From Butyrivibrio sp. (GTDB taxonomy: Bacteria; Bacillota; Clostridia; Lachnospirales; Lachnospiraceae), in contig NZ_JAGAYD010000244.1 in assembly GCF_017940685.1 (NCBI RefSeq), forward strand, positions 38,728 to 102,727: a stretch of DNA of 64,000 bases, read 5' to 3'. The notes under the pieces are model-generated. The model was not told the DNA's origin and did not search any database. It was given only the letters and a program-made list of their open reading frames with translations. This document shows positions 1-64,000 of the stretch, piece by piece; within the stretch, counting starts at the first letter, position 1; each line of letters begins with the position of its first letter. The translations under genes were made by a program, and so were the position numbers.

Positions 1-51
1 AAGATTTCTGAACTTGCTCCTTCTCTTAATGACTTCGTAGAGCAGTTTTAA
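1..51 (+). CDS. C-terminal end of an unknown protein (partial)
   Basis: The first 16 codons are open and end with TAA at 49-51, giving the tail ISELAPSLNDFVEQF after a lysine. A strong terminator follows 10 bp later, so this is plausibly the real 3' end of a plus-strand gene whose body lies left of the window. Too little is visible to name a family. Confidence 0.6.
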   Translation, partial: KISELAPSLNDFVEQF

Positions 52-61
52 GAAAAAATAA

Positions 62-100
62 AGACATCCTTGGGAATAGCCCCTTGGATGTCTTTTCTTT
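62..100 (+). terminator. Rho-independent terminator, probably bidirectional
   Basis: The arms AGACATCC (62-69) and GGATGTCT (86-93) pair perfectly and are followed by TTTTCTTTTT. The A-rich 5' flank means the same hairpin can also stop the convergent minus-strand gene ending at 101. Confidence 0.85.
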
Positions 101-556
101 TTACTCTACGACTGTTGCAGTAACAAAATCAAAAGGAAGTCCCGTGATTTTATTTCTGTAATCTGAATCGTGCTTCTGAAGAACGAACTCATAAGCTGAT
201 ACATTCTTAATAGCTCCATTCTTCTTTATCATGCGTCCGAGGTTTTCATCAACAAAATCTTCTGATGTAAGTCTTGGTGATGCGGCAGGATCTAAAACCC
301 ATTTTGCCAGCCTCTTAGCCTCATACTGTGATGAAAACATGTTATCAAGAGCAATGTTGAACTCATTTTTGCTGGCAAATGTCGAACAGATTTTGTGCTC
401 TCTTTTTGCTCTTCTAACTAGCTCTTCATCTGTGAGGCCGATGTGATACATTGACATGTGGCCGCCTGCTGCCAGGTCAATAAGCTCATAATTTACGAGC
501 TCACCTTTACGCATGATTTCTTTTGCGAGTGCTTCAATTCTTTCTTCTTTAGTCAT
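101..556 (-). CDS. RNase A-like (CdiA-CT RNase A fold) family protein, putative
   Basis: This 151-residue protein has no signal peptide or membrane segment. The pattern GGHMSMYHIGLTDEELVRR near residues 31-49, then CSTFASKNEFNIAL, a helical segment ending in KWVLD, and a C-terminal strand AYEFVLQ followed by a final threonine, resembles the bacterial RNase A-like toxin domain (GGH...H(V/I)G.S/TDEEL...StF.....A). In that family two His residues and a late Thr/Ser-type residue are proposed to be catalytic; His33, His38 and the late Thr are candidates here. It stands alone rather than at the end of a large polymorphic toxin, and no immunity gene is obvious. Its operon has the shared AACGT-type leader (658-770). 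The start is supported by AAGGAG about 8 bp upstream. The family call is by eye and could be wrong. Confidence 0.5.
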   Translation of the reverse strand: MTKEERIEALAKEIMRKGELVNYELIDLAAGGHMSMYHIGLTDEELVRRAKREHKICSTFASKNEFNIALDNMFSSQYEAKRLAKWVLDPAASPRLTSEDFVDENLGRMIKKNGAIKNVSAYEFVLQKHDSDYRNKITGLPFDFVTATVVE

Positions 557-665
557 AATTTATTCTCCTTTGACTGTAAAAAGAACCCACGCCCCCTGTA
601 AGGCGTAAGGTTTAACAAACGCCTTTGGCGTGAACACTCATTTTGGCAGGAAGTGTTCTGTAACT

Positions 666-735
666 AACGTAAAAAGAAGCCATGAGAGGTTAATCGTCAT
701 GACTTCTTTGGCTTTTACTATGCTATTTTTACGTT
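666..735 (-). ncRNA. Leader element 1 of the AACGT-type family
   Basis: On the minus strand the transcript should begin AACGTAAAAA (735 to 726), 6 bp after the -10 box. A hairpin follows with 11-nt arms that pair apart from one mismatch (AGAAGTCATGA with TCATGGCTTCT, 697-707 and 675-685), then TTTTT, then the complement TTTTTACGTT (675-666). The order 5' tag, terminator-like hairpin, complement of the tag is shared with four other leaders in this window. A further short hairpin with a T-run (about 571-602) lies between this element and the start codon. Confidence 0.7.
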
Positions 736-741
736 AATATA

Positions 742-770
742 ATATTACTACGCCTGTAGCATATTTGCAA
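742..770 (-). promoter_or_regulatory. Promoter of the RNase A-like gene
   Basis: Read on the minus strand: -35 TTGCAA (765-770), a 17-bp spacer containing GCTACAGGCGTAG, and -10 TAATAT (742-747). TTGCAA is self-complementary, so it could also serve a plus-strand promoter with -10 TACACT at 790-795 (spacer 19, weak) for the structured RNA at 780-952. Confidence 0.7.
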
Positions 771-779
771 ATGAAACTT

Positions 780-952
780 AAAGTTTCCGTACACTATTCA
801 TGACACTTATCTAAAGCAGATAGATACTGGGTTAGAGGGATAATGTACGCTTTTTCTAAATCGTACATTAAGGTAAAACATACAAATGGATTCTGATACA
901 GAACGTACATTAAAATGGCAGGGTGCCGAGTCGGTTTTAATGTATGTTTTTC
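780..952 (+). ncRNA. Structured leader RNA with mutually exclusive hairpins
   Basis: Segment A TAATGTACG (841-849) pairs perfectly with B CGTACATTA (862-870). Segment C ACGTACATTAAAA (903-915) pairs over 13 bp, with one G-U, with D TTTTAATGTATGT (935-947), followed by a T-run to 951. A can also pair with C, and B with D, so the layout is that of an attenuator or riboswitch: C-D is the terminator-like state and A-C an alternative. The loop of C-D holds nested GGCA/TGCC and CCGAGTCGG. A small hairpin TATCT/AGATA (808-822) precedes. It lies upstream of the gene at 1092. No ligand class was recognised. Confidence 0.55.
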
Positions 953-1091
953 TATGGAAATATTATAACACTATTCTGTCATGGCTGGCGGTTTTTAAAA
1001 GCCAGTTTCATTCAAGATACACTTTGGGGAAGAATATTGAGGTAAGATGCTTTATAATATAAAATCAGAAAACAGATGGAGGTTATCACGA

Positions 1092-1703
1092 ATGTTATCA
1101 CTTGATGAAAAGATAGATGCAATAAACGAAATACTCGGCTTAAAAAGCGATATCACAGACAGTAATATATCAAAACTTCATGAGGATGAAAAAGAGTCAT
1201 GGTTTAAGGGATGTGTAATTTCGTTATTTGCTAAAACCATAATGCATGATAGAGCTAAAGAACAGATTGAAAGTCTGAATCTTTCGATTGAACCAAAAAG
1301 ACAAGAGGCTTTTATTGATAAGGTCTGCTCAGAGTCACTCCTGCATTATGAGGATAAGATTTGGGATAAGGCACTGAACAGCATTATAAAGAATATTGCT
1401 AAGAATGAATGGGCAAAAATAGAAGCCGGACCTGAAAGGAAAATATCGTCACCGCAGCAGTTCAAGGCCTACTATAATGTCAAAGGAGACTATAAATGGC
1501 TTTCGTGGAATCAGGAAGGCGAAAACAAGATGGATTTTGACTATATAAGAGAAATAACACCAAAGTCAGTGAGGTACTCCTTTGCTGGAAAAGATAATGC
1601 AGAAAGAACATTTAAGCTTGATTTTCCTTTTACCACAGAGGAATACGATGATTTCATGGTAAAAGTAAGGCTTGAATGGATAAAATACTGCGCGAAATAT
1701 TAA
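1092..1703 (+). CDS. Hypothetical protein, 203 residues
   Basis: No family was recognised. The ATG at 1092 is preferred to an upstream ATG at 1047 because GGAGG (1078-1082) sits 9 bp before it; the 1047 start has no comparable site. The protein is soluble, mixed alpha/beta and charged, starts MLSLDEKIDAINEIL, and has a Trp-rich middle (YKWLSWNQEGENKMDFDYIR). Its 3' end overlaps the next gene by 28 bp, which suggests translational coupling and a shared role with the zinc-ribbon protein. The operon lies behind the structured RNA at 780-952. Confidence 0.7.
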   Translation: MLSLDEKIDAINEILGLKSDITDSNISKLHEDEKESWFKGCVISLFAKTIMHDRAKEQIESLNLSIEPKRQEAFIDKVCSESLLHYEDKIWDKALNSIIKNIAKNEWAKIEAGPERKISSPQQFKAYYNVKGDYKWLSWNQEGENKMDFDYIREITPKSVRYSFAGKDNAERTFKLDFPFTTEEYDDFMVKVRLEWIKYCAKY

Positions 1704-1912
1704 AAGAATGGGATTATCTCAATAACTGTGCTCTATGTAAGCCTACTGAAGTATCTGATAAGGCAGAAAGAACCGTGTGGTGGATATGCCCCAATGACAC
1801 ATCTCATCATTACCCTATGTTTATATCTCAGAGGGTAGAAATGGCGTATCGTGGCAGAGAAGCATGCCCGTATTGCAGAGGCCATCGCATTAAAAAGAGG
1901 CATTTTTGCTAA
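1676..1912 (+). CDS. Small zinc-ribbon / treble-clef protein (DUF4379-like)
   Basis: This 78-residue protein carries the pattern EWDYLNN...C..C, VWWICPNDTSHHY, and ACPYCRGHRIKKR. The WW.C...H and CPYC halves resemble the probable zinc-ribbon repeats (DUF4379) that occur in tandem in Firmicutes proteins, often joined to Vsr-like nucleases. Cys18, Cys21, the WWIC cysteine, the His pair and the CPYC pair could bind zinc. It overlaps the previous gene and likely depends on its translation. DNA or RNA binding is a plausible role but is not shown. Confidence 0.6.
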   Translation: MDKILREILKEWDYLNNCALCKPTEVSDKAERTVWWICPNDTSHHYPMFISQRVEMAYRGREACPYCRGHRIKKRHFC

Positions 1913-1919
1913 ACTAAAA

Positions 1920-1962
1920 GGACTATCACTTTATGCATCGGTGATAGTCCCTTATTGTTTTC
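1920..1962 (+). terminator. Terminator of the 1092-1912 operon
   Basis: A perfect 10-bp stem GGACTATCAC / GTGATAGTCC (1920-1929 and 1941-1950) is followed by CTTATTGTTTTC. Confidence 0.85.
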
Positions 1963-2075
1963 AAGAAATAATGTTCATTTTTGCCCCGAGAGTTTTAAAC
2001 CATACTTTTAACTTTTTTTATTAAATAATGTTCATAAATGGCTCAACCATGCGGGGTGCCAGATTTTTTTTTATA

Positions 2076-2360
2076 TTATTTCTTGCTGCCGTTTACAAGA
2101 TCCTTAAGCGCCTTACCTGGCTTAAATTTAGGTGCTGTAGAAGCAGGAATCTTAAGTGTTGCGCCAGTCTGAGGATTCTTACCAGTTCTTGCTGCTCTCT
2201 TAACTGTCTCGAATGTTCCAAAGCCAACGAGCTGAACCTTATCCTTTTTCTTAAGGGCCTTTGATACTGTGTCTACAAAAGCGTCAACAGCCTTACCAGC
2301 ATCCTTCTTTGTAAGTCCCGTTTCCTTTGCAATTGCTTCGATGAGTTCTGTCTTATTCAT
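2076..2360 (-). CDS. hup: HU-family nucleoid DNA-binding protein
   Basis: The 94 residues match HU end to end: MNKTELIEAIAKETGLTKKD, then the GFGTFE turn near residue 47, RTGKNPQTG on the DNA-binding arm and the closing FKPGKALKDLVNG. HU bends and compacts DNA and supports recombination and replication. The intact length and key residues argue for function. It is transcribed alone from the promoter at 2449-2476, and an origin on this replicon may need it. No clear terminator was seen downstream. Confidence 0.96.
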   Translation of the reverse strand: MNKTELIEAIAKETGLTKKDAGKAVDAFVDTVSKALKKKDKVQLVGFGTFETVKRAARTGKNPQTGATLKIPASTAPKFKPGKALKDLVNGSKK

Positions 2361-2448
2361 TCTCGATCTCCCTTTTAATACTTAGATTTCTTGGTTAATA
2401 GTTACGTGTAATCGCTTTACTGTTGGGTTCTATCACTCAACTAATAGT

Positions 2449-2476
2449 ATTTTACCACGATTAGTGTACTTTGGAA
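2449..2476 (-). promoter_or_regulatory. Promoter of the HU gene
   Basis: Minus strand: -35 TTCCAA (2471-2476), 16-bp spacer with TACACTAATCGTGG, -10 TAAAAT (2449-2454). It carries the window-wide TACRC spacer motif. The 5' untranslated region is about 85 nt. Confidence 0.6.
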
Positions 2477-2502
2477 CACTAAAATGTATAAAAATAGCGG
2501 AT

Positions 2503-5301
2503 TTATGATGATTTTTCATCAGTCAATTCTTTATACATCTGCATCAGCTTTGCCACACAGTCAGCTTCAGTTGTAGTTTTGATATCAAACCCATAGGCCT
2601 GCATTACTGCCCGGTCATTCGCCGTATGAGCTTTCTGAAGTTCTATTGGCATCGTCAGAGGATCATATAGATCTGCGAGGCTGCTATCAGGGTATAATGC
2701 TCTTGCATCTAATATCCCCTGTGCGGTTTCTTCGATCTTTCTTTTCTGTTCATCTGTCGGCGAGGGCCATGGGAAGTTGTTGTAGACAAGAGTATTCGAA
2801 TAGCTATAATCGCTCTTTAATCTTCCGCATATTGCTCTTGTCCATGCCATGTGTATATTTGATGTTATAACTCCGAAATGGTATATACCAGCATCTTGCA
2901 TAGCGAATATTTTATCTCCTGGAATAATATCTTTTGAGAGGTAATCTATTGGAATATACCGTCTATTCTGAGAAGAAACCTTTGGAATTGCAATATAGTC
3001 ACTTTGGGGTTCCAACATAGTTCCGAAAAGTGTCGGAGCAGCGGCAGCTTTTAAGGTGTTATCTCTTTTACTGTTCTGCCTAAATTCTTTAACATTCTCA
3101 ACCCTTTTAAGGATTAAGGGGCATTTCTTTATAAGACTTGGATCTGCTTTATTTAACCAAATGCAATACCTGGGCTTTCTATCTATAAAGTCCTTTCCCA
3201 TCATATAGGGTTTTATTAAGCTTGCAGCTTGTGGTTCGGAGCGTAGCAATTCTGTTTTTTCTTCAGCTGTAAGAATGTAGTTTCCATCGTCCAATGCCTG
3301 CCCGCCAAGATTTATTACCGGTACGTCCGATATGGGTTTTGTTCTTTTGTCTATGAATATATTGTCAGCATCTAACAAATATCCATTTATATTATGAGCT
3401 ATTATTTTATTATTGCCCTCATAAATGTGTTTTTCACAAGATGAAACAGTTTTGCTAAATCCTACAATGACGCAATGAACATGTGCTTTGGTTGATGCCT
3501 CACTATCCCATATGAATGTGCGATATGCAAAGTCTATATGCAGTCCTTCATCAAATAATGGCCTCCAAAGGTTTGAAACACTAACGCCTTGGGTTATAGA
3601 ATTTGTTGAAACCAAAGCAGCTTTTATATTGGTTCCCGTCATGTAATCAGCTGCTTTTTTATACCAACAACTGACATAATCAAGATCCCCAACACTTTTC
3701 CATTTACTTCCAAATATTGACAAAACGTCTGCTTTTTGTGCAGGATTCATCCATCTTGCTCCTACGAAGGGAGGATTGCCTATAATATAGCTTAATTCTG
3801 TGGGTGGAATTATTTCATTCCAGTCTATTTTTAGAGCATTGCCTTCATGGATATTAGCATTGGTCTTAAGTGGAAGAAAATCAAGACTCATAGATATGAT
3901 ATCTTCTGTTTCCTTCATCATCTGAGATTCAGCAATCCAAAGTGCAGTTTTTCCCACAGTAACAGCAAAATCATTTATCTCAATGCCATAAAATTGCGAT
4001 ATGCTGACTTTAATAGGATTGATGGCAGCTCCAAATATAATCTGACCATCTATTTGTTTCCTATCACAATCAAGGATATCCCTTATTACAAGATTTTCTA
4101 ATCTTCTTAGGCTTATATAGGTTTCCGTAAGGAAGTTGCCGCTGCCGCAAGCCGGATCAAAGAACGTCAGCTTTGATAGTTTATCCTGGAATGCTTCCAG
4201 TTTTGCTTTTCGGGTCTTTTCAATCTTTATTTCACTTATCTGAGCATATTCATCCTTAAGGGCATTAAGGAATAATTCGTCAGTTATTTTATGCAGGTTT
4301 TCGATGGATGTATAGTGCATACCACCGGATCGCCTTGTTTCTGGATTGAGTGATGATTCAAAACAAGCTCCAAAAATTGTTGGTGATATGGTAGACCAGT
4401 CAAAACCTTCACTTGCCTTATTGAGCAGAATGTCCCTTATCTCGTCTGTAAAGTTTGGAATTTCAATGTCTTCCTTGGCAAATAAGCCTCCATTGACATA
4501 GGGGAACTTAGATACCTCAGAATTATCATATGGATCTCTGTCTTCTATCTTTGTATCAAGCACTTTAAACAGCTCTATAAGAGCTTTTCTCATATCCTTT
4601 GCTTCAAACTGCTCCATATAATCGTGGAACATGTGACCGTTAGAGCCAAATATATGTGCATCTTCCGCATAAAGGCAGAATACAAGGCGGACACAGAGCA
4701 TGTTGAGGCTCTTTAATGATTCTTCGCTGTCAGGATTGATATATTCCTTATGGAGAGCGTCATACATAAGGCCTACGAATTCCCCGGCTTTTACTGATAT
4801 CTCCATCTCTGTGTTGTGGATGATTTGTTGCTTTTTATTAACCAGGAACTCAAAGCTGCTGTACTTATTCGGAACTTCTGACAACAAGAACTTTACAGGT
4901 TCAGGTTTCTTTGAATCCATGTCATAAACCCATATTTCGCCAAAGTTTGAAAGAACTATCCATTTAGCTTTTTCAGATACCGGAAGTGAATTGTCATACA
5001 TCTTGGCCTGCTCATAGGGAGTCATCCCGTCATGTCCCTGTTGTGGTTTTGAAAGGTCTATCTTTAAGCTCTTTTGCTCGATTAAAACCCTTGTCTCGGG
5101 GATATAGGCATCAATGCGCTTGGTGTTTCCATCCGGTCCTATTACCTTTTTCTGAAACTCTATCCTATCGGTAACATTATCCACTTCTAGGATATTCTGC
5201 AAGAATTCGATCCAGTATGATCTGTCGTCTTCATCTTCTTTTCCTCTATTGTTCCACTTATTAAAAAACTGTCTCGCAGCTTCTCTCCTATCTGATTCCA
5301 T
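2503..5301 (-). CDS. MmeI-family (type IIL) restriction-modification enzyme
   Basis: A single 932-residue chain should both cut and methylate DNA. An N-terminal nuclease motif RIDAY...VLIEQKS gives Asp64 and Glu75-x-Lys77. A helical spacer follows. The adenine methyltransferase has SAM motif FFDPACGSGNF near residue 383 and the catalytic NPPFVG near 510, followed by RWMNPAQK as in MmeI relatives. A target-recognition region and a C-terminal domain follow. These enzymes protect the host by methylating one strand and carry specificity in the same chain. The start at 5301 is chosen over 5307 because AAAGGAG lies 7 bp before it. It overlaps the ribbon-helix-helix gene by 14 bp and is co-transcribed. 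All key motifs look intact. Confidence 0.88.
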   Translation of the reverse strand: MESDRREAARQFFNKWNNRGKEDEDDRSYWIEFLQNILEVDNVTDRIEFQKKVIGPDGNTKRIDAYIPETRVLIEQKSLKIDLSKPQQGHDGMTPYEQAKMYDNSLPVSEKAKWIVLSNFGEIWVYDMDSKKPEPVKFLLSEVPNKYSSFEFLVNKKQQIIHNTEMEISVKAGEFVGLMYDALHKEYINPDSEESLKSLNMLCVRLVFCLYAEDAHIFGSNGHMFHDYMEQFEAKDMRKALIELFKVLDTKIEDRDPYDNSEVSKFPYVNGGLFAKEDIEIPNFTDEIRDILLNKASEGFDWSTISPTIFGACFESSLNPETRRSGGMHYTSIENLHKITDELFLNALKDEYAQISEIKIEKTRKAKLEAFQDKLSKLTFFDPACGSGNFLTETYISLRRLENLVIRDILDCDRKQIDGQIIFGAAINPIKVSISQFYGIEINDFAVTVGKTALWIAESQMMKETEDIISMSLDFLPLKTNANIHEGNALKIDWNEIIPPTELSYIIGNPPFVGARWMNPAQKADVLSIFGSKWKSVGDLDYVSCWYKKAADYMTGTNIKAALVSTNSITQGVSVSNLWRPLFDEGLHIDFAYRTFIWDSEASTKAHVHCVIVGFSKTVSSCEKHIYEGNNKIIAHNINGYLLDADNIFIDKRTKPISDVPVINLGGQALDDGNYILTAEEKTELLRSEPQAASLIKPYMMGKDFIDRKPRYCIWLNKADPSLIKKCPLILKRVENVKEFRQNSKRDNTLKAAAAPTLFGTMLEPQSDYIAIPKVSSQNRRYIPIDYLSKDIIPGDKIFAMQDAGIYHFGVITSNIHMAWTRAICGRLKSDYSYSNTLVYNNFPWPSPTDEQKRKIEETAQGILDARALYPDSSLADLYDPLTMPIELQKAHTANDRAVMQAYGFDIKTTTEADCVAKLMQMYKELTDEKSS

Positions 5302-5497
5302 CGCCATTCTCCTTTATCGGGGTGTCTTTATACCCAAGTTTGTTTCTTATATAGCTACTAAGGCTCTTGCCTTCTGCTTTAGCTTTTCCTTTGACTTCTT
5401 CCTTTTCTTCAGGTGTCAGCCATACATCCGTGCGCGAAAGCTTTTCCATGTATCTCTTATTACTTTTTTTTCGTTTTTCTGTGTACTTATTCGACAT
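5288..5497 (-). CDS. Ribbon-helix-helix (CopG/Arc-like) DNA-binding protein
   Basis: After a basic N-terminus, the 69-residue protein has the RHH pattern TDVWLTPEEKEEVKGKAK followed by GKSLSSYIRNKLG: a beta strand and two helices with the turn. Such proteins dimerise and act as repressors or relaxosome accessory factors. It overlaps the start of the MmeI-like gene, so a role as its regulator is likely, but the family also includes MobC-type mobilisation proteins. A 7-bp inverted repeat upstream (5549-5566) is a candidate binding site. Confidence 0.7.
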   Translation of the reverse strand: MSNKYTEKRKKSNKRYMEKLSRTDVWLTPEEKEEVKGKAKAEGKSLSSYIRNKLGYKDTPIKENGDGIR

Positions 5498-5548
5498 AAA
5501 ATACCTCTTAATAGGTCTGCATTAACACATATACTATACCACTTATGA

Positions 5549-5566
5549 GCGCATAGGGATATGCGC
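5549..5566. promoter_or_regulatory. Inverted repeat upstream of the RHH-MmeI operon
   Basis: GCGCATA-GGGA-TATGCGC is a perfect 7-bp inverted repeat placed where the -35 region of the minus-strand operon would be, with a -10-like TATAGT at 5533-5538. No good -35 box is visible, as expected for an activated or repressed promoter. It is a candidate operator for the RHH protein. Confidence 0.45.
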
Positions 5567-5664
5567 CATTATATACAATCTAAAAAGCAGTAAATTGTGC
5601 ATTCTGATATGGTTATCAAGTTGCTCTTTCCTGCCGATATATGTAGTGAAAGGAGAGATTGCTT

Positions 5665-5886
5665 ATGATTCTTTCAAACAGCTAAGATAACGTCACTGTG
5701 GCAAAGTTCCCGGTGGCGGTATTTTATTGCCAAAAAGGCCTGTACAGAAACTGCGCTACAAAATCAGATATCCCAAATTATAGGTAAAGGCTTAAGTGTT
5801 ATTATGCCTCCAATATCCCATATTATAAGTGCAAACAAAAACCTGATGCTATAAGCATCCAATCACCCTACAAGGAGGGCTCTAAA
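5665..5886 (+). pseudogene. Reading frame interrupted by two TAA codons, in frame with 5887-6060
   Basis: An ATG at 5665 with AAAGGAG 10 bp upstream opens a frame that meets TAA at 5683-5685 and TAA at 5785-5787 but is otherwise open through to the membrane protein ending at 6060. The segments between the stops read like protein: VAKFPVAVFYCQKGLYRNCA, then KSDIPNYR, then RLKCYYASNIPYYKCKQKP, with four cysteines and a possible internal repeat (SDIPNY / SNIPYY). It may be a decayed longer protein, a readthrough gene, or a short leader peptide (MILSNS) upstream of the small gene. Confidence 0.35.
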
Positions 5887-6060
5887 ATGATTAAAAAATT
5901 CAATGAAACTGTTGACAGAATTGAAGGAAAGCCGATTTCACGGGATATGGCAAAGTTAATAACTATCGTTCCGATAGTGATTGCCATTGTATTGCCTACG
6001 ATAATACTAATGGCCATGGCCGCTTATGAGGTTGGCCGTATAAGCATGATGGTGGGCTAA
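5887..6060 (+). CDS. Small single-span membrane protein, 57 residues
   Basis: The start ATG at 5887 has AAGGAGG 8 bp upstream. After a charged N-terminus (MIKKFNETVDRIEG) a 20-odd-residue hydrophobic segment IVPIVIAIVLPTIILMAMAA spans the membrane, and a short tail ends SMMVG. A terminator follows directly. It lies on the plus strand between minus-strand operons. No family was recognised; a small toxin or a membrane regulator is possible. Confidence 0.6.
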   Translation: MIKKFNETVDRIEGKPISRDMAKLITIVPIVIAIVLPTIILMAMAAYEVGRISMMVG

Positions 6061-6068
6061 AAACTGCA

Positions 6069-6100
6069 AGAGCTCCTGGGGATATCCTGGGAGCTTTTTT
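6069..6100 (+). terminator. Terminator after the small membrane protein gene
   Basis: AGCTCC (6071-6076) pairs with GGAGCT (6090-6095) around an inner GG/CC pair, followed by TTTTTT. Confidence 0.85.
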
Positions 6101-6104
6101 GCCA

Positions 6105-6140
6105 TAAAAAAGACCAACAGCTTGTGTGCCATTGGCCTTT
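6105..6140 (-). terminator. Terminator of the 8743-6243 operon
   Basis: On the minus strand GGCCAA pairs with TTGGTC (6132-6137 and 6112-6117) and is followed by TTTTTT. It lies about 100 bp past the last stop codon. Confidence 0.6.
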
Positions 6141-6242
6141 ATAATCTAAAGAAACTATAAATTATTTTGTGAATTTCATGCAGCTTTTTCGCTGCTCTCT
6201 AAAAAGTTTTATAATCTTTTTACTTTTTAGATCTGCTAGTGT

Positions 6243-6479
6243 TTACCGTATGAAGGCTAACACCTTTTTATGGTCTTCTGCTTCTGTTTTTGTGATATAG
6301 GAGACAGAGCTCACAGGGTACTCTGACTCTTCAAAATCAGGTCCAAGTCCTGCCTGAAGATAGCCGTAGGATATGCCGCTTTCTTTGGCAAGAACAGCTT
6401 CCTCGCTCATGAGCTGCATGCTCTGCCTGTTGTTCTTTGACTTAATTTTCTCAAGTTCACTACTATAGCTTCGTCTCAT
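6243..6479 (-). CDS. Hypothetical protein, 78 residues
   Basis: The ATG at 6479 has AGGAAAGGAA just upstream and is preferred to a distant ATG at 6626, whose extra 49 codons cover a stretch with hairpins (CCTTCC/GGAAGG and GGCT/AGCC) that looks untranslated. The protein, MRRSYSSELEKIKSKNNRQS and onward, is soluble and helical at the N-terminus. It is the last gene of the operon with the HD-GYP protein. No family recognised. Confidence 0.55.
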   Translation of the reverse strand: MRRSYSSELEKIKSKNNRQSMQLMSEEAVLAKESGISYGYLQAGLGPDFEESEYPVSSVSYITKTEAEDHKKVLAFIR

Positions 6480-6637
6480 GATTTCCTTTCCTGTTGGCTT
6501 CACCATATCTCTATGGAAAAGAGCCGCCTTCCGGGGGTGGTGGAAGGATGGCTGAAAACCGTTAGCCAATACGATTTTCTGTGTTCGTGTGGTATAGGGA
6601 ACGGATAGTTTTAAGGCATACCGCATCGGCCAATTAC

Positions 6638-7264
6638 TTAGCTTACTGCCATGAGATTGTCTATGATAGACTCTAAAAATTCTCCATAAGCTTCAGGGAT
6701 ATGACCTTCTTCTATCTCAGAATAAATAATGTCTATTCCGGTCTTTACATCTTCCCTGTCCTTATAGGACCTCTTTTCAGTAATGGCACTGAAGATATCC
6801 GCTGCCGATACAAGAAGAGCTCCTTCTGATGGGAAATTACCATTATAGGGATATCCTGAACCATCCATTTTCTTGTGATGGTTTTCAATCATCTCACAGA
6901 TAACTTCCGGTATGAGATAGATCCTTGCCATGTCAGCTCCAAGTTTGGGGTGCTGTTGTATTACCCTGAACTCTTCTTCTGTCAGTCCTGATTTCTTATG
7001 GAGTATTGAGTGAGGGACAAACATCTTTCCGATATCGTGAAGAAGAGCAGCTGCAACGACGTACTTTTTATTTGTCTTTTTCACATCAAAGTAGCCTTCA
7101 TCAACTGCGGCATCATACATATGCATTGCTATATAGGCTACCCTTATAGAGTGTTCATAGGTCTCTTCGTCGTAAAAATAAAGCATTTCGAGAAGCTGTT
7201 TAATCCTCTCACTCGTCATGAGCCTTCTCATAAAAAGCTCGTCTTTTCTTGTGTTTTCAAACAT
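6638..7264 (-). CDS. HD-GYP domain protein, putative cyclic-di-GMP phosphodiesterase
   Basis: This 208-residue stand-alone HD-GYP domain has the metal-binding HDIGK motif near residues 96-100 and the signature HHKKMDGSGYP near 149-159. HD-GYP enzymes hydrolyse cyclic di-GMP to GMP and so lower the second messenger that controls pili, motility and adhesion. It has no sensor or membrane domain. It is co-transcribed with the anchored Cys-repeat protein upstream and lies next to the chemoreceptor and Tad-like genes, so control of that surface machine is a reasonable inference. Key metal and GYP residues are present. Confidence 0.9.
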   Translation of the reverse strand: MFENTRKDELFMRRLMTSERIKQLLEMLYFYDEETYEHSIRVAYIAMHMYDAAVDEGYFDVKKTNKKYVVAAALLHDIGKMFVPHSILHKKSGLTEEEFRVIQQHPKLGADMARIYLIPEVICEMIENHHKKMDGSGYPYNGNFPSEGALLVSAADIFSAITEKRSYKDREDVKTGIDIIYSEIEEGHIPEAYGEFLESIIDNLMAVS

Positions 7265-7297
7265 CTTAATCCAATTCCTTTTCCTTTTTACTGCTGT

Positions 7298-8743
7298 TTA
7301 TGGGTCTGTTGGTTCTTCTGCACCGCATCTTATACATGTGCCATTGACATATGTGTGTCCAAGCGCGGGGAGCACAGTTGTAGTTCTTGATATTTCGGTG
7401 CCACAAATCGTGCAACGGATGATTGTGTCATGTGAACCTTCTGTTGTACATGTAGCTGACACAGTTTCTTCTGTTGTTTCTTCGTCATGTCCGAACATGG
7501 GAAGAACTTCATTTTGAACGATTCCGCAACGCTCGCAGTTTCTTGTGCGATAGCCATCCGCCGTACATGTTGCTGCCTGGGTGATCCAGTTACTCCAATC
7601 ATGGCCAAGGGCTTCAATCTCTTCTCCTGCTTCCTTGTTACATACTTTACAGAAATGATGTCTGTATCCGGCCTCTTCACACGTTGCCGGATCATCAATT
7701 ATCCACCCATCCCATGTATGGCTGACCATTTCAAGAACTACGTTTTCTGTAGTTCCGCAGACTGTACATGTGTGTGTTCCAGAACCTTCTGAATAGCATG
7801 TTGGCTCTACAAGAACGTCAACATCACCCCATGTGTGGTCGATCTTGGCAATGGAGGCAGTCTGCTTTTCCTTGCATACAGAACATGTCCTTGTCTTTAC
7901 ACCTTCTTTAGTACATGTAGCTGCGGTTGTGACTTCGTACTCACCCCATGTATGAGCGAGCTTGTCGGTCTCTCTTGTCTCTTCCTCATTACATACAGAG
8001 CATGTCCTCTTTTCTTTACCCTTTGCAGCGCATGTGGCTTCCTTAGAAGTCGTCCATTTGCTCCAGGTATGTCCGAGCTTTGGAATCTCCTCTGTATAGG
8101 TTGCTCCGCAGGAACACCTGAAGGTATACTGCCCTGCCGTAGTACATGTAGCTTTTTTCGTAGTCTCCTTTGAATAGCTGTGGGTATGTGAAGCTGTGCT
8201 ATTCGTAGAAGAACCTGAGCTTGTAGATGTTGTCTGCCTTGTCGTAGTTGGTGTCGTGGATGCTGTTGTAGATGCTGTCGAAGTAGATGAGCTTGAACTA
8301 CTCTTACTTGAAGATGATGAAGATGAGCTCTTTGAAGAGGTATCTACGGTAGTACCACTTCCCTGCTTCTGGGCGCTTGGCATATAATCAGGTATCTCCG
8401 TTCCTGATGACGCAGTAGTTTTAGTTGTAGAGATGTAAGCGGGAGCTGTGTACTCAGGCTTTACAAGCTCTACAATCTTAACGTTCCCTGCGCCTGCCCT
8501 TTTTGCCGTTTTTGTTACCGTTTCTGTCTGTACCTCGCCCTGCAAGACATATTCTGACTGGTCAAAAGAGGCTTCTCCTGACGCCAGGTTAGTCTGCTTA
8601 CTGGATGGGATGCTCTTTGCCAGGGCAAAAGCTATTCCCATGACAACAAGTATGCCTGCTGCCATTCCAATAATGAGCTTTGTAGTGCCGGACAGAGTGG
8701 TGAAAAACAGTGGGAGTTTGATCTTTTTAAGGAATTTTTTCAT
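7298..8743 (-). CDS. Membrane-anchored extracellular protein with Cys-x-x-Cys repeats
   Basis: A basic N-terminus and one hydrophobic segment near residues 22-44 act as an uncleaved anchor. A Ser/Thr-rich linker (about residues 125-185) follows. Then come about seven tandem repeats of roughly 42 residues with the pattern HTW..W....ATC...G...RTCSVCG, and a half repeat NGTCIRCG at the end. Such repeats occur in surface proteins of gut and rumen Clostridia; each has three conserved Cys and a His and may be disulfide-linked or bind metal. It has its own promoter at 8786-8814 and is first in an operon with the HD-GYP gene. A stalk or adhesin role is likely but unproven. Confidence 0.75.
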   Translation of the reverse strand: MKKFLKKIKLPLFFTTLSGTTKLIIGMAAGILVVMGIAFALAKSIPSSKQTNLASGEASFDQSEYVLQGEVQTETVTKTAKRAGAGNVKIVELVKPEYTAPAYISTTKTTASSGTEIPDYMPSAQKQGSGTTVDTSSKSSSSSSSSKSSSSSSTSTASTTASTTPTTTRQTTSTSSGSSTNSTASHTHSYSKETTKKATCTTAGQYTFRCSCGATYTEEIPKLGHTWSKWTTSKEATCAAKGKEKRTCSVCNEEETRETDKLAHTWGEYEVTTAATCTKEGVKTRTCSVCKEKQTASIAKIDHTWGDVDVLVEPTCYSEGSGTHTCTVCGTTENVVLEMVSHTWDGWIIDDPATCEEAGYRHHFCKVCNKEAGEEIEALGHDWSNWITQAATCTADGYRTRNCERCGIVQNEVLPMFGHDEETTEETVSATCTTEGSHDTIIRCTICGTEISRTTTVLPALGHTYVNGTCIRCGAEEPTDP

Positions 8744-8785
8744 AACTCACTCTCCTTATGCTGCAATGATTTTTTCTATACACTT

Positions 8786-8814
8786 AATATACCATTAGCG
8801 TATTTTTCAATCAA
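8786..8814 (-). promoter_or_regulatory. Promoter of the Cys-repeat protein / HD-GYP operon
   Basis: Minus strand: -35 TTGATT (8809-8814), 17-bp spacer containing AATACGCTAATGG, -10 TATATT (8786-8791). The spacer has the TACRC motif. The gap 8744-8949 holds nothing else that I could identify; a clear terminator for the chemoreceptor operon was not found. Confidence 0.75.
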
Positions 8815-8949
8815 GAAAATATTTCTAGGGCGGTCTGGAGTCCAAATTTAGGTTTGTTTTTTGACACAGTAATATTGTATATATAAACAGAAACCTGCCG
8901 GCCGCCGAAACAGCCTCCTGCTCATACCAAGTTAGAGGTTGAAAACGTC

Positions 8950-10971
8950 TCAATCTTTAAAAAATTCCATTTCTTTATTAAGCTTGTTGGCAACTTCTTT
9001 AAGATCATTTGCTGATCCGGCAAGAGTAGTAACTGTTGCAGAAAGTTCCTGCATTGAAGCTCCGGTTTCCTCGGAACTTGCAGCATTTTCCTCAGAGATA
9101 GCAGAAAGAGCACTCATTACATCTACAACAGCATTCCTTGATGTATCACACTGCTGTGCTCCATCTGAAATTGTCTTGACGCCGCCTACGGTCTCGTTGA
9201 TATCATCTATCATTCCGCCGATTGCTTCTATAGTCTCGCCAAGGGATGACTGCTGCTCAAGGTTTGCATCTTTTACGAGCTTCGCTGCATCAACGGCAGC
9301 CCTGCTCTGCTCAAGAAGTTTTTCCATCTCAGCCTTTATATCGTCTGCCATCTTTTTGGAATCTTCTGCGAGCTTTCCTATCTCTTCGGCTACTACGTTA
9401 AAGCCTCTTCCGGCTTCCCCTGCTCTGGCTGCCTCAATAGATGCGTTAAGTGATAACAGATTTGTCTGTGTGGCAATAGCTGTAATACCCTCTACTTTTT
9501 CAGATATCACATTTACTGCATCCTGTGTTGCAGATATGGTATTTGAAATGTCATCTATCTTATCTGTCATGTCAGCGCTGGATGATTGAAGCTCTGAAAG
9601 GGATTTTGATGAAATCTCCGAGGCTTCTTTCATCTTTCCGGCAAGGCTTTCAAGGCTTCCTGCTGAGGTCTGAACTCCTGAAACTGCATCTCCTATATAA
9701 CCCACATTGGTTGAGGCATTTTGTATCTCGTCTGCTTGCTGGGTTGCGCCAGATGCTATCTCCTGTACTGCATTGGAAACATCTTCTGCTGTCTGTGATA
9801 TCTGACCTGCCATGTCTGATAGTTCTTCTGATGAACTGCCAACCTGGGATGCAGATGACTTTATATTGCCTACAATCTCGGAAAGCGTATCAATAACAGA
9901 GTTTGTATCTTTCGATATATCTCCCAGTTCGTCTTTTCTTTTATCGTGCTTATCAACCTTTACAAAACGCCCATCTGAGAGTGCCTTTAAAGATTTGCTT
10001 ATATCAAGGATTGGAGCTGTGACTCCTTTTGCAAGGCCGAATGCAAGTACCGCTGCAATAACAGCCATGATGATGCCCATTATCACAATGATGGTTGCTG
10101 ATCTTGTAGCCTCTGCCAGTACCTCTTTTGATTTTGCTGCTACTGCTATGGAATAGCCTGTGTTTGGTTCTTTTACATAGGCTACGTATGCTGCATAACC
10201 TTTCCCGGTATTATTATTGACATAAAAGCCTTCTTCCTTGCCTTCTGTCATAATAAGTGATTTAGAGCGGTCTTCTTCATCGTGGTCCTTTCCAATGATG
10301 TACTGTGAATGAGCCGCAACTGCTCCTGTTCTGTCAAGAACAAAGGCATCATCAAACTCCGCTGCAAGAATGTCGTGGAGATCTTCCATGTCGTAGTTTC
10401 TCTGCACACATCCAAGGATTTCTCCTGTCTCATTATCAAATACAGGAACAACTATTGTTATGATACGTGAGCCTGTAGACTTTGATACCTGGACATCCGA
10501 AACATAGATAGGAGTACCGGACATGGCCTGTTTGTAATACTCTCTGTCGGATATATCAACGCAATCACCTACTGTTCGTAGAAGCTGCATACCTTCTGTT
10601 CCGCTTAAGATGGTGCCGTTCCCGTCTGCAAGGGAGTCATCAATCTTTTTAAGTGAGTCAAACATTACCTCGTCAGGAATACTTGTGCCAGGTGACTGAA
10701 GGTAATTGATCGTGGCCGGTGATGTGGCGAGTGTCTGCATGGCGATAACGTTTTTATCTATCATCTTGGAAAACAGATCTTCCATATACCACGCCTGCCA
10801 CTCAAGTGAGTCCTGTGCATCTGCCTTGGCTTTATCTGTGGATGTGACATAGCTCACTATCACAGCAAGCGTCAGCGGAATAATAGCAATAGCCAGGATT
10901 ATTGCAATAAGTTTTGTTTTAATACTGTTTCTGAAACTGATTGCAGACTGTGTTCTTTCTTTCCCTCTCAT
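8950..10971 (-). CDS. Methyl-accepting chemotaxis protein with dCache-like sensor
   Basis: The 673-residue receptor has a transmembrane segment at about 20-45, an extracellular sensor of about 245 residues resembling dCache ([27 protein letters not shown]), a second membrane segment near 295-315, a HAMP region, and a long coiled-coil signalling domain with the conserved tip [20 protein letters not shown]. It should signal to CheA/CheW, none of which are in this window, so it probably works with host proteins. It is the last gene of the Tad-like operon, 27 bp after its neighbour, and no promoter was seen between them. Confidence 0.93.
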
Positions 10972-10998
10972 AAGAATAAACCACCCCTTTTCTAAAAA

Positions 10999-12033
10999 TT
11001 ACGGTTTGCAGTATGGACACGGCCATGCCCCTCTTTTTGCACATTCTTTCTTGGATGCATATTTACCTACTATCTGAAGGGAATTGACCCTTGTACATTC
11101 TTTCTGATGATAGGTGTATGAGCCGTCTGTTTCCTTCATGATCACATATTCTATTCCTTCCTCAAGCTCATACCCTGAAAATGAGTAGATATTTAGCTCT
11201 TCAAAATTAGAGTAGTCAGATACCTGAGGTCCCTGCAAGAATCCAAGAACAGACGGCTTATCCATGAGGTTTGCCCAATTAGCTCTGTCAACGGTAGGGA
11301 GCGTGAAATCATAATGAAGCGCCTTCTCAGAATCTCCGCTCTTTCCATTTGCCACATAGTTATACTGATCTATATAAATATCCATTACTTCTGTCGTATC
11401 ATTCATTACAAGGTCAAGGCGGGCATCCATATACTTTGTTTTTGACGAGAGCATTTCAAGACTTGCTGGTGATCCAAAATACTTATAAGCCTGTTCATAT
11501 GTGCCGGTATATGATTTTCCGGTTGTCCTGTCGGTTACTGTCACGTTACAGTCGGGTCCAAGATAATATTGGATAATGTATGTTTCATCCGCATCGGCAG
11601 ATACATCTGTCCAGGTATTTATGTTTGTTGTAACAAAATGTCCACTCCTGCCTTCTTCTGCTGAGTTATATCCAATGTAATAGCCATCATAGTCCATAAG
11701 GCAGAGCATAGGAATACGGTACTGCATCTCTGACTGTCCTACGGAATCATACTGAAGGTTAAGAGACTGGTATAGAGTTGTGAAGAATGCGTTTGTGGCA
11801 TCATTTCTTGCTCTTTCCGTACCAAAAAGACGCATTACAACGTCGTTGTTACCTTCGGTGGCATTCCTTTTGGCAGCTTCAAGGGCTGCATTGGTAGCGC
11901 TTCGAAGGTCTGCAACATATCTTGTTGTCTGCGTCTTATATTGAGTTTTTATATCTACCCTGTAACCAAAGAAGAATATCATTACAGAGAGCATTCCAAG
12001 GAAGAAAATCCCTAAGATATTTCTTAAATTCAT
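10999..12033 (-). CDS. Exported single-span protein of the Tad-like operon with C-terminal Cys motif
   Basis: One N-terminal hydrophobic segment (about residues 5-24) should leave the 320-residue remainder outside the membrane. The C-terminus has the pattern YHQKECTRV...SKKECAKRGAWPCPYC, which resembles the metal-binding motif seen in Ada-like domains (YH..C......S..EA...G..PC..C). The start codon directly follows the stop codon of the previous gene. It fits the place of a minor pseudopilin or tip protein but shares no sequence I can tie to TadE/F. Confidence 0.55.
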   Translation of the reverse strand: MNLRNILGIFFLGMLSVMIFFFGYRVDIKTQYKTQTTRYVADLRSATNAALEAAKRNATEGNNDVVMRLFGTERARNDATNAFFTTLYQSLNLQYDSVGQSEMQYRIPMLCLMDYDGYYIGYNSAEEGRSGHFVTTNINTWTDVSADADETYIIQYYLGPDCNVTVTDRTTGKSYTGTYEQAYKYFGSPASLEMLSSKTKYMDARLDLVMNDTTEVMDIYIDQYNYVANGKSGDSEKALHYDFTLPTVDRANWANLMDKPSVLGFLQGPQVSDYSNFEELNIYSFSGYELEEGIEYVIMKETDGSYTYHQKECTRVNSLQIVGKYASKKECAKRGAWPCPYCKP

Positions 12034-12582
12034 TCAGTTTACCTTCTCGTTTACTCTTGATACGAATGCTGAATACTTGGCAATAATCTTGTTGTCCTCA
12101 CCTGAAAGGCTAAGAAGTGTGAGCATCCTTGAGCCAAGTGTAGGAGTCTTGTTTATAGCTGTGCAGTAGAATGAATCACCATAGCTCATGTAGTATGGTC
12201 TGTCCTCTGAGCCTGTATTGTAGATGGTGTAAAGGATCTCATCTGTTCCTGTTGCATAGTAGTATGATACAAAACCGTCTTCATAGCTGCTTGCAACTGC
12301 TGAACCTGAGGAATCAACTGTAGGCTCATATACAAGGTGTTCATGGGTAAACTCTACATCATAGGCTACTCCTGTCGCATCAAGCTTTGATATGAATTCC
12401 ATATAGCTTGCCTGGTCAATCTGTCCTGTAGTTGCTGCCTTAGTGACAAACTCCTCAACTACTTCCTGTGCATTTGACTGTATAATCTGGTCAGACTTTA
12501 CTCCGACAAGAAGGATCGGTACAAATATTGCAAGGATAAGGCCAATCATCCATTCAAGTATTTTTCCTATAGCTCCATACAT
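12034..12582 (-). CDS. Exported single-span protein of the Tad-like operon (pilin-like), 182 residues
   Basis: The N-terminus MYGAIGKILEWMIGLILAIF is a hydrophobic signal or anchor followed by an extracellular domain rich in Tyr, Ser and Thr. Its size and position beside three similar genes and the TadB/TadC platform suggest a pseudopilin-like subunit. No canonical prepilin peptidase site (G followed by xxxxE) was found. The gene is packed tightly against its neighbours. Confidence 0.55.
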   Translation of the reverse strand: MYGAIGKILEWMIGLILAIFVPILLVGVKSDQIIQSNAQEVVEEFVTKAATTGQIDQASYMEFISKLDATGVAYDVEFTHEHLVYEPTVDSSGSAVASSYEDGFVSYYYATGTDEILYTIYNTGSEDRPYYMSYGDSFYCTAINKTPTLGSRMLTLLSLSGEDNKIIAKYSAFVSRVNEKVN

Positions 12583-12594
12583 AAAAAATTCCTC

Positions 12595-13026
12595 TTAGTT
12601 CATAGTATATTCAACGGTAGAAAGGTTTCCCTCGGAATCATAAGCGTATGTCTTTGTGTATTTCCTTGATACGTTTATGCGGGCAAGCACGGGAGTTGTA
12701 TCTCCCTTGTTTCTCATAGCTTTTCTTTCATCTTCTGAAAGAGTGTTTGAAAGCCCTGATGCATTATTTATTATTACGGTCACATCATCAGAAGTATTAA
12801 GGACATCGCTTACTATGCTTGAACCATCAATAAGTATCTCCCTGTTGGTATATCCGTATGTTCCAAGGTCTGATACGTCCTGATAAACATGGGTCTTATT
12901 GTTGGTTTCTGATGTCATGGTGTCCGCAATAGCGTTGCCTTCCATAAATAAAGACCTCATAAAGAGGACTACTATGATAAAAGCAACAGCTGTAAGTGGC
13001 CAGTAGATCATTTCGCTTATATGCAT
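12595..13026 (-). CDS. Exported single-span protein of the Tad-like operon (pilin-like), 143 residues
   Basis: The ATG at 13026 is chosen because GAGG lies 6 bp before it; an upstream GTG (13038) overlaps that site. The protein has a hydrophobic segment YWPLTAVAFIIVVLFMRSLF and a polar domain outside. It is one of four consecutive anchored proteins in this operon. A TadE-like pseudopilin role is inferred from position only. Confidence 0.55.
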   Translation of the reverse strand: MHISEMIYWPLTAVAFIIVVLFMRSLFMEGNAIADTMTSETNNKTHVYQDVSDLGTYGYTNREILIDGSSIVSDVLNTSDDVTVIINNASGLSNTLSEDERKAMRNKGDTTPVLARINVSRKYTKTYAYDSEGNLSTVEYTMN

Positions 13027-13041
13027 ATAAAACCTCACATG

Positions 13042-13065
13042 CCCCGAGGGAAGAATCCCCCGGGG
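13042..13065 (-). other. Intercistronic GC-rich hairpin
   Basis: CCCCGAGGG (13042-13050) pairs with CCCCCGGGG (13057-13065) with one mismatch and no T-run. It sits between two pilin-like genes and may stabilise or process the mRNA so that the upstream gene is made in larger amount. Confidence 0.45.
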
Positions 13066-13083
13066 ACTTATCTTAAGTTAAGG

Positions 13084-13572
13084 TCAAGGTGTTGCGTTTG
13101 AGATAAGTGTGAACTTGATACCAACAATGGTGTTGGTCTTATCATCCCTTACAACCACTCCTGAGAAGTTAGCTGAAGGATTGATGTAAGTAGACATATC
13201 AGACTTATCGTTGTAAATCTTCATGTTGGTAGATGAATTGGTAGAGTCAATCTTTGTCTTTAAGTCTGACTGATAGCAGTAATTGGTCTCTCCTGAACCG
13301 TTATTTACTACTACGTTGATCTGTGTGTCCTGTGACTCGAAGTTTCTGATAGCATTGATTACCTGGCTGCCTTTTACCTGCACACCGTCATAGATGGTAA
13401 ACTGTGATTCAAGGAGCGCATTGTTCATCTGTGCTACCTGAGCAAGAGCAGCGTCACCGGCTTCTTTCTCTTCTCTTACTGAGTTGTAGATCCAAAGTGC
13501 AAGGATGGCTGCAACTACTACTCCGACTACGATGATGATCGCGGTTGATACTGTGTCTTTGTTGTCTTTCAT
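13084..13572 (-). CDS. Exported single-span protein of the Tad-like operon (candidate major subunit), 162 residues
   Basis: A short charged N-terminus (MKDNKDTVST) precedes a hydrophobic helix AIIIVVGVVVAAILALWIYN and then an extracellular region with a repeated Asn/Ser-rich character. This layout is that of a pilin-like subunit. It is the first of the four small exported proteins and is followed by the hairpin at 13042-13065, so it may be the most abundant one. No Flp sequence signature was seen. Confidence 0.55.
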   Translation of the reverse strand: MKDNKDTVSTAIIIVVGVVVAAILALWIYNSVREEKEAGDAALAQVAQMNNALLESQFTIYDGVQVKGSQVINAIRNFESQDTQINVVVNNGSGETNYCYQSDLKTKIDSTNSSTNMKIYNDKSDMSTYINPSANFSGVVVRDDKTNTIVGIKFTLISNATP

Positions 13573-13619
13573 GTGGATTTCCTCCTGTTAAATAAATTTA
13601 GACTCGTTTTTCCTTTTAT

Positions 13620-15644
13620 CTATCCTGCAAATGATTGGTTGAGCTGGCGGAGCATGTCCGTACTCATTGCCATCATAGGATATACGAGATATCCGCCAAT
13701 CTCTATTGCAAGTGGTACGAGGGCTATAAGCTTTGCCCTGTCGGCCTTTTTCTCGGCACGCATCTGGTTATCTATCTTTCTCTCTTCGTTGGAGTTTGCC
13801 TTTTCTGAGGCTATATCTTCAAAGGCTGCTACAACGCCCTGAGAGTTTACGTTGAGCATGTTGTTAACGAATCTTCTGAATGGTTCGAAAGGCTCAAGAC
13901 GAAGCTCTTTGAGCGCTCCCTCTTCATCAAGTGGAAGCTCCATGATACATTTTGATATGGGCTCCTTGAAACAGTAAGCAAATCTCTCCATCCATTCAAG
14001 GATTGTTGCAACAGACATGTTATCTACATTCATCAGAATGATTACTATAGTCTGGAACTGGTTAACCTCATCTTCCATTCCTTTTCTCATCTCAGATGCC
14101 CTGTATAAAAGGAATGCGTATGGGAGCATATATCCTGCGATTCCGGCAATGAATACGATAAAGAGATAAAACCATTTGTAGTAATTGACTGACAGCTCAT
14201 GAGATCTTGTTAAAAGCTCTGCTGCTATCATCTGTGCCTGGTCTCTTCTAACGATTCCCTGCTCTTCCTGTACCTTGTCGGTCAGTTCGTCGATGTCGAG
14301 GTTTTCGATACCGGCTTCTTTTCTCTCGGCAAGATAGCTCTTGGTGACATATTCCATGGCCTCAACATCTGCATCAGTGAACTGATAGGATGTATTAAAG
14401 GCATTAGAGAAGTCATTCATAAGCCTCTTGGTCTGTTCCATCTGTGCCCCGATTATAAGTATCTGAGCTGCTGCCATAAGGACTGCTGCCCAAATGATCC
14501 TCTTTAACAGGAACTGCTTATAACCGATCCTCTCACCGTTAAGCTTAAGCTTTTCAGTAGTCCTCTCTGCCTTTGAGAAATTCTTATTGGCAAGGTTTGT
14601 AAGAAATACTGATATAAAGCCCCAGTTTGATATCTTGGTAAGAATTGGCTGTTCCTCGGGCTCTTTTCTCATGATGTCCTTAGAACCCATGATGAGGTTG
14701 TAGCATATAAGGGATGCTGCAAACACGATAACCATCATGATCGTTCCAAATGAGCCTGTATAGTAATCTGAAAGCTCTGTGATACCTCTTGTTCCAAAGA
14801 GCTGAATGGGTTTTAAGAAGAAGATAGGTCCTATTGCTACCCATACGAGGTTGGCAAAGAGGTACATGTTACGCTTTATCCTCTGAAGCTCTATGTCAAC
14901 TTCGTTCTTAAGCTCATTCATGGAGTGGATGAAGTTTGATGTTGTTGTGCCTTCCACTCCTGCAATCTCCTTATCACCGTACTGCCATGTGGTTGTTGCT
15001 ATGGCAAGGAATGTGGTGAAGTAGGAGTTTGGTGAGATATCATTGTACTTGGCAGCCTCAAGCTCCATGTCATCACTGTTTAGGATGTCGTAGAACTTCT
15101 GTGCGTGAAGACTCATCTCATAAGGAGATTCATCTACTGTCATGTATATGGCTGTATCAAGCTGACGGTTTGCTGAGTAGTAGTTACTCTTTACATCTGA
15201 CAGAAATACCTTGAACTGCTGTAAAAGCTTTACGTATAGGTTTTCATATCTTGTATTGATGATGTGAGTATAAGTAACGTAGGTTGCCACAAGGCCCATT
15301 CCAATGTAGAATATCGAGCCGCCACTTGATAGGATCACGAAAATCGCAGCGGCAAGTGCTATTCCAAGGCCAAGGGTCATGTCCTTTGTGACTTTGTTAT
15401 TTACTACTGTCACATCAGCCGGATATAAAAGTGATGTTCGTGAATACTGCTTTTTAAATATCCTTCTTAGAGGCGGGATCTTCTGATAGAGCAGGTAGAA
15501 CGTATACAGGTAGTTCTTTCTGTTCCTGGTCTTTACGATTACTCTCTCAAGCTTCATGCGTCTGTTTCTTGCGTAGTTGAAAGCAAGAAGAGCTGTAACG
15601 AGCATCAGACCGCCTATGGTTATTATTAAAAGCTGCTGGTTCAT
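13620..15644 (-). CDS. TadB-TadC-like fused membrane platform protein
   Basis: At 674 residues it is about twice the usual TadB or TadC. Each half has paired membrane segments around a cytoplasmic helical domain of the GspF/T2SSF kind: segments near 5-25, 95-130 and 270-345 in the first half and near 385-405, 500-525 and 635-660 in the second. The C-terminal half contains QFQTIVIILMNVDNMSVATI, close to the typical GspF pattern of a Leu/Met-rich helix with a conserved small residue. It should be the inner-membrane base on which the TadA ATPase acts. Its start overlaps the ATPase gene by 4 bp. Confidence 0.75.
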   Translation of the reverse strand: MNQQLLIITIGGLMLVTALLAFNYARNRRMKLERVIVKTRNRKNYLYTFYLLYQKIPPLRRIFKKQYSRTSLLYPADVTVVNNKVTKDMTLGLGIALAAAIFVILSSGGSIFYIGMGLVATYVTYTHIINTRYENLYVKLLQQFKVFLSDVKSNYYSANRQLDTAIYMTVDESPYEMSLHAQKFYDILNSDDMELEAAKYNDISPNSYFTTFLAIATTTWQYGDKEIAGVEGTTTSNFIHSMNELKNEVDIELQRIKRNMYLFANLVWVAIGPIFFLKPIQLFGTRGITELSDYYTGSFGTIMMVIVFAASLICYNLIMGSKDIMRKEPEEQPILTKISNWGFISVFLTNLANKNFSKAERTTEKLKLNGERIGYKQFLLKRIIWAAVLMAAAQILIIGAQMEQTKRLMNDFSNAFNTSYQFTDADVEAMEYVTKSYLAERKEAGIENLDIDELTDKVQEEQGIVRRDQAQMIAAELLTRSHELSVNYYKWFYLFIVFIAGIAGYMLPYAFLLYRASEMRKGMEDEVNQFQTIVIILMNVDNMSVATILEWMERFAYCFKEPISKCIMELPLDEEGALKELRLEPFEPFRRFVNNMLNVNSQGVVAAFEDIASEKANSNEERKIDNQMRAEKKADRAKLIALVPLAIEIGGYLVYPMMAMSTDMLRQLNQSFAG

Positions 15645-16612
15645 AGAAGTTTTCCCTTTCCTGCAACCTTAAGGATTGCGTTCATATCCTGTACGAAGAG
15701 CTTTTCTTCGTCAGCGGGTATGTTTGCGAGAATTCTCTTAATGAATTCATCCGAGAACATTGATACGAACTCGTAAGTCTTTGTCTTTCTGTCAAACTCA
15801 CAAAGATTGTGGTAGGCAAATGTTGATCTGTCAGTTACTCTCTTGTAGTATTCCTGCTCATTTACAAGTGCTGCCTTTTCAGGTGCTACAGGAGAACCTT
15901 CAAATTTTGCCTGTGTAATGTCAGGGAATGGATAAAGCTCCTGCTTGATAGCACTTATTTCAGTGATTCTTTCGCAGAATCTGTCTCCCCTGTCTCTTGT
16001 CATGTGGATATCAACGTCGATCGCATCTGCAACCATGACTTCTACTGATTTCTCATTGTTATATCCATCTGTACTCATCATGTTCATAGCAAATGCTGTG
16101 ATAAGGTCGGGTACTGTCTTTGCGTGGTGTGTACCGGCACCGGCCCTTGATGCAACTTTACATGTCTGTACATACCATGAAGCAGCCTGGGCTGTTGCAA
16201 TCTCTCCGATGATATTGACCGTACCTGATGTTTTCTTCTGAAAATCAAGTCCGTCCTGCACTGATACAGAACCTGTTTCGGCAAATGCAAGAATGTTGCG
16301 GTTAGGATAAGCAAATCTTAGGTTTAATTCCGGCTGAAGCTCCGAAACTCTAAGTGCTGCTGATGGTGGGTAAAACCTTGCGATTGACTTCATGTATGTG
16401 GTCTTTCCACTACCCTGATCTCCTGTTACAAGGAATGAGAGATATCCGTATACCGTCCACTTTGAAAAGAGGATGGGGATTATGTTGTTGTTTGAATTTG
16501 TGTAGTACTGCTCCGGTGAGATAAGTGGCGCAGGGCCTTTATATATCCCTGAGTTATGTCTGTCTTCTGCCATCTTATTTTCCGTGGCAATTCTTTCATG
16601 TCTTTCATCCAT
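15641..16612 (-). CDS. TadA/CpaF-like ATPase, C-terminal (motor) half encoded alone
   Basis: Residues 64-71 form the Walker A motif GDQGSGKT, IIGE at 134-137 replaces the usual Walker B IVGE, and GTHHA at 160-164 is the His box of secretion ATPases. The chain of 323 residues covers only the RecA-like motor half of TadA/CpaF (normally 400-500 residues). The matching N-terminal domain is encoded by the next gene upstream (16619-17716). ATP hydrolysis should drive assembly of the pilus-like or secretion structure. The start is right after that gene, with a 6-bp gap. Confidence 0.85.
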   Translation of the reverse strand: MDERHERIATENKMAEDRHNSGIYKGPAPLISPEQYYTNSNNNIIPILFSKWTVYGYLSFLVTGDQGSGKTTYMKSIARFYPPSAALRVSELQPELNLRFAYPNRNILAFAETGSVSVQDGLDFQKKTSGTVNIIGEIATAQAASWYVQTCKVASRAGAGTHHAKTVPDLITAFAMNMMSTDGYNNEKSVEVMVADAIDVDIHMTRDRGDRFCERITEISAIKQELYPFPDITQAKFEGSPVAPEKAALVNEQEYYKRVTDRSTFAYHNLCEFDRKTKTYEFVSMFSDEFIKRILANIPADEEKLFVQDMNAILKVAGKGKLL

Positions 16613-16618
16613 TTTGGA

Positions 16619-17716
16619 TTAACCCTCCTTTTTCCTTGTAGTAAGGAGCTGTTCAGGCAAGATAGAAGGCGTTGAATCAAACTTACGGCACAGGAATGCG
16701 AATGAATCTGAAAAATCAGGACACATTACCGCCACACGGCTTCCATCCTTCATTGTTGATATGATCTTGGGGTCTTTCTGAGTAAGTATCGTAGGTGCGT
16801 TGTACCTGTAGATATTCCTTGTTACTCTCTGAAGCTCTTTCTGAGTTTCAAACGTAGTACACGATAGGTGTATATTTAGACCATGGAAAACTATCCATAC
16901 CGCTTCGAATGAATATCTTGGCTCATCAAGTGACTTTTCATAGTCTGATACATCCTCGGGATAGTCATCATCAGACTGGCTGTGAAGAGTGATATCATAT
17001 CTACCCGAAGGGATTCCTGATGTGCCACCCTGATACTCATCTATCTCTATCTCATGGAGAAGATCCACGGGCCCAAGTCCGAATCTCTTCTCATATACGA
17101 GCTGTGTAAGGAAGTCGATCTTTTCTGCGTAGTCGATTCCGCCACGCTCCTCGATATATTCTTCATATACCCTTGTGATATCTTCCTTTGTTACGTCGTA
17201 TACATCTCCGTACCTTGTTTTCTTTGGCTTATCGAGTCCAAATCTTGAGAAGTTCTTAGAAAATCCTCTCTCACCCTCTTCCATCCAGAGCATTGTAAGG
17301 ATCTCGAACTTATACCGGGGCTTAAGCTTGTCAGGGTCATTGAACGGGATGATGGAATCGATGTTGTAAGGAGAAACCTTACCGATCCTTTCATCTGTTA
17401 TAACGTCCTGCGTGTACTGCTTAACGAATGCCCTTGCAGCAGCGTCACCATCTGCACATTTGTGGATGGAGCTCTTAAGCTCTTCCTTATTGGCCATCTT
17501 TTTCTTGTACTGCTCAGAATTAAGGTTCATATCATTAACTGAGCGCTTAATGGTCGCTGCAAAAGTTTCATTAACTTTCTGCATCAGGGATTCTACCGTT
17601 ATAAGCTCTTTTTCTTCGATATCATCACTGTCTTCTGTGGTCTTCTTTACGAAGTAGATAAGTCCTCCAAGGGCCACAACAAGTATAAGGATTATCATAA
17701 GTGTGTTATTAAGCAT
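16619..17716 (-). CDS. TadA/CpaF-like N-terminal domain, membrane-anchored and encoded separately
   Basis: A hydrophobic anchor at residues 5-23 is unusual for this ATPase family. The following region contains FGLGPVDLLHEIEIDEYQGG, then SYSFEAV-type strands and PTILTQKDPKIISTMKDGSR followed by VAVMCPDFSDSFAFLCRKFD, which match the TadA N-terminal domain (glycine-rich turn, P...dA.L.DGSRV, and the RKF strand before the Walker A domain). It lacks any P-loop. With the 323-residue motor gene downstream it makes a full ATPase split in two. Confidence 0.7.
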   Translation of the reverse strand: MLNNTLMIILILVVALGGLIYFVKKTTEDSDDIEEKELITVESLMQKVNETFAATIKRSVNDMNLNSEQYKKKMANKEELKSSIHKCADGDAAARAFVKQYTQDVITDERIGKVSPYNIDSIIPFNDPDKLKPRYKFEILTMLWMEEGERGFSKNFSRFGLDKPKKTRYGDVYDVTKEDITRVYEEYIEERGGIDYAEKIDFLTQLVYEKRFGLGPVDLLHEIEIDEYQGGTSGIPSGRYDITLHSQSDDDYPEDVSDYEKSLDEPRYSFEAVWIVFHGLNIHLSCTTFETQKELQRVTRNIYRYNAPTILTQKDPKIISTMKDGSRVAVMCPDFSDSFAFLCRKFDSTPSILPEQLLTTRKKEG

Positions 17717-17718
17717 CT

Positions 17719-19350
17719 TTACCCTCTTTTAGTTCCGCATTCCTGGCAGAACTTTCCGGTGTTTACTGTTCCGCAATCAGGACAAGTCCATTCAAGTATT
17801 TTCTTTGTGCCGCACTCTGTACAGAACTTTCCTGTATTTTCTGTTCCGCATCCGGGGCATACCCATGAGTCTGACATGCGGATTGTCCTCATTGTCTTGA
17901 TCTTTACAGGCTCTTCCTTGATGACTTCTGCATCAATCTTCTCGTACTTTTTGTATACGGGAGACTCGCTTGGAGCTTCTTCTGCGGCTTCTGCCTTTTC
18001 CTCGCCTCTTAAGTATGCTTCCTCTTCTTCTCTTAAGCGCTCTGCTTCCTGTCTTGCGTCTTCGGGTTCCTCAAAAGCCTCTTCACTGGGATCAAGGAAG
18101 TCGTACTCGGCTGCGTCAGCTCTCTTTTTCTTTCTTCCAAAGAGGCCTCGCCTTTCCTTTTTCTCTTTCTTTTTCTTGTCCTTTGCAGGCTCTTCAATTT
18201 CTTCGGGTTCTTCTGATGGTTCTGATGGAGCTACTATTTCCTCAAGGCCTTCAATACTTCCGGCTGAGAGGTCATCATCAACCTTTATCTCACCCTCGAA
18301 AGGATCTTTTGCTGCTTCCCTTAGCTTTTCATCAAGTTCATCCTTTTTTCTAAAGAACGGTCTTCTCTTGCTCTTTTTCTTTGGAGCATCATCATCGATG
18401 TGAAGAACCTCCTCCTCGATTGATTTCTTAAGGAAATGCCCTCTTGTTGTTGTAACCGTCTCTATCTCAAAGTTTGAAACCTCTGTAAGCTCGTTCTCAT
18501 CAACTTCGTCATCTCTTACGAAGTTTTCGTTTTCAAACTTCTCCAGGGCTTTCTGATCAGCGGTCTCTTTATCGCTTATGACTGCATCTGTAAGGTCCAT
18601 GATGGCCTCACGAAGCTTTGAGTTGTCATCTTCCTTCTCGGGAACATTGTTTTTAAGCATGAACCTTAAAAGTGTGCCGGATATCACTGCATCGTGATAT
18701 TCCGAATTATAAGGGATCGTATAGAGATTGTTTGAGTTATAAATCTTCTTAAGGTACTGAAGATTGTACTTTGAGTTTGAGTCAAAGTCTGCTACTGCAA
18801 AATAGCTCTTCTTTCCATCTACGGTATTGAGAGCATGTGGAGCAGGTGCCTGGCGAATGCAGGTAACATATGCATCACACAGTTCAAGCATCTCTGCCAT
18901 TATCTGTTCATTCTTTCCATCGAGGATGATGATGATCATGCCATACACATCATTTGCATACTTGAGGATGTTCTTCATTCCGTTTACGGAAAGAGTCTTG
19001 GTAAAGTCGTTTTTCTTTGTGATATCTGCAACATCGAGATAGTTCTCGTATGAGAGCATTGGCTCTGTTGAAGAATCAAAGGTTTCCTTTACGAGCTTTA
19101 TGGAGCTTGCCCTTCTAAGGAGTGCGTCGATACCCTTATCCTCAATCTGATATGTACCAAGCTCTGTAATCGTGTTCTCTGCTATCTCTTTGCCCTTAAG
19201 GATAGTAAGGGCGGATATAGATTTATTGTCTGTAAGCTGCATAACAAGTGTCTTATGATTATTGTTGATGGCTGCTGTAACAGCTATAGAAGCTGCTATT
19301 GCAGTCGCCTCATTTTCACTTACATATGAGCCCTGTACCATTAGTACCAT
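17719..19350 (-). CDS. MinD/CpaE-like protein lacking the P-loop, with two C-terminal zinc ribbons
   Basis: The first 230 residues have a MinD/ParA-like fold pattern (ATAIAASIAVTAAINNNHKT where a deviant Walker motif would be, and YGMIIIILDG), but no GKGGxGKT is present. A highly charged linker of about 250 residues follows, with KKKSKRR and KKKKEKKERR clusters. The end has two zinc ribbons, CPGCGTENTGKFCTECG and CPDCGTVNTGKFCQECG. In Tad systems CpaE/TadZ places the machine at a site in the cell. Start ATG at 19350 has GGGAGG 7 bp before it. Probably a localisation scaffold that no longer hydrolyses ATP. Confidence 0.6.
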   Translation of the reverse strand: MVLMVQGSYVSENEATAIAASIAVTAAINNNHKTLVMQLTDNKSISALTILKGKEIAENTITELGTYQIEDKGIDALLRRASSIKLVKETFDSSTEPMLSYENYLDVADITKKNDFTKTLSVNGMKNILKYANDVYGMIIIILDGKNEQIMAEMLELCDAYVTCIRQAPAPHALNTVDGKKSYFAVADFDSNSKYNLQYLKKIYNSNNLYTIPYNSEYHDAVISGTLLRFMLKNNVPEKEDDNSKLREAIMDLTDAVISDKETADQKALEKFENENFVRDDEVDENELTEVSNFEIETVTTTRGHFLKKSIEEEVLHIDDDAPKKKSKRRPFFRKKDELDEKLREAAKDPFEGEIKVDDDLSAGSIEGLEEIVAPSEPSEEPEEIEEPAKDKKKKEKKERRGLFGRKKKRADAAEYDFLDPSEEAFEEPEDARQEAERLREEEEAYLRGEEKAEAAEEAPSESPVYKKYEKIDAEVIKEEPVKIKTMRTIRMSDSWVCPGCGTENTGKFCTECGTKKILEWTCPDCGTVNTGKFCQECGTKRG

Positions 19351-19364
19351 TTAATGTCCTCCCT

Positions 19365-20051
19365 TTACTCGATCTTGCCTGACAAGGCACGGCTAAAGAG
19401 TCTTTTTGCTTCTTTTTTATCGATCTCCGGCATGAACTCCTCATAAAGAGTCATGAGAAATGCCTTGATGTCTCCAGAGAGCGGTGAAAGCTTCTGATGA
19501 CCGTTTCTTACGAAATTGATGTAGCAGGAGTAGTCCTGCATGTCGTATGAAAAGATATATGACTCCTTTACGGCCTCGGGAATGAATCCCAGCTCGTCAA
19601 TGATTATCTTCTCAGAGACCTTTCCTGAAGGTTTGTCGCGGTAGATGATCTCGTAATCGCCTTCAATGTCATCTGACAAAAGCTTTGATATATCCTCTGC
19701 CTGATATGGGCTGTAGGATGTCTGTACGTAGATGATATCTGACTTATTCATTATCTCTGTCGCATCCTTACCCTTGCTCCTGCCGTTGTAGCAGATGACA
19801 ATATCGAACTCATAGAAGAAGTCGTAGCTCATCTTTCTGTCTGCTACACATGTGATATTACCCACCTTTGCGTAAGGCTCTCTCTCAGGCTTTGGAATAG
19901 ACCTGAAGAAGTCATGGGAACAGGAGTTATCTACTACAAGTACATCTTTTCCTGCTGATGCAAATACCGCTGCTGAGTAGTAAACGACATCGCATCTCTC
20001 CATTCCAAGGAAAGTAATGAGCTTTACGTTTTTGTCTTCATAACTAAGCAT
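19365..20051 (-). CDS. Second MinD/CpaE-like protein without Walker A
   Basis: The 228-residue chain begins VKLITFLGMERCDVVYYSAA, followed by GKDVLVVDNS and FDIVICYNGRS, which keep the strand pattern of MinD-type ATPases but lack the Walker A lysines. It lies 15 bp upstream of the gene above. Tad loci usually have one CpaE/TadZ; here two degenerate forms lie in tandem and may work as a pair. Confidence 0.55.
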   Translation of the reverse strand: MLSYEDKNVKLITFLGMERCDVVYYSAAVFASAGKDVLVVDNSCSHDFFRSIPKPEREPYAKVGNITCVADRKMSYDFFYEFDIVICYNGRSKGKDATEIMNKSDIIYVQTSYSPYQAEDISKLLSDDIEGDYEIIYRDKPSGKVSEKIIIDELGFIPEAVKESYIFSYDMQDYSCYINFVRNGHQKLSPLSGDIKAFLMTLYEEFMPEIDKKEAKRLFSRALSGKIE

Positions 20052-20065
20052 CCTTTACCCTCCTT

Positions 20066-21163
20066 TTAGTTTCCTGTAGTTGACGTGCTTGTTGCTGCTG
20101 CCGACGTATCGGTACTTGTTGTGCTCTGTTCTGTTGTTGCCTGTGATGTTAAATCTGATAAGGCTGCATCATTTTCTGCCTGTGCTGTTTCTTGGTCTTC
20201 GTCATTTGAGTATGTATCAAGACTTCCTGTCTCAGGTGCAAACTCTGTATCAACCGGAACATCCATGAGCTGAACATTACCCTTTGTAAGAACTGACTGC
20301 TTTGCGGTATCTGTAAGGCCGTGGCCATCGTTTACTGCCTTAAGCTGTTCCTCTGTCAGGGATGCGAGCCTTGACTCCAGACTCATTCTTGCCTGAAGGT
20401 TCATAGTATTCTGAGCAAGTGTGAGTACGTTAGGGTCTTTAGCAAGTCTGTCCAGTGTCTCCTGCTTTACAAGGTAATCAGGTGTTCCTGCATTCTGAAC
20501 TGTTCCTGCAACGTATCTTGTTACATAAATCTTTGTTCCTGTGATCGTATAAGCATCGATCGTAGCTGATGCAAGTCTTAAAATCTCTTCTTCTGACATA
20601 TATGTGTAGAAGAGGGAAGAATTAAGAACGAGGTTCTTCACCTGCTTCTTTGAAAGTACAAGGTAATCATCACCGGTAGGGAACATGATACGGACGTCGA
20701 TGTAGTCATTTGGCTGCTGGTCAACCATAAGGTCCGCAACTGAAATCTCATACTCTCTTGTGTCCTGTGTGATTTCAAGCTTTGTTACCATATTGGTCAT
20801 TACGGGCTCTTCGGGCTCGATATCGATAAGGGCAGTATCACCAATGTTCTCAGCAGTGATATATGAGCCAGGATTAAGACCGGTATAGATTGTCTGAAGC
20901 ATTACGTTTGCATTATCACCGATATCTGTGACAATCTCTCCTGCCTTGATACCGACCATATTGCCTTCCTCGTCAAATCTGTCGTTTCTTACAACGTAGA
21001 CTGTCTGAGTGTTAGCTGCAAGTTCTGACTGAAGTTTCTTTGCCTGATCCTTATATTCATCAATCTTGTTCTTCATAAGGAAGATTGCACAGATAGCAAC
21101 TACAATAAGAAGTCCTGCGGCTATTAAGAATCTTATGAGCATTTTTACTCTTTTTCTTGTCAT
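20066..21163 (-). CDS. CpaB/RcpC-like protein with SAF domain
   Basis: A basic N-terminus and one membrane segment (about 9-30) are followed by a SAF-like region TVYVVRNDRFDEEG...GIKAGEIVTD...LNPGSYITAENI, which in CpaB proteins is thought to bind wall or envelope sugar. A long extracellular domain and a Thr/Ser-rich tail end the 365-residue chain. It belongs with the Tad-like genes and probably spans the wall zone. AAGAGGAG lies 13 bp before the start, and a stem-loop (21187-21214) lies upstream. Confidence 0.7.
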   Translation of the reverse strand: MTRKRVKMLIRFLIAAGLLIVVAICAIFLMKNKIDEYKDQAKKLQSELAANTQTVYVVRNDRFDEEGNMVGIKAGEIVTDIGDNANVMLQTIYTGLNPGSYITAENIGDTALIDIEPEEPVMTNMVTKLEITQDTREYEISVADLMVDQQPNDYIDVRIMFPTGDDYLVLSKKQVKNLVLNSSLFYTYMSEEEILRLASATIDAYTITGTKIYVTRYVAGTVQNAGTPDYLVKQETLDRLAKDPNVLTLAQNTMNLQARMSLESRLASLTEEQLKAVNDGHGLTDTAKQSVLTKGNVQLMDVPVDTEFAPETGSLDTYSNDEDQETAQAENDAALSDLTSQATTEQSTTSTDTSAAATSTSTTGN

Positions 21164-21186
21164 TTTTTCTATAACTCCTCTTAGTA

Positions 21187-21214
21187 AGTGCCAGTACCCT
21201 TAAAGCACTGGCAC
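21187..21214 (-). other. Intercistronic stem-loop between the S1 and CpaB genes
   Basis: AGTGCCAGT (21187-21195) pairs with ACTGGCAC (21207-21214). No T-run follows, so it is more likely an mRNA processing or stability element than a full terminator. Confidence 0.5.
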
Positions 21215-21233
21215 CTTTACTTGGTTAACTGTG

Positions 21234-22439
21234 TCAGATAGGTTTCTTATATACCCTTGAGATTCTTCCCCAGAAGAGGAATCCATCTTTTTCCTTGAGG
21301 GTGATTGAAACATCACATCTGTCTCCGATATCAGGGTTCTCTTCTCTTCCGGGAAGCGAACAAAGGACTGAGATCTTATTGGCGAAGATAACGAATACTC
21401 CCTTATCGGTGATCTGTGTTACCTCTGCGATTCCATGCTGCCCTTCCTGATACTTGTCAAAGTACAGTTCATTAGGATTGTCTGTCATCTGTTTGATGGA
21501 AGCCTTGAGCTTGATAACGTTTGTGATCTTGCCATCCTGTGTGATCTGATGAGGATGAACTTCCATGATGTGAATGAATACTTTCTGCCCCTTCTGATAC
21601 TGCTCAGAGATATCGGCACGTCTTAGCCAGTCAATCTCATCTGCCGTAATGAAGGCCTCAGCTCCAAAACACTCAACCCATACACCGATACGGTTTGTCT
21701 GAACAATCTGAGCTTCAACATTCATGCCGGGGCGAAGAGTAGGTGAGTTGCCATGACGGGCTGTGTAGTACTCCCTGCACTCGCGGCTCATTGCCATAAG
21801 GTGATCTCCGAAGACAAGTCCTGTTCTCTCATCTGCATATCTTACGATGAATGAAACCTCTGAATCGAATCTGTTCTGAATAATCATCTTAAGGCGATAG
21901 TTTCTTGCCTCTGATGTTCCATGCTCAAGGTCGTAAACAACCTCGGGTGGCTGCTGTGAAAGGTCACAGAACCTCTCAGCCGGGATATCAACGATGAAGT
22001 GCTTTCCAAAGTTAATACATGCAAGTACCTGGCCGTTCTCTGTCTCTCGGTAGTTCTTACATACGCCGGTAAGGATCTTTCCTGCCTTGGCTGATGCTAC
22101 AATCTCAAGGTACTCTTTTCTTCTCTCGGAGTTGGAGATGTTCTGACGAACAAGGCCGTCTTCCTTGGTGTAGACCATACCGTTGTTGTAAAGTTTTCTC
22201 TTGGCTTTCTTTCCGGCAGCTACGACACCGCGAAGCTCCTTGTTCTTATTGCCTTCCTTTACACTCTTGATCTTCTCCTCTTCGCTTACCTGCTCAGGAA
22301 CTGATTCCTCTTCTCCTGTATCAGGCACTACGAATTCCTCATTGTCATCCACTTCCTGTGCAACCACTGTTGCAGGAGCCTCGTTAAGCTCTTCATTGGT
22401 TACATTTACTTCTTCTGTTGTCTGCTTTTTTCTTGGCAT
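21234..22439 (-). CDS. S1-domain RNA-binding protein in the secretion operon
   Basis: After an acidic N-terminal 60 residues the 401-residue protein has at least one clear S1 OB-fold near residues 235-290 (GMNVEAQIVQTNRIGVWVEC followed by GAEAFITADEIDW and KGQKVFIHI) and a second S1-like module near 325-375 (GIAEVTQITDKGVFVIFAN). S1 domains bind RNA, or single-stranded DNA in some relatives. It sits between the wall hydrolase and CpaB genes. It could tune translation of the long operon or bind transferred DNA; neither is shown. Confidence 0.75.
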   Translation of the reverse strand: MPRKKQTTEEVNVTNEELNEAPATVVAQEVDDNEEFVVPDTGEEESVPEQVSEEEKIKSVKEGNKNKELRGVVAAGKKAKRKLYNNGMVYTKEDGLVRQNISNSERRKEYLEIVASAKAGKILTGVCKNYRETENGQVLACINFGKHFIVDIPAERFCDLSQQPPEVVYDLEHGTSEARNYRLKMIIQNRFDSEVSFIVRYADERTGLVFGDHLMAMSRECREYYTARHGNSPTLRPGMNVEAQIVQTNRIGVWVECFGAEAFITADEIDWLRRADISEQYQKGQKVFIHIMEVHPHQITQDGKITNVIKLKASIKQMTDNPNELYFDKYQEGQHGIAEVTQITDKGVFVIFANKISVLCSLPGREENPDIGDRCDVSITLKEKDGFLFWGRISRVYKKPI

Positions 22440-22477
22440 TTTGTCTCTCCTTTCATAAGAGATATATATTTTGACCG

Positions 22478-24271
22478 TTATTGTAAATAAAATGCGTGTT
22501 CATTAACGGCTGTGAACCATGCGTGCTCTCCCCAATCAACGTGTGCTGCTGCGGGGATATTACTTGTGATCATGGGATTTCTGAAATATAGAACGTCTGA
22601 GTTGTTTAGTATCGATACCCTCCCAAGGAACACATCCTTTGCTATTGACAACATTTCTTCTGACGGTGTTATGGTCTTTAGTTCTGACCTACCCGTAAAC
22701 TGCCCATCCTGATAGATGACTTCTTCGTAGGTTGATGGGAACAGTGCTGATAAAACTCTGTTTCTGACTACTTCACCCGCTGCTACCCATCCGTTATAGC
22801 CCTGGTTAAGTGCTTCATGGGTCATGAGCTGTGCGAGAAGATAAATGCTGCTATTGTCTTCCGGTGAGAGGTTTATGTCTGAAATATACTCAGATGCTAT
22901 GCTCTGTTCTTCAGCTACAAGCTCCTCTTCGGAAATTGGCTCTGCTGTCTCTTCTTCGCTAATGGTGTAATAATCATTATCATAATAATCCTCTTCTGAA
23001 TTATTGTCAATAGAAAAATACACTCTTGGCGTAATCGACTTGTAATATTTAAACGGGAACTTGGAAAGTGTGACTGTTCCCTTACCTGATGAACAGTGGA
23101 TATAGTAGCCTGCACCTACATAAATTCCGCAGTGGTTTATGCCTTCACCCTGACCGTTATATAGAAGGCCAATGTCTCCGGGCTGTAACTGATCCTCAGA
23201 AATATCATAGAGGTTATCTACCATACACGATGTTGATACAAGCTTTGATGTTATATCCGGTGAGTACCCTGCTGTCATGTATATCCACTGAACAAAACCT
23301 GAGCAGTCGAGTCCTCTTTGTTCTCCATTTTCATCGTATGTCCACCATGCGTTGTTATATCCTCCCATCTCAGCTTTGCCGCCCCACTGATAAGGGATCT
23401 GGCCTATGAACATTTTTGCAAGTAGGATTATCTTTCTCTGTTCCTCTGTCATGTTCTTTATATAGCTGTTTAGTTCCTCAATGCTCATCTCTGAGATGAA
23501 ATCAAAGCTTCTTCTCAGCTCGATGAATGTATTCTGCGTAAGTGTTGCCGGGTTAAGGATCGAGTCTATGGCATCGTAGTATTCTTTGTATCTATCCTCT
23601 ATAGCGTCAAAGGTGAGCCCAAAGTATTCTGTAATGGTATCAAAGGATGCCTTTACAAGTGTGGTCTCAAGGTAAGAGGTTGTCTTTTCTTCTGGGGCAA
23701 CTGTAGTTGTTCCTGTTATCTCATAGCAGCCCTTTTGGCCTTCTACTTCCGTGTAAACCGGTACGACAGTTTCTTCCTTGATGATCTCATTTCCTACCTT
23801 GTGGAAGTAACCGTCCTCTCCGGTCTCATACTTTGGAATTAGTGCGGGGATATCTTCCGTAACGGACTCTTCTTTAAGGTCCATGGTGATGAACGGAATT
23901 CCTGCAAAGCCTGTCTTTATATCCTTACCCTTTAGCTGGCAATGTTTTTTGATGGCTGAGTAGAGTGCGATTATCTCTATGTAGTTAGTTCCGATAAGAG
24001 GGTTTTTCTGATTATCAAAGCTCATGAGTGATAATGTCTCATCAAGCTCTTCATCTCTTACCTTGGTCACAAGCTGCTGCCTTGCCGTCTCATATTCGCC
24101 TATGAAAACCTTCTCGATTTCCTTTGTGGCGTTATAGAGGTTTTTTCGCATCTCTTCCTGTGCATCTGTATAGGCATTTACTATCATCTTTGTACTGAAA
24201 AATGATGATACTGCCATGACAAGTGCAAGACTACCGCCTAAGACTCTTCGCTTTAACAACTTTACGTCCAT
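22478..24271 (-). CDS. Wall hydrolase with NlpC/P60 and SleB-like domains, VirB1-like
   Basis: The ATG at 24271 is chosen because GAGGAG lies 7 bp before it. A membrane segment at the N-terminus (LGGSLALVMAVSSFF) exports the protein. A canonical NlpC/P60 domain follows in the usual order, with catalytic Cys in GLDCSGFVQW (near 323) and His in INHCGIYVG (near 379). After an acidic linker a SleB/hydrolase_2-like domain (VAAGEVVRNRVLSALFPSTY, near 500) ends the chain. Two cell-wall activities in one protein fit local opening of peptidoglycan for a transfer machine. It overlaps the VirD4 gene by 41 bp. Confidence 0.85.
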   Translation of the reverse strand: MDVKLLKRRVLGGSLALVMAVSSFFSTKMIVNAYTDAQEEMRKNLYNATKEIEKVFIGEYETARQQLVTKVRDEELDETLSLMSFDNQKNPLIGTNYIEIIALYSAIKKHCQLKGKDIKTGFAGIPFITMDLKEESVTEDIPALIPKYETGEDGYFHKVGNEIIKEETVVPVYTEVEGQKGCYEITGTTTVAPEEKTTSYLETTLVKASFDTITEYFGLTFDAIEDRYKEYYDAIDSILNPATLTQNTFIELRRSFDFISEMSIEELNSYIKNMTEEQRKIILLAKMFIGQIPYQWGGKAEMGGYNNAWWTYDENGEQRGLDCSGFVQWIYMTAGYSPDITSKLVSTSCMVDNLYDISEDQLQPGDIGLLYNGQGEGINHCGIYVGAGYYIHCSSGKGTVTLSKFPFKYYKSITPRVYFSIDNNSEEDYYDNDYYTISEEETAEPISEEELVAEEQSIASEYISDINLSPEDNSSIYLLAQLMTHEALNQGYNGWVAAGEVVRNRVLSALFPSTYEEVIYQDGQFTGRSELKTITPSEEMLSIAKDVFLGRVSILNNSDVLYFRNPMITSNIPAAAHVDWGEHAWFTAVNEHAFYLQ

Positions 24272-26339
24272 TGACATTCTCCTCATGTGGTCTTCTTTCA
24301 GGCCTCTGCTCGCCTGAGTCTGTTTGGGATGAAGTCTGTCCGCCAAGGGATATTGTCTTCATTCCGGTTTTTGAATCTGTGGTCTGAGTATTGGATGATG
24401 TAGATGACTGGTTAAATCCTTCAGAATTTTCTCCATTCTCTCCATATACTCTCTTACTCCATTCAGGGGTTCTGTGTTTTGTAAACCTTTTGGTCTTGAT
24501 GTTATCAAGGTGAAGAAGTTTATAGTATGGATGCAGCCACCACATAAACATATCAAGTCTCGTTACTCCTGCTCCGTTTATGATGGCCAGCAGTTCTTCA
24601 TCCTTAAGTCCTCTTTCGCCATTACCCTGTAATTCCTGTGGAGTCATAAGGGCTCGCTTACCTCTTCCACCTTTTACTCCGTAATGCTCATGCAAATGTA
24701 TAGGGTCTGCTACATTTTCATCATATGATTCGTTCTCTTCGTAGTAGGTAAAGTCACCAAGTCGTTTTGAGATATATTCTGCAAACTCATTATCATTACC
24801 TATTCTGAGGACAATCATTGTGGTACAGTCTGATATTACTGTTCGCCATTCGTCATTGGGGTAGAGCTGCTTAACCTGGGAAAGATCCTGAAATACTGTT
24901 TTGATATTGATGCCTCTTGATCTTACTGAGGAAAGCTTTTCTACAAACATGGAGAGCTTACCGACCTGTTTAGCCTCATCAATCTCAAAATTGACGGTTA
25001 CAGGAAGTCTCATTTCCCCTGCTTCTTCCATTGAGTCTGCTGCCGATGTAAGCGCCCTGAACAATTGTTCAATGAACAGTGTTGACAAAACCTTGTTGGT
25101 ATTATCGTTATCAGGGATGACTATGTAATAGATGCATTTTTCAAAGCCCGGTGCTGAGAATGAAATCTCTTCGTTTGAAAGTATCTCTCTTACATCTTCG
25201 GATGACATGAAGTAAAGGGCTGTCATAAGTCCGCCATACACGGACTCTTTTACGATTGGTGTCGTACCTGAGAAAGTCTGCCACGCCTCATATGCCGGAT
25301 GGCCTTTTTGTGATGCGATATCCCCATAGGTTGCCTCAATGTTTGTATAGTTCTTCTGTTCTACAAGTATCTCGTAAACCTTTCCGAGGGTTCTTTTATT
25401 CTCGGGGATTGTCTGATCCCATTTAACGATAAGGATAAGAGCTGTTAAGAGGTTCTGTGCTCCTGTATACCAGATCGAGCCTTTATCTCTTTCGTTATGG
25501 GTCTGCTCCATGATGATGTTTACGATTGAGGCTGCAATACCTTTGGCCTTATTTATTCCCTGGCGGGTATTGTCGTACTTGATGTTGGCGAGGATATCAC
25601 AGGCATCAGAATACTGTACTTCATCAGGTTTGGTATTAAATATTTTTACGTTGTACCCTGCTTTTTCTCCTACATACGCTGTATCTTTATATACCGCTCC
25701 TTTTGTATCAACTACGATGATTGATTGCCCTGCCTTTACAGCCTGCAAAACATCATTGTTGATAATACATACTGATTTACCTGATCCGGGAGGTCCAAAG
25801 ATGATCACGTTGGAGTTTGTGAACCTTACCGTATCATCTCTTGCACAGACTCTCTTTTTATCATCTACTCCAAGGATGGGTTTGTTTATATTACCCACGT
25901 CCTTATCCATATCAAGGTATTTCTGTTTTTCTTTCTCATCCATAAAGTGAGCTGAACCATAGGTGTTATCATTTACCGATACCTTTGTGCCGGTTCGCTC
26001 ATCAATTACATAATCCTTATGCAGCATTCTTGACCATCTCATTATCCACATGGCAGCCGAGCCACATATGGCCAGCCACAATAGAAGTGACATTGGATAG
26101 AAGAATGTTTCAATGATACAATCCCAAGGCGCAAAACTTACTTCATCTTCCATGACGAACTGGGTAAAAAGTCCGGTAGCCCACCAAGCCATGAACACTA
26201 CCGCAAGGGTTATAAGAATAGTTCTTTTTCTATGGTCTTTTAGGCTCTCTTTAAACCCTGCAAAACCAACCTTTAGATCCTTGACAAACCCCTGACTATT
26301 TCCTGATGCGTCTTTGTCTTTTAATAATTTAAGTCTCAT
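24231..26339 (-). CDS. VirD4/TraG-type coupling protein (T4CP)
   Basis: N-terminal membrane segments near 30-50 and 65-90 precede a cytoplasmic ATPase with Walker A GPPGSGKS (near residue 185), IIVVDTKGAVY as Walker B-like strand, and late motifs such as NFEIDEAKQVGKL and SRGINIKTVFQDLSQ typical of TraG/VirD4. The protein brings the DNA-relaxase complex to the type IV secretion channel. ATG 26339 (GAGG upstream) is preferred to 26375. It overlaps the upstream gene by 11 bp. Length 702 is usual for Gram-positive T4CPs. Confidence 0.92.
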   Translation of the reverse strand: MRLKLLKDKDASGNSQGFVKDLKVGFAGFKESLKDHRKRTILITLAVVFMAWWATGLFTQFVMEDEVSFAPWDCIIETFFYPMSLLLWLAICGSAAMWIMRWSRMLHKDYVIDERTGTKVSVNDNTYGSAHFMDEKEKQKYLDMDKDVGNINKPILGVDDKKRVCARDDTVRFTNSNVIIFGPPGSGKSVCIINNDVLQAVKAGQSIIVVDTKGAVYKDTAYVGEKAGYNVKIFNTKPDEVQYSDACDILANIKYDNTRQGINKAKGIAASIVNIIMEQTHNERDKGSIWYTGAQNLLTALILIVKWDQTIPENKRTLGKVYEILVEQKNYTNIEATYGDIASQKGHPAYEAWQTFSGTTPIVKESVYGGLMTALYFMSSEDVREILSNEEISFSAPGFEKCIYYIVIPDNDNTNKVLSTLFIEQLFRALTSAADSMEEAGEMRLPVTVNFEIDEAKQVGKLSMFVEKLSSVRSRGINIKTVFQDLSQVKQLYPNDEWRTVISDCTTMIVLRIGNDNEFAEYISKRLGDFTYYEENESYDENVADPIHLHEHYGVKGGRGKRALMTPQELQGNGERGLKDEELLAIINGAGVTRLDMFMWWLHPYYKLLHLDNIKTKRFTKHRTPEWSKRVYGENGENSEGFNQSSTSSNTQTTDSKTGMKTISLGGQTSSQTDSGEQRPERRPHEENVNGRKVVKAKSLRR

Positions 26340-27495
26340 GCTTACGTACCTCTTCCTTGTAGTCCGACAGTTCAATCTCTCCGATTGTCACATAGTCTCC
26401 TGCAAGTCGCTTGACCAGCTGTGTCTGAAATGAGAAACAGTAGACAACAAATTTATCTGCGTCCTCTGTCATACGTGCCCTTTTGATGAAGGACTTTAGT
26501 CGGGAGATATCGCAGGATGTGAACATCAGAATATACTTATCATCCTCTACTGCATCACATACTACCTGAGTACCCACAGGGGGCATATTATAATCTCCAA
26601 GTAATATGTGTCTCATGTCCTTAAGCCAATCCTTTTTCTTCATTTCCTCAAGCATTGCTATTCCATTTTTATCTGTTGGCAGTGCGTACATGTGCTCGTA
26701 TGCAAAGTCGATATTTAAAAGGATCTTTGTGTTGTATGCCGGATGTGCTTCAAGCTCATTAAGGATGACTCTCTCGAACAGCTTATAGTCATCAGCAAAC
26801 ATGATGCAGTCAATTGGAATCTCTTCTACGATCTTCTGATTCCTCTCACCTATCGTTCTCTTAACAAGCTCTTTCATTCTCACTTCCCCAAAGCGGTTCC
26901 ACTCAATGAGTTTATTACCAAGGGAATAGGTTGCGTATATTCCGCCCTGGGATATCTCAAGGCCGGATAATCTTGATACGGATGTCTGTTTCTTTCCATC
27001 CTCTTCTTTTACATCGTCTACATAGCAGGTAGCGTCTTTTACTTCGTCTGCGTTGTAATAGAAAGCGTCAAGCCCCTTGTATGTAATGTCATTCATATCG
27101 GGTTTTTCATCGGGGTAAGCCCCTACACCGGCAAGGTGCATCATAAGGTTAAGCTCTGCTCTTCTTGAAAACCTGTTTAGTCTCGTACCGCCTTCGCTTA
27201 AACACTTATAAAGCTCTTCCTGCAACTCTTCCCTGCGAGCTATGAACGCTTCATCTTTCCAATGCTGTGTACCATCTTTCCAGCCGTTCTTTAATGTGAG
27301 TACGCTATCCCTTCCTGTTCCTACTCTGATTATTTCTCCATCATTCTCCATTTCCTTTACTTTACGCTGTGTGATTCCTGTCTCTCCGTTATAGAGCTTT
27401 AATGATTTATAAGGGAGAACTCCATTGGCATAAAGAGTCTTTAATATCTCAACCCTCTTTCCGCTCTTGATGGTTCGTGTCATCTTCTTTTCCAT
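26329..27495 (-). CDS. Winged-helix protein next to VirD4, possibly Replic_Relax-like
   Basis: The N-terminal 70 residues read as a winged helix (VEILKTLYANGVLPYKSLKL, ITQRKVKEMENDGEIIRVG). The remaining 310 residues are mixed alpha/beta without a recognised domain. Position directly upstream of VirD4 and next to a 510-bp noncoding region fits the replication-relaxation family of mobile elements, or an oriT-binding accessory factor. No canonical relaxase HUH or Tyr motif was recognised. It begins the 18.5-kb operon ending with the chemoreceptor. Confidence 0.45.
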   Translation of the reverse strand: MEKKMTRTIKSGKRVEILKTLYANGVLPYKSLKLYNGETGITQRKVKEMENDGEIIRVGTGRDSVLTLKNGWKDGTQHWKDEAFIARREELQEELYKCLSEGGTRLNRFSRRAELNLMMHLAGVGAYPDEKPDMNDITYKGLDAFYYNADEVKDATCYVDDVKEEDGKKQTSVSRLSGLEISQGGIYATYSLGNKLIEWNRFGEVRMKELVKRTIGERNQKIVEEIPIDCIMFADDYKLFERVILNELEAHPAYNTKILLNIDFAYEHMYALPTDKNGIAMLEEMKKKDWLKDMRHILLGDYNMPPVGTQVVCDAVEDDKYILMFTSCDISRLKSFIKRARMTEDADKFVVYCFSFQTQLVKRLAGDYVTIGEIELSDYKEEVRKHET

Positions 27496-28006
27496 GGTTA
27501 TGATTCCTTTTCTCTATTCACGTATGTTTATGAACTCTGTCTGAACTCTCCCTATACCCTCACTGAACACTTTTGTGTTTCGTAGTATTTTTTTGTACTG
27601 CGTACCCAAAACCGTAAACCTGTATTCCCAATCCCACGATCTTCTTTTCTCGATTCCTCTCCGTTCTCTTCTCTCCTATCTGCTCCCTTCCTCTCATTGT
27701 CTCTTTTTATCTCTCATTATTTCTGTCTGGCTGTCGTGGCTGTATGCGAGCAGATGCCTGTCCGAGGTATCGCTGCTCTTTGGGTTGCGGCGGCGCAGGA
27801 ACGGGCTGGCTTAGTCGGGGGTGTTTGTTCCCTAGCACTCCCCAAGGCGGGAGGATTTTTCGGGGCGAATCGTAGATAAAATCTATGGGTTTGGCGCTTC
27901 TTAGTGGTGTTTTTCTTAATAGTTAATACTATTTGTTATTACGCCACTAACTATTGCTTATTACACGTTTAACTATTGCTTGTATTACACCTTTTATATA
28001 CGGTTT
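27496..28006. other. 510-bp noncoding region: long leader or candidate oriT
   Basis: No gene is supported here. From the left it has a minus-strand purine-rich tract (about 27640-27720), a GC-rich block (27780-27870) with an imperfect GGGGGTG/CACTCCCC inverted repeat, a small TAGAT/ATCTA hairpin (about 27872-27886), and three direct repeats (27928-27991). It separates the type IV secretion genes from the VirD4/Tad-like operon. The mix of direct and inverted repeats beside the coupling-protein gene fits an origin of transfer, but no nic site was recognised; it could instead be a long 5' leader. Confidence 0.4.
27928..27991. repeat. Three direct repeats (iteron-like)
   Basis: ACTATTTGTTATTACGCC (27928-27945), AACTATTGCTTATTACACG (27949-27967) and AACTATTGCTTGTATTACACC (27971-27991) share ACTATT and TATTAC about 21-22 bp apart. 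The third copy overlaps a promoter-like TATATAAAAGGTGTAATAC on the minus strand. They could bind a transfer or operon regulator. Confidence 0.6.
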
Positions 28007-28573
28007 TTAGTCCTCGAAAATGTCATATTCTATGTTGACCTGACCGTTATTATCTCTGGAAATGAAAGCTCCCAGGAACGGTGCCTTGATATTGGTATTG
28101 AGGACTATCTCTCTTGCGGCCTCTGACGTGGTGACAAATATGAATTCGCTGTTATCATCGGTCTGTACATTGTGGCTAAAATACTGCTCATTCATTGCCT
28201 TGATGATCGGCGCTCCATTCTCATCGATATAGACTACCGTATAAACCTTGCCGTTTGACATGAAGTAAATCTGTGCCGGATGGGCTGCCCTGAAGTATTC
28301 CTTTGTATCGGGGTTCATATCTACATCGTTCTTAAGGAGTACCCAACCTGCCATCTCGTTTTTCTTAAGGAATGGGGTGTTGTCTGATACGGAAACATAT
28401 ACGCCGCTCCCTCTTGAGGTCTCCTTGATATATGTTCCCTTAAGGGCGTTAAGGTAATACTCCTTTGCTCTTGTATCAGCCTTAGGTAAAAGGGCGTTAA
28501 TCTGCTCTGTTGTAATTCCTCCTACCTCTTTGATGAACTGTAGTATCATTTTTGACTCGTTACAAAGTATCAT
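28007..28573 (-). CDS. DUF5697-like protein with N-terminal winged helix
   Basis: The start at 28573 has AAAGGAG 9 bp upstream; the longer frame from 28660 only translates the TGTC-N3-GACA repeats. The 188-residue chain begins MILCNESKMILQFIKEVGGI followed by TTEQINALLP, a winged-helix pattern, and then a mixed domain. Related proteins are common in Firmicutes conjugative elements beside VirB4 and VirD4, where their job is unknown. A DNA-binding role at the repeat array immediately upstream is an attractive inference. Confidence 0.5.
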   Translation of the reverse strand: MILCNESKMILQFIKEVGGITTEQINALLPKADTRAKEYYLNALKGTYIKETSRGSGVYVSVSDNTPFLKKNEMAGWVLLKNDVDMNPDTKEYFRAAHPAQIYFMSNGKVYTVVYIDENGAPIIKAMNEQYFSHNVQTDDNSEFIFVTTSEAAREIVLNTNIKAPFLGAFISRDNNGQVNIEYDIFED

Positions 28574-28606
28574 GTTAAATCTCCTTTCAGCGTACTTTTG
28601 ATATTT

Positions 28607-28765
28607 TGTCCTATCCAAATTTGCGTTTGTCCCGTCCATTTTAGCGTTTGTCCGTGACATTTATATATTTGTCCCCGACACATATAAAAACGTCTAAAAT
28701 CGGCTTTAAATTTGTCCTAGACACTATTTATTTTGTCTTGGACATTTATGTATTTGTCCGTGACA
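28607..28765. repeat. Array of TGTC-N3-GACA sites
   Basis: Five perfect sites (28649-28659, 28670-28680, 28713-28723, 28734-28744, 28755-28765) and two with a degenerate right half (28607-28617, 28628-28638) occur in 160 bp, most preceded by TTT or ATT. Spacing from site to site is about 21 bp except for one 43-bp gap, so most sites lie on one DNA face every two turns. The array covers the last codons of VirB4 and the gap before the 188-residue gene. Similar sites lie at 40967-41020 between the two partition operons. Confidence 0.75.
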
Positions 28766-31700
28766 TTTTCATTCGTCTCTCAAGCTCTTTTGCCTTGAGT
28801 TTTTCGTTTATGGTTCTCTTTACATTTAAGTCTGTGGTATAAAGTGCTTCCTCTTCGACAGATGTATCAAGTTGGAACATTATCTTTGAACCGTTGCTTA
28901 TAAAGAGACCACATCCTCTTGTCTTGGCAAATGTCTCTGTAAGGATAAGCTTATCTCTCTCTGTAAGCTCAAGTACCTCAGAGACTACTCTAAACTGGTT
29001 AGGTTTCAGAGAAAGAACTATTACAGATTCTGAACATGCTATGATTGCTTCACCGGCAGGGTTCTTAAATTCCTGTATATTCTGAGTGGCAAAGCAGCAC
29101 GCCCCACCATAACCTCTTATAAGCCTTGCCTCTTTCTGCATCTGCTGTGCTGCTGAAGGACTCTGCATGAGTCTCCATGCCTCATCTGTAACGCTGACTC
29201 CGAAGGTGTTCATGTCAGCTCTTATGACTTCATTTACAAAGCCTTGGCACAGGAACATGACGGATGGTAAAAGGTCTTCTCCTATGTCCTCAGCCTCAAC
29301 GTCAAAAGCAATAACTTTCTTTGCAGTATCTATATCTGTCTGACCATTGAAGTTTGAGAAAGTTCCTGTGACGAATGGATCAAGTAGCTCTGAATATTGT
29401 GCGAGCCTTGGGTCTGCATGTATTCTCTTTTGCCAATCATCAAACTGTGGTGAGCGTCTTTTTCTTCCGGTTGCTTTATCTCTCCAGATAGAATCATCAT
29501 CTTCTGTGATATTGAAATCAGCGTAAAGCTCCTTTAGAAGTGAATTCATTCTGTTGAGGTCAGCGGATGAAAGAATAAGGTTTGAGTTGCCTTCTGTCTC
29601 AGCAAGGAGTTTAAAAAATGAACAGAGATATGTGATCTTCTTTACAAGAAGTGGTGTTTTATTATCATTCTCACGTTCTTCCTCGTTATCCTTTGTGACT
29701 TCAAGAACCGCACTTTTCTGAGGGTATATCTCCATAGGATTAAAAGTAAACTTTGCTCCCGGGGCAACTTTTAAATACGTGCCACCCCATGCCTCTACTG
29801 CGTTCTTATACTCATATCCCTTGGTCGGCAATATGAAATATACTTTAACTCCGTTTACGAGCCATCTTGCTGCAAGCGCAAGCGTGAGGTATGTCTTACC
29901 TGAACCAGGTGGTCCAATGATGAGCATATTGCCATTCTTAAACAGCCCGGTATTGAAGTTGTTGAAGGCAAATATCGTATTGTTTTCAAGGTTCGGACCT
30001 ATGATAAGGCCTTTAGGATCTGATAATGTATATGTGGTAAAGCAGTACAAATCCCTTAATGTTGACGTGAGCATATTTCTTGCATTTCTTTGGAATATCT
30101 TGTTTTGGAATTGGCAAAGAGGCCTTGTCATATCATAGAAGTCCTCTGTGTCGTAGAAGCTCTCTTCGCACTTAATACCATTACCTGACAGATGTTTTAT
30201 GAACAACCCCTTTCCTGCCAAAAGCTTTTTAAGGTCTTTTCCATAGAGTGTGAACACTGTCACACAGTCAAAAAGATCCTCTTTTCTCTTCCGCATACTC
30301 TCGATGATGTAATTGGAATTTGACAGCTTATCTGCAAGGGCGTTCTTTTGTCCTTCACGGTTAGTCTGTTTATATGATACCGACTGCCAGGTTTTCTTTC
30401 TCTCAATAGTGTTAAGAGTGATGTCGTGATCAAGTTTGTGGTAGAAAAAGTCTATATCCACATTGAAGCCTACCATGACCTTCCTTGCCCTTATCATGTT
30501 GAGCCAGTCGGGAACTACGGCCCCGGGATATCCATTATCCTTGATTACAAGGTATGTTGTATAAAGGCCGTCAATAAGTGCTGTCTCAGAGTGATAATTA
30601 AACGCCATCCCTTTAGGAGCAAAGTAGTCTGCCTTGTCTATTAACTGCTCAGAATATTCTATGCCACGGGATGCGCAAAACTTTCTGTAATCACTCTGTA
30701 TTCTGATGATTCTATTTACTATAGATTCTGTTTCGCTTGAATTTTTGCAGAACAGTTTATACAAGGTTTCTATAGTATGCAGTGTTGGATTTTCTGACTC
30801 CGCAACAAGGTTTCCATAAGTTTCAAGAATACTCTTTATGGAGTATCTTTGAACCATCATAGCTTGATATATTTCATTGATATCCGTGGAGAACTGACCC
30901 TTAGTATCACCTTCATATCTGAAAATGAAATAATATCTGTAGTTTATGGTGTCAGTTGTTCCAAGCTCCTGTACTTTTTCAATGAGCTGATTCCTGATGC
31001 TTAGTCTCGGCTCATCCATACAATCATCAGGACACACTTCTCTAAGATGGTTTATAAAGGACGTTACGTTAGTCTTCTCCATTGTCATCTTAAAGTGTCC
31101 GTCAACAGGACATTCGATAAACATGGACTTAAAGTTTTCAATGATAGCAAGTTTATCGTTTTCACTTCGCTGGTAATAATTGATAGGGAATATCTCCATT
31201 ATCATGTGATACTTATTATCATTCGTGACTATCATATTCCCTATAACATCTTTGATTCCGGTTTTGGTCTGTGTGAAGCCGCTTGGGTCAATCTGTGAAA
31301 AGAACTTAACCCTACCCTTCTTTTTAGGTTTATCCTCTTTTTTTGATTTCTTTTCAGATTTAGGATTTTCCTTAACTGCCTTATCTGTGGATTTGTGCGT
31401 GGCTTCACTTTTTACAACAGAAGAAGCCCCATTATTACTTGATTTAGGGCTACTTTTTACCGGTTCTGCTGTTTTAGGTCTATCGGAAACATCCTGCTTT
31501 GCTTTGACAGGCTCAGACTTTGGGATAGATTTTACTTCCGCCTTAGGCTTTTCCTGAATGGACTGTTGTGGCTTTTCTTTGGGCTGTGCCTGTTGGGCGG
31601 TATTCTTATGTGAGATTGTCTGTGATGTTCCTGATGAACTGTTTTGCGAACCTTGCGAGCTGTTTTGTGATAGTGTCTTCAGTTTCATCGGCTGCTGCGA

Positions 31701-31778
31701 GGTTCTTGTCGTCCCAGAAGTCTCTGATCTTTCCGTAGACTGCGTTTGTTTGCTTAAATTTACTGTTTTTAATTTCAT
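28746..31778 (-). CDS. VirB4/TraC-type conjugation ATPase with long low-complexity N-terminus
   Basis: The 1010-residue ATPase has Walker A GPPGSGKT (near 620), a Walker B strand KKVIAFDVEAED (near 826) and the late motif TDEAWRLMQSP typical of VirB4. Residues 1-175 are Ser/Gln/Lys/Pro-rich and lack homology; the opening MKLKT recurs at residue 31. VirB4 powers the channel and moves the pilus subunit. AGGGAG lies 8 bp before the start at 31778, so the gene truly begins inside the previous gene and overlaps it by 173 bp. The last codons run into the TGTC-N3-GACA array. Confidence 0.93.
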   Translation of the reverse strand: MKLKTVNLSKQTQSTERSETSGTTRTSQQPMKLKTLSQNSSQGSQNSSSGTSQTISHKNTAQQAQPKEKPQQSIQEKPKAEVKSIPKSEPVKAKQDVSDRPKTAEPVKSSPKSSNNGASSVVKSEATHKSTDKAVKENPKSEKKSKKEDKPKKKGRVKFFSQIDPSGFTQTKTGIKDVIGNMIVTNDNKYHMIMEIFPINYYQRSENDKLAIIENFKSMFIECPVDGHFKMTMEKTNVTSFINHLREVCPDDCMDEPRLSIRNQLIEKVQELGTTDTINYRYYFIFRYEGDTKGQFSTDINEIYQAMMVQRYSIKSILETYGNLVAESENPTLHTIETLYKLFCKNSSETESIVNRIIRIQSDYRKFCASRGIEYSEQLIDKADYFAPKGMAFNYHSETALIDGLYTTYLVIKDNGYPGAVVPDWLNMIRARKVMVGFNVDIDFFYHKLDHDITLNTIERKKTWQSVSYKQTNREGQKNALADKLSNSNYIIESMRKRKEDLFDCVTVFTLYGKDLKKLLAGKGLFIKHLSGNGIKCEESFYDTEDFYDMTRPLCQFQNKIFQRNARNMLTSTLRDLYCFTTYTLSDPKGLIIGPNLENNTIFAFNNFNTGLFKNGNMLIIGPPGSGKTYLTLALAARWLVNGVKVYFILPTKGYEYKNAVEAWGGTYLKVAPGAKFTFNPMEIYPQKSAVLEVTKDNEEERENDNKTPLLVKKITYLCSFFKLLAETEGNSNLILSSADLNRMNSLLKELYADFNITEDDDSIWRDKATGRKRRSPQFDDWQKRIHADPRLAQYSELLDPFVTGTFSNFNGQTDIDTAKKVIAFDVEAEDIGEDLLPSVMFLCQGFVNEVIRADMNTFGVSVTDEAWRLMQSPSAAQQMQKEARLIRGYGGACCFATQNIQEFKNPAGEAIIACSESVIVLSLKPNQFRVVSEVLELTERDKLILTETFAKTRGCGLFISNGSKIMFQLDTSVEEEALYTTDLNVKRTINEKLKAKELERRMKMSRTNT

Positions 31779-32073
31779 CGTTTACGCTCCCTAATCGTAA
31801 TCCTCTTCGTGCTACGAGATGTCTAAGCCATAACATGATAGCCTGACAGATGGATTTGTTTCTGATTCCCATAAGATTGAATACGACAGCTATTCCGCAG
31901 AATACTAATGTGAAGATGATCTTTGCTTTTACAATAAAAGGAAGTACCCATATGACAGCTCCGATTATTCCTGCTGTAACTGCCGCTTCAATGATATTCC
32001 TTATGAAAAATGGTCCGAGCTTCTTTTGCATCGACCTGTTGTTAGGAACTAAGTCCTGCATCTGATTAGCCAT
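31606..32073 (-). CDS. PrgI/VirB3-like membrane protein
   Basis: This 155-residue protein has two hydrophobic segments (about 25-46 and 50-68) followed by an RR-containing turn LRHLVARRGLRLGS, the layout of PrgI/TcpE proteins that precede VirB4 in Gram-positive conjugation systems. The C-terminal 58 codons overlap the VirB4 frame. It should bind VirB4 at the membrane. Confidence 0.7.
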   Translation of the reverse strand: MANQMQDLVPNNRSMQKKLGPFFIRNIIEAAVTAGIIGAVIWVLPFIVKAKIIFTLVFCGIAVVFNLMGIRNKSICQAIMLWLRHLVARRGLRLGSVNDEIKNSKFKQTNAVYGKIRDFWDDKNLAAADETEDTITKQLARFAKQFIRNITDNLT

Positions 32074-32085
32074 GATGTACTCCTT

Positions 32086-32874
32086 TTACAAAATATCCAG
32101 GAATTTGCAGTCGTAATAATCAAATATCTGCATCTTCTCAGCCTTGTGTGAATCCATAGAATTAAGTATCTCTATCTCGTAGACAAAAGTATTGTCCTCT
32201 CCGATTTTGAGTGTTGTAGGAAAATACTTGCTGACTTTCTCGATATCCTTGCATGACCATACATAGACGGTAAGTATGCCTCTTACATACATTGGCATTC
32301 CATTCTGATAGATCATAAATTTGCTTGTCTTATAATCGGCTGTCATCTGAAGCTCTGCATCTGAAAAATCAGCAATCATTTCTGATAAAACTACGTTCTG
32401 ATCTGCGTCATCATCATAAAGAACGTCTCTGAACATGGAAGATAGCTTATCGAAATAATTATCATAATCTGTTCTGACAGCCCTGTAATCAAAAGAAAAC
32501 AGCTCAGTTCCGATTACGTCTGCTCTATCGCTGATAAGGCCCATTTTGTAATCTCCAAGTTCTTCGTAGAGCTTTTTGTTGTTAACATATCCGTCTGATT
32601 CGGATGGGTATGCATATTCAAAAAGCCTCTCATCTACTTCCTCAGAGCCATCAAAGGCTGTCTCTCCGATATAGTTTGGTTTGTTTGTCTCAGATTCCGG
32701 TTCGGTTCTATCCTGTGTCTGGATAGTAGTATCTGGTACCGGCCTGTGAGTATAAAAGTAATATCCGGCAGAGCCGCCTGCTGCTATAATAGCTGCGGCC
32801 ACTACTGCTACTACTGCTTTATTTACTGTCTTCTTTTTCTTCTTTGTATTGTTAGGTGTATGTACTCTTGGCAT
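32086..32874 (-). CDS. Single-span extracytoplasmic transfer-region protein, 262 residues
   Basis: ATG 32874 is fixed by GGAGG 6 bp before it, and because the longer frame would run through the promoter at 32900-32928. A Lys-rich N-terminus and a hydrophobic helix (KAVVAVVAAAIIAAGGSAGY) anchor it; the rest is an acidic extracellular domain. Its place before PrgI and VirB4 suggests a VirB8-like assembly factor, but no fold could be confirmed. Confidence 0.6.
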   Translation of the reverse strand: MPRVHTPNNTKKKKKTVNKAVVAVVAAAIIAAGGSAGYYFYTHRPVPDTTIQTQDRTEPESETNKPNYIGETAFDGSEEVDERLFEYAYPSESDGYVNNKKLYEELGDYKMGLISDRADVIGTELFSFDYRAVRTDYDNYFDKLSSMFRDVLYDDDADQNVVLSEMIADFSDAELQMTADYKTSKFMIYQNGMPMYVRGILTVYVWSCKDIEKVSKYFPTTLKIGEDNTFVYEIEILNSMDSHKAEKMQIFDYYDCKFLDIL

Positions 32875-32899
32875 AAAAATCCTCCTATTCATATCTCTA

Positions 32900-32928
32900 A
32901 TATTACACCTTTTGTGTATTTTGCGCAA
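32900..32928 (-). promoter_or_regulatory. Promoter of the 32874-28007 transfer operon
   Basis: Minus strand: -35 TTGCGC (32923-32928), 17-bp spacer AAAATACACAAAAGGTG, -10 TAATAT (32900-32905). The spacer and -10 together form the inverted repeat TACAC-N5-GTGTA. Confidence 0.8.
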
Positions 32929-32933
32929 TATAA

Positions 32934-32960
32934 AAGACCCATAAATATACTATGGGTCTT
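32934..32960 (-). terminator. Terminator of the 39265-32971 operon
   Basis: A perfect 10-bp stem AAGACCCATA / TATGGGTCTT (32934-32943, 32951-32960) is followed on the minus strand by TTTATATTG. It lies just before the next promoter, so the two transfer operons are separate units. Confidence 0.8.
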
Positions 32961-32970
32961 GGTGGATACT

Positions 32971-33312
32971 TTATGCTTTTAATGTCCGTTCTATCCGTCT
33001 CTTTGAGTCTGTGAGGAGGATCTTCTCTATTGCCGCTTTCTGTTCTTCATTGTTAGCATCTTCTATATGAGCCTCAAGGAAAAGCCTCTGTTCATCCGTT
33101 AAGATATTTCCAAGGAAATTGCACCCCTTAAGCGGAAACGACACATATTTTTTATCTTCCAAAAGATATTTTTCATCTAAAAAAGCGTGAGCTCTTGTCT
33201 TTTGATGATATTTTCGTTGTACTATCTGAGATGCAATATACATATGATCGGATGCTCTGCATGGAGTAAATTCGCCTTCAGGCGATAGAAAACCTATAAG
33301 CAATGTGTTCAT
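32971..33312 (-). CDS. Hypothetical protein of the transfer operon, 113 residues
   Basis: A soluble protein with two cysteines and a helical, charged C-terminal half (AHIEDANNEEQKAAIEKILL). Its start codon shares one base with the stop of the upstream gene, which points to coupled translation. It is the last gene of its operon. No family recognised. Confidence 0.6.
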   Translation of the reverse strand: MNTLLIGFLSPEGEFTPCRASDHMYIASQIVQRKYHQKTRAHAFLDEKYLLEDKKYVSFPLKGCNFLGNILTDEQRLFLEAHIEDANNEEQKAAIEKILLTDSKRRIERTLKA

Positions 33313-33926
33313 TAATCATCATCCTCTTCCAATATGATTTCTGTGCCAAGTGTTGAAGCTGCTTCTCTGTAATTATCTTCCAGTTCCTTATCGTAAGCTT
33401 CAGTCTCTTCTTTGTACTGTTCTCTACTACTTGCTATCACGCTGTCGCCTTTTAAAAGTGCGAATGAGAAAGCATCGATTGTATTATATGACTCTACATA
33501 TAAAGTCAGGTTGTCATATCCACTTACGCTTGCTGTAAAATATGAGACACTACCTTCATATCCTGCGTTCTCGGGATTTATTGTTACAAATTCTGACGGA
33601 TAACCTGAATTATTGAGGAAGTTTGTAAGTGCCTCTGTAAAGAGGATGTGATTTCTTGTGCTCATCATATCTTTTGACATGAGAACGTCTTGCTCGTCGA
33701 TATATCCGGTTATCTGCCCTCTTTCTTCTTCGAGTTTCTTATCTCCCTCAAAGTATTCCTCAGAAACAGATATTGCAATAGTACTCTCATCAGAGATAAT
33801 AATGTCTGATTCTTCGCCTGCAACCTCAGAGTCTTTATTGGAAAACATTATGTAAATAGAAAAACCGATCACTATTGCTACTCCTATAATGGTTGCTGCT
33901 ATTGCCATTTTTGTTTCTTTCTTCAT
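33312..33926 (-). CDS. Single-span extracytoplasmic protein of the transfer operon, 204 residues
   Basis: One membrane segment (AIAATIIGVAIVIGFSIYIMF, about residues 8-28) is followed by an acidic extracellular domain with an EEDDD end. It resembles in layout the 262-residue protein downstream. It probably belongs to the transfer channel; no family recognised. Confidence 0.6.
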   Translation of the reverse strand: MKKETKMAIAATIIGVAIVIGFSIYIMFSNKDSEVAGEESDIIISDESTIAISVSEEYFEGDKKLEEERGQITGYIDEQDVLMSKDMMSTRNHILFTEALTNFLNNSGYPSEFVTINPENAGYEGSVSYFTASVSGYDNLTLYVESYNTIDAFSFALLKGDSVIASSREQYKEETEAYDKELEDNYREAASTLGTEIILEEDDD

Positions 33927-33937
33927 GTGAATGCCTC

Positions 33938-35899
33938 CTACTTACTCCTCGGATATGATATCGCTATCAAATTACCGGCGTTCTCATTATATCTGCATAT
34001 ATCAGCCGCGACAGGGGCATATCCGCCAAATTCTATTCCTACGCTTCGATATACGGCTGCTACAAATGATGAGCAGTCATAATATCCGTCTGAGGTTCTT
34101 TTTTCTTGTGAATAGATCTTGCCGCATTGTGACAATGCAAAATCAAGTAGCTGCTGTCTTGTATCTTCGTCATCATCAGGTAACGGGCGGCAGATAGATA
34201 CGATGTAATTGGGATTTAGCCCTGAATATACGCTTCTGTAAATGACAACTCCTTTTCCACTTGATGCATCAACCATCATATCGTTACCGGCGTATATAGC
34301 TACGTGTGTTACATTTTTGTATCTGCCATTAGATTTTGCAGAATAGAACATTATGTCTCCAACTTTGAGTTCTTCATCAGGGTTTATATCCCCGATCATG
34401 ATCCTCTCGAATTCCTGAAGAAGCTCTCCGCCGTATACATATCCTGATTCTTCAAAGCCATAATCCCACTCAGTTCTCTTGCAGGGGCCAAAGTCGTAAT
34501 AATCGGCATAACATCTTAGATTTTCTTCTGATTCATCAAGCAGATTTATATTAAGCATGTTATCTACTTGAGCATTAAAGTCAAAAGCGTCAACTTCAAT
34601 AAATCTGTAGAGTGATTTGAGATCGTAATGTCTTAATGTGACTTTGCCATACAGAACCATTTCTGTAGTTGTATCTATTACATTTCCTTCTTCATCGTAG
34701 TGTTCTATCACTTTTTCAGCCCAGTCAGGCTCAACCTTCATTCTGTATAGGAGCTGCAATTTCCATGGCCTTAAAACTGGATTAAAGAGCTTTTTAAACT
34801 CTTTATAGACAAGATTCTCTGAGTTAAGTTCTTCTTTTTGCTGTACCACCTCGATAATCTCAGCGTAGTTCATGTCGTCGTAGAAGTGCTCTTCTTCTGC
34901 TTCATACGATGCCATTGTCAGCTCATAATCATATTCTTCTTTTTCGATTATCCATGGAAGCTCAAAGTTCTTTGCAATGTTAAGAGCTCTTTCAAAGCCT
35001 CTGTTGATGTATTTTTTTGCTTTATCACAGCCTTCTGTGAATTCCAGTTCGGCATCAAATTCGCCTACTTCATCCTCTTCTTCATCGTTGAAAAGATTAA
35101 AAAACCAACTAAAGCCCCAATCAATATCCTCGATATCGAATTTATCAGAGTATTGACCTTCTATGTAATTCTCATCAACTGAGCCGAAAGTCGTTTTGTA
35201 GGTGTAGCTCATGCTCCCATTGAACATTAAGAGAAACAATATAAACCACATAATCCAGCCAAAACCGCTCTTTCTTGTTTCTCCTGTGACTATTTTGCCC
35301 CATGATGTAGCAACTTTTCCTGCGGCTTTTACTGCTTCAAGAACCGCTACTGCAATTGCTCCTACACCGGTTGCTGATGCGCCCGCTTCAGCTCCTGCGG
35401 CCGCAGCTCCCTCAGCGGCTCCGGCGGCTGCACCTTCTGCTGCTGCACCTGCCGCTGCTTCTGCTCCTTTTTCTGCTCCGGCTTCGGCAGCCTGTACCGC
35501 AACATCTTTCGCCGCACCTTCCGCCATGCCTTCGGCCGTTTCGGTTGCAACACCGCCAATTTCTGATGCTTCTGCTGTTGCTTCCTGTGCTTGTGCCGCT
35601 TGTTCGGCAACCTCTCCTGCATTCTTAGTTCCGGCGTTTCTCATTGCGGAGTAGTCAACGTCAGGTGTTCCGCCGTTACCTGACAGAAGCTCTGATTGTT
35701 CAGGAGCTGTATCTGTTATTTGAGGAGATTTTGCATCGGCTTGGGTATCAATATTCTGATGACTTACATGATTATCAGGACTTGTATGCTCCTGAAATCT
35801 GTCATACAAGTCCTTGGCATCGTCCAGTAATTGACCGGGATCTACTTCGGAACCCTGTTCTTGTTGATTTTCATCTTCGTAATCGTCGTAATTTGCCAT
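33938..35899 (-). CDS. Transfer-linked NlpC/P60 hydrolase with circularly permuted catalytic domain
   Basis: The 653-residue protein has a polar N-terminus, an Ala/Glu-rich low-complexity stretch (about 90-190), a membrane segment near 217-233 and a long extracellular part. In the C-terminal domain the His-bearing half KVGDIMFYSAK...THVAIYAG (near 515-540) comes before the Cys-bearing half GYYDCSSFVAAVYRS (near 607-622), the reverse of normal NlpC/P60 order. Joined end to start, the halves make one complete domain. It should cut peptide links in the wall during channel assembly, as VirB1-type enzymes do. Confidence 0.8.
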   Translation of the reverse strand: MANYDDYEDENQQEQGSEVDPGQLLDDAKDLYDRFQEHTSPDNHVSHQNIDTQADAKSPQITDTAPEQSELLSGNGGTPDVDYSAMRNAGTKNAGEVAEQAAQAQEATAEASEIGGVATETAEGMAEGAAKDVAVQAAEAGAEKGAEAAAGAAAEGAAAGAAEGAAAAGAEAGASATGVGAIAVAVLEAVKAAGKVATSWGKIVTGETRKSGFGWIMWFILFLLMFNGSMSYTYKTTFGSVDENYIEGQYSDKFDIEDIDWGFSWFFNLFNDEEEDEVGEFDAELEFTEGCDKAKKYINRGFERALNIAKNFELPWIIEKEEYDYELTMASYEAEEEHFYDDMNYAEIIEVVQQKEELNSENLVYKEFKKLFNPVLRPWKLQLLYRMKVEPDWAEKVIEHYDEEGNVIDTTTEMVLYGKVTLRHYDLKSLYRFIEVDAFDFNAQVDNMLNINLLDESEENLRCYADYYDFGPCKRTEWDYGFEESGYVYGGELLQEFERIMIGDINPDEELKVGDIMFYSAKSNGRYKNVTHVAIYAGNDMMVDASSGKGVVIYRSVYSGLNPNYIVSICRPLPDDDEDTRQQLLDFALSQCGKIYSQEKRTSDGYYDCSSFVAAVYRSVGIEFGGYAPVAADICRYNENAGNLIAISYPRSK

Positions 35900-35912
35900 G
35901 CGTTACCTTTAA

Positions 35913-38342
35913 TTATTTCCCTCTAAATTTTCTGTATGTTTCAAGGAATTTACGTGAGTTTAGCTTTGAAGCGGCGTGAGTGTGATTATCAACAACGTTC
36001 TTATATCTGGCAATTCTGTCTGCGTTTCTGTCATTCCACTCAGTATTAGCCTTATCCTGCTCTTCGTTTCCTGTGTCAGTATTTCTTGACAGAACCTTTT
36101 CAGGAGTAATGTCATATACTTTGTAGAATCCTGAGTTTTCATCATTATATCCGCCGATATCTCCGACATATCTGCCGTCTGTAGGTTTGAAGTCGCTTCC
36201 GGTGTATGCCACGTTGTAGCATGCCCTGTCATGATATGTGCCTTCTGCATCCTTACCCATTGCATGTATGATTGCATCAGAGCTGTTACCGGATTTACCC
36301 GGCTCTACGATGAATCTCACATCCTCAAGGTCACTGAACTCTGGCAGTTTCTCGAACTGACCCTCTGTATTATCAAATGCGCTGCCATTATCATATGCAA
36401 GACCATCCTTATATGCTCTGGCCATAAGTTCTTCGTGCTGCATTGCATTTCCATCGCTATCAAGAATTACGTTTCCATCAGCATCCAAGTCATCTGCCAT
36501 GGCATACAGGCTTGCGCTTCCATCAGAATTCATTGTGATATGGTCAAGGTTAGCTTTAATATCTTCATCAGCAATACCATTGATATCTACGCCACTGAGA
36601 ATGCTTGCTCTGTCAAAATCATCTTCTCCGCCAACTCCGATAACTGTTCCTGCCTTATCAACACCGTTAGAATGGATATCAAAGACTTCGCCCTTAAGAT
36701 CAGGTGTCTGCCCTGTAAGGCTTCCAACCACATTCCCTTTAGTTCCGCCAATAGTAACAGCGGCTTTGTTGCCGTTTTCATCAACATAGATACCACTCTG
36801 AGTGCCATCCTGATTGAAGCTGATATTCTTAAGCTTAGGAGTTCCAGGTCCATACATATTGTCGAGAAGGGCCTGCTTACTTGCAGGTGACATTGCGCTA
36901 AGGGCTCTTGCGTCAGTACCGCCCGCAAATGCCATCTTAGCCATTGATGCATCCATCATCTCAGGAGTAAGCTTTGAAATTGTATCCTGTGCTGTACCAA
37001 GTTTCTTTGAACTCTGTAAAAGTCCTGCTGTTCCGCCAACAGACATTTCGCCCGAAGAAAGAGTCTTTAATGGATGTGAAGCATCTTTTATTTTTCTTCC
37101 GATCTGCGCCATACCAGGGTTTAATCCACTTACGCCTGCTCTTACAAGTGCGCCGCCTGCTGCATCCATTCCTGCCTGCCCACCTTTTAAAAGTCCGCCA
37201 AACTGACGAAGTGATGAACCGATAGAATCAAAAACATTACCACCGGTTACAGCGACAGAAAGACCCATAGTGAACATGTATCTATCTACTCTCTGAGCTG
37301 CCCGCAGATATGCAAACATAAATATCCAACCAGTCAGAGAGTTGTCTTCTAAGAGACCGCCTCCTGTGACCATCTTAAGTATGCCCATCATAAATACTGC
37401 ATTCATAAGCAACAAGAATAATTGAGAAATAAACATCTGAAGATACTTGCCAAAGATACTTCTTGTTATCTTTGAGGGAATGGTTCCTGCCGCTACCGGC
37501 ATGAAAACAGCAAGTAGGCACGATACTATGTATCTTTCAACTATCTCCACCATAAAGTTAAGTACTTCTTTGGCGAATATTAAGCCTAAAACAATATTGA
37601 ATATAGCGATAATAGGCTTAAATTGCTGTTCGGTGGCCATCTCCCCGAGTTTTATTGCAGCTTCACCTAGATTTTCGCTTGCTACGACATCACTAAAGCT
37701 TGTTCCCCAAAACGCAGATGATAGAGTTACTGGATAAAACACATAGAATAGAACTTTCCATGCATCAATTCCATTCAGGTTTTCAGGTGCTTTCATCTGT
37801 TCCCAAAGAAACATAGTTATATCGAAGAAAAAGTCAGCGAATTGTTCAGATAGGAATATTATTGTAAGGGAAACAAAAAGCCCACCTACAAGTTGCAGTG
37901 GAGTATCTTTTACGTCGGCTATTTTTACGGTGCCCAAAGCAATCATCCAAAACATGAATATGGTAATCAGGATTGCAATGATCGTTCCCAATACTCTGAA
38001 TACGGTGTACGTACTCCATTCCGTGCCTGTCATTTCAAAGAAGGTTTTAATGTCAGGTGCAAATTTTTCAAAAAATGTTTGGGACGTTGCCGAAGACAGA
38101 TAATTATATTGTTTATCTATCCATGCAGTCATACCATTCATTGATTTTGTGGTCACTGCATTTTCGAGGCCATCACTTATTGCTCCTGAAACAAAAGTGA
38201 TTAAAAGTGAATCGAATATACCAGCACTCGACTCAACTTTTTGATTCTGTACATTTATCATTCCGATCATTAAGGCAACGGCGATTAAAAGAGCCGCTAT
38301 TACTGACCGTCTCAATTCTTTGCTTTTCTTTAATACTTCCAT
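35913..38342 (-). CDS. VirB6/TrbL-like polytopic channel protein with long polar tail
   Basis: ATG 38342 has AAGGAG 5 bp upstream and is preferred to GTG 38348. The first 380 residues hold about seven or eight membrane segments in the VirB6/TrbL style, including LLAVFMPVAAGTIPSK. The last 410 residues are polar and carry D-x-D-G-N repeats (DADGN, DSDGN) that may bind calcium. VirB6-type proteins form the inner-membrane part of the DNA channel. Such a long tail is not usual and may be an extracellular or cytosolic extension. Confidence 0.75.
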   Translation of the reverse strand: MEVLKKSKELRRSVIAALLIAVALMIGMINVQNQKVESSAGIFDSLLITFVSGAISDGLENAVTTKSMNGMTAWIDKQYNYLSSATSQTFFEKFAPDIKTFFEMTGTEWSTYTVFRVLGTIIAILITIFMFWMIALGTVKIADVKDTPLQLVGGLFVSLTIIFLSEQFADFFFDITMFLWEQMKAPENLNGIDAWKVLFYVFYPVTLSSAFWGTSFSDVVASENLGEAAIKLGEMATEQQFKPIIAIFNIVLGLIFAKEVLNFMVEIVERYIVSCLLAVFMPVAAGTIPSKITRSIFGKYLQMFISQLFLLLMNAVFMMGILKMVTGGGLLEDNSLTGWIFMFAYLRAAQRVDRYMFTMGLSVAVTGGNVFDSIGSSLRQFGGLLKGGQAGMDAAGGALVRAGVSGLNPGMAQIGRKIKDASHPLKTLSSGEMSVGGTAGLLQSSKKLGTAQDTISKLTPEMMDASMAKMAFAGGTDARALSAMSPASKQALLDNMYGPGTPKLKNISFNQDGTQSGIYVDENGNKAAVTIGGTKGNVVGSLTGQTPDLKGEVFDIHSNGVDKAGTVIGVGGEDDFDRASILSGVDINGIADEDIKANLDHITMNSDGSASLYAMADDLDADGNVILDSDGNAMQHEELMARAYKDGLAYDNGSAFDNTEGQFEKLPEFSDLEDVRFIVEPGKSGNSSDAIIHAMGKDAEGTYHDRACYNVAYTGSDFKPTDGRYVGDIGGYNDENSGFYKVYDITPEKVLSRNTDTGNEEQDKANTEWNDRNADRIARYKNVVDNHTHAASKLNSRKFLETYRKFRGK

Positions 38343-38351
38343 ACACACTCC

Positions 38352-38831
38352 TTATAATGCTCCTGCTATCCAAAGCCCTAAATGAATTATTGGCGCTAAT
38401 AAATTCATGACTATTATTGATGTTAATAGTATTTTCACGGCTTTTACCGACATTCTAAGCTGCTGCTCGTCCAAAGAGCTATACGCCATTGATGCAAGCA
38501 ATATAACCAGGATCAAAGCCGCAAATATCGTGTAGCTATTTACAGCCTTTATGGCATATCCCTTGATTTTTTGAGGTAAGATGTCGTCCGGTATTTTATT
38601 AAACCAATATGACTGCAAGAAAAAACTGCTGTGTAGCTCAGAGCCATCTGAATTATCTATCAGAGTTGTATCTACATTGTTATCAATAATATCTGTTTTA
38701 CCACCTGTGTATTCTGTTGACTGGCCTGATATTGTAGTGTGTCCCTCTTCAGATGCATGTATAGGAACTTTTAATAAAGTGATTCCCATAAAGAAGATTA
38801 ATATTGACATTAATATTGTTGATTTTTTCAT
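38352..38831 (-). CDS. Exported two-span protein of the transfer operon, 159 residues
   Basis: A signal peptide (MKKSTILMSILIFFMGITLL, cut likely after HAS) precedes an extracellular segment and two C-terminal hydrophobic helices (about 98-116 and 131-155). The size and layout recall small VirB2/TrbC-associated proteins. A terminator-like hairpin (38843-38870) separates it from the pilin-like gene upstream, so it should be made in smaller amounts. Confidence 0.6.
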   Translation of the reverse strand: MKKSTILMSILIFFMGITLLKVPIHASEEGHTTISGQSTEYTGGKTDIIDNNVDTTLIDNSDGSELHSSFFLQSYWFNKIPDDILPQKIKGYAIKAVNSYTIFAALILVILLASMAYSSLDEQQLRMSVKAVKILLTSIIVMNLLAPIIHLGLWIAGAL

Positions 38832-38842
38832 GTTTTTACTCC

Positions 38843-38870
38843 AAAAAAGGGAGCCTTTTAGCTCCCTTTT
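38843..38870 (-). terminator. Internal terminator after the VirB2-like gene
   Basis: Minus strand: AAAAGGGAGC (38870-38861) pairs with GCTCCCTTTT (38854-38845), and the T-run continues to 38843. Lying inside an operon just after the pilin-like gene, it likely lets most transcripts stop there and a fraction read through. Confidence 0.75.
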
Positions 38871-38887
38871 ACTCTGATGTTGATAGT

Positions 38888-39265
38888 TTAGGCTGCTCCG
38901 CCAAAAGTATTTGCCATCCAGATGATCGTATTAACTACGAGGTTTACAAGGTTAAGTCCGATAAAGGCAATTACAATTACCTTTGCGGCAGATCTTAGTC
39001 CTGCTACTGCTTTCTCATTCGAACCAGCAAGCCCAAGTGATAAGAAGAACGCAAGTACAACCCATGGAAGGATCGTCTTGTCTGCAAATGTAGTAACCTC
39101 ATCCAGTACCGTCTGATTGTTTGCATTAAGTGTAGAGAATAATGTGTCTCCATCTGCAAACACTGATACTGTTGTGCCTATAGTTGTCGCGGCCATCCCT
39201 GCCAGGAGTGCTGCTTTCTGAGAGGCTGTTTTGAGCGCTCTCTTTGTTAATGTATCGATCTTCAT
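38888..39265 (-). CDS. VirB2/TrbC-like pilin or channel subunit
   Basis: ATG 39265 with AGGAGG 8 bp upstream is preferred to TTG 39271. The 125-residue protein has a signal segment AALLAGMAATTIGTTVSVFA and two membrane helices (near 67-83 and 95-119), the layout of VirB2/TrbC subunits. It is first in the operon, next to the strong promoter, and is followed by an attenuating hairpin, which fits high expression of a structural subunit. Confidence 0.7.
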   Translation of the reverse strand: MKIDTLTKRALKTASQKAALLAGMAATTIGTTVSVFADGDTLFSTLNANNQTVLDEVTTFADKTILPWVVLAFFLSLGLAGSNEKAVAGLRSAAKVIVIAFIGLNLVNLVVNTIIWMANTFGGAA

Positions 39266-39312
39266 GTCCAATTCCTCCTTGTGAAAATCTTATTTACGCT
39301 TATGATGTAATA

Positions 39313-39341
39313 AGTATAATACACCTTTGGCATATTTGCAA
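39313..39341 (-). promoter_or_regulatory. Promoter of the type IV secretion operon (39265-32971)
   Basis: Minus strand: -35 TTGCAA (39336-39341), 17-bp spacer ATATGCCAAAGGTGTAT, -10 TATACT (39313-39318). Confidence 0.8.
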
Positions 39342-39351
39342 GGGTTTACTA

Positions 39352-39894
39352 TCATTGGTCTCCCATGAATGAAGACAAGCCTGTGAGCCATGAGCTGTCT
39401 ATATTCTCATTCTCTGTGGATAGATTTTCTTTTGTCTCATCGCCCTGCTCTGCAACTATATCTTTAGCTTCATCTTTCCTGACCGGTTCTGTAACAACCG
39501 TATTTTCCTCTATTGGTTTGGTGGGCGTTTCTTCCTGTTTTTGCGTCTGAACTGTTGTGTTTACAGGAGCTGCCGTATTGTTCGCCATAAGAGTTGAGAG
39601 CATATTCAAAAGCCCTGTGGCGTCAGTGCCTGTCTGCTTGTTCTTTTCAATAAGCTCTGTAATACTTGGAAGTTTTTCAACATCCTCATATCTGATGCTT
39701 GTAGGATCCTTATATCCGCATAACTTCAAATACTCCGAGAAGAGTTTTGTTATAAAAGCCGTTGCTTTTCTCCTCTGCGTAAGCTGTTTCAAGAAGAAAT
39801 ACAGTGATACTTCTTCTTTCTTGGATGATGAGAAATAAAGGGTCATTTCGTAATAGTTTTCTTTCTTCCTGTTATAGCCATTTCCCTTTGTCAT
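39352..39894 (-). CDS. ParR-like adaptor of the ParM system, putative
   Basis: It follows the actin-like gene by 8 bp, the usual parMR order. The N-terminal 70 residues (MTLYFSSSKKEEVSLYFFL, then RRKATAFITKLFSEYLKLCG) have the strand and two helices of a ribbon-helix-helix domain, and the C-terminal 80 residues are polar and disordered, ending LTGLSSFMGD, which could bind the filament. ParR proteins bind centromere repeats and cap ParM filaments. Confidence 0.6.
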   Translation of the reverse strand: MTKGNGYNRKKENYYEMTLYFSSSKKEEVSLYFFLKQLTQRRKATAFITKLFSEYLKLCGYKDPTSIRYEDVEKLPSITELIEKNKQTGTDATGLLNMLSTLMANNTAAPVNTTVQTQKQEETPTKPIEENTVVTEPVRKDEAKDIVAEQGDETKENLSTENENIDSSWLTGLSSFMGDQ

Positions 39895-39901
39895 AAATCA
39901 A

Positions 39902-40888
39902 TCACCCCTTTGCTGAGGCCTGATACATCTGCTTGATCAAAGCTGCGTAGCCTTTTGCATTAGCCCTTGCCGGGTCTTTAAGATAGTGCTGGTTCATAAT
40001 GACCTTATTCTTGTTGATAAAAGGTCTTAACAACTTTGAACCGCCGCCAAGGAATACAACCGGAGTTGCAGCAAAACTGATGTTGCACTGTGAAAGCTCA
40101 TTAATGATGTTCTCGTCTACCCATTTCTGCACATCAGCCATGATGAGCCTGATTACTTCCTCAGAGAGCACTGTCCTCTCTTTGTTTATCACGCACTCAA
40201 TATCCTTGTTGTCAATTGATACTCCCAGCGCACGTTTGCAATCAAGGACGATATTCTGATACATATAAAGGATTCCTGATTGTACGGAGATGCATGAAGC
40301 AGTATCTGGCGTGTGGTCGATAAAAGGAATGACATCCATTGTTCCACCGCCGATATCTACTGCGACAAATTTAGGATAGTTCTTTATGATATCATCGTCT
40401 GTGTTCACAACAATTGCTGCATAGTCCTGAGGGAATACCTTGCAGAATGTAAGCTTGAATGAATATTTAAGTCCACAGTATTCAAAATCAATTCCATCCT
40501 TCATATAACTCTCAAGGTACTGGATCTTTTTCTGTGCAGCTCCCTTTGCCATCATGTGTGAAGGCGGAAGTCCTACTCCAAGTGCAACTTCTGTATACTT
40601 AGAGATTTCGCCCTGTATATTCCCATCCTGCCCTACCTTTTTAGTTGCCAGGTATCTTAGTTCCTGCGCAATGCCAAAAAGAACAAGCACAAGGGAACGT
40701 TCATTAACTGTCTTGTCCTCAAGGTATTTAAACCTCTTCTGGCTAGGGACGTAATATACTCCGTTGTAAAACAGATATTCATTTACCATCGGTGGCAGGA
40801 TCTCGGAACTTGTATATCCTGCGGGCATAGTTGTATGAGGGCTTTTAATGTCATAATTGCCATCATCTATTCCGGTAAAAAACAACAT
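39902..40888 (-). CDS. parM: Actin-like plasmid segregation protein (ParM/Alp family)
   Basis: ATG 40888 has AGGAGG 10 bp upstream; the longer frame starts at TTG. The phosphate-binding loops of the actin fold are visible: TGIDDGNYDIK near residue 5, AVDIGGGTMDV near 195-205 and VFLGGGSKLL near 283. Polymers push plasmid copies apart with the help of ParR. The gene has its own promoter (40933-40961) divergent from parAB, with TGTC-N3-GACA sites in the space between. Exact subfamily is uncertain. Confidence 0.85.
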   Translation of the reverse strand: MLFFTGIDDGNYDIKSPHTTMPAGYTSSEILPPMVNEYLFYNGVYYVPSQKRFKYLEDKTVNERSLVLVLFGIAQELRYLATKKVGQDGNIQGEISKYTEVALGVGLPPSHMMAKGAAQKKIQYLESYMKDGIDFEYCGLKYSFKLTFCKVFPQDYAAIVVNTDDDIIKNYPKFVAVDIGGGTMDVIPFIDHTPDTASCISVQSGILYMYQNIVLDCKRALGVSIDNKDIECVINKERTVLSEEVIRLIMADVQKWVDENIINELSQCNISFAATPVVFLGGGSKLLRPFINKNKVIMNQHYLKDPARANAKGYAALIKQMYQASAKG

Positions 40889-40932
40889 GTAATCCAATCC
40901 TCCTTATATTTACTAATAGTGTATTTATGATT

Positions 40933-40961
40933 AGTGTAGTATCGTTTAGTTAAAAAGTCAA
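40933..40961 (-). promoter_or_regulatory. Promoter of the parM-parR operon
   Basis: Minus strand: -35 TTGACT (40956-40961), 17-bp spacer, -10 TACACT (40933-40938). Copies of TACACTAATCATA and TACACTATTAGTA lie at and after the -10 and may be operator half-sites. Confidence 0.7.
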
Positions 40962-40966
40962 TAATT

Positions 40967-41020
40967 TGTCCCGTGTAAATTTGATTTTGGTGGTGGACAT
41001 TTTAATTCTTGTCGGGGACA
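40967..41020. repeat. TGTC-N3-GACA sites between the two partition operons
   Basis: One perfect site TGTCGGGGACA (41010-41020) and two partial ones (TTTGTCCCGTG at 40965-40975 and TGGACAT at 40994-41000) lie in the divergent parM/parA spacer. They match the array at 28607-28765. Candidate parS/parC or shared operator. Confidence 0.6.
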
Positions 41021-41072
41021 AATCCATAGCCGTACAAATTTATACTTTAAAACACATTTGTGTATGTTTGTA

Positions 41073-41102
41073 TTGACTATGAACCTTTGGGTTTTGTATA
41101 CT
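41073..41102 (+). promoter_or_regulatory. Promoter of parAB
   Basis: -35 TTGACT (41073-41078), 18-bp spacer, extended -10 TTGTATACT (TATACT at 41097-41102). The 5' leader before AGG-rich ribosome binding sites is about 15 nt. Confidence 0.7.
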
Positions 41103-41122
41103 TGTTTTTGGAGGTTTGAGGT

Positions 41123-41944
41123 ATGGAAAAATTATTGATTTTTAATCAGAAAGGCGGAGTCGGCAAGTCAACTTCCGTTGTCAATATTGCTGGCTGCCTG
41201 TCACAGAAAAAGAAGAAAGTTCTTGTGATCGATATTGATGCACAGTGTACAGCTACTTCTTATCTAAGGACCATTGAAGGGGATTGTGAGAACACATTAT
41301 TTGATTACATAATCGATGAAGCATCTAAAGAAGATGTCATCTATAACATTAACTTTAAGAAATGGTCCAATAAAGTTCGTGAGTATATTCCTCAGGAAAC
41401 AAATATCAGTCTTATTCCATCTGATAAAAGATTTAATACTGAAGTATTCAGGAAAGAATGGAACGATTATGATTTCTTTAAAAGGTTCTTCACTCCAGAC
41501 CTTGAAGAGAAGTATGATTACTGTATTTTTGACTGCCCTGGATATATCAGCTCTCTTACAGAGAGTGCGTTAAGAGTATGTGACTATATTATAGTTCCGG
41601 CATTTGCTGATATGGATTCACTCGTAGGTTATAGTGACCTTATTGATACCAAGAACAGGATAAGAACAGAGACGGACAATACCGGCCTTGAGTTGTTAGG
41701 AGTTGTATTCACTTCTGTATCAGGTTCTGTAAACAGACAGATCATTGCATATTGTAAGGAGCAGATGGGTGTCGAGACAATCTTTAAGTCAACCATCAGA
41801 AGAAAGACAGTTGCTCTTGATGCAAGAATAGTAGGTAAGCCGATCTCTTATTATAAGCCGAAAGATACATTGTCATTGGATTACATAGAGCTTACCAACG
41901 AGATAATCAAAAAGATAAATGCCGCAAAGAAAGGGAGAAAGTAA
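41123..41944 (+). CDS. parA: ParA partition ATPase
   Basis: Residues 10-17 form the deviant Walker A KGGVGKST, and VLVIDIDAQCTATSYL follows as the A' motif; FDCPG is the Walker B region. It lacks a long N-terminal HTH, so it is a short type Ib-like or chromosomal-type ParA of 273 residues. With ParB it forms gradients that place the replicon. The stop is followed directly by the parB start. Confidence 0.95.
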   Translation: MEKLLIFNQKGGVGKSTSVVNIAGCLSQKKKKVLVIDIDAQCTATSYLRTIEGDCENTLFDYIIDEASKEDVIYNINFKKWSNKVREYIPQETNISLIPSDKRFNTEVFRKEWNDYDFFKRFFTPDLEEKYDYCIFDCPGYISSLTESALRVCDYIIVPAFADMDSLVGYSDLIDTKNRIRTETDNTGLELLGVVFTSVSGSVNRQIIAYCKEQMGVETIFKSTIRRKTVALDARIVGKPISYYKPKDTLSLDYIELTNEIIKKINAAKKGRK

Positions 41945-43084
41945 ATGGCTGTAAATATATCAAGTACTGACTCATTAAAGAAACTTGGAAAGATTACAAA
42001 AAAGAGTGTAGAAGAATCCAATTCAAAGCTTGTAAAGGATATCCCTCTTGATGAGATAGTTCCTAACCCCGATAATACAAAGCTGTTCACGATGGAAAAT
42101 GTCGAGGGCTTAGTAGAGAGTATCAAGAGTATCGGCTTTAATGGTGCGATAGATGTGTACCGTCTGCCTAACGGAAAATATCAGATATCATCCGGGCACA
42201 GAAGATATGCAGCGGTAAAGAGGCTTGAATGGAAGACTATTCCCTGTATAATTATGGAGCCTGAGGATGATATTCTTGTCAGGAAAAAGCTTGTAGAAAG
42301 TAATATAAACACCCGTGTTCTTTCACCTATTGAGCTTGCAAGGTCTATTCAGTATTATGAGCTTATTCTGAGAGAGGAAAATTTTAAAGGTGATATCAAC
42401 ACCCGCCTTGGAGAGATATTCAGCATTTCAAGAACCAAGGTTTCAAAACTTAAATCACTTTTAAAACTTGCTGATGATATTCAGGAACTTGCAAAAGCAA
42501 AGAATTTCCCATATGAAGCCTTTGAAGATGCCGTTAATTTCCCAGCTGATAAACAGAAACAGCTTGCAGAAAGACTTAAAAAGCATCTTGAGAAAAACCC
42601 TACATCCGAGATAGATACTCCTGTTGTCAATATGTATGTAGGTGAGATAAAGAATGAGCTTCAGATTGAAAAAGAACGTAAGGAAAGAGAAAAGCTTGAA
42701 CAGGCTGTACAGGAACATAAGGAGCTGATAGAAGAGAAGCTTGCAGAGAAGCTTGCAGAGAAGATTAAACAGGCAGAAGAGTCTGAGGACGAGCTTGAAC
42801 CTGAGGATGTAGACCTTTTAGAACCTTCAAGCATTGTGGATTCTCTTCCAAAACTTGAAGAACAAGATAGACTTCCGGCTGATTTTGGAGCAGAAGAAGA
42901 TAGTTACGAAGAAGTCCGGGATGTTCCGATAGCGATGGAAAACGCAAAAGAGCCCGAAACACAGTTATATGCTTATACCGATAGGATGGAAGAGGAGATT
43001 ACAAGAAACAAGTTTAATAAAGCTACTAAAGAAGCACTTATAAAGAAGCTGAATAAGCTCATAAAGATCCTTGAGAGTATGTAA
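41945..43084 (+). CDS. parB: ParB/Spo0J-family centromere-binding protein
   Basis: The N-terminal CTP-binding domain includes IPLDEIVPNPDNTKLF, GLVESIKSIGFNGAI and SSGHRRYAAVKRL. A helix-turn-helix region (GEIFSISRTKVSKLKSLLKL) follows, and then a long charged coiled coil (EKERKEREKLEQAVQEH, about residues 235-280) and C-terminal dimer helix. It should load on parS and spread. Start ATG follows parA by zero bases. A terminator closes the operon. Confidence 0.95.
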   Translation: MAVNISSTDSLKKLGKITKKSVEESNSKLVKDIPLDEIVPNPDNTKLFTMENVEGLVESIKSIGFNGAIDVYRLPNGKYQISSGHRRYAAVKRLEWKTIPCIIMEPEDDILVRKKLVESNINTRVLSPIELARSIQYYELILREENFKGDINTRLGEIFSISRTKVSKLKSLLKLADDIQELAKAKNFPYEAFEDAVNFPADKQKQLAERLKKHLEKNPTSEIDTPVVNMYVGEIKNELQIEKERKEREKLEQAVQEHKELIEEKLAEKLAEKIKQAEESEDELEPEDVDLLEPSSIVDSLPKLEEQDRLPADFGAEEDSYEEVRDVPIAMENAKEPETQLYAYTDRMEEEITRNKFNKATKEALIKKLNKLIKILESM

Positions 43085-43087
43085 AGA

Positions 43088-43120
43088 AAAAGCCTCGCTA
43101 ATTGATAGCGGGGCTTTGAT
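43088..43120. terminator. Bidirectional terminator between parB and 43127
   Basis: AGCCTCGCT (43091-43099) pairs with AGCGGGGCT (43107-43115). T-rich sequence follows on the plus strand and AAAAA precedes, so it can stop both convergent operons. Confidence 0.8.
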
Positions 43121-43126
43121 TTTGCC

Positions 43127-43612
43127 TTATTTTACAATCTCTGCGTATAAGATCCTGCTGATAAGCGTTGTTCCATCCGAACGCAAGTTAACTGCATCTT
43201 CCGGCACATAGAGTATCACGTTGGCATCTTTTTTTCTGATCTTATTGCCAGTCTTGATAACGCTCACATCATTGCCGTTAACGTCAAGAGTGAAGGTATA
43301 TCTTACAAGTTCCCTTGCAAACGTCCCAGAAAGCCCCTTTTCGGTCTTATCGTTGTTTTCAATATCCTTTACTTTGCCTTCTATAATGAGCACTTTATTT
43401 GCAAAAAACGGATAGCTCCAGGAAATGCAGTACGCAGCGTAAGCTATAAGGATTATAAGTGTAAAAAGAGCAATATTTAGCGACTGCATACCAATTGTCA
43501 AAGACAGGCCAAAGATTATCAGTCCTGCTCCCAGCATTATAAATGATATGAGTTGTCCTTTTATACATGCCGGTAATTCTTTGTATGCTAAAAACGAATT
43601 ATTTTTCTTCAT
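43127..43612 (-). CDS. Two-span membrane protein, 161 residues
   Basis: Hydrophobic segments at about 20-43 and 46-66 are followed by a C-terminal domain with beta-strand character (KVLIIEGKVKDI, RYTFTLDVNGNDV, NVILYVPEDAVNL) that recalls small membrane-anchored OB- or SH3-like domains. It is the second gene of an operon with the zinc-ribbon protein. No family name is supported. Confidence 0.6.
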   Translation of the reverse strand: MKKNNSFLAYKELPACIKGQLISFIMLGAGLIIFGLSLTIGMQSLNIALFTLIILIAYAAYCISWSYPFFANKVLIIEGKVKDIENNDKTEKGLSGTFARELVRYTFTLDVNGNDVSVIKTGNKIRKKDANVILYVPEDAVNLRSDGTTLISRILYAEIVK

Positions 43613-43625
43613 ATATGCCTCATTA

Positions 43626-44489
43626 TCAGATGAAATTGATCATGCCAACTACAACGACGATTACGATAGCAATAAATGAGATAGTCTTAATGACCATTTC
43701 CGTAGTAACATGCTCTGTTCTTGCATCAATCTCTGCGGTCACATAGTCATAATAACCATCAGCATTTGCGTTGTATGTAGGTTTCTGCGGCTCTGTGCTT
43801 TCAGCTTTCGCACGTTCTCTTTTAAATGCTGCTCTGGGTGCACTTTCCTCAGGTTCTTCATCATATGAAACATCTTCGGATTCATCGGGTTCTTCTGCTT
43901 TTACTGCTTTGCCTTTTCCAATGATTGCCTTTGAATTATTTACAATATTGGAAGCAAAATTTCCTGCAAAGCCTGCGAGCTTTTTACTCTTAGATTCATC
44001 ATTAGAGGTTTTTTCTTCTTTATTATCGTCAGGCTTCTTTTGCTGCATTGAGGCATAGAAAGCTTCCATTTCCTTATCAGTTGAAATCTGTTCTTCCTCA
44101 GCCGCTTCCGGTTCAGGTTCGGGTTCAGGGGCTTTTCTTACCGGCTTTCTGGCCTCTGGCTCAGGTGTGGGTTCCGGTTCTTCGTAAGCAGGCCCTTCAG
44201 GTTCATCTACGACAGGATCTTCAGGCTGCTCTATCTCCGGTTCTGGTGTAGTGTCGTATGACTTATACACAGGTGTTTCAGTTTCAGTATAAACCACTTC
44301 GGGTTCTTCTACTTCCTGTATAGGCGCGGGCTTCGGCTCAGGCTTCTGAACCCTGGGCTTTTCCTGTATAGTTTCTTCCTTTTCCGCTGATGGTTTCTTG
44401 TCTGTAAGAGGTTGCGAGCATTTAGGACATATATTAGAATCCTTGTCTATGAATTTATTGCAGTGCGGGCATCTTATAAGCTGTGCCAT
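43626..44489 (-). CDS. Tail-anchored zinc-ribbon protein with acidic Pro/Glu linker
   Basis: The N-terminus has a zinc ribbon CPHCNKFI...CPKCSQPL (Cys8, 11, 22, 25). A long region rich in Glu-Pro repeats follows (about 30-150), then a charged segment, and the last 21 residues (TISFIAIVIVVVVGMINFI) form a C-terminal membrane anchor. This layout suggests a cytoplasmic scaffold held at the membrane. It has its own promoter at 44530-44558. Confidence 0.65.
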   Translation of the reverse strand: MAQLIRCPHCNKFIDKDSNICPKCSQPLTDKKPSAEKEETIQEKPRVQKPEPKPAPIQEVEEPEVVYTETETPVYKSYDTTPEPEIEQPEDPVVDEPEGPAYEEPEPTPEPEARKPVRKAPEPEPEPEAAEEEQISTDKEMEAFYASMQQKKPDDNKEEKTSNDESKSKKLAGFAGNFASNIVNNSKAIIGKGKAVKAEEPDESEDVSYDEEPEESAPRAAFKRERAKAESTEPQKPTYNANADGYYDYVTAEIDARTEHVTTEMVIKTISFIAIVIVVVVGMINFI

Positions 44490-44529
44490 GAAAATCCTCC
44501 TTTGAAAAAGTGCGAATGTTTATACAGTG

Positions 44530-44558
44530 ATATTACACCATTTGTGTATTTTTTACAA
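44530..44558 (-). promoter_or_regulatory. Promoter of the zinc-ribbon protein operon
   Basis: Minus strand: -35 TTGTAA (44553-44558), 17-bp spacer AAAATACACAAATGGTG, -10 TAATAT (44530-44535). Apart from a few bases it is the same promoter as at 32900-32928. Confidence 0.8.
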
Positions 44559-44573
44559 TACAAAAATAGCAAT

Positions 44574-44717
44574 AAAAAAATCACCCACTCTGTAAGAGAG
44601 GATGACTGTTTTACCGACATTCACTTGTCGGAAGGCCCTTATCTCAAGGGTATAAGCTGCGGCGAGATACTCGTCTCGCTGCCGCCAATAACAAGAGAAT
44701 TTTTAAGGAATTGGATT
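44574..44717 (-). ncRNA. Candidate small RNA of about 140 nt with four hairpins
   Basis: It has its own promoter (44724-44752) and its own terminator, and no reading frame. Minus-strand hairpins in order: GCGGCAGCGAGA/TCTCGCCGC (44685-44674, 44667-44659), CCCTT/AAGGG (44650-44636), CCGACA/TGTCGG (44631-44614), and the terminator TCATCC...GGGTGA (44605-44581) followed by TTTTTTT. It lies between the XRE gene and the zinc-ribbon operon. No known RNA family was recognised. Confidence 0.65.
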
Positions 44718-44723
44718 AATAAT

Positions 44724-44752
44724 AATTTACACCCTTAGTGTATCGAATACAA
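44724..44752 (-). promoter_or_regulatory. Promoter of the small RNA at 44574-44717
   Basis: Minus strand: -35 TTGTAT (44747-44752), 17-bp spacer TCGATACACTAAGGGTG, -10 TAAATT (44724-44729). The inverted repeat TACAC-N5-GTGTA is perfect here. Confidence 0.75.
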
Positions 44753-44781
44753 GAGTTTTTTAAAAATTTGTCAAAATATAC

Positions 44782-44810
44782 AAAAAAATATGCCAGCTGA
44801 GGCTGACATA
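44782..44810 (-). terminator. Terminator of the XRE gene
   Basis: Minus strand TATGTCAGC pairs with GCTGGCATA around CTCA (44810-44802, 44797-44789) and is followed by TTTTTTT. Confidence 0.8.
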
Positions 44811-44832
44811 TTGCAATTTTGATATTTACTGT

Positions 44833-45342
44833 TTATCTTATACGCTTGGGCTGCGGGAATGAATCAGGTGTACATGCATAATACTTAAAGAACGGTGCAT
44901 GTCTCACAGACTGCTCTGAGCATCTAAAGACATCTTTCCGTTTGTTGTATATGCCCCATTCACCATAATTCTTTTGCCCGTCACTATATGTAATGAATAC
45001 AGGCTTGCTGTCATAAAGAACAAGGTCTTTCTCGTCGATCTCTACGAGGAAGTCGTCAAGAAATAGAAAACCTTTTGAACCAATGGATTCATTCTCAATA
45101 GAACTTCTTCCGATAAGGAAATCAACAGTTATTCCAAAATAATCAGCTAACTGTACAAGAACCTCGTAGCTTGGTCTTTTTGCTCCGATTTCCCAGGATG
45201 AAAGTGTAGATACCGGGAGCTTCTTATCCATTCCGCAAAATATAGAAAAGCTCTCGCAAAATTCTCCCTGTTTTAATTTCCTGCTTATTCTGATGGATTT
45301 TAATCTGTTTGCGAACAGATTACTCCTTTGTTTTGTAGCCAT
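44833..45342 (-). CDS. XRE-family transcriptional regulator
   Basis: An N-terminal HTH_3 domain (about residues 10-78) has the pattern RLKSIRISRKLKQGEFCESF, TLSSWEIGAKRPSYEVL and LADYFGITVDFLIGR. The C-terminal 90 residues form a separate domain (LVLYDSKPVFITYSDGQKN) that might sense or dimerise. It is transcribed alone with a terminator. A 20-bp perfect palindrome covers its transcription start, so it likely represses itself. The same half-site occurs in many promoters of the window, which makes this protein a candidate regulon regulator. Confidence 0.85.
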   Translation of the reverse strand: MATKQRSNLFANRLKSIRISRKLKQGEFCESFSIFCGMDKKLPVSTLSSWEIGAKRPSYEVLVQLADYFGITVDFLIGRSSIENESIGSKGFLFLDDFLVEIDEKDLVLYDSKPVFITYSDGQKNYGEWGIYNKRKDVFRCSEQSVRHAPFFKYYACTPDSFPQPKRIR

Positions 45343-45395
45343 TTTAATCCCCTTTCGTTTTGTGATCTAGCATATCACTATCTTGATGTAACACT

Positions 45396-45415
45396 ATATA
45401 AGTGTACACTTATAT
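45396..45415. promoter_or_regulatory. 20-bp perfect palindrome at the XRE start site (operator)
   Basis: ATATAAGTGTACACTTATAT is a perfect palindrome. It begins 2 bp after the minus-strand -10 box (TATATT, 45418-45423; -35 TTTACA, 45442-45447, spacer 18), so it covers position +1. Confidence 0.75.
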
Positions 45416-45457
45416 TTAATATACCATAGAAAAAAAATAATTGTAAAGTTTTCGTAG

Positions 45458-45529
45458 TTGCAATATTACACCTTTTGGTATATACTATAAGTGTATTAAA
45501 TGTGATATACTGAATTAGATAATATCACA
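45458..45529 (+). promoter_or_regulatory. Promoter and inverted repeat upstream of the signal peptidase fusion gene
   Basis: -35 TTGCAA (45458-45463), 17-bp spacer TATTACACCTTTTGGTA, -10 TATACT (45481-45486), then AAGTGTA half-site overlapping the start. An inverted repeat TGTGATAT/ATATCACA (45501-45508, 45522-45529) lies in the 5' leader and could be an operator or a hairpin near the ribosome binding site. Confidence 0.7.
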
Positions 45530-45553
45530 CTTGGCGTATAGAAAGGAAGTAGT

Positions 45554-47437
45554 ATGAGTAAAAAAATAATATCTCTGATAATGATATTTATGATGTTCCT
45601 GTCTTTCCCTGTAGTTTCTATGGCGGAAGATAAGGTTACTGGTGATGGGGAACAGGTGATTAAAGAAGTATCTGTTTCTATCCCGGATAATTACGCTGAA
45701 TGTACATTTACCCTGCAATATGAAAACGAAGAATTCGCCCCGGATAATGTAGAGCTGTTTTCTCCTAACAAGAAGGCTTATGGCTTTACAACTGATTCGG
45801 TATCGGGTGCTGTGAGCTGTACAGTTCAGAACGTAACGGCAGGAGAGTGGACTGTAAAAGCAACAAAGATGTTCCCTGCAAGTGCAGAAAAGAAAGAGAT
45901 CTGCAAGATCACAGTAAGTGTAAAGTCCTCTAATTCAGCCGCTAAGGATGTAACAGGAGACATCTCTTTATCAAAGGAGATCTCAGGCCTTAGCTATTAC
46001 TGGAAGGATGACAACATTGTTGTAACATGGACTGACGAGAGTGTTGGCAACGTGGATGTTACCGTTACAGACTCTAAGACATTAAAGATCCTTGGCAACG
46101 AGAAAGTAAAGCAGATGTATTACGAATGCCCTGTGGGTGACAGCGTAGACGAAATTATTTTGAGTGTTGTTCCTGCAACTTCATCCGGCATCTCCGGCGC
46201 AGAAGTAACTTATGTCATAAGGAATAATTACAATCCCGATGCTCAGATTGTTTTTGACTCATCAGAATACATCAACACCGCAACAAGACACGGTATTGCA
46301 ACAGTAGGAGAGCAGTACACATTAAAGTATGTTGACAATGGAAATATCGTTGGGGCATCCGGCAAGCTCGAAGTAGGTGACAACGACTTTGAAGTACCGG
46401 TCACAGAGGGCGATAACAATGTTATCGTTTATGTGGTAGATGATGATGGTAACATGAAATCATTTACGGATTTCGTTATCGTTGATACTGTACCTCCAAT
46501 TCTCAAGATAGAAGATGATATTTCCGGCACAAGTACCTATAACAACTCAATCTCTTTTAGCGGTAACGTATCAGATTTTGAGACCTTGTATAACGGTACG
46601 CAGGAAGTAGAAGTTGATGAAAGAGGCTATTTTGATGTAACAGCTACTCTGAGAGAGGGTAATAACGAGATCACCCTTGTAGCAACGGATAAGGCAGGGA
46701 ACAATGCTACTTATACAGCATATGTTGAAATGCTTGTAAAGAAAGCTCCTGCGATTGGTCCAATACAGATAGCGGGTATTGTACTTTTAGTCATTGCACT
46801 TATCCTTTTGGTAGTATTTATCATCAAAAAGAGAAACGGTGGTGACGGCGGTTCAAAGAAGGGGAAGAAAATCCCACATTTTGAAGAGGATGAAGAAGAG
46901 GAAGTAGAAGATAAGCGTAAGGCAAAGGAAACAAAGAAGTCAGAGCCTATTATTGATAAGGGAATGCTCTTTTGTTCGATAATCATTCTGGCAGGGTGCT
47001 TGTTCTTGAGTATCTTCGTTGTCCAGTTTACTCATGTTGAGAGCGGTTCAATGGAGCCTACCATCATGACGGATGAATTTACCATAGTCAATAAACTCGC
47101 ATACATGACAAAAGAGCCTCAAAGAGGCGACATCATCGCATTTAAGTCAGAAGAATATAATAGATACCTCTTAAAGAGGATCATTGGAGTTCCTGGCGAT
47201 GAGATAGAGTTCCATGACGGATATGTATATATCAATGGTCTTATCTGTGATGAATCAGCTTATCTTGATGAAGATATTGAGACTAACTGTGATAAGTCCT
47301 TTACTGTACCTGATGGCTCATACTTCGTGATGGGAGATAACAGGGAACACAGTACAGACTCAAGATTTTTTAAGTCTCCTTATGTCTTGAAGGACGACAT
47401 CATGGGACGTGTTTTCTATCATTTCAGCTTCGGTTGA
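45554..47437 (+). CDS. Signal peptidase I fused to an Ig-like extracellular module
   Basis: A cleavable-looking signal peptide (residues 1-24) opens the 627-residue chain. About 370 residues of beta-rich, Ig/cadherin-like extracellular domains follow, with DKAGNNATYTAYVEM near the end. A first membrane helix (near 400-422), a charged cytosolic linker, and a second helix (near 475-495) lead to a signal peptidase I domain with Ser499 in SGSMEPTI, Lys541 in LLKRIIGVPGD and the GDNREHSTDSR motif. Both the Ig-like part and the catalytic part would lie outside. It may process the exported subunits of the transfer or Tad-like systems. Confidence 0.88.
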   Translation: MSKKIISLIMIFMMFLSFPVVSMAEDKVTGDGEQVIKEVSVSIPDNYAECTFTLQYENEEFAPDNVELFSPNKKAYGFTTDSVSGAVSCTVQNVTAGEWTVKATKMFPASAEKKEICKITVSVKSSNSAAKDVTGDISLSKEISGLSYYWKDDNIVVTWTDESVGNVDVTVTDSKTLKILGNEKVKQMYYECPVGDSVDEIILSVVPATSSGISGAEVTYVIRNNYNPDAQIVFDSSEYINTATRHGIATVGEQYTLKYVDNGNIVGASGKLEVGDNDFEVPVTEGDNNVIVYVVDDDGNMKSFTDFVIVDTVPPILKIEDDISGTSTYNNSISFSGNVSDFETLYNGTQEVEVDERGYFDVTATLREGNNEITLVATDKAGNNATYTAYVEMLVKKAPAIGPIQIAGIVLLVIALILLVVFIIKKRNGGDGGSKKGKKIPHFEEDEEEEVEDKRKAKETKKSEPIIDKGMLFCSIIILAGCLFLSIFVVQFTHVESGSMEPTIMTDEFTIVNKLAYMTKEPQRGDIIAFKSEEYNRYLLKRIIGVPGDEIEFHDGYVYINGLICDESAYLDEDIETNCDKSFTVPDGSYFVMGDNREHSTDSRFFKSPYVLKDDIMGRVFYHFSFG

Positions 47438-47459
47438 TATATCTGATACACCAAAAAAT

Positions 47460-47493
47460 ATACCCCTTTAGCTTATATCTGCTAAAGGGGTAT
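47460..47493. terminator. Bidirectional terminator
   Basis: A perfect 13-bp stem ATACCCCTTTAGC / GCTAAAGGGGTAT (47460-47472, 47481-47493) is flanked by AAAAAAT and TTTTTT. It can end both the fusion gene and the convergent recombination operon. Confidence 0.9.
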
Positions 47494-47500
47494 TTTTTAC

Positions 47501-48382
47501 TTAAAAAGCGATGAACTGTAAATACTGCTTATTCTCCTGGGCTGTTATGGTAAACTCTGCCGCCGGATGCGCGCTGAGATGGTTGATGAACTCTGTCCAT
47601 CTTTTCCCAGTTTTCTCAATTGCCTTAGGCCCGAAAGCTACGGTTCTTTCTTTACCGCTTGCATCCAGTACTCTAAGGGTCTTCCATCCGTCCTTGCTGT
47701 CTGCAAGGGGAGCTTTAGCCTTAACCTTGAACTTCGCCTTTGTCATCTCGACAACATTCGAAGGCTTTGGGGCTTCAGCCTGAGGCTGAACATTCTGCTG
47801 TTCCTTAGGTACTTCCTGAGAAGCTGCATCCTGTGAATTTCTCCAGTTTGCCTGATCCTTAGCTGCTTTTTCCCTTATCTGTTCAAGCTCGTCTTTACGC
47901 TTCTGATAAGATACAACGTATCTCTCTGCGATATGACGAAGATCGTGAAATGATATGGGGATATTGCAGAAGATCTTCTTGCCATCTTCGCCGGGGACAG
48001 AAGCATTGATACAGTAGCCACCATTTGTTGAGTTCATGATGCCGATAGACTTCTCAGCATTTTCTCCGGTAGTATACTTGAATGCTTTAGGGTACTTCTC
48101 GCCTGCCTGTTTCTCATTGGCAAGAATCCTTTCCATTCTTCCGTGAAGAATGTCATAAGCCCAGTTATCAAAACACTGCGCTCCATCCCTAAGACACTCC
48201 ATATATATATCAAAGCTTTTTCCTTTGCCGCTTGCGCCCTTCTCAATAAAACTGAATTTCAGCTTATCAATGCCATAGGCGGGATAGACTTTGATGCCCC
48301 AGTTCTGAGTCCAGGTATCAAAAATCGCATTACTTGTCATCTGTTCCTCAATATGACTAATGGTACGACTTGCCTTTGCCAT
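47501..48382 (-). CDS. Hypothetical protein of the recombination operon, 293 residues
   Basis: Starts at the stop codon of the RecD-like gene (1-bp overlap) and so is co-translated. It has a helical, charged middle (KRKDELEQIREKAAKDQ), a Pro/Gln-rich linker near 195-210 and a C-terminal domain WKTLRVLDASGKERTVAFGP that looks like a compact beta domain. Linked to helicase and nuclease genes, it may bind DNA. No family recognised. Confidence 0.6.
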   Translation of the reverse strand: MAKASRTISHIEEQMTSNAIFDTWTQNWGIKVYPAYGIDKLKFSFIEKGASGKGKSFDIYMECLRDGAQCFDNWAYDILHGRMERILANEKQAGEKYPKAFKYTTGENAEKSIGIMNSTNGGYCINASVPGEDGKKIFCNIPISFHDLRHIAERYVVSYQKRKDELEQIREKAAKDQANWRNSQDAASQEVPKEQQNVQPQAEAPKPSNVVEMTKAKFKVKAKAPLADSKDGWKTLRVLDASGKERTVAFGPKAIEKTGKRWTEFINHLSAHPAAEFTITAQENKQYLQFIAF

Positions 48383-49902
48383 TACGCCACCTCCTTAATG
48401 TGCTTTTTCTCAGCATACATCTTTAAGTATTCTGAGAGCATTGTTGTTCTGAGGCAGGAAGCCTCTGTTTCTATTGCCTTTTTTACAGCTTCAGGCTCGC
48501 ATATAAGAAAACATTCTTTTTTCGCCCTTGTTACTGCTGTATAAAGAAGATTTCTCTGGAGCATGGTTTCATGTTCGTTGAGCATCAGAGTGATAACGCT
48601 CTTGGCTTCAGATCCTTGGCTTTTGTGAATGCTCATCGCATAGGCCAGTGTGATCCTTCCTGTCAGCTCGAATTTATCGAACATTACCTCTTTACCATTG
48701 ACTTTGATTGACACAAACATGTTATCTACAACGTCTTTAATAACGCCGATATCACCGTTTGATGCGTCATCATCGTTCTGTAAAAACATTACCATATCAC
48801 CTGTCCTATAAAACTCCCTCCCAACTTTTATTTGGGCTCTTGGGTGAGGGTTTACAATCTGTTGGATTCTTTTGTTTACCTCAATAGAACAAGTATCTCC
48901 ATGCTGCCTGTACGGAGTTAAAACCATTACATTCTGTACTCCATACTTTTCAATTTCCTGCTTGTAGAAATGCAGGATCTGATCCATTGCACTGCATCCT
49001 TCAACCGGTTTTGAAAGGTGAAAATCCTTTCCTGCGTGAAGATGCCAGTCGCCGTTTTTGATAAGTTGTATATTATCGGCAAGATCTGATTCACCTTTTT
49101 GTCTGAAGGTCTTTGTAAGCCTTGCCACAGGAACTACTTTCGATGAAATAATATCCCTTAGGACTGCTCCTGAACCAACAGAAGGGAGCTGATCTGTATC
49201 GCCTACCCATACAACACGCTGTCCTGTCTGCACAGCCTTTAAGAAGGCTTCTGCAAGGAAATCGTCAAGCATTGATACCTCATCACAGATGGTAGTATCT
49301 ATACTCTTATCAAATGGTTTTGGCTCCATCTTATCAGGATTGATCTCAAGAAGTCTGTGAGCTGTCTTTGCATCAAAGCCGGTACTCTCAGAAATTCTTC
49401 TTGCAGCCTTTCCAGTTGGAGCACAGTACAATATGTTTTTATCACCCAGCATGAGAAGAACATCATTTATGACATTCAACACGCAGGTTTTTCCGGTACC
49501 AGGGCCTCCTGTCAGAATAAGAAAAAGATTATTACATGCTGCCTTAACAGCATCTCTTTGTCCTATGTGAAGTTTAAGGCCCTTTATCTTTTCGACTTCA
49601 TTGATCTTTTCGTCAAGGAGCTTGTCAGGATAAACCCTGTGTGGAGCATCCATAACCCTTAAGATATTAAGGGCTATGTTTGCTTCTGCGGATGCGTAGG
49701 GTGGGAGAGTAATGTAAACTTTGCCATCAACCTTCCTTGCTACGATATTTCCGCTTTTTATATCAGAGTTTAAAAAGCTTAAAGAGGCGTCGCCCTTAAG
49801 CTTTTTTGCTACCTGATGAAGATAATCTTCACTCAGCCAGGAATTTCCTGTCTGGTTAAGAAGCTCCTCAATAAAAGCAGCATTGCTTTTAATTTTAGGC
49901 AT
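48382..49902 (-). CDS. RecD2-like superfamily 1 helicase
   Basis: Walker A GGPGTGKT lies near residue 133, APTGKAARR near 165, a Walker B-like TTICDEVSMLD near 205, and the C-terminal UvrD-like motif AYAMSIHKSQGSEAK near 445. The 506 residues are shorter than RecD2 (about 740) because most of the N-terminal region is missing. It should unwind DNA 5' to 3'. It forms an operon with the YqaJ nuclease and fits a recombination or conjugative DNA-processing role. Confidence 0.85.
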   Translation of the reverse strand: MPKIKSNAAFIEELLNQTGNSWLSEDYLHQVAKKLKGDASLSFLNSDIKSGNIVARKVDGKVYITLPPYASAEANIALNILRVMDAPHRVYPDKLLDEKINEVEKIKGLKLHIGQRDAVKAACNNLFLILTGGPGTGKTCVLNVINDVLLMLGDKNILYCAPTGKAARRISESTGFDAKTAHRLLEINPDKMEPKPFDKSIDTTICDEVSMLDDFLAEAFLKAVQTGQRVVWVGDTDQLPSVGSGAVLRDIISSKVVPVARLTKTFRQKGESDLADNIQLIKNGDWHLHAGKDFHLSKPVEGCSAMDQILHFYKQEIEKYGVQNVMVLTPYRQHGDTCSIEVNKRIQQIVNPHPRAQIKVGREFYRTGDMVMFLQNDDDASNGDIGVIKDVVDNMFVSIKVNGKEVMFDKFELTGRITLAYAMSIHKSQGSEAKSVITLMLNEHETMLQRNLLYTAVTRAKKECFLICEPEAVKKAIETEASCLRTTMLSEYLKMYAEKKHIKEVA

Positions 49903-49920
49903 TTGTGCCTCCCTTCCTCT

Positions 49921-51183
49921 TTATGCATCGAGGTTTTTATATGTTGCCTCGTATGTTTTTGTTTTTCCTGTTGGCTTTGCCTCAGTACGGACTCTTGTAT
50001 AGGCTGTTGGATTTTCTGTCTTAAACTGCTTGGCATCAAATACAGTTACCATATACTTGTCCTTAAGGCCAGGATATTCTTTTTCGAGCAAATTCAGGTC
50101 AATATGAGCCTTTTCTACAGTCGAGGCAACATTTATGCACTCAACCTTTTCTCGGGGCGTTTTGACCTTAATTTTGATTGTTTCCTTGCCTCTGCGACAA
50201 GTAATGTAATCAGCATCTCCGACAACGGGAGAGAGGATGGCAATAAGTTCTTCATCCATCGCATCCATTTCTTCGATCTGTTTTTCGAGCTGCGCTCTTT
50301 TTTCTTTTCTGTCGTAGAGTCCTTTAAGAAGCGAAAAATAAGCAGAAGGAAGTATTGCGTCCTTCTTGCCGTTAGCTGATGTTCCGTAAAGTCTTGTGTA
50401 ATAATTAGCAAGAAGAGCCGGATCACAGTTTTTTGTGTCCCATTCCTCACCGTCCACTACATCCTTTGCGAATTTCTTTTCAGCTTCAAGCATCTCATCT
50501 TCAAAAGCAAGGTTTCTTTCAAGAGGAATGCAGGCAAATTTCTGAAGGCCAAACCCCCATGCACAGCATATAAACGCATAATCCACATTTAAAACTGCCA
50601 TGTAGTGATTAGGCTGATAGAAGTAGTACTCCGGGATTATCCCGTTCTGCCATTTAGCCAGTGTCTTTCTTCCGGTCTCGCCGTCAGGATTTGTTGTCTT
50701 ATACTCCAAGACACCTATTCTTCCATTGACTTTGATAAGGCCATCAACATCGGCTACAGCCTGAGGGTATTTAAGACTTCCATCTTCATTTTTGATACCG
50801 CACTGATACCAGTGTCTGTCATTATAAATACCATTCTGACAGGCATTGAACTCAGCTATGGTCTTACATACAGTAAGCTTTATACCGTAGTTCTTTTCGA
50901 ACCATAAGATAGTCATTTCCTGTACATAAGGCTCAAAAATGTGGCCCATCTGCTTGTTTTCCTCGTTAAATTCCTTTTTAATAGCGGGCTTGATCCCTCG
51001 CTTTTTGTCTGCAATCTCCTTGGAACATACCCAGGGAGACTCATCCTTTGTCGCAGCAACCTCACTTCCACCAACAGTGCATGGAATATTGTGGAGCTTG
51101 CCGGTCCTCATTAGTAGCCACTGCTCATTTGTCATATTTGATGTATCGCAAAGAGCAATAGGCTGTGCATTCTTTCTCGGCAT
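49921..51183 (-). CDS. YqaJ-type (lambda exonuclease-like) nuclease
   Basis: ATG 51183 has AGGAGG 7 bp before it and is chosen over 51189. The fold markers are TVGGSEVAATKDESPW (near 35-55), the glutamate in MGHIFEPYVQE, and VDGLIKVNGRIGVLEYKT giving Asp...Glu-x-Lys. These proteins degrade one strand of double-stranded DNA and work with an annealing protein. It is the first gene of the operon under a shared AACGT-type leader. Confidence 0.85.
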   Translation of the reverse strand: MPRKNAQPIALCDTSNMTNEQWLLMRTGKLHNIPCTVGGSEVAATKDESPWVCSKEIADKKRGIKPAIKKEFNEENKQMGHIFEPYVQEMTILWFEKNYGIKLTVCKTIAEFNACQNGIYNDRHWYQCGIKNEDGSLKYPQAVADVDGLIKVNGRIGVLEYKTTNPDGETGRKTLAKWQNGIIPEYYFYQPNHYMAVLNVDYAFICCAWGFGLQKFACIPLERNLAFEDEMLEAEKKFAKDVVDGEEWDTKNCDPALLANYYTRLYGTSANGKKDAILPSAYFSLLKGLYDRKEKRAQLEKQIEEMDAMDEELIAILSPVVGDADYITCRRGKETIKIKVKTPREKVECINVASTVEKAHIDLNLLEKEYPGLKDKYMVTVFDAKQFKTENPTAYTRVRTEAKPTGKTKTYEATYKNLDA

Positions 51184-51258
51184 ACACATGCCTCCTTTCG
51201 TTTGTCAGATATTTATTTAATCGCCCGTAAGGACGTTATTTTGGGAAATCTATATGAA

Positions 51259-51322
51259 AACGTCAAAAAAGCCGCTTGGAATAAGCGACTTTCATGGATT
51301 TAACGATATACTATTTGACGTT
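51259..51322 (-). ncRNA. Leader element 2 of the AACGT-type family (YqaJ operon)
   Basis: Minus strand: AACGTCAAA (51322-51314), then hairpin AAGTCGCTT/AAGCGGCTT (51291-51283, 51277-51269) with T-run, then TTTGACGTT (51267-51259), a perfect complement of the 5' tag. The element lies about 70 nt upstream of the start codon. Confidence 0.8.
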
Positions 51323-51328
51323 ATGAAT

Positions 51329-51357
51329 ATTATACTATGAGCGTAAATAAAAGTAAA
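51329..51357 (-). promoter_or_regulatory. Promoter of the YqaJ-RecD operon
   Basis: Minus strand: -35 TTTACT (51352-51357), 17-bp spacer TTTATTTACGCTCATAG, -10 TATAAT (51329-51334). The 9-nt tag starts 6 bp after the -10. Confidence 0.8.
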
Positions 51358-51365
51358 GAGCAAAC

Positions 51366-51472
51366 AAAAAGAGCTCCCTCCAAAGAGAAAGCCCTGTTTT
51401 GTTTATTTGAGATTTGACCGTTATTCCTGATGTTCACAGCATCAGGCGGTTGAAGTCTCTCATATATTGACT
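51366..51472 (-). ncRNA. Candidate small RNA of about 105 nt
   Basis: It runs from a promoter at 51479-51507 to a strong terminator: GAGGGAGCTCT pairs with AGGGCTTTCTC over 11 bp with G-U pairs (51395-51385 and 51380-51370) and is followed by TTTTTG. The 5' part folds as CCTGATG/CATCAGG (51446-51440, 51432-51426) inside ACCG/CGGT. It contains AACGGTCAAA, which differs from the shared leader tag AACGTCAAA by one inserted G. No reading frame is present. Confidence 0.6.
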
Positions 51473-51478
51473 ACTTAT

Positions 51479-51507
51479 AATATACCATCAGTTAAGTTCT
51501 CTGTAAA
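51479..51507 (-). promoter_or_regulatory. Promoter of the small RNA at 51366-51472
   Basis: Minus strand: -35 TTTACA (51502-51507), 17-bp spacer GAGAACTTAACTGATGG, -10 TATATT (51479-51484). Confidence 0.65.
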
Positions 51508-51511
51508 TAGA

Positions 51512-51615
51512 ACGAGCTGATAAGAGTTTCTGTAAACTCTTCCTCGCCCTGCGGATGTAATAAAAGAAGTACTGTGAATACTTCGTGCGTCTATATTTAC
51601 TCCGCTCTTATCAGC
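51512..51615. other. Structured segment with an 11-bp long-range inverted repeat
   Basis: GCTGATAAGAG (about 51516-51526) and CTCTTATCAGC (about 51605-51615) are perfect complements about 80 bp apart. Inside are AAGAGTTT/AAACTCTT and GAAGTA/TACTTC hairpins; the latter is followed on the minus strand by TTTTATT and may end the small peptide mRNA. Confidence 0.5.
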
Positions 51616-51633
51616 ATGTCCCTTTAGGTTATA

Positions 51634-51732
51634 TTACAAAAGATAATCAAGTAATGACACGATATCGACTATTATGGTAAGCAGACTGCTTACTATTGAT
51701 AGCGTTATCATGTACTTTTCTGCCTTCGTCAA
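51634..51732 (-). CDS. Small hydrophobic peptide, 32 residues, type I toxin-like
   Basis: A TTG start at 51732 has AGGAGG 9 bp upstream (51742-51747). The peptide has a short charged N-terminus (MTKAEKY) and a continuous hydrophobic helix (MITLSIVSSLLTIIVDIVSL) ending LDYLL, the layout of small holin-like or TxpA/Fst-like toxins. It is followed by a highly structured RNA segment and a small RNA gene, as in type I toxin-antitoxin loci. No antisense promoter was found, so the pairing is unproven. Confidence 0.45.
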   Translation of the reverse strand: MTKAEKYMITLSIVSSLLTIIVDIVSLLDYLL

Positions 51733-51775
51733 TATATGATTCCTCCTGAAATCTCATCCGCAGAAGATAAGATTA

Positions 51776-52684
51776 TCAAGATGCTCTTTTGGACTGCATA
51801 TCGTAGATCTTCTTTGCCTGCTCATTTGCCATCACAAGCTGCTTTACAGTCTCGTAATAAGCTTCTGAGTCTGACTGCTTGCCGCAATCGAGCTGATTAA
51901 GCATCCAAGCAATATACTTGGGAGTCATCCCGGCAAGGTCACTTCCGGTCTTGGGACCAAAGTGAACAGTAGTAAGATCTTCGGTAGGTGTATCTGCCTC
52001 CTCCTTTTCCTTAAGCTTCTTATCATTCTCAAGAATTACGTCCTTTATCTCATTGGGCGCATCTGACAGATCCGTTACAGTTCCGTCATCCTTGGAATTT
52101 GTGCTGCCAGCCTTTTCAGCTTCAAGTGCAGCGGTTAAAGCTTTGGCCACATCCTCAGAAACGGTCTCCTCAGGGAGCTTGTCGTTTCCGGGAGTAGGAG
52201 AGGGCTCTTCGATGTCTCCTGTGAAGTCCATGCAGATCCCGGCATTGTACAAAGCAATCTTCTCAGCCTTTGCCAGTGCGTAGTCGATCATGCGGCTGTT
52301 TCTGACATCATCAGAGAGTCCGCCGAAAGGCTCAGTTGATGAGAAAGCCTGTGTAGCCTCTGCTGTATACTCATAGGTTTCACCATCAAGTGTTCCTGAA
52401 AGAGTGCATACAGCCTTGGCCCACTCACCTTTCCTGAGCTCAACTACTGCTTTGGTATTCTTGGCTGCTCCGTACAGTGCATAAAAGAGCATTCTCTTAA
52501 ACTTAAGAGGAATCCAGGCAATTGTTTCGGTAGCGCCGGACCCGTCTATCCTCTCTGAAGACTCTGCAAGAACTGACATACCCTTCAAAATCGTGGTAAT
52601 GTCATCTGCTTTTGCAGTTCCCTCTTTTTTTACATTGATCATATCTGCGAGAACTCCCGCATAGTATTTCTGAAGCATATTCAT
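51776..52684 (-). CDS. Possible single-strand annealing protein, 302 residues
   Basis: The ATG at 52684 gives a 9-bp spacing to AGGAGG. The N-terminal 150 residues (SVLAESSERIDGSG, LKFKRMLFYALYG, SRMIDYALAKAEKIALYNAG) resemble in layout annealing proteins of the Rad52/Sak/Erf type, in which a final helix ends in AL..A...A...G. An acidic linker and a small C-terminal helical domain follow. Its place beside YqaJ, RecD-like and SSB supports the idea, but the match is weak. Confidence 0.35.
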   Translation of the reverse strand: MNMLQKYYAGVLADMINVKKEGTAKADDITTILKGMSVLAESSERIDGSGATETIAWIPLKFKRMLFYALYGAAKNTKAVVELRKGEWAKAVCTLSGTLDGETYEYTAEATQAFSSTEPFGGLSDDVRNSRMIDYALAKAEKIALYNAGICMDFTGDIEEPSPTPGNDKLPEETVSEDVAKALTAALEAEKAGSTNSKDDGTVTDLSDAPNEIKDVILENDKKLKEKEEADTPTEDLTTVHFGPKTGSDLAGMTPKYIAWMLNQLDCGKQSDSEAYYETVKQLVMANEQAKKIYDMQSKRAS

Positions 52685-52705
52685 GTGCATTTTCCTCCTA
52701 AAAAC

Positions 52706-52741
52706 AAAGAGCCTTAAGGAGTAATTTCCTCAAGGCTCTTT
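52706..52741 (-). terminator. Terminator-like hairpin between ssb and the possible annealing gene
   Basis: AAAGAGCCTT-AGGA pairs with TCCT-AAGGCTCTTT (arms at 52706-52720 and 52727-52741). On the minus strand it is followed by GTTTTTAGG. It probably reduces but does not abolish reading into the 52684 gene, which has no clear promoter of its own. Confidence 0.65.
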
Positions 52742-52778
52742 ATGTTTACGTTATTAAGTTACAGGATAGGCTTCCGAT

Positions 52779-53228
52779 TTAGTTGAAAGGAAGCTCCTCA
52801 TCAAGTCCATCAGGAATATCAAGGAATCCATCCTCATCGGCAGGAGCTGATGTCTGTGCTGCGTTATTTCCGCCCTCAGCATTTCCGTTACCAGAGCTTG
52901 CCTTAGCGCCAACGCCGAATCCGATATCCTCAGCCACAACATCGGTAGTGTAGATCTTAACACCATCCTTGTTTGTGTAGCTTCCGGTCTGGATTCTTCC
53001 TGTTACCTCGATAGCTGATCCCTTCTTAAAATACTTCTCAAGAAACTCAGCGCTCTTGCCAAATGCAACAACCGAAATGAAGTCTGCTGTCTGCACGCCT
53101 TCTTTCTGTCTCTGCTCCTTGGTGAGCTTTCTATCACACGCAACAGTGAGTCTAGCAACCTTGCTATCTCCGTTTGCTCTAACATCAACATCCTTTGTAA
53201 GTCTTCCTGTAATTTCTACTTTGTTCAT
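52779..53228 (-). CDS. ssb: Single-stranded DNA-binding protein
   Basis: The OB-fold of about 105 residues starts MNKVEITGRLTKDVDVR and includes DFISVVAFGKSAEFLEKYF and GSAIEVTGRIQTG. A Gly/Asn-rich linker ends in the acidic tip DEELPFN, which keeps the partner-binding role of SSB tails. It coats single-stranded DNA in replication and after conjugative transfer. It belongs to the operon driven from 54200-54228. Confidence 0.95.
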   Translation of the reverse strand: MNKVEITGRLTKDVDVRANGDSKVARLTVACDRKLTKEQRQKEGVQTADFISVVAFGKSAEFLEKYFKKGSAIEVTGRIQTGSYTNKDGVKIYTTDVVAEDIGFGVGAKASSGNGNAEGGNNAAQTSAPADEDGFLDIPDGLDEELPFN

Positions 53229-53288
53229 AAATCAACCTTTCTGCGGTGCCCGTGTGCTGTTTTCCGCCATAAAATGTTTTGATAACAA

Positions 53289-53723
53289 TTACAATGCATT
53301 AACCATTGCATCATCATCTTCGTTGAAATCTTCCCCTTTAGGAGTATTATCTTCCTCCGGAGAAGTGGGTTCCTCGGTGGCAGTTTTCTCTGTAAACTCC
53401 CAACCTTTATCTGTGTGCTGTTTGAACAATGTTAGCTTTTGACGGCCCTCTTTTGTCCAAACATACACTGTAACAACATTTCTGAGATAATCACCTATCA
53501 CCTTGATATCAGTGACACCCTCAATGCTGTTAACAACATATTTATTTACCGCCCTGATAAACTTTATGTTTTTGTCTTCACAGGGAGATGGCTTGCGGTA
53601 CGAAACGTCAATGTGTTCCGCATGCCATTGTTTTTTCTGTTCTGCTGCTTTAGCCTTTTCGGTCATTGCTATAAACAATATGACCGGCATCATCAAGCAG
53701 AATACAATTACTGCCAGAATCAT
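53289..53723 (-). CDS. Single-span membrane protein, 144 residues
   Basis: ATG 53723 follows AAAGGAGG by 5 bp. A hydrophobic segment MILAVIVFCLMMPVILFIAM leads a cytosolic or external domain with strands (IKVIGDYLRNVVTVYVWT) and an acidic tail. It lies between the OB-fold-like and ssb genes. Role unknown. Confidence 0.6.
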   Translation of the reverse strand: MILAVIVFCLMMPVILFIAMTEKAKAAEQKKQWHAEHIDVSYRKPSPCEDKNIKFIRAVNKYVVNSIEGVTDIKVIGDYLRNVVTVYVWTKEGRQKLTLFKQHTDKGWEFTEKTATEEPTSPEEDNTPKGEDFNEDDDAMVNAL

Positions 53724-53738
53724 CGTACCTCCTTTCAT

Positions 53739-54113
53739 TTACAGCGTAATGCTGTCCATGACTGCGCCTTCAGGAAGGGCAGTAGTAGTAGATGCTTCTT
53801 TCTTCTCGGGCTTTTTCATTACCTGAAAGCTTGTCATTTTGATGAAGATTTCATCATGACCGGCTTTGTTTGTATACCCGTGCTCTTCTCCAGTGATCAT
53901 GAGATAGTCGTTTATTTTGACATTCTCTTTGATCTCGCTTGCAAGCTTACCCTCGGCAATTATAAGCCGGTATATGGGTTTAGCTCCCTCACAGTATTCT
54001 TGGATTCTGAGCCGGACGAATTCGCCCTTCTTGTTTTTTCCTTCCGCAAAAGCCGCCAAGCTTCCTTTGGATGCTGGCTCTACCTTTGCAGGAGCTATCA
54101 TTATGGTATTCAC
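53739..54113 (-). CDS. OB-fold-like protein, possible second single-strand binding protein
   Basis: This 124-residue protein has the strand pattern FVRLRIQEYCEG, PIYRLIIAEGKLA, VKINDYLMITGEEHG and EIFIKMTSFQVM, which resembles an SSB-type OB-fold (..KGD.V.V.G.......G...I....F..). It opens the operon with ssb. If real, it would be a divergent SSB or accessory factor. Family assignment is tentative. Confidence 0.4.
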   Translation of the reverse strand: MNTIMIAPAKVEPASKGSLAAFAEGKNKKGEFVRLRIQEYCEGAKPIYRLIIAEGKLASEIKENVKINDYLMITGEEHGYTNKAGHDEIFIKMTSFQVMKKPEKKEASTTTALPEGAVMDSITL

Positions 54114-54127
54114 TCTACCTCCTTCCT

Positions 54128-54193
54128 AACGCAAAAAAGAGCCATAGCTATCTGCTATGACTCTTAATTATTTTAACTATGTTCTTTGACGTT
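54128..54193 (-). ncRNA. Leader element 3 of the AACGT-type family (OB-fold/ssb operon)
   Basis: Minus strand: AACGTCAAA (54193-54185), hairpin AAGAGTCATAGC/GCTATGGCTCTT (54165-54154, 54148-54137) with TTTTTT, then TTTTGCGTT (54136-54128), a near-complement of the tag. Confidence 0.75.
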
Positions 54194-54199
54194 ATAAAT

Positions 54200-54228
54200 A
54201 GTTTAGCATTTAATACACTTAATGTAAA
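54200..54228 (-). promoter_or_regulatory. Promoter of the OB-fold/ssb operon
   Basis: Minus strand: -35 TTTACA (54223-54228), 17-bp spacer TTAAGTGTATTAAATGC, -10 TAAACT (54200-54205). The spacer holds the AAGTGTA half-site. Confidence 0.75.
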
Positions 54229-54242
54229 GTACTAAATTCTAC

Positions 54243-54285
54243 AAAAAAATAAAGCGCCTTCAACAATGTGAAAGCGCTCTATTTT
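54243..54285. terminator. Bidirectional terminator after the PAPS-reductase-like gene
   Basis: AGCGCCTTCA (54253-54262) pairs with TGAAAGCGCT (54269-54278), with A-run and T-run flanks on both sides. Confidence 0.85.
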
Positions 54286-54290
54286 TTTAA

Positions 54291-55223
54291 TCAACAGGCA
54301 CAGTCAAAAATGCTTATCTGACCTTTTATCTGCCCCTTTCTCTTGAGGCGATAACCGAGCCTTCTATATTCATCATACACAGGGCCCCAGATCAGTTCGC
54401 ACTGTTTTCTCTCGCTAGGAAAGAACTGTCCTAAGGTATCAAGAGTCTGCTGCAAATTAATGTTGTAAGGGCAACCCTTACATCCGGTCCTTTCAAAGTT
54501 ATAAGGCGGATAATACAATTTACAGAGCTTTATGTTCTCGTGCTTAATGAAATACTCTTCCCATTCATGATCTACAGCTGTGAGGGGCTGGAAGTGTTTG
54601 CCAAAAGCAGCATCTACAAGGCACTTTGCCTGGTTTCTTCCACCTTTCTCATCGCCAAGAAGTCCAATAAAGCATATTGGCCTGTCATTAGCTCTTGCGT
54701 AGTCCTCCATGGGCTTTTCTTTCATGTTGTAGCAACATTTCTTTGAACACTTAAGCTTAAACTCCGGCGTAAACTGATACCTAAGGCTGTCAGGACATCC
54801 GAAAGTCTTGCGGCTTTCTTCAGGATTAAGATATCTGTCAACGGTCCTGCACATACCATTTCGCTGATAGATATCAACGTACATGGAGTGCTCCTTTGAC
54901 TTAAAGGGATAACCATCCCTTTCTAAAGCGGTCTTTATATTAACAGACGGCTTTATTATCTCTATCCTTGGATCATCCTTTTGCAGCTCAAGAACAAATT
55001 CCCTTACTGCGTTAAGCTCAATTCCTGTATTGGCATATATCCTGGGAATCTTATTTCCCGGGACTGCCAAATCAACAAGATGAGAAAGTACAGTAGAGTC
55101 CTTTCCTCCTGAGAAGGATATATAGCACTTATCCTCTCCGTACTTCTCAACTATGCTGCGTATTTTTATGATGCGGTCAAATGTAAGAAATTCATTATCT
55201 GCATCACACCTTTTGATTGTCAT
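54291..55223 (-). CDS. PAPS-reductase / PP-loop ATPase family protein
   Basis: The PP-loop CYISFSGGKDSTVLSHL (near residue 32) is the ATP-pyrophosphatase signature, and YANTGIELNAVREFV follows as in PAPS reductases. Clustered cysteines (CSKKCCYN; TGCKGCPYN) suggest a metal or Fe-S site. Such proteins on mobile elements are thought to modify sulfur, nucleotides or nucleic acid (DndC-like), not to reduce sulfate; no other dnd genes are here. The start is taken at ATG 55223, though its ribosome site is weak and lies within structured RNA. Confidence 0.7.
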   Translation of the reverse strand: MTIKRCDADNEFLTFDRIIKIRSIVEKYGEDKCYISFSGGKDSTVLSHLVDLAVPGNKIPRIYANTGIELNAVREFVLELQKDDPRIEIIKPSVNIKTALERDGYPFKSKEHSMYVDIYQRNGMCRTVDRYLNPEESRKTFGCPDSLRYQFTPEFKLKCSKKCCYNMKEKPMEDYARANDRPICFIGLLGDEKGGRNQAKCLVDAAFGKHFQPLTAVDHEWEEYFIKHENIKLCKLYYPPYNFERTGCKGCPYNINLQQTLDTLGQFFPSERKQCELIWGPVYDEYRRLGYRLKRKGQIKGQISIFDCAC

Positions 55224-55255
55224 AAACACCACTAACGATTTCTCGTTTCGTGGAT

Positions 55256-55368
55256 AAAGCTATAACCGCCGTGGTCTTATTCTTGTTATTATTTAGTAAC
55301 GCTCGCAACAAGTTCTTACGGCAAGTGCCGATTTAACTTGTCCGTTACAACCGACACTCCATAGCTTT
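55256..55368 (-). ncRNA. Complex structured leader RNA of the PAPS-reductase-like gene
   Basis: Minus strand: outer stem AAAGCTAT/ATAGCTTT (55368-55361, 55263-55256) encloses a three-step hairpin: GTAACG/CGTTAC (55348-55343, 55301-55296), ACAAGTT/AACTTGT (55341-55335, 55314-55308) and CGGC/GCCG (55330-55327, 55322-55319). All arms are perfect. A further stem-loop CCAC-AACGA-GAAA-TCGTT-GTGG (about 55230-55255) with a GNRA loop lies next to the start codon. Upstream, AATTGTCTG/CAGACAATT (about 55378-55428) and CCTCGG/CCGAGG (about 55461-55476) add more stems. No known riboswitch class was recognised. Confidence 0.65.
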
Positions 55369-55482
55369 TTATTTAAAATTGTCTGTTCAACAGTTTTATT
55401 TAGGTGGACTTGATACCACACAGACAATTCCCTCTCTTTACCATGCTAGTCTCAAGGGAACCTCGGTTTACCGAGGACTCGT

Positions 55483-55521
55483 TTATTCCTTTCCTTTAAA
55501 AATAGTTATTAGTTTCCTCAT
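55483..55521 (-). CDS. Possible 12-residue leader peptide
   Basis: ATG 55521 has AAGGAG 5 bp before it and encodes MRKLITIFKGKE, starting 9 bp after the upstream stop codon. A second tiny frame (55400-55444, MVKRGNCLCGIKST) follows without a clear ribosome site. Both lie ahead of the structured RNA, as leader peptides do in translation-dependent control. Confidence 0.25.
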   Translation of the reverse strand: MRKLITIFKGKE

Positions 55522-55530
55522 AATTGCTCC

Positions 55531-56130
55531 TTATACTGCAATGCAGTGATTAGTAGCTATCACTTTTGCCATTCTTGAGTACCTGGCATTAAGGTTGAAT
55601 GTCTCCTCTGTGGAGTTAACAACAATCTTTCCTTCAGGATCTGTGATAAAGTACATCACTCTCTGGGTGCCATTACCATTGTCGTAAATGGTCTGAAACC
55701 TGATGCCGTAACCGTTTGGAAGCTTGACCGGATTATCCTTTCTGAGTGAAAGATTGTAGTATCTGTCTCTTTCCAAACGGTTTTCCTGAATCTTCATGGC
55801 TTCTTCCCATTTAAGTTCTCTTTCCTTTGCTCCAAGGTTGTATCTTGCCTTTTCAAGAGCCAGGTCCTCTCTGATAGATTCTGCAATTTCCCTGATCTTG
55901 TCAGCGATTGCTATATCCTCTATACCAAGAGTAGCCAGCTTTTTCTCAGAGATAGGAGCGTTAAGCTTTTCATCCGTAACAAGGAATCCAACATTATTGA
56001 CGATAACCCTGTCCTCGATACTGTATGTGCCTTCACAGTCTCTTACTCCGTAGACAAAATAGCCTTTTTTTCTGAGAGCATTGATAAGAGGCTGCTCCCA
56101 GCGATAAAAGTTTGTATAGTAATAATTCAT
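55531..56130 (-). CDS. Hypothetical protein, 199 residues
   Basis: ATG 56130 has AAGGAGG 5 bp upstream; the longer frame has no such site. It starts MNYYYTNFYRWEQPLINAL and has a central helical charged stretch (ADKIREIAESIREDLALEKA). Third gene of an operon with two other unknown proteins. No family recognised. Confidence 0.65.
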   Translation of the reverse strand: MNYYYTNFYRWEQPLINALRKKGYFVYGVRDCEGTYSIEDRVIVNNVGFLVTDEKLNAPISEKKLATLGIEDIAIADKIREIAESIREDLALEKARYNLGAKERELKWEEAMKIQENRLERDRYYNLSLRKDNPVKLPNGYGIRFQTIYDNGNGTQRVMYFITDPEGKIVVNSTEETFNLNARYSRMAKVIATNHCIAV

Positions 56131-56140
56131 GTCACCCTCC

Positions 56141-56485
56141 TTATACCGCTTCTTTACGGTCAATCTGTTTAATTCTCCCTGAACGGTTTGCTCCGTCAGG
56201 ATAGTATTCCTCGTATCTTTTATGAAACTGCAAGCCGTCGATGACTTCACCCTTCATAATGAGGAGCTTTTGCCACTGAAGGCCGCCATCGCTGATAAAG
56301 GTGATCTCGATGTCATATCTCTGATTAGCAGCATCGCTCCATGTGTTGTCCTCTACTGAAAGAAGCCTAACTTCATGGTAGTCACGTCTGTCTACATACT
56401 CCTTTATAAGCTTTGTAATTTCATATACCTTTTCAAGACTCCAGCTATTGCGCGGGTCATTGAAGTTGATAAAAAGTTCGTTCAT
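56141..56485 (-). CDS. Hypothetical protein, 114 residues
   Basis: A soluble mixed alpha/beta protein starting MNELFINFNDPRNSWSLEK, with strands YDIEITFISDGG and KLLIMKGEVI. It lies 10-12 bp from both neighbours. No family recognised; the three small genes here may form one complex. Confidence 0.6.
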   Translation of the reverse strand: MNELFINFNDPRNSWSLEKVYEITKLIKEYVDRRDYHEVRLLSVEDNTWSDAANQRYDIEITFISDGGLQWQKLLIMKGEVIDGLQFHKRYEEYYPDGANRSGRIKQIDRKEAV

Positions 56486-56497
56486 AAGTGTCCTCCT

Positions 56498-56974
56498 TCA
56501 CATTGCCTTATATTCAAAAAATGATACTGAAGAAGAGTTGTGTGTTATCTGATACCTTCCGCCCAGACAGTACACTTCTGAAAGCCAAGAATTAGCCTTC
56601 TTGGAAGTTCTGTCATCATCAGAATAGGCAATCCTGTCACACACAAATGCAGGCTGATACTGCTTCTTCACATCTTCTGAAGACAAGGATCTAACGTATT
56701 CGTTCATGTAGGTGATATTCCCGTTCTCGGTTTTAGAAAAGAACTGGTCTGATCCTTCAAAATAGTCTTTAATAAGGACTACTTTGTAACCGTACTTCTT
56801 ATCACCCGTTGCTCCTGTTTCCGACTGATAGATAACCTTCTTGCCAATAAAATCCTTGAGTTTTTGAAAAGGAATCATGTTACCTTTCTTTGCTCCGTCG
56901 ATATATCCCAAAGGGACACTGGCAACAAGAAATCCATCAAGGGTAAGTTGTCCTTCAATGTCGAAGTTCTTCAT
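56498..56974 (-). CDS. Hypothetical protein, 158 residues
   Basis: The first gene of the operon, starting MKNFDIEGQLTLDGFLVASV with AAGGAGG upstream. It has a glycine-rich turn (SETGATGDKKYG) and an acidic cluster SDDDRTSKK. No family recognised. Expression is through a shared AACGT-type leader. Confidence 0.65.
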   Translation of the reverse strand: MKNFDIEGQLTLDGFLVASVPLGYIDGAKKGNMIPFQKLKDFIGKKVIYQSETGATGDKKYGYKVVLIKDYFEGSDQFFSKTENGNITYMNEYVRSLSSEDVKKQYQPAFVCDRIAYSDDDRTSKKANSWLSEVYCLGGRYQITHNSSSVSFFEYKAM

Positions 56975-57062
56975 TTTTCTTCCCTCCTTAGGTATGAAAT
57001 TTTAAGTAGTGATATATTTAAACGCTCTGAATCGAGCGGAATTTAAAGAAAATCTATATGAA

Positions 57063-57130
57063 ACGTCAAAAAGAGCCACGGCTATAAAGCCATGACTCTT
57101 ACAGATTTTTACGCATATTGTTTGACGTTA
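57063..57130 (-). ncRNA. Leader element 4 of the AACGT-type family
   Basis: Minus strand: AACGTCAAA (57130-57122), hairpin AAGAGTCATGGCT/AGCCGTGGCTCTT (57101-57089, 57084-57072) with T-run, then TTTGACGTT (57071-57063), the perfect complement of the tag. It is the clearest example of the family. Confidence 0.85.
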
Positions 57131-57136
57131 CTGTTA

Positions 57137-57165
57137 TTTTACCATAGGCGTAGTTTTCTTTCAAC
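57137..57165 (-). promoter_or_regulatory. Promoter of the 56974-54291 operon
   Basis: Minus strand: -35 TTGAAA (57160-57165), 17-bp spacer GAAAACTACGCCTATGG, -10 TAAAAT (57137-57142). Confidence 0.8.
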
Positions 57166-57177
57166 CTTATTTTTCAA

Positions 57178-57215
57178 CCAAAAACTCCCCTGGCTCTGTG
57201 ATAGAGCAGGGGAGT
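57178..57215 (-). terminator. Terminator of the nrd operon
   Basis: Minus strand ACTCCCCTG pairs with CAGGGGAGT (57215-57207, 57192-57184) and is followed by TTTTTGG. Confidence 0.85.
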
Positions 57216-57225
57216 AGTGGACTTA

Positions 57226-57774
57226 TTAGATTCTTGAGTTGTCCTTATCATTGTATTTTGAAAGCACAACCTTTCTTTCAGCAAGTGTCTTTTTCATATC
57301 AATGACACGCTGATTGGAAGAACCTCTAAATCTTAATGTCAGATCCTTTTTTGCTTCGACAAATTCTCCATCTACAAGAACATCTATTGCAGAGAGGATT
57401 GCCATTGTATCATCGCTGTGGCAGCGCTTATTGTCAGAATCTGTCAGTTCTTCAAAAGTATAACCTGAATATATCCAGATAGTTGCTTTCGGAGCTTTCT
57501 TTTTTATCCTTTCGATAAGTGGCCTTATGTGTTTTTGGTTGACTATCTCCATTGGCTCGCCGCCAAGGATTGTAAGACCATCTATGTATGATGGTTTTAA
57601 AGATTCGATTATGTCATCCTCGATTTTCTTTGTATAGGCTTCACCATAGGCAAAATCCCATGTTTTCTCATTAAAACATCCTTTGCAGTGATGTGTGCAT
57701 CCTGATACAAATAGTGAAGTGCGACAACCAATACCATTTGCCACATCGTTATAATATATCTGTCCGTAATTCAT
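57226..57774 (-). CDS. nrdG: Anaerobic ribonucleotide reductase activating protein
   Basis: This radical-SAM enzyme has the cluster motif Cys26-x3-Cys30-x2-Cys33 in SGCTHHCKGCF, and the GGEPM motif near residue 72 for SAM binding. It makes the glycyl radical on NrdD. The 182 residues are normal length. It lies 75 bp after nrdD, behind a terminator-like hairpin that should lower its level relative to NrdD. Confidence 0.95.
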   Translation of the reverse strand: MNYGQIYYNDVANGIGCRTSLFVSGCTHHCKGCFNEKTWDFAYGEAYTKKIEDDIIESLKPSYIDGLTILGGEPMEIVNQKHIRPLIERIKKKAPKATIWIYSGYTFEELTDSDNKRCHSDDTMAILSAIDVLVDGEFVEAKKDLTLRFRGSSNQRVIDMKKTLAERKVVLSKYNDKDNSRI

Positions 57775-57792
57775 CTTTCTCCTTTATAAAAC

Positions 57793-57814
57793 AAGGCCGG
57801 AATAATCCGACCTT
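57793..57814 (-). terminator. Attenuating hairpin between nrdD and nrdG
   Basis: Minus strand AAGGTCGGA pairs with TCCGGCCTT (57814-57806, 57801-57793) with one G-U and is followed by GTTTTAT. Confidence 0.7.
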
Positions 57815-57849
57815 GCTCATTTTTAAATAGTATCTTAGGAAACAAGAGC

Positions 57850-60090
57850 TTACACCGCCTTACTGAGCTTTGGTACAGAAATATGTACAAATCTCTGTTC
57901 AATTTCCTGTGTTCTGCCCTGATTCCAGAAGTTTGAACCGATATAGCCACATGTACGTCTAGCAACGTTCATTTTGGACTCATCGCGGTTTCCACAGTTA
58001 GGGCATTCCCAAACGAGCTTGTCGTTCTCATCGTGAACGATCTTGATCTCGCCGTCATAACCACAGCACTCACAGTAATCACTCTTCATGTTCATCTCAG
58101 CATACATGATATTCTGAGACATAAACTGAATGTGAGCAAGTACAGCTTCAATGTTGTTTGTAAGGTCTGCCATCTCAACGTAGGAGATTGCTCCTCCGGG
58201 AGAAAGTCTCTGGAACTCAGCCTCAAAAGCAAGCTTTTTAAACGAGTCTATGTGCTCCCTTACATTAACGTGGTAGCTGTTTGTGATGTAGTCATGGTCT
58301 GTAACCTCAGGAATGATGCCAAATCTCTTCTGGAGCGCCTTAGCAAATCTGTAGGTTGTAGACTCAAGAGGAGTTCCATATACAGAGTAAGCGATATTCT
58401 CAGCCTTTCTCCACTCAGCGCACTTGTCATTCATATGCTGCATGATCTTGAGTGCAAAATCCTTTGCCTCAGGATCAGTGTGAGAGTGGCCTGTCATGTA
58501 GTAAACACACTCATAAAGTCCTGCGTAGCCGTAGGAGATAGTAGAGTAGTTACCATACAGCAGCTTGTCGATTGTCTCGCCCTTCTTAAGTCTTGCAAGA
58601 GCTCCGTTCTGCCAAAGGATAGGTGCAACATCTGAAGGTGTTCCAAGAAGACGCTCATGACGGCATCTAAGAGCCTTGTGAACGAGTTCTGAACGCTCCT
58701 CCATAAGCTGCCAAAACTTATCCATGTCCTTGCCTGAAGAACAAGCAACATCTACAAGGTTAAGTGTTACAACGCCCTGATTGAAGCGTCCATAATACTT
58801 ATGCTCACCTTCATAGAAATTCTTTGCATTTGCCTTGTTGTCAGCATTGCAAAGGCCTTCTGCGTTGTTCTCATTGTCAGGTGTAAGGAATGAACGACAT
58901 CCCATACAGCCGTATACATCGCCCTGCTTGTACTCACGCATGATCTTTGCTGAAATATAATCCGGCACCATGCGCTTTGCTGTACATTGTGCAGCAACAT
59001 TGGTAAGACTCCAGTATTTAGAGCCTTCATGATCATTAAAATCATCAAGTACATACAAGAGCTTGGGGAATGCAGGGGTAATCCATACGCCCTTTTCATT
59101 CTTCACACCCTGGATGCGCTGTCTTAAGATTTCTTCGATCATCATTGCAAGGTCATCTCTTGCCGATCCTTCAGGAGCTTCATTGAGATCCATGTAGACG
59201 GAGAGGAAAGGAGCCTGACCATTAGTTGTCATCAGGGTAATAATCTGATACTGAATGGTCTGTACGCCCTTCTGAATTTCCTTGTAAAGGCGCTTTGCAA
59301 GTACCTTCTCGATCTGCTGATCTGTCATCTCGATACCGGCATCCTCATTTTCAGAAAGGATCTCTTTTCTGATTGACTGCCTTGATACATCGATGAACTT
59401 AGCAAGGTGAGCTGCTGAGATTGTCTGTCCACCATACTGAGATGAAGCAACTTGAGCTACTGCCTGCATACCGATGTTACATGCTGTTGAAAAGCTGTGA
59501 GGCTTCTCGATAAGAGTAGAACCGATAACAGTTCCGTTCTGAAGCATGTCATCAAGGTTTACAAGACAGCAGTTATGCATGTGCTGTGCAAAGTAGTCTG
59601 CATCATGGAAGTGGATAATACCTTCCTTGTGAGCCTTTACTACATCCTCAGGAAGAAGCATTCTCATGGTAAGGTCTTTTGAAACCTCGCCCGCCATATA
59701 ATCTCTCTGAGTTGAGTTGATTATAGGATTCTTGTTTGAGTTTTCCTGCTTTGCTTCCTCATTGTTGCGCTCAAGAAGTGCAAGAATCTGCTCGTCTGTA
59801 GTATTGGCCTTTCTTACAAGCGCTCTCTTGTAACGGTAGTTGATAAAGTTACGTGCTACCTCAGGGCCAACCTTCATAAGAACGTTCTCGATCTTATCCT
59901 GGATATCCTCAACCGAGAGAGTAGCAAGAGTGTTCTCAGCGTACTCTGTAACCTCATTGGTCACATAATCGATTGCCGCATTGGAAATGCGAGCGGACTC
60001 CTGTGTTGCATTGTTAGCCTTGGCAACTGCAACCCTGATTTTCTCAGAATTAAACTCTACTTCACTACCATTTCTCTTAATAATGTTCAT
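57850..60090 (-). CDS. nrdD: Anaerobic (class III) ribonucleoside-triphosphate reductase
   Basis: The 746-residue enzyme has an N-terminal ATP-cone (MNIIKRNGSEVEFNSEKIR), the PFL-like barrel, a C-terminal zinc site (CECCGYDGE, CPNCGN) and the glycyl radical site RTCGYIG with Gly715. It turns ribonucleotides into deoxyribonucleotides without oxygen. The gene set nrdD-nrdG on the element would supply DNA precursors for its own replication or after transfer. It seems complete and functional. Confidence 0.97.
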   Translation of the reverse strand: MNIIKRNGSEVEFNSEKIRVAVAKANNATQESARISNAAIDYVTNEVTEYAENTLATLSVEDIQDKIENVLMKVGPEVARNFINYRYKRALVRKANTTDEQILALLERNNEEAKQENSNKNPIINSTQRDYMAGEVSKDLTMRMLLPEDVVKAHKEGIIHFHDADYFAQHMHNCCLVNLDDMLQNGTVIGSTLIEKPHSFSTACNIGMQAVAQVASSQYGGQTISAAHLAKFIDVSRQSIRKEILSENEDAGIEMTDQQIEKVLAKRLYKEIQKGVQTIQYQIITLMTTNGQAPFLSVYMDLNEAPEGSARDDLAMMIEEILRQRIQGVKNEKGVWITPAFPKLLYVLDDFNDHEGSKYWSLTNVAAQCTAKRMVPDYISAKIMREYKQGDVYGCMGCRSFLTPDNENNAEGLCNADNKANAKNFYEGEHKYYGRFNQGVVTLNLVDVACSSGKDMDKFWQLMEERSELVHKALRCRHERLLGTPSDVAPILWQNGALARLKKGETIDKLLYGNYSTISYGYAGLYECVYYMTGHSHTDPEAKDFALKIMQHMNDKCAEWRKAENIAYSVYGTPLESTTYRFAKALQKRFGIIPEVTDHDYITNSYHVNVREHIDSFKKLAFEAEFQRLSPGGAISYVEMADLTNNIEAVLAHIQFMSQNIMYAEMNMKSDYCECCGYDGEIKIVHDENDKLVWECPNCGNRDESKMNVARRTCGYIGSNFWNQGRTQEIEQRFVHISVPKLSKAV

Positions 60091-60111
60091 AATTAAAATC
60101 CTCTTTCTTTC

Positions 60112-60459
60112 TTAAACAATAGCCCTTTCATCATCTGTTTCATCTTCGATGGTGATAGGGATTTCAATTTTTCCTGCAACTTCTTTGTAGAAAAGCGGAA
60201 AAGTCGTGCCTTCTACTATCTTGTAAGGGTATTCACACATATCGTTTCTATTTGACATACGCCAAACATCATCACCGACTGCGATTCTTCCCCTCGACAG
60301 CGTTATTGCTGTACTCCTTTTTCCGGTTTCAAGTTCCTCTACATAAAATTTTCTGTAAAGGCCGGGGGTTGATGCTCTAAATTCTCTTTTGCGCTTCATT
60401 CTTGCCTTGTAGGCGTATGAATTGCCATAAGAGGTAGAGACAAAAACGTTCCTCTTCAT
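60112..60459 (-). CDS. Hypothetical protein upstream of nrdD, 115 residues
   Basis: ATG 60459 follows AAAGGAG by 6 bp; the longer frame (60486) covers that site. The protein is basic at the N-terminus (YKARMKRKREFRAS) and acidic at the end (EDETDDERAIV). It leads the operon with nrdD and nrdG. It is not NrdR (no zinc ribbon). No family recognised. Confidence 0.6.
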   Translation of the reverse strand: MKRNVFVSTSYGNSYAYKARMKRKREFRASTPGLYRKFYVEELETGKRSTAITLSRGRIAVGDDVWRMSNRNDMCEYPYKIVEGTTFPLFYKEVAGKIEIPITIEDETDDERAIV

Positions 60460-60486
60460 CGTTTCTCCTTTCTCTGAGAAAAACAA

Positions 60487-60509
60487 ACAGCTCCCATGTC
60501 GTGAGCTGT
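60487..60509 (-). terminator. Terminator-like hairpin just before the nrd operon start
   Basis: Minus strand ACAGCTC pairs with GAGCTGT (60509-60503, 60493-60487) and is followed by TTGTTTTTC. It lies 28 bp before the start codon and makes a second stop point after leader element 5. Confidence 0.65.
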
Positions 60510-60540
60510 TACTATGGGTTAATATTTAGTTTTGTATTAC

Positions 60541-60655
60541 AAGAGTTAAATCTTGAGATACGTTTAGATAGAGCTTTTCTAAACGAAAAAAGCCCATATT
60601 CTCGGCGCTGCGCACTGAAAATACGGACTTCTTTTAACTCTGTTATTTTGACGTT
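60541..60655 (-). ncRNA. Leader element 5 of the AACGT-type family (nrd operon)
   Basis: Minus strand: AACGTCAAA (60655-60647), long hairpin AAGTCCGTATT.TC/GA.AATATGGGCTT (about 60630-60617, 60603-60590) with TTTTTT, then TTTTTCGTT (60590-60582). In addition AGAGTTAAA (about 60642-60634) is a perfect complement of TTTAACTCT (about 60550-60542), an alternative pairing that would break the hairpin. CGTTTAGA/TCTAAACG (about 60584-60561) is another stem. Confidence 0.7.
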
Positions 60656-60661
60656 AATCAT

Positions 60662-60690
60662 AGTATACTATAAGTGTAATTATAATGCAA
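60662..60690 (-). promoter_or_regulatory. Promoter of the nrd operon
   Basis: Minus strand: -35 TTGCAT (60685-60690), 17-bp spacer TATAATTACACTTATAG, -10 TATACT (60662-60667). The AAGTGTA half-site lies in the spacer. The plus-strand gene at 60702 starts only 12 bp beyond the -35, so the two are tightly divergent. Confidence 0.75.
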
Positions 60691-60701
60691 GAGGTTAATG
60701 T

Positions 60702-61406
60702 ATGATCAAAATAAAGACTATAGTTCCAAATACAAGTGAACAAGTAAAGTACGAAGCTCCTGACGTAGTATTTGTCAATGAGATGATAAAACAGAAGAAT
60801 AAGATTGATAATAACGTTAGCAGAGTAGTGCTCGCCGTAGAGGACAATGATATAGAAATGGCCCGAGATGAATCCAGAAGGGCCATTTTCGGCTGTCAAA
60901 AGCTTGAACAGCATCTTAGGTCATTTCCGAAGGTTTTTGGTCTTCCTGGGGCTTTAAATGAGATAAAAAATGAACTTGTAGAAGATGCCAACGTATCTTT
61001 TGAAGTTTTGGACGATGGAACACTTCATGTGGTACTCCCGGAGCTGTTCTCGGTGCGCTTTAGGGGCGGCGTGATGACAGAGCAGTATGATAATGTCAGG
61101 AGCCGTTACGTGGCTGCCTTTGATAGATATTTTACTGATAGCCCTTTTAAAAGATATAAGGAGAGGGTAGTAGTCCTATATAAGAGCATCTACAAGTCCG
61201 CAAATGATGTTCTTGACTATGACAACTTTGATCTTAAACAGATAACAGATTTTATCTCGACCTACTGTCTGATAGATGACAATCCAAGCCGTATGCTTGC
61301 AATATCAGACTACGAGATAGGAGAGCAGGAACATTCTGAGGTGTATGTGATTCCCCTGTCAAAGTTTGATTCGTACTCCAAAGATATCTTCAGGCAAAAG
61401 GATTAG
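60702..61406 (+). CDS. Hypothetical protein, 234 residues
   Basis: ATG 60702 has AGAGG 7 bp upstream. The soluble protein starts MIKIKTIVPNTSEQVKYEAP, has a helical region (VLAVEDNDIEMARDESRRAI), a beta region (SFEVLDDGTLHVVLPELFSV) and a C-terminal part ending DSYSKDIFRQKD. Its 3' end overlaps the convergent recombinase gene by 17 bp. No family recognised. Confidence 0.65.
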   Translation: MIKIKTIVPNTSEQVKYEAPDVVFVNEMIKQKNKIDNNVSRVVLAVEDNDIEMARDESRRAIFGCQKLEQHLRSFPKVFGLPGALNEIKNELVEDANVSFEVLDDGTLHVVLPELFSVRFRGGVMTEQYDNVRSRYVAAFDRYFTDSPFKRYKERVVVLYKSIYKSANDVLDYDNFDLKQITDFISTYCLIDDNPSRMLAISDYEIGEQEHSEVYVIPLSKFDSYSKDIFRQKD

Positions 61407-62403
61407 TGTTTCCCTCTGCATTAAGATTTCTGCTGTTTTTAATTTCATCCTTCGCCGCTTTAGCGTAGATATTGGTTGTCGTGATATTTTTATGCGACAA
61501 CCTTTTTTGTACCAATAGAAGATTGTGTTCTGATCTTCTGTACAGTGTCATGGCGAAACTTGAACGCATTTTGTGAGGAGATATCTTATCAGCTTTCTTA
61601 GGGACGGAGAGCATGGCATACTTTTTAGTCATGACCTCGACCATTCTTACAGATATCCTCTCGCCGCTGCTGGCTACAAACAAAGGATCTTTTTCTGTTG
61701 CTCCCTCGGCTTTTCTTTTAGAGATCAGCATATCAAGCAGCTCTGCTATAAGGTCGCTGTAATATACAGTTTCAACCTTTCCGCCTTTTCTAAGGACGCA
61801 TACGCTAAAATCATCGATTTCAACATCTTTTATATCTATTCCGGTAAGCTCCGATACTCGAAGGCCTGTGTCCAGTAAAAGAGCATAAAGGACATAATCT
61901 CTGAGCTTATAGTGTTCGTGATGTTTGAGCTGCCTTGCCGTCATTCCGGTGCCGTGATATACGCAGTCAAGGAATGCTTTCTGCTCGTCATCTGTAAGAT
62001 ATACAAGTTCTTTTTCTTCAGGCTTTACTTTGGAAGATCCGATGATGGGATTCTTTTTAAGCCCTTTTTTATCGTAAAGATAGGAGAAGAGTACTGAGAG
62101 AGTAGCTTTCTTGCGCGCCAGCGTCTTTTTTTCTAAGGTTTTCCCAAGAGTAACAAGAAAGTTATTTATATCATCGGATGTTATGTTATCTAAATCTCTG
62201 ATGGATATGGTTCCTTTCTTCAGCTCGTCAAAATCCTTGTGGTTTAATATGAGCCAGTCAAGAAAAAAGCTTATATCCTTGGCATACTCATACATGGTAG
62301 AGTATGCAGTTTCAGTACCTTTTCCATAAAGAAAATCCTGGCAGAACTCAGGTAGAGTCTCCAGGATCTTAGTTGTCTTTTCCGAATAGGTCTTTTTATC
62401 CAT
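61390..62403 (-). CDS. Tyrosine recombinase, XerC/XerD-like
   Basis: The catalytic residues are visible: Arg in LDTGLRVSELTGID (near 183), Lys in LRKGGKVETVYY, HKMRSSFAMTLYR (His-x-x-Arg, near 280), His in RLSHKNITTTNIYAK with Tyr nucleophile near 315. The N-terminal SAM-like domain is present. At 337 residues it matches XerD-type size. It may resolve multimers of the replicon or integrate it. Start codon overlaps the stop of the upstream gene (ATGGATAA). Confidence 0.92.
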   Translation of the reverse strand: MDKKTYSEKTTKILETLPEFCQDFLYGKGTETAYSTMYEYAKDISFFLDWLILNHKDFDELKKGTISIRDLDNITSDDINNFLVTLGKTLEKKTLARKKATLSVLFSYLYDKKGLKKNPIIGSSKVKPEEKELVYLTDDEQKAFLDCVYHGTGMTARQLKHHEHYKLRDYVLYALLLDTGLRVSELTGIDIKDVEIDDFSVCVLRKGGKVETVYYSDLIAELLDMLISKRKAEGATEKDPLFVASSGERISVRMVEVMTKKYAMLSVPKKADKISPHKMRSSFAMTLYRRSEHNLLLVQKRLSHKNITTTNIYAKAAKDEIKNSRNLNAEGNTNPFA

Positions 62404-62692
62404 TGTTATAACCTCGTTTCCTTGCCCTGTATTCTCTGTCGTAGGATGATGTGACTTCTTTACGAGATTCTTCGTATTTCTCGAATTCTTCGGTTGTCAT
62501 AAGCCATTGGCATGCCTTTGTGGATATCATGTCTGCTGTAGGCTTTCTTAGGCAGCCTTTTTTCTCAACATCGTCTGCTGATAAAAACACTTTCTTTGAC
62601 CGGCAGTAATAAACCGGATTTTTGCACTCAGAATTATTAAGACCTATATATTTAATTGTTGAATTTGTTGTGTTTAAGTATGTATTTTCCAT
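62396..62692 (-). CDS. Hypothetical protein of the recombinase operon, 98 residues, probably leaderless
   Basis: The start ATG at 62692 lies exactly 7 bp after a -10 TATAAT (62699-62704; -35 TGGACA, 62722-62727, spacer 17), so the mRNA would begin at the A of ATG. No ribosome site is present, and the longer frame from 62728 overlaps the -35. The protein has several Cys (NSECKNPVYYC) and a charged C-terminus (REYRARKRGYNNG). No family recognised. Confidence 0.55.
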   Translation of the reverse strand: MENTYLNTTNSTIKYIGLNNSECKNPVYYCRSKKVFLSADDVEKKGCLRKPTADMISTKACQWLMTTEEFEKYEESRKEVTSSYDREYRARKRGYNNG

Positions 62693-62698
62693 AAACAT

Positions 62699-62727
62699 AT
62701 TATAGCAGGGTAGTTTATGGATGTCCA
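62699..62727 (-). promoter_or_regulatory. Promoter giving a likely leaderless recombinase mRNA
   Basis: Minus strand: -35 TGGACA (62722-62727), 17-bp spacer, consensus -10 TATAAT (62699-62704). The predicted start is the first base of the 62692 start codon. Confidence 0.65.
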
Positions 62728-62764
62728 TATATTTATGCGGAAAATATATGTTTTTCGCATATTT

Positions 62765-63406
62765 TTATATCATTTTTGAAATTCCCTTATATGTATGCAG
62801 ATTATTGGGCTCTAAACCTTTAAGATATTCCTTGTAGCCATCGGGATTGAGTTCAATAGCGCGATCTGACCATCCGGGTTTTCTTCCTGCGGCAAAGTAT
62901 GATGCCGTTTTTATTGCTGAAAAGCTAAGATATCCAGTAAGTGCGACAACGAGTCCACATGCAACCGCATACATTACAGGAAGTTTTATGACTGTAAGGC
63001 AGAATATCGCATACAGCATGCCAAGTAGCAATGAAGATACAACATATCCTTTAAGGCTGCCATGTAGGCCTGCCCTTGAAATTGCAGTCAGATCCGCATT
63101 GTTATAGGGGGTGTATTCATTGGAAAAATATACACGCCCAAGAGCGCCCTTCATTTCAAATTGTTTCCATAAGCTCATAGGAGTAAGTTTTACGGTCACT
63201 TTATTGGATTTCCACTTGAACTCATGCCTTCCGCTGACAAATATAGTTCTAAGCAGAATGATTGCATCACATTTACTGCGTTTGTAAGCCTCTTTGTAGT
63301 GATTCAGCTCATGTGTGAATGTTGCATATCTGGTTGTTAGATACTCGTATAAAGCTATAATTACTATGATTCCTGTAAATATTTGAAAAAAGTACATAAT
63401 ATCCAT
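62765..63406 (-). CDS. Polytopic membrane protein with HELNH motif (M50-like)
   Basis: A membrane segment (about 5-20) is followed by ATFTHELNHYKEAYK; HELNH fits the HExxH zinc-protease motif as seen in M50-type or spanner-like peptidases. Two further segments lie near 120-165. No clear third zinc ligand was found, so protease activity is only suggested. AAGGAG lies 8 bp before the start, and a weak promoter with TTGCAT and TAAGAT is near 63430-63460. Confidence 0.5.
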   Translation of the reverse strand: MDIMYFFQIFTGIIVIIALYEYLTTRYATFTHELNHYKEAYKRSKCDAIILLRTIFVSGRHEFKWKSNKVTVKLTPMSLWKQFEMKGALGRVYFSNEYTPYNNADLTAISRAGLHGSLKGYVVSSLLLGMLYAIFCLTVIKLPVMYAVACGLVVALTGYLSFSAIKTASYFAAGRKPGWSDRAIELNPDGYKEYLKGLEPNNLHTYKGISKMI

Positions 63407-63562
63407 GTTTTTTTCTCCTTATAAAATTATCTTATACTATTTGTGGATTTAATGCAATACATTTATTTGTCAATTTTTGCGTATTAAGCCCATTGAACTG
63501 TCTATGTCGTGCCCTTGAAAATCATATGCGTAATCAAAATATATCATATGGAGGACAATGAC

Positions 63563-64000
63563 ATGTCAAAACAAAAAATTATCTTGGGTTATGCTCGCAT
63601 TTCTACCCCAAAACAAAAGATCAGGAGACAGATAGACTCAATAAGCCAATTCTGTTCTGAAGCAGTGATCATCGAGGAAACATACACCGGGACATCTTTT
63701 AAACGTCCCGAGTGGCAAAAGATCATGAAGCTTGTCGAGAAAGACGAGGTGAGCTGCATCATCTTTGACGAAATAAGCAGGATGAGCAGGGATGCCGAGG
63801 ATGGCTACAAAACTTATAAGTATTTCCTTGAAAAAAATGTCGAGATGGTGTTTCTTCGTGAGCCGCATCTTAACTCAAAAACTTACTATGAAGCTAAAGC
63901 CAAAAAGATTGATATTACCATTAACAGCGGTGATAAGTATACTGATGAATTTCTTAATGCCATAATGAGTAACTTAAATCAGTATATGCTCAACCTTGTA
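63563..64000 (+). CDS. Serine recombinase (resolvase family), partial
   Basis: ATG 63563 has GGAGG upstream. The first 146 codons are open to the window edge. YARISTPKQ holds the nucleophile Ser, and IIFDEISRMSRDAEDGYK holds the conserved Arg pair of the resolvase fold. REPHLNSKTYYEAK marks the type of Firmicutes resolvase with an extended catalytic domain. It may resolve dimers or move a mobile unit lying right of the window. Confidence 0.88.
   Translation, partial: MSKQKIILGYARISTPKQKIRRQIDSISQFCSEAVIIEETYTGTSFKRPEWQKIMKLVEKDEVSCIIFDEISRMSRDAEDGYKTYKYFLEKNVEMVFLREPHLNSKTYYEAKAKKIDITINSGDKYTDEFLNAIMSNLNQYMLNLV

Follow-up and report, generated by a model that had tools for sequence, protein, structure and literature searches.

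The thin pilus of IncI plasmids (R64, TP114) combines a type IV filament and a type IV secretion system (T4SS) on one conjugative element. This pilus aids mating (PMC9045228, PMC12857230), and the TP114 pilins matter for transfer in broth and in the gut and not on solid support (PMC9045228). In PAPI-1 of Pseudomonas aeruginosa, type IV pilus genes occur with VirB4 and VirD4, and transfer requires the pilus (PMC12857230). The same review presents a chimeric machine as one model for PAPI-1 and describes Gram-positive systems as lacking VirB11. Among type IV filaments, Tad has the largest share located on plasmids (PMC6668835). The linear plasmids of C. acnes carry a tad locus preceded by VirB4-, TcpC- and FtsK-like genes. 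For these plasmids, cell appendages and a pilin are reported, a colonisation role is proposed and the link to conjugation is left open (PMC5696575). The published account of L. sphaericus pBsph lists one "pilus assembly ATPase" together with VirD4, VirB4 and VirB6 homologs, and an earlier mating assay was negative at 1e-7 (PMC4363355). The L. sphaericus plasmid p1593 is reported to be conjugative (PMC13239906).

The window (the whole stretch of 64,000 nucleotides analysed here) belongs to a large, plasmid-like mobile element in a gut/rumen relative of Clostridium. A transfer machine (T4SS) and a divergent Tad-type filament machine adjoin on this element and are inherited together. The Tad set lies in the 10999-27495 region and consists of a CpaB-like protein, two degenerate ParA/CpaE-like proteins, a split TadA/CpaF, a TadB-TadC fusion and four single-span proteins. 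The genes upstream encode VirD4, a wall hydrolase and the products of a VirB4/VirB6-like operon (Table 1). Profiles, hhalign and hydropathy confirm the predicted VirD4, two-domain wall hydrolase, CpaB, TadA halves, TadB-TadC fusion and four single-span proteins. The gapless run described in the original prediction is tightly spaced from the S1 gene to pilD (-4 to +70 bp, by ORF coordinates), but 511 bp (27496-28006) lie between it and the VirB4 operon. At the other end of the quoted range, the ORF at 8950-10971 encodes a chemoreceptor (MCP signal and dCache) that is missing from the collinear contig of the congener G033, and the conserved block therefore ends at 10999.

Table 1. Features of the Tad and T4SS genes in the window, in coordinate order.
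Feature	Coordinates	Strand	Evidence or occurrence
pilD-like single-span protein, 344 aa	10999..12033	-	69/80 genome loci
pilC-like single-span protein, 182 aa, weak DUF4320	12034..12582	-	family in 73/80 loci
pilB-like single-span protein, 147 aa	12595..13038	-	homologs in pCY186, pCY360, G033, G007, L076, L077, L092 only
pilA-like protein, candidate major filament subunit, 162 aa	13084..13572	-	76/80 loci
TadB-TadC fusion, membrane platform, 674 aa	13620..15644	-	hhalign to separate TadB, TadC
TadA/CpaF motor, C-terminal ATPase half, 323 aa	15641..16612	-	family profile to CpaF
TadA N-terminal half, 365 aa (split gene)	16619..17716	-	same split in G033
CpaE/ParA-like protein 2, zinc-ribbon-like tail, 543 aa	17719..19350	-	AAA_31 in 2/20 members
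CpaE/MinD-like protein 1, 228 aa	19365..20051	-	family profile to MinD, E=0.0012
CpaB-like SAF protein, 365 aa	20066..21163	-	SAF in 13/18 members; CpaB model in relatives
S1 RNA-binding-domain protein, 401 aa	21234..22439	-	S1, 46.7 bits
Wall hydrolase, NLPC_P60 + Hydrolase_2	22478..24346	-	profile hits
VirD4 coupling protein	24231..26375	-	PF02534, 164.3 bits, E=5.9e-48
388-aa protein, first gene of the run	26329..27495	-	homolog in G033 only, among loci searched
DUF5697 protein	28007..28660	-	90.6 bits
VirB4 ATPase	28746..31778	-	PF19044, NCBIfam models
Two-span PrgI/VirB3-like small protein (tentative)	31606..32073	-	position and hydropathy only
NlpC/P60 VirB1-like hydrolase	33938..35899	-	profile hit
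VirB6-like polytopic protein, 811 aa (tentative)	35913..38348	-	size and hydropathy (spans) only
VirB2-like two-span small protein (tentative)	38888..39271	-	hydropathy
ParM-like partition protein heading the T4SS operon	39902..40897	-	MreB-like_C, E=3.2e-7; collinear in G033

The closest described systems differ from the window in host and lineage. The IncI pilus is Gram-negative, is type IVb and is not of the Tad lineage. PAPI-1 has a diderm host and another pilus lineage, and the window adds VirB6-like and VirB1-like genes. The C. acnes plasmids, compared by published description, are Gram-positive and combine tad and conjugation genes but are actinobacterial. The L. sphaericus plasmid L043 carries the same Tad subfamily; unlike the window, it has the Bacilli arrangement, with Replic_Relax and VirD4 upstream and an unsplit motor. 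The statement that no merged locus of this kind was known is right only in part, given the descriptions of the C. acnes plasmids (PMC5696575) and pBsph (PMC4363355); beyond these it applies to a set of searched papers with few subscription titles and no bioRxiv preprints.

The locus as a whole is best explained, at roughly even odds (about 0.5), by a filament machine that acts as an attachment or mating aid to a conventional T4SS, as in IncI plasmids. In this model, a TadA/CpaF-type hexameric motor, made of two polypeptides here, would act on the fused TadB-TadC platform, and together they would push the single-span pilin-like proteins into a surface filament. CpaB would guide the filament and the CpaE-like proteins would place it. 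VirB4 and VirD4 would move the DNA, and the filament would most likely promote contact between donor and recipient, the part that the thin pilus plays in IncI transfer.

Like Tad/Flp systems, the window contains the motor family, two platform halves, a CpaB-like partner and several single-span proteins in one compact locus, possibly with CpaE-like partners. Unlike those systems, TadB and TadC are fused and the motor is split in the window and in G033. The TadA family profile matches CpaF structures (E=2.8e-18), and T2SSE matches 19/22 family members at E<=0.01. Walker A (GDQGSGKT), GEIA and THHAK segments can be read in the C half, which alone is weak (T2SSE 16.2 bits, cut-off 24.9). At the split, the sequence AAGGAGG stands immediately ahead of the next ATG. 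At 80/80 genome loci the N and C profiles match the same ORF. The N half of the fusion aligns with separate TadB (hhalign 97.0%, E=1e-10) and the C half with separate TadC (94.4%, E=8.7e-8), with three sequences on the TadB/TadC side; one separate TadB used for this comparison exceeds the T2SSF cut-off (35.6 bits). The fusion itself has no relevant Pfam hit, T2SSF is found in 0/20 of its members, and the fusion is present at 79/80 genome loci. Judged by sequence, a TadA/CpaF-type motor and both T2SSF platform halves are present, and the 323-, 365- and 674-residue proteins are placed as expected in the original prediction.

The window ATPase alone is nearer to the NCBIfam VirB11 model (31.7 bits) than to the TadA model (22.3 bits), with both scores far under cut-off. 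This is consistent with a machine in which the TadA motor and platform are essential to the DNA channel and replace VirB11, as modelled for PAPI-1 in the review that describes Gram-positive systems as lacking VirB11 (PMC12857230). The whole-family evidence favours CpaF, not VirB11, and such a machine is improbable.

The CpaB-like protein of the window has no useful profile hit; the SAF and CpaB matches come from relatives. The CpaB model TIGR03177 scores 48.2 bits in L044 and 34.4 bits in L040, both below the cut-off of 71, and a CpaB/RcpC component of Tad/Flp type is thus recognizable through these relatives. The two proteins predicted to be CpaE-like have ParA/MinD similarity, with signals that are weak throughout the pair. 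The tail of the second reaches 21.4 bits with DZR, under cut-off.

VirB4 scores 61.6 bits with PF19044, over the cut-off of 25.8. VirB4-type NCBIfam models match it at E=1.3e-21 to 1.2e-46, all under their curated cut-offs. With VirB4 and VirD4, the window carries the recognizable ATPases of a monoderm conjugative T4SS. Relaxases of the two families PF03432 and PF13814 are not found on the window's contig, C96, which may be incomplete. The 388-aa protein has no Replic_Relax match. Relatives of the wall hydrolase lie upstream of CpaB in G033, pCY186, pCY360, L076, L077 and L092, and several plasmids have a relative of the S1 protein close to VirD4 or to the Tad genes.

The four single-span proteins are supported by hydropathy. 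Unlike the pilins of Tad/Flp systems, they are 147-344 aa long and rarely have a cleavage motif, and the gaps in the run are too small for a short Flp pilin gene. The pilC DUF4320 match (18.5 bits) is under cut-off, and DUF4320 is found in only 1/21 members. A gene of matching size occupies the pilB position in Bacilli plasmids, and pilD is the final gene of the Tad run in 13/13 plasmid stretches. Type IV pilins have a long helix followed by a head. The AF2 model of pilA (pLDDT 80.5) has a helix at 5-59 and then a head with four longer strands; it has no significant match to PDB pilin structures.

The TadV-type peptidase of Tad/Flp systems is missing from all 13 plasmids with the subfamily: the prepilin peptidase PF01478 is found on 0/13 of them and not on contig C96. 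Copies are present elsewhere in 7/7 host-type genomes tested (in G000, on C252 and C172). The published cleavage motif is found in 4/99 pilA, 0/8 pilB, 1/94 pilC and 2/90 pilD sequences and in 0/4 window proteins, and is insensitive, recovering 2/11 single-span ORFs of the classic loci L051-L053. A looser K/R-G motif, which recovers 7/11 of these ORFs, is found in 5/99, 1/8, 1/94 and 0/90 sequences, respectively, and in 0/4 window proteins. Because the peptidase is absent and cleavage motifs are mostly absent, the subfamily is not a canonical Flp system. It apparently represents type IV filaments whose gene sets include no prepilin peptidase of their own. For the same reasons a classical pilus is not assured, which is a further point in favour of a motor built into the DNA channel. 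A wider version of that idea is a Bacillota counterpart of PAPI-1 in a monoderm host. The Tad motor and fused platform would form, with VirB4 and VirD4, either a mating filament that can retract or an active segment of the DNA path, with pilin-like proteins that lack a dedicated prepilin peptidase. This version is doubtful. If true, it would overturn the view that Gram-positive conjugation has no pili and no VirB11-type motor.

The congener G033 is collinear with the window from pilD onward, with homologs of 42/52 window proteins tested in the same order. The Tad and T4SS genes compared with G033 have dN/dS values of 0.03-0.12 (pilD, 0.035) at dS of 0.7-1.7, and the block is under strong purifying selection. 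VirD4 shares one gene run with the Tad set in both. Among 61 genomes, window-type VirB4 and VirB6 are near full length only in G000 and G033. Window-type TadA (>=92%) is limited to G000, G032 and G033. VirB4 and VirB6 of this type are not found in G032, whose assembly is 64% complete. They are also absent from G007 and G017, members of the genus in which a related TadA is present.

The Tad subfamily is widespread in Bacillota. The survey took 80 genome loci from at least 217 confirmed relatives, and linkage to VirD4 was assessed in 50 of these 80 genomes, chosen mostly for longer loci. Among plasmids, the subfamily is present in 13 of 16 stretches fetched, of 30 records. VirD4 is on 13/13 of these plasmids and within 40 kb of tadA in 12. 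Large plasmids are often conjugative anyway, a point against the mating-aid reading. In genomes of at least 3 Mb, VirD4 lies within 40 kb of tadA at 13/33 loci versus 0.6 expected, a count inflated by several near-copies that the statistics treat as independent loci. In genomes smaller than 3 Mb, this is the case at 1/24 loci versus 2.7 expected. The Tad and transfer modules are thus separable yet recurrently joined, being linked in plasmids and large genomes and not in smaller ones. In the TadA tree (a quick search with long branches, without L078, L125, L137 and rows <540 aa), close VirD4 linkage recurs in two deep clades with differing transfer modules. A clade of 40 rows, mostly from small Clostridia genomes, has 17/18 tested rows unlinked to VirD4. 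In many Bacilli plasmids, the cluster is followed by genes for surface proteins of the S-layer-homology, stalk-domain or DUF5704 type.

This distribution also bears on an independent colonisation pilus, in which a Tad-like adhesion filament is cargo with no part in DNA transfer, and the Tad genes adjoin conjugation genes because both live on large mobile elements. The cluster is often found, with its gene order unchanged, at sites without T4SS genes nearby: window-type VirD4 is found at 0/80 loci (within up to 10 kb each side), and most rows of the small-genome clade are unlinked. The plasmid share of Tad (PMC6668835) and the colonisation role proposed for C. acnes pili (PMC5696575) point the same way. 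The recurrence of close linkage with differing modules in two deep clades and the position of VirD4 within the Tad run in the window and G033 argue against mere cargo, which is rather unlikely. The proposal of an essential DNA-channel motor is at odds with the 14/50 genomes that have a Tad cluster and lack any VirD4 match, including P. cellulositrophicus, which carries its cluster on the chromosome. It is also at odds with the Paenibacillaceae elements, which have a full CD1110/CD1115-type module that should suffice alone. The preferred mating-aid reading also has against it these genomes, the unlinked loci of small genomes, the genus members with TadA but without window-type VirB4 or VirB6, the missing peptidase, the scarcity of cleavage motifs, the lack of a PDB pilin match and the two relaxase families not found on C96. 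On whether the two sets are independent of each other, the survey is divided, since the subfamily also occurs away from VirD4 and is found recurrently on elements with a transfer module. Of the proposed cooperation between a Tad motor and the T4SS, the motor and platform identities, co-inheritance and recurrent pairing are upheld, and filament formation, the roles of CpaB and CpaE and a part in mating or DNA transfer are inferred.

The surface-protein genes of the Bacilli plasmids and the rarity of processing motifs in the pilin-like proteins would fit a device of Tad origin that secretes surface proteins and is not a pilus. In the window, genes around the cluster have no S-layer-homology, stalk-domain or DUF5704 domains, and the pilA model has the long helix and head of type IV pilins. 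Such a device is very improbable.

Under the preferred reading of a mating aid, the pairing on large Bacillota plasmids hints at pilus use in some Gram-positive conjugation. A Tad module recurrently joined to VirD4, and often to VirB4, makes the view that Gram-positive conjugation has no pili testable. Should the filament indeed aid mating, this would account for the way in which very large plasmids reach recipients among Bacillota of the rumen, gut and soil. A practical test of its role is possible because named, sequenced carriers exist: B. proteoclasticus pCY360 and pCY186, Lysinibacillus and Paenibacillus plasmids, and Cohnella/Paenibacillus elements.

The mating-aid reading is further supported by one Cohnella plasmid and five genomes of Paenibacillus/Cohnella, in all of which (6/6) the cluster is followed on its own strand by MobC, relaxase, PcfB, VirD4, PrgI and VirB4. 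It is also supported by a tad region of 20,681 bp that a Cohnella plasmid shares with a Paenibacillus contig at 100.0% identity; cross-contamination could account for the identity of L044 and L121. In L124, VirD4 is 38.8 kb from tadA. The tadA genes of L091 and L144 are second copies, each on a contig without VirD4. A second VirD4 profile finds a fragment in L081; MobC, relaxase and PcfB are present in L099.

The contig (G000:C96) is 102.7 kb long and the window is its final 64 kb. The window encodes a ParM-like protein and, on inspection of the sequence, ParA/ParB-like and tyrosine-integrase-like proteins, all from plasmid-type genes. The original prediction of a mixed run of Tad-like and type IV secretion system (T4SS) genes is confirmed, with the boundary of the conserved block moved to 10999. 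The VirB4/VirB6-like operon is set off from the Tad/VirD4 run by a 511-bp gap. No homolog of the chemoreceptor or the HD protein downstream of the run was found on the collinear contig G033:C14 of a congener.

Features of the window and of the contig upstream of it (L056)
Feature	Position	Strand	Description
MmeI-type restriction-modification protein	2503-5307		all five MmeI domains matched
HD protein	6638-7264		downstream of Tad run
481-aa protein	7298-8743		repeated CxxC-type units; kin in pCY186, C96 upstream of the window and G007
Chemoreceptor	8950-10971		downstream of Tad run
Tad/VirD4 run	10999-27495	-	in transcription order: 388-aa protein, VirD4, two-domain wall hydrolase, S1-domain protein, CpaB-like, two CpaE-like, TadA N half, TadA C half, TadB-TadC fusion, four single-span proteins
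VirB4/VirB6-like operon	28007-40897		
Anaerobic ribonucleotide reductase genes	57226-60090		presumably nrdD/nrdG-like; no homolog found on G033:C14
626-aa protein	L056 5627-7507		weakly PcfJ-like (19.6 bits, cut-off not reached)
132-aa P-loop protein and adjoining 157-aa pilA-like protein	L056 9861-10815 (G000:C96:9861-10815)		P-loop protein weakly T2SSE-like, 20.7 bits, below cut-off

In single-sequence searches, one motor half reaches 16.2 bits with T2SSE, below the cut-off, and the TadB-TadC platform has no useful match. The window motor alone scores higher with VirB11 (31.7 bits) than with the TadA model (22.3 bits), and that test by itself would allow a VirB11-like ATPase. The picture of the motor and platform as Tad parts is clear once relatives are added to the search. 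A 22-sequence motor profile matches CpaF structures best (E=2.8e-18), with FlaI, PilT and VirB11 ranking lower. In a profile of the fused platform built on 20 relatives, the N half aligns with separate TadB (97.0%, E=1e-10) and the C half with separate TadC (94.4%, E=8.7e-8), the separate proteins coming from three other plasmids. When the HMMER profile is restricted to fused proteins, five separate TadB- or TadC-like proteins are hit (E=1e-9 to 2.3e-3) and others missed. SAF is present in 13 of 18 CpaB relatives, whose best score against the CpaB model, 48.2 bits, falls short of the cut-off. The CpaE pair has only weak ParA/MinD similarity.

A protein search over 72,556 plasmids returns 30 records, every one less than 60% identical. 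Of the 16 plasmid stretches taken from these records, 13 (L038-L050) belong to the subfamily and three are more classic Tad loci. The order CpaB, CpaE1, CpaE2, TadA, TadBC and four single-span genes is kept across the 13 plasmids, and TadA is a single, unsplit gene in them. In the genome survey, the best 80 of 217 confirmed loci contain TadA (80), TadBC (79), pilA (76), CpaE2 (76), CpaE1 (73), pilC (73), CpaB (70) and pilD (69).

The pilA-like protein is predicted to form a 55-residue helix and a stranded head (pLDDT 80.5). Type IV pilins generally share this helix-plus-head form. A fold search with this model has no solved pilin among its matches. No prepilin peptidase was found on any of the 13 subfamily plasmids; one is encoded elsewhere in all seven host-type genomes tested. 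The strict cleavage motif, as published (PMC3244431), occurs in 4/99 pilA-, 0/8 pilB-, 1/94 pilC- and 2/90 pilD-like proteins, and is insensitive, picking up 2/11 single-span ORFs in classic Tad loci. A looser K/R-G motif, which picks up 7/11 of those ORFs, occurs in 5/99, 1/8, 1/94 and 0/90, respectively. The lack of a plasmid prepilin peptidase and the rare cleavage motif mark the subfamily as a variant.

VirD4 is encoded on all 13 subfamily plasmids (15 of 16 counting all stretches taken); in 12 of the 13, the listed coordinates place it no more than 40 kb from tadA. PF19044, a VirB4-type model that partly matches VirD4 too, is found at E<=1e-3 in 8 of the 13 and above cut-off in 5. Replic_Relax is present in 10/13 and the PF03432 relaxase in 1/13. 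Across 50 genomes, 14 of 57 tadA loci have VirD4 within 40 kb. In genomes of at least 3 Mb, 13 of 33 loci are linked versus 0.6 expected (Poisson 1.3e-13, near-copies counted separately); below 3 Mb, 1 of 24 is linked versus 2.7 expected. The linked VirD4 belongs to a same-strand module with MobC, relaxase, PcfB, PrgI and VirB4 in 6/6 cases, five genomes of Paenibacillus/Cohnella and the plasmid of Cohnella herbarum. The annotation of this plasmid mentions the CD1110/CD1115 families. Its tad region matches a Paenibacillus mellifer contig at 100.0% identity across 20,681 bp and a Cohnella strain at 97.4% across 17,149 bp, a sign of recent movement provided that the assemblies are free of contamination.

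In the TadA tree (96 rows), the window sequence falls within a 10-row, mostly Lachnospiraceae clade (SH-aLRT 100). VirD4 is within 40 kb in six of these rows; two are tested and unlinked and two are outside the test. Among the 26 rows of a Bacilli clade (SH-aLRT 84), 16 are linked and 10 are not; the 10 include P. polymyxa, where one plasmid carries both genes 80 kb apart. Small-genome Clostridia make up a 40-row clade with one linked row, 17 tested and unlinked, and 22 outside the test. Each TadA frame of G071, G074, G080, G083, G097 and G099 contains one in-frame TGA, which these small-genome Clostridia may read as an amino acid.

Within the genus, the Tad and T4SS genes are inherited together: G033:C14 encodes homologs of 42 of the 52 window proteins tested (50-94% identity), with the order kept from pilD onward. 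Near-full-length window-type VirB4 and VirB6 occur only in the source genome and G033 among 61 genomes; window-type TadA occurs only in these two and G032, whose assembly is 64% complete and gave no VirB4 or VirB6 match. In the congeners G007 and G017, TadA is 43% identical and window-type VirB4 and VirB6 are absent. dN/dS is 0.03-0.12 over the compared Tad and T4SS genes, with a value for all except ParM.

The Tad module and transfer genes are repeatedly joined, beside differing transfer modules. This is expected if the filament aids transfer of the elements. The filament would help as do IncI thin pili (TP114), where the pilus aids transfer of the element (PMC9045228). Repeated joining is also predicted, less strongly, if the Tad filament and the T4SS are both frequent passengers on large elements. 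A bolder option would be a single system of filament, VirB4 and VirD4, on the lines of the PAPI-1 model, in which a type IV pilus works with these two proteins (PMC12857230); the position of VirD4 within the Tad run and the absence of VirB11 from Gram-positive systems favor it, and the complete stand-alone transfer modules of Paenibacillaceae speak against it. The Tad module and the T4SS are separable units: VirD4 was not found in 14 of the 50 genomes carrying the cluster, and in the small-genome clade it is mostly absent from the neighborhood. The proposal that a Tad motor works with the type IV channel, perhaps as a mating pilus, is partly supported. The pairing is worth experimental work.

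Partial precedents are known. In C. acnes plasmids, VirB4-, TcpC- and FtsK-like genes lie upstream of a tad locus, and the paper leaves a functional link open (PMC5696575). L. sphaericus pBsph encodes VirD4/VirB4/VirB6 homologs and one pilus assembly ATPase and is described as possibly conjugal, with a negative mating test (PMC4363355). A later paper treats the pBsph-like p1593 as conjugative and detects its replicon gene in transconjugants (PMC13239906). A review describes the T4SS of B. thuringiensis pXO16 as having no identified relaxase (PMC9673590). The literature searched contains no account of the Tad subfamily as a group, its TadB-TadC fusion or the recurrent VirD4 linkage.

HD-domain phosphohydrolases lie downstream of the Tad cluster in the window and on plasmids L040, L042, L048 and L050, and GGDEF proteins do so on the same four plasmids, a hint of c-di-GMP control. 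Upstream of the window, the P-loop and pilA-like proteins are possibly a miniature or leftover second Tad-like pair. The PcfJ gene type, weakly matched there, is frequent on conjugative elements.
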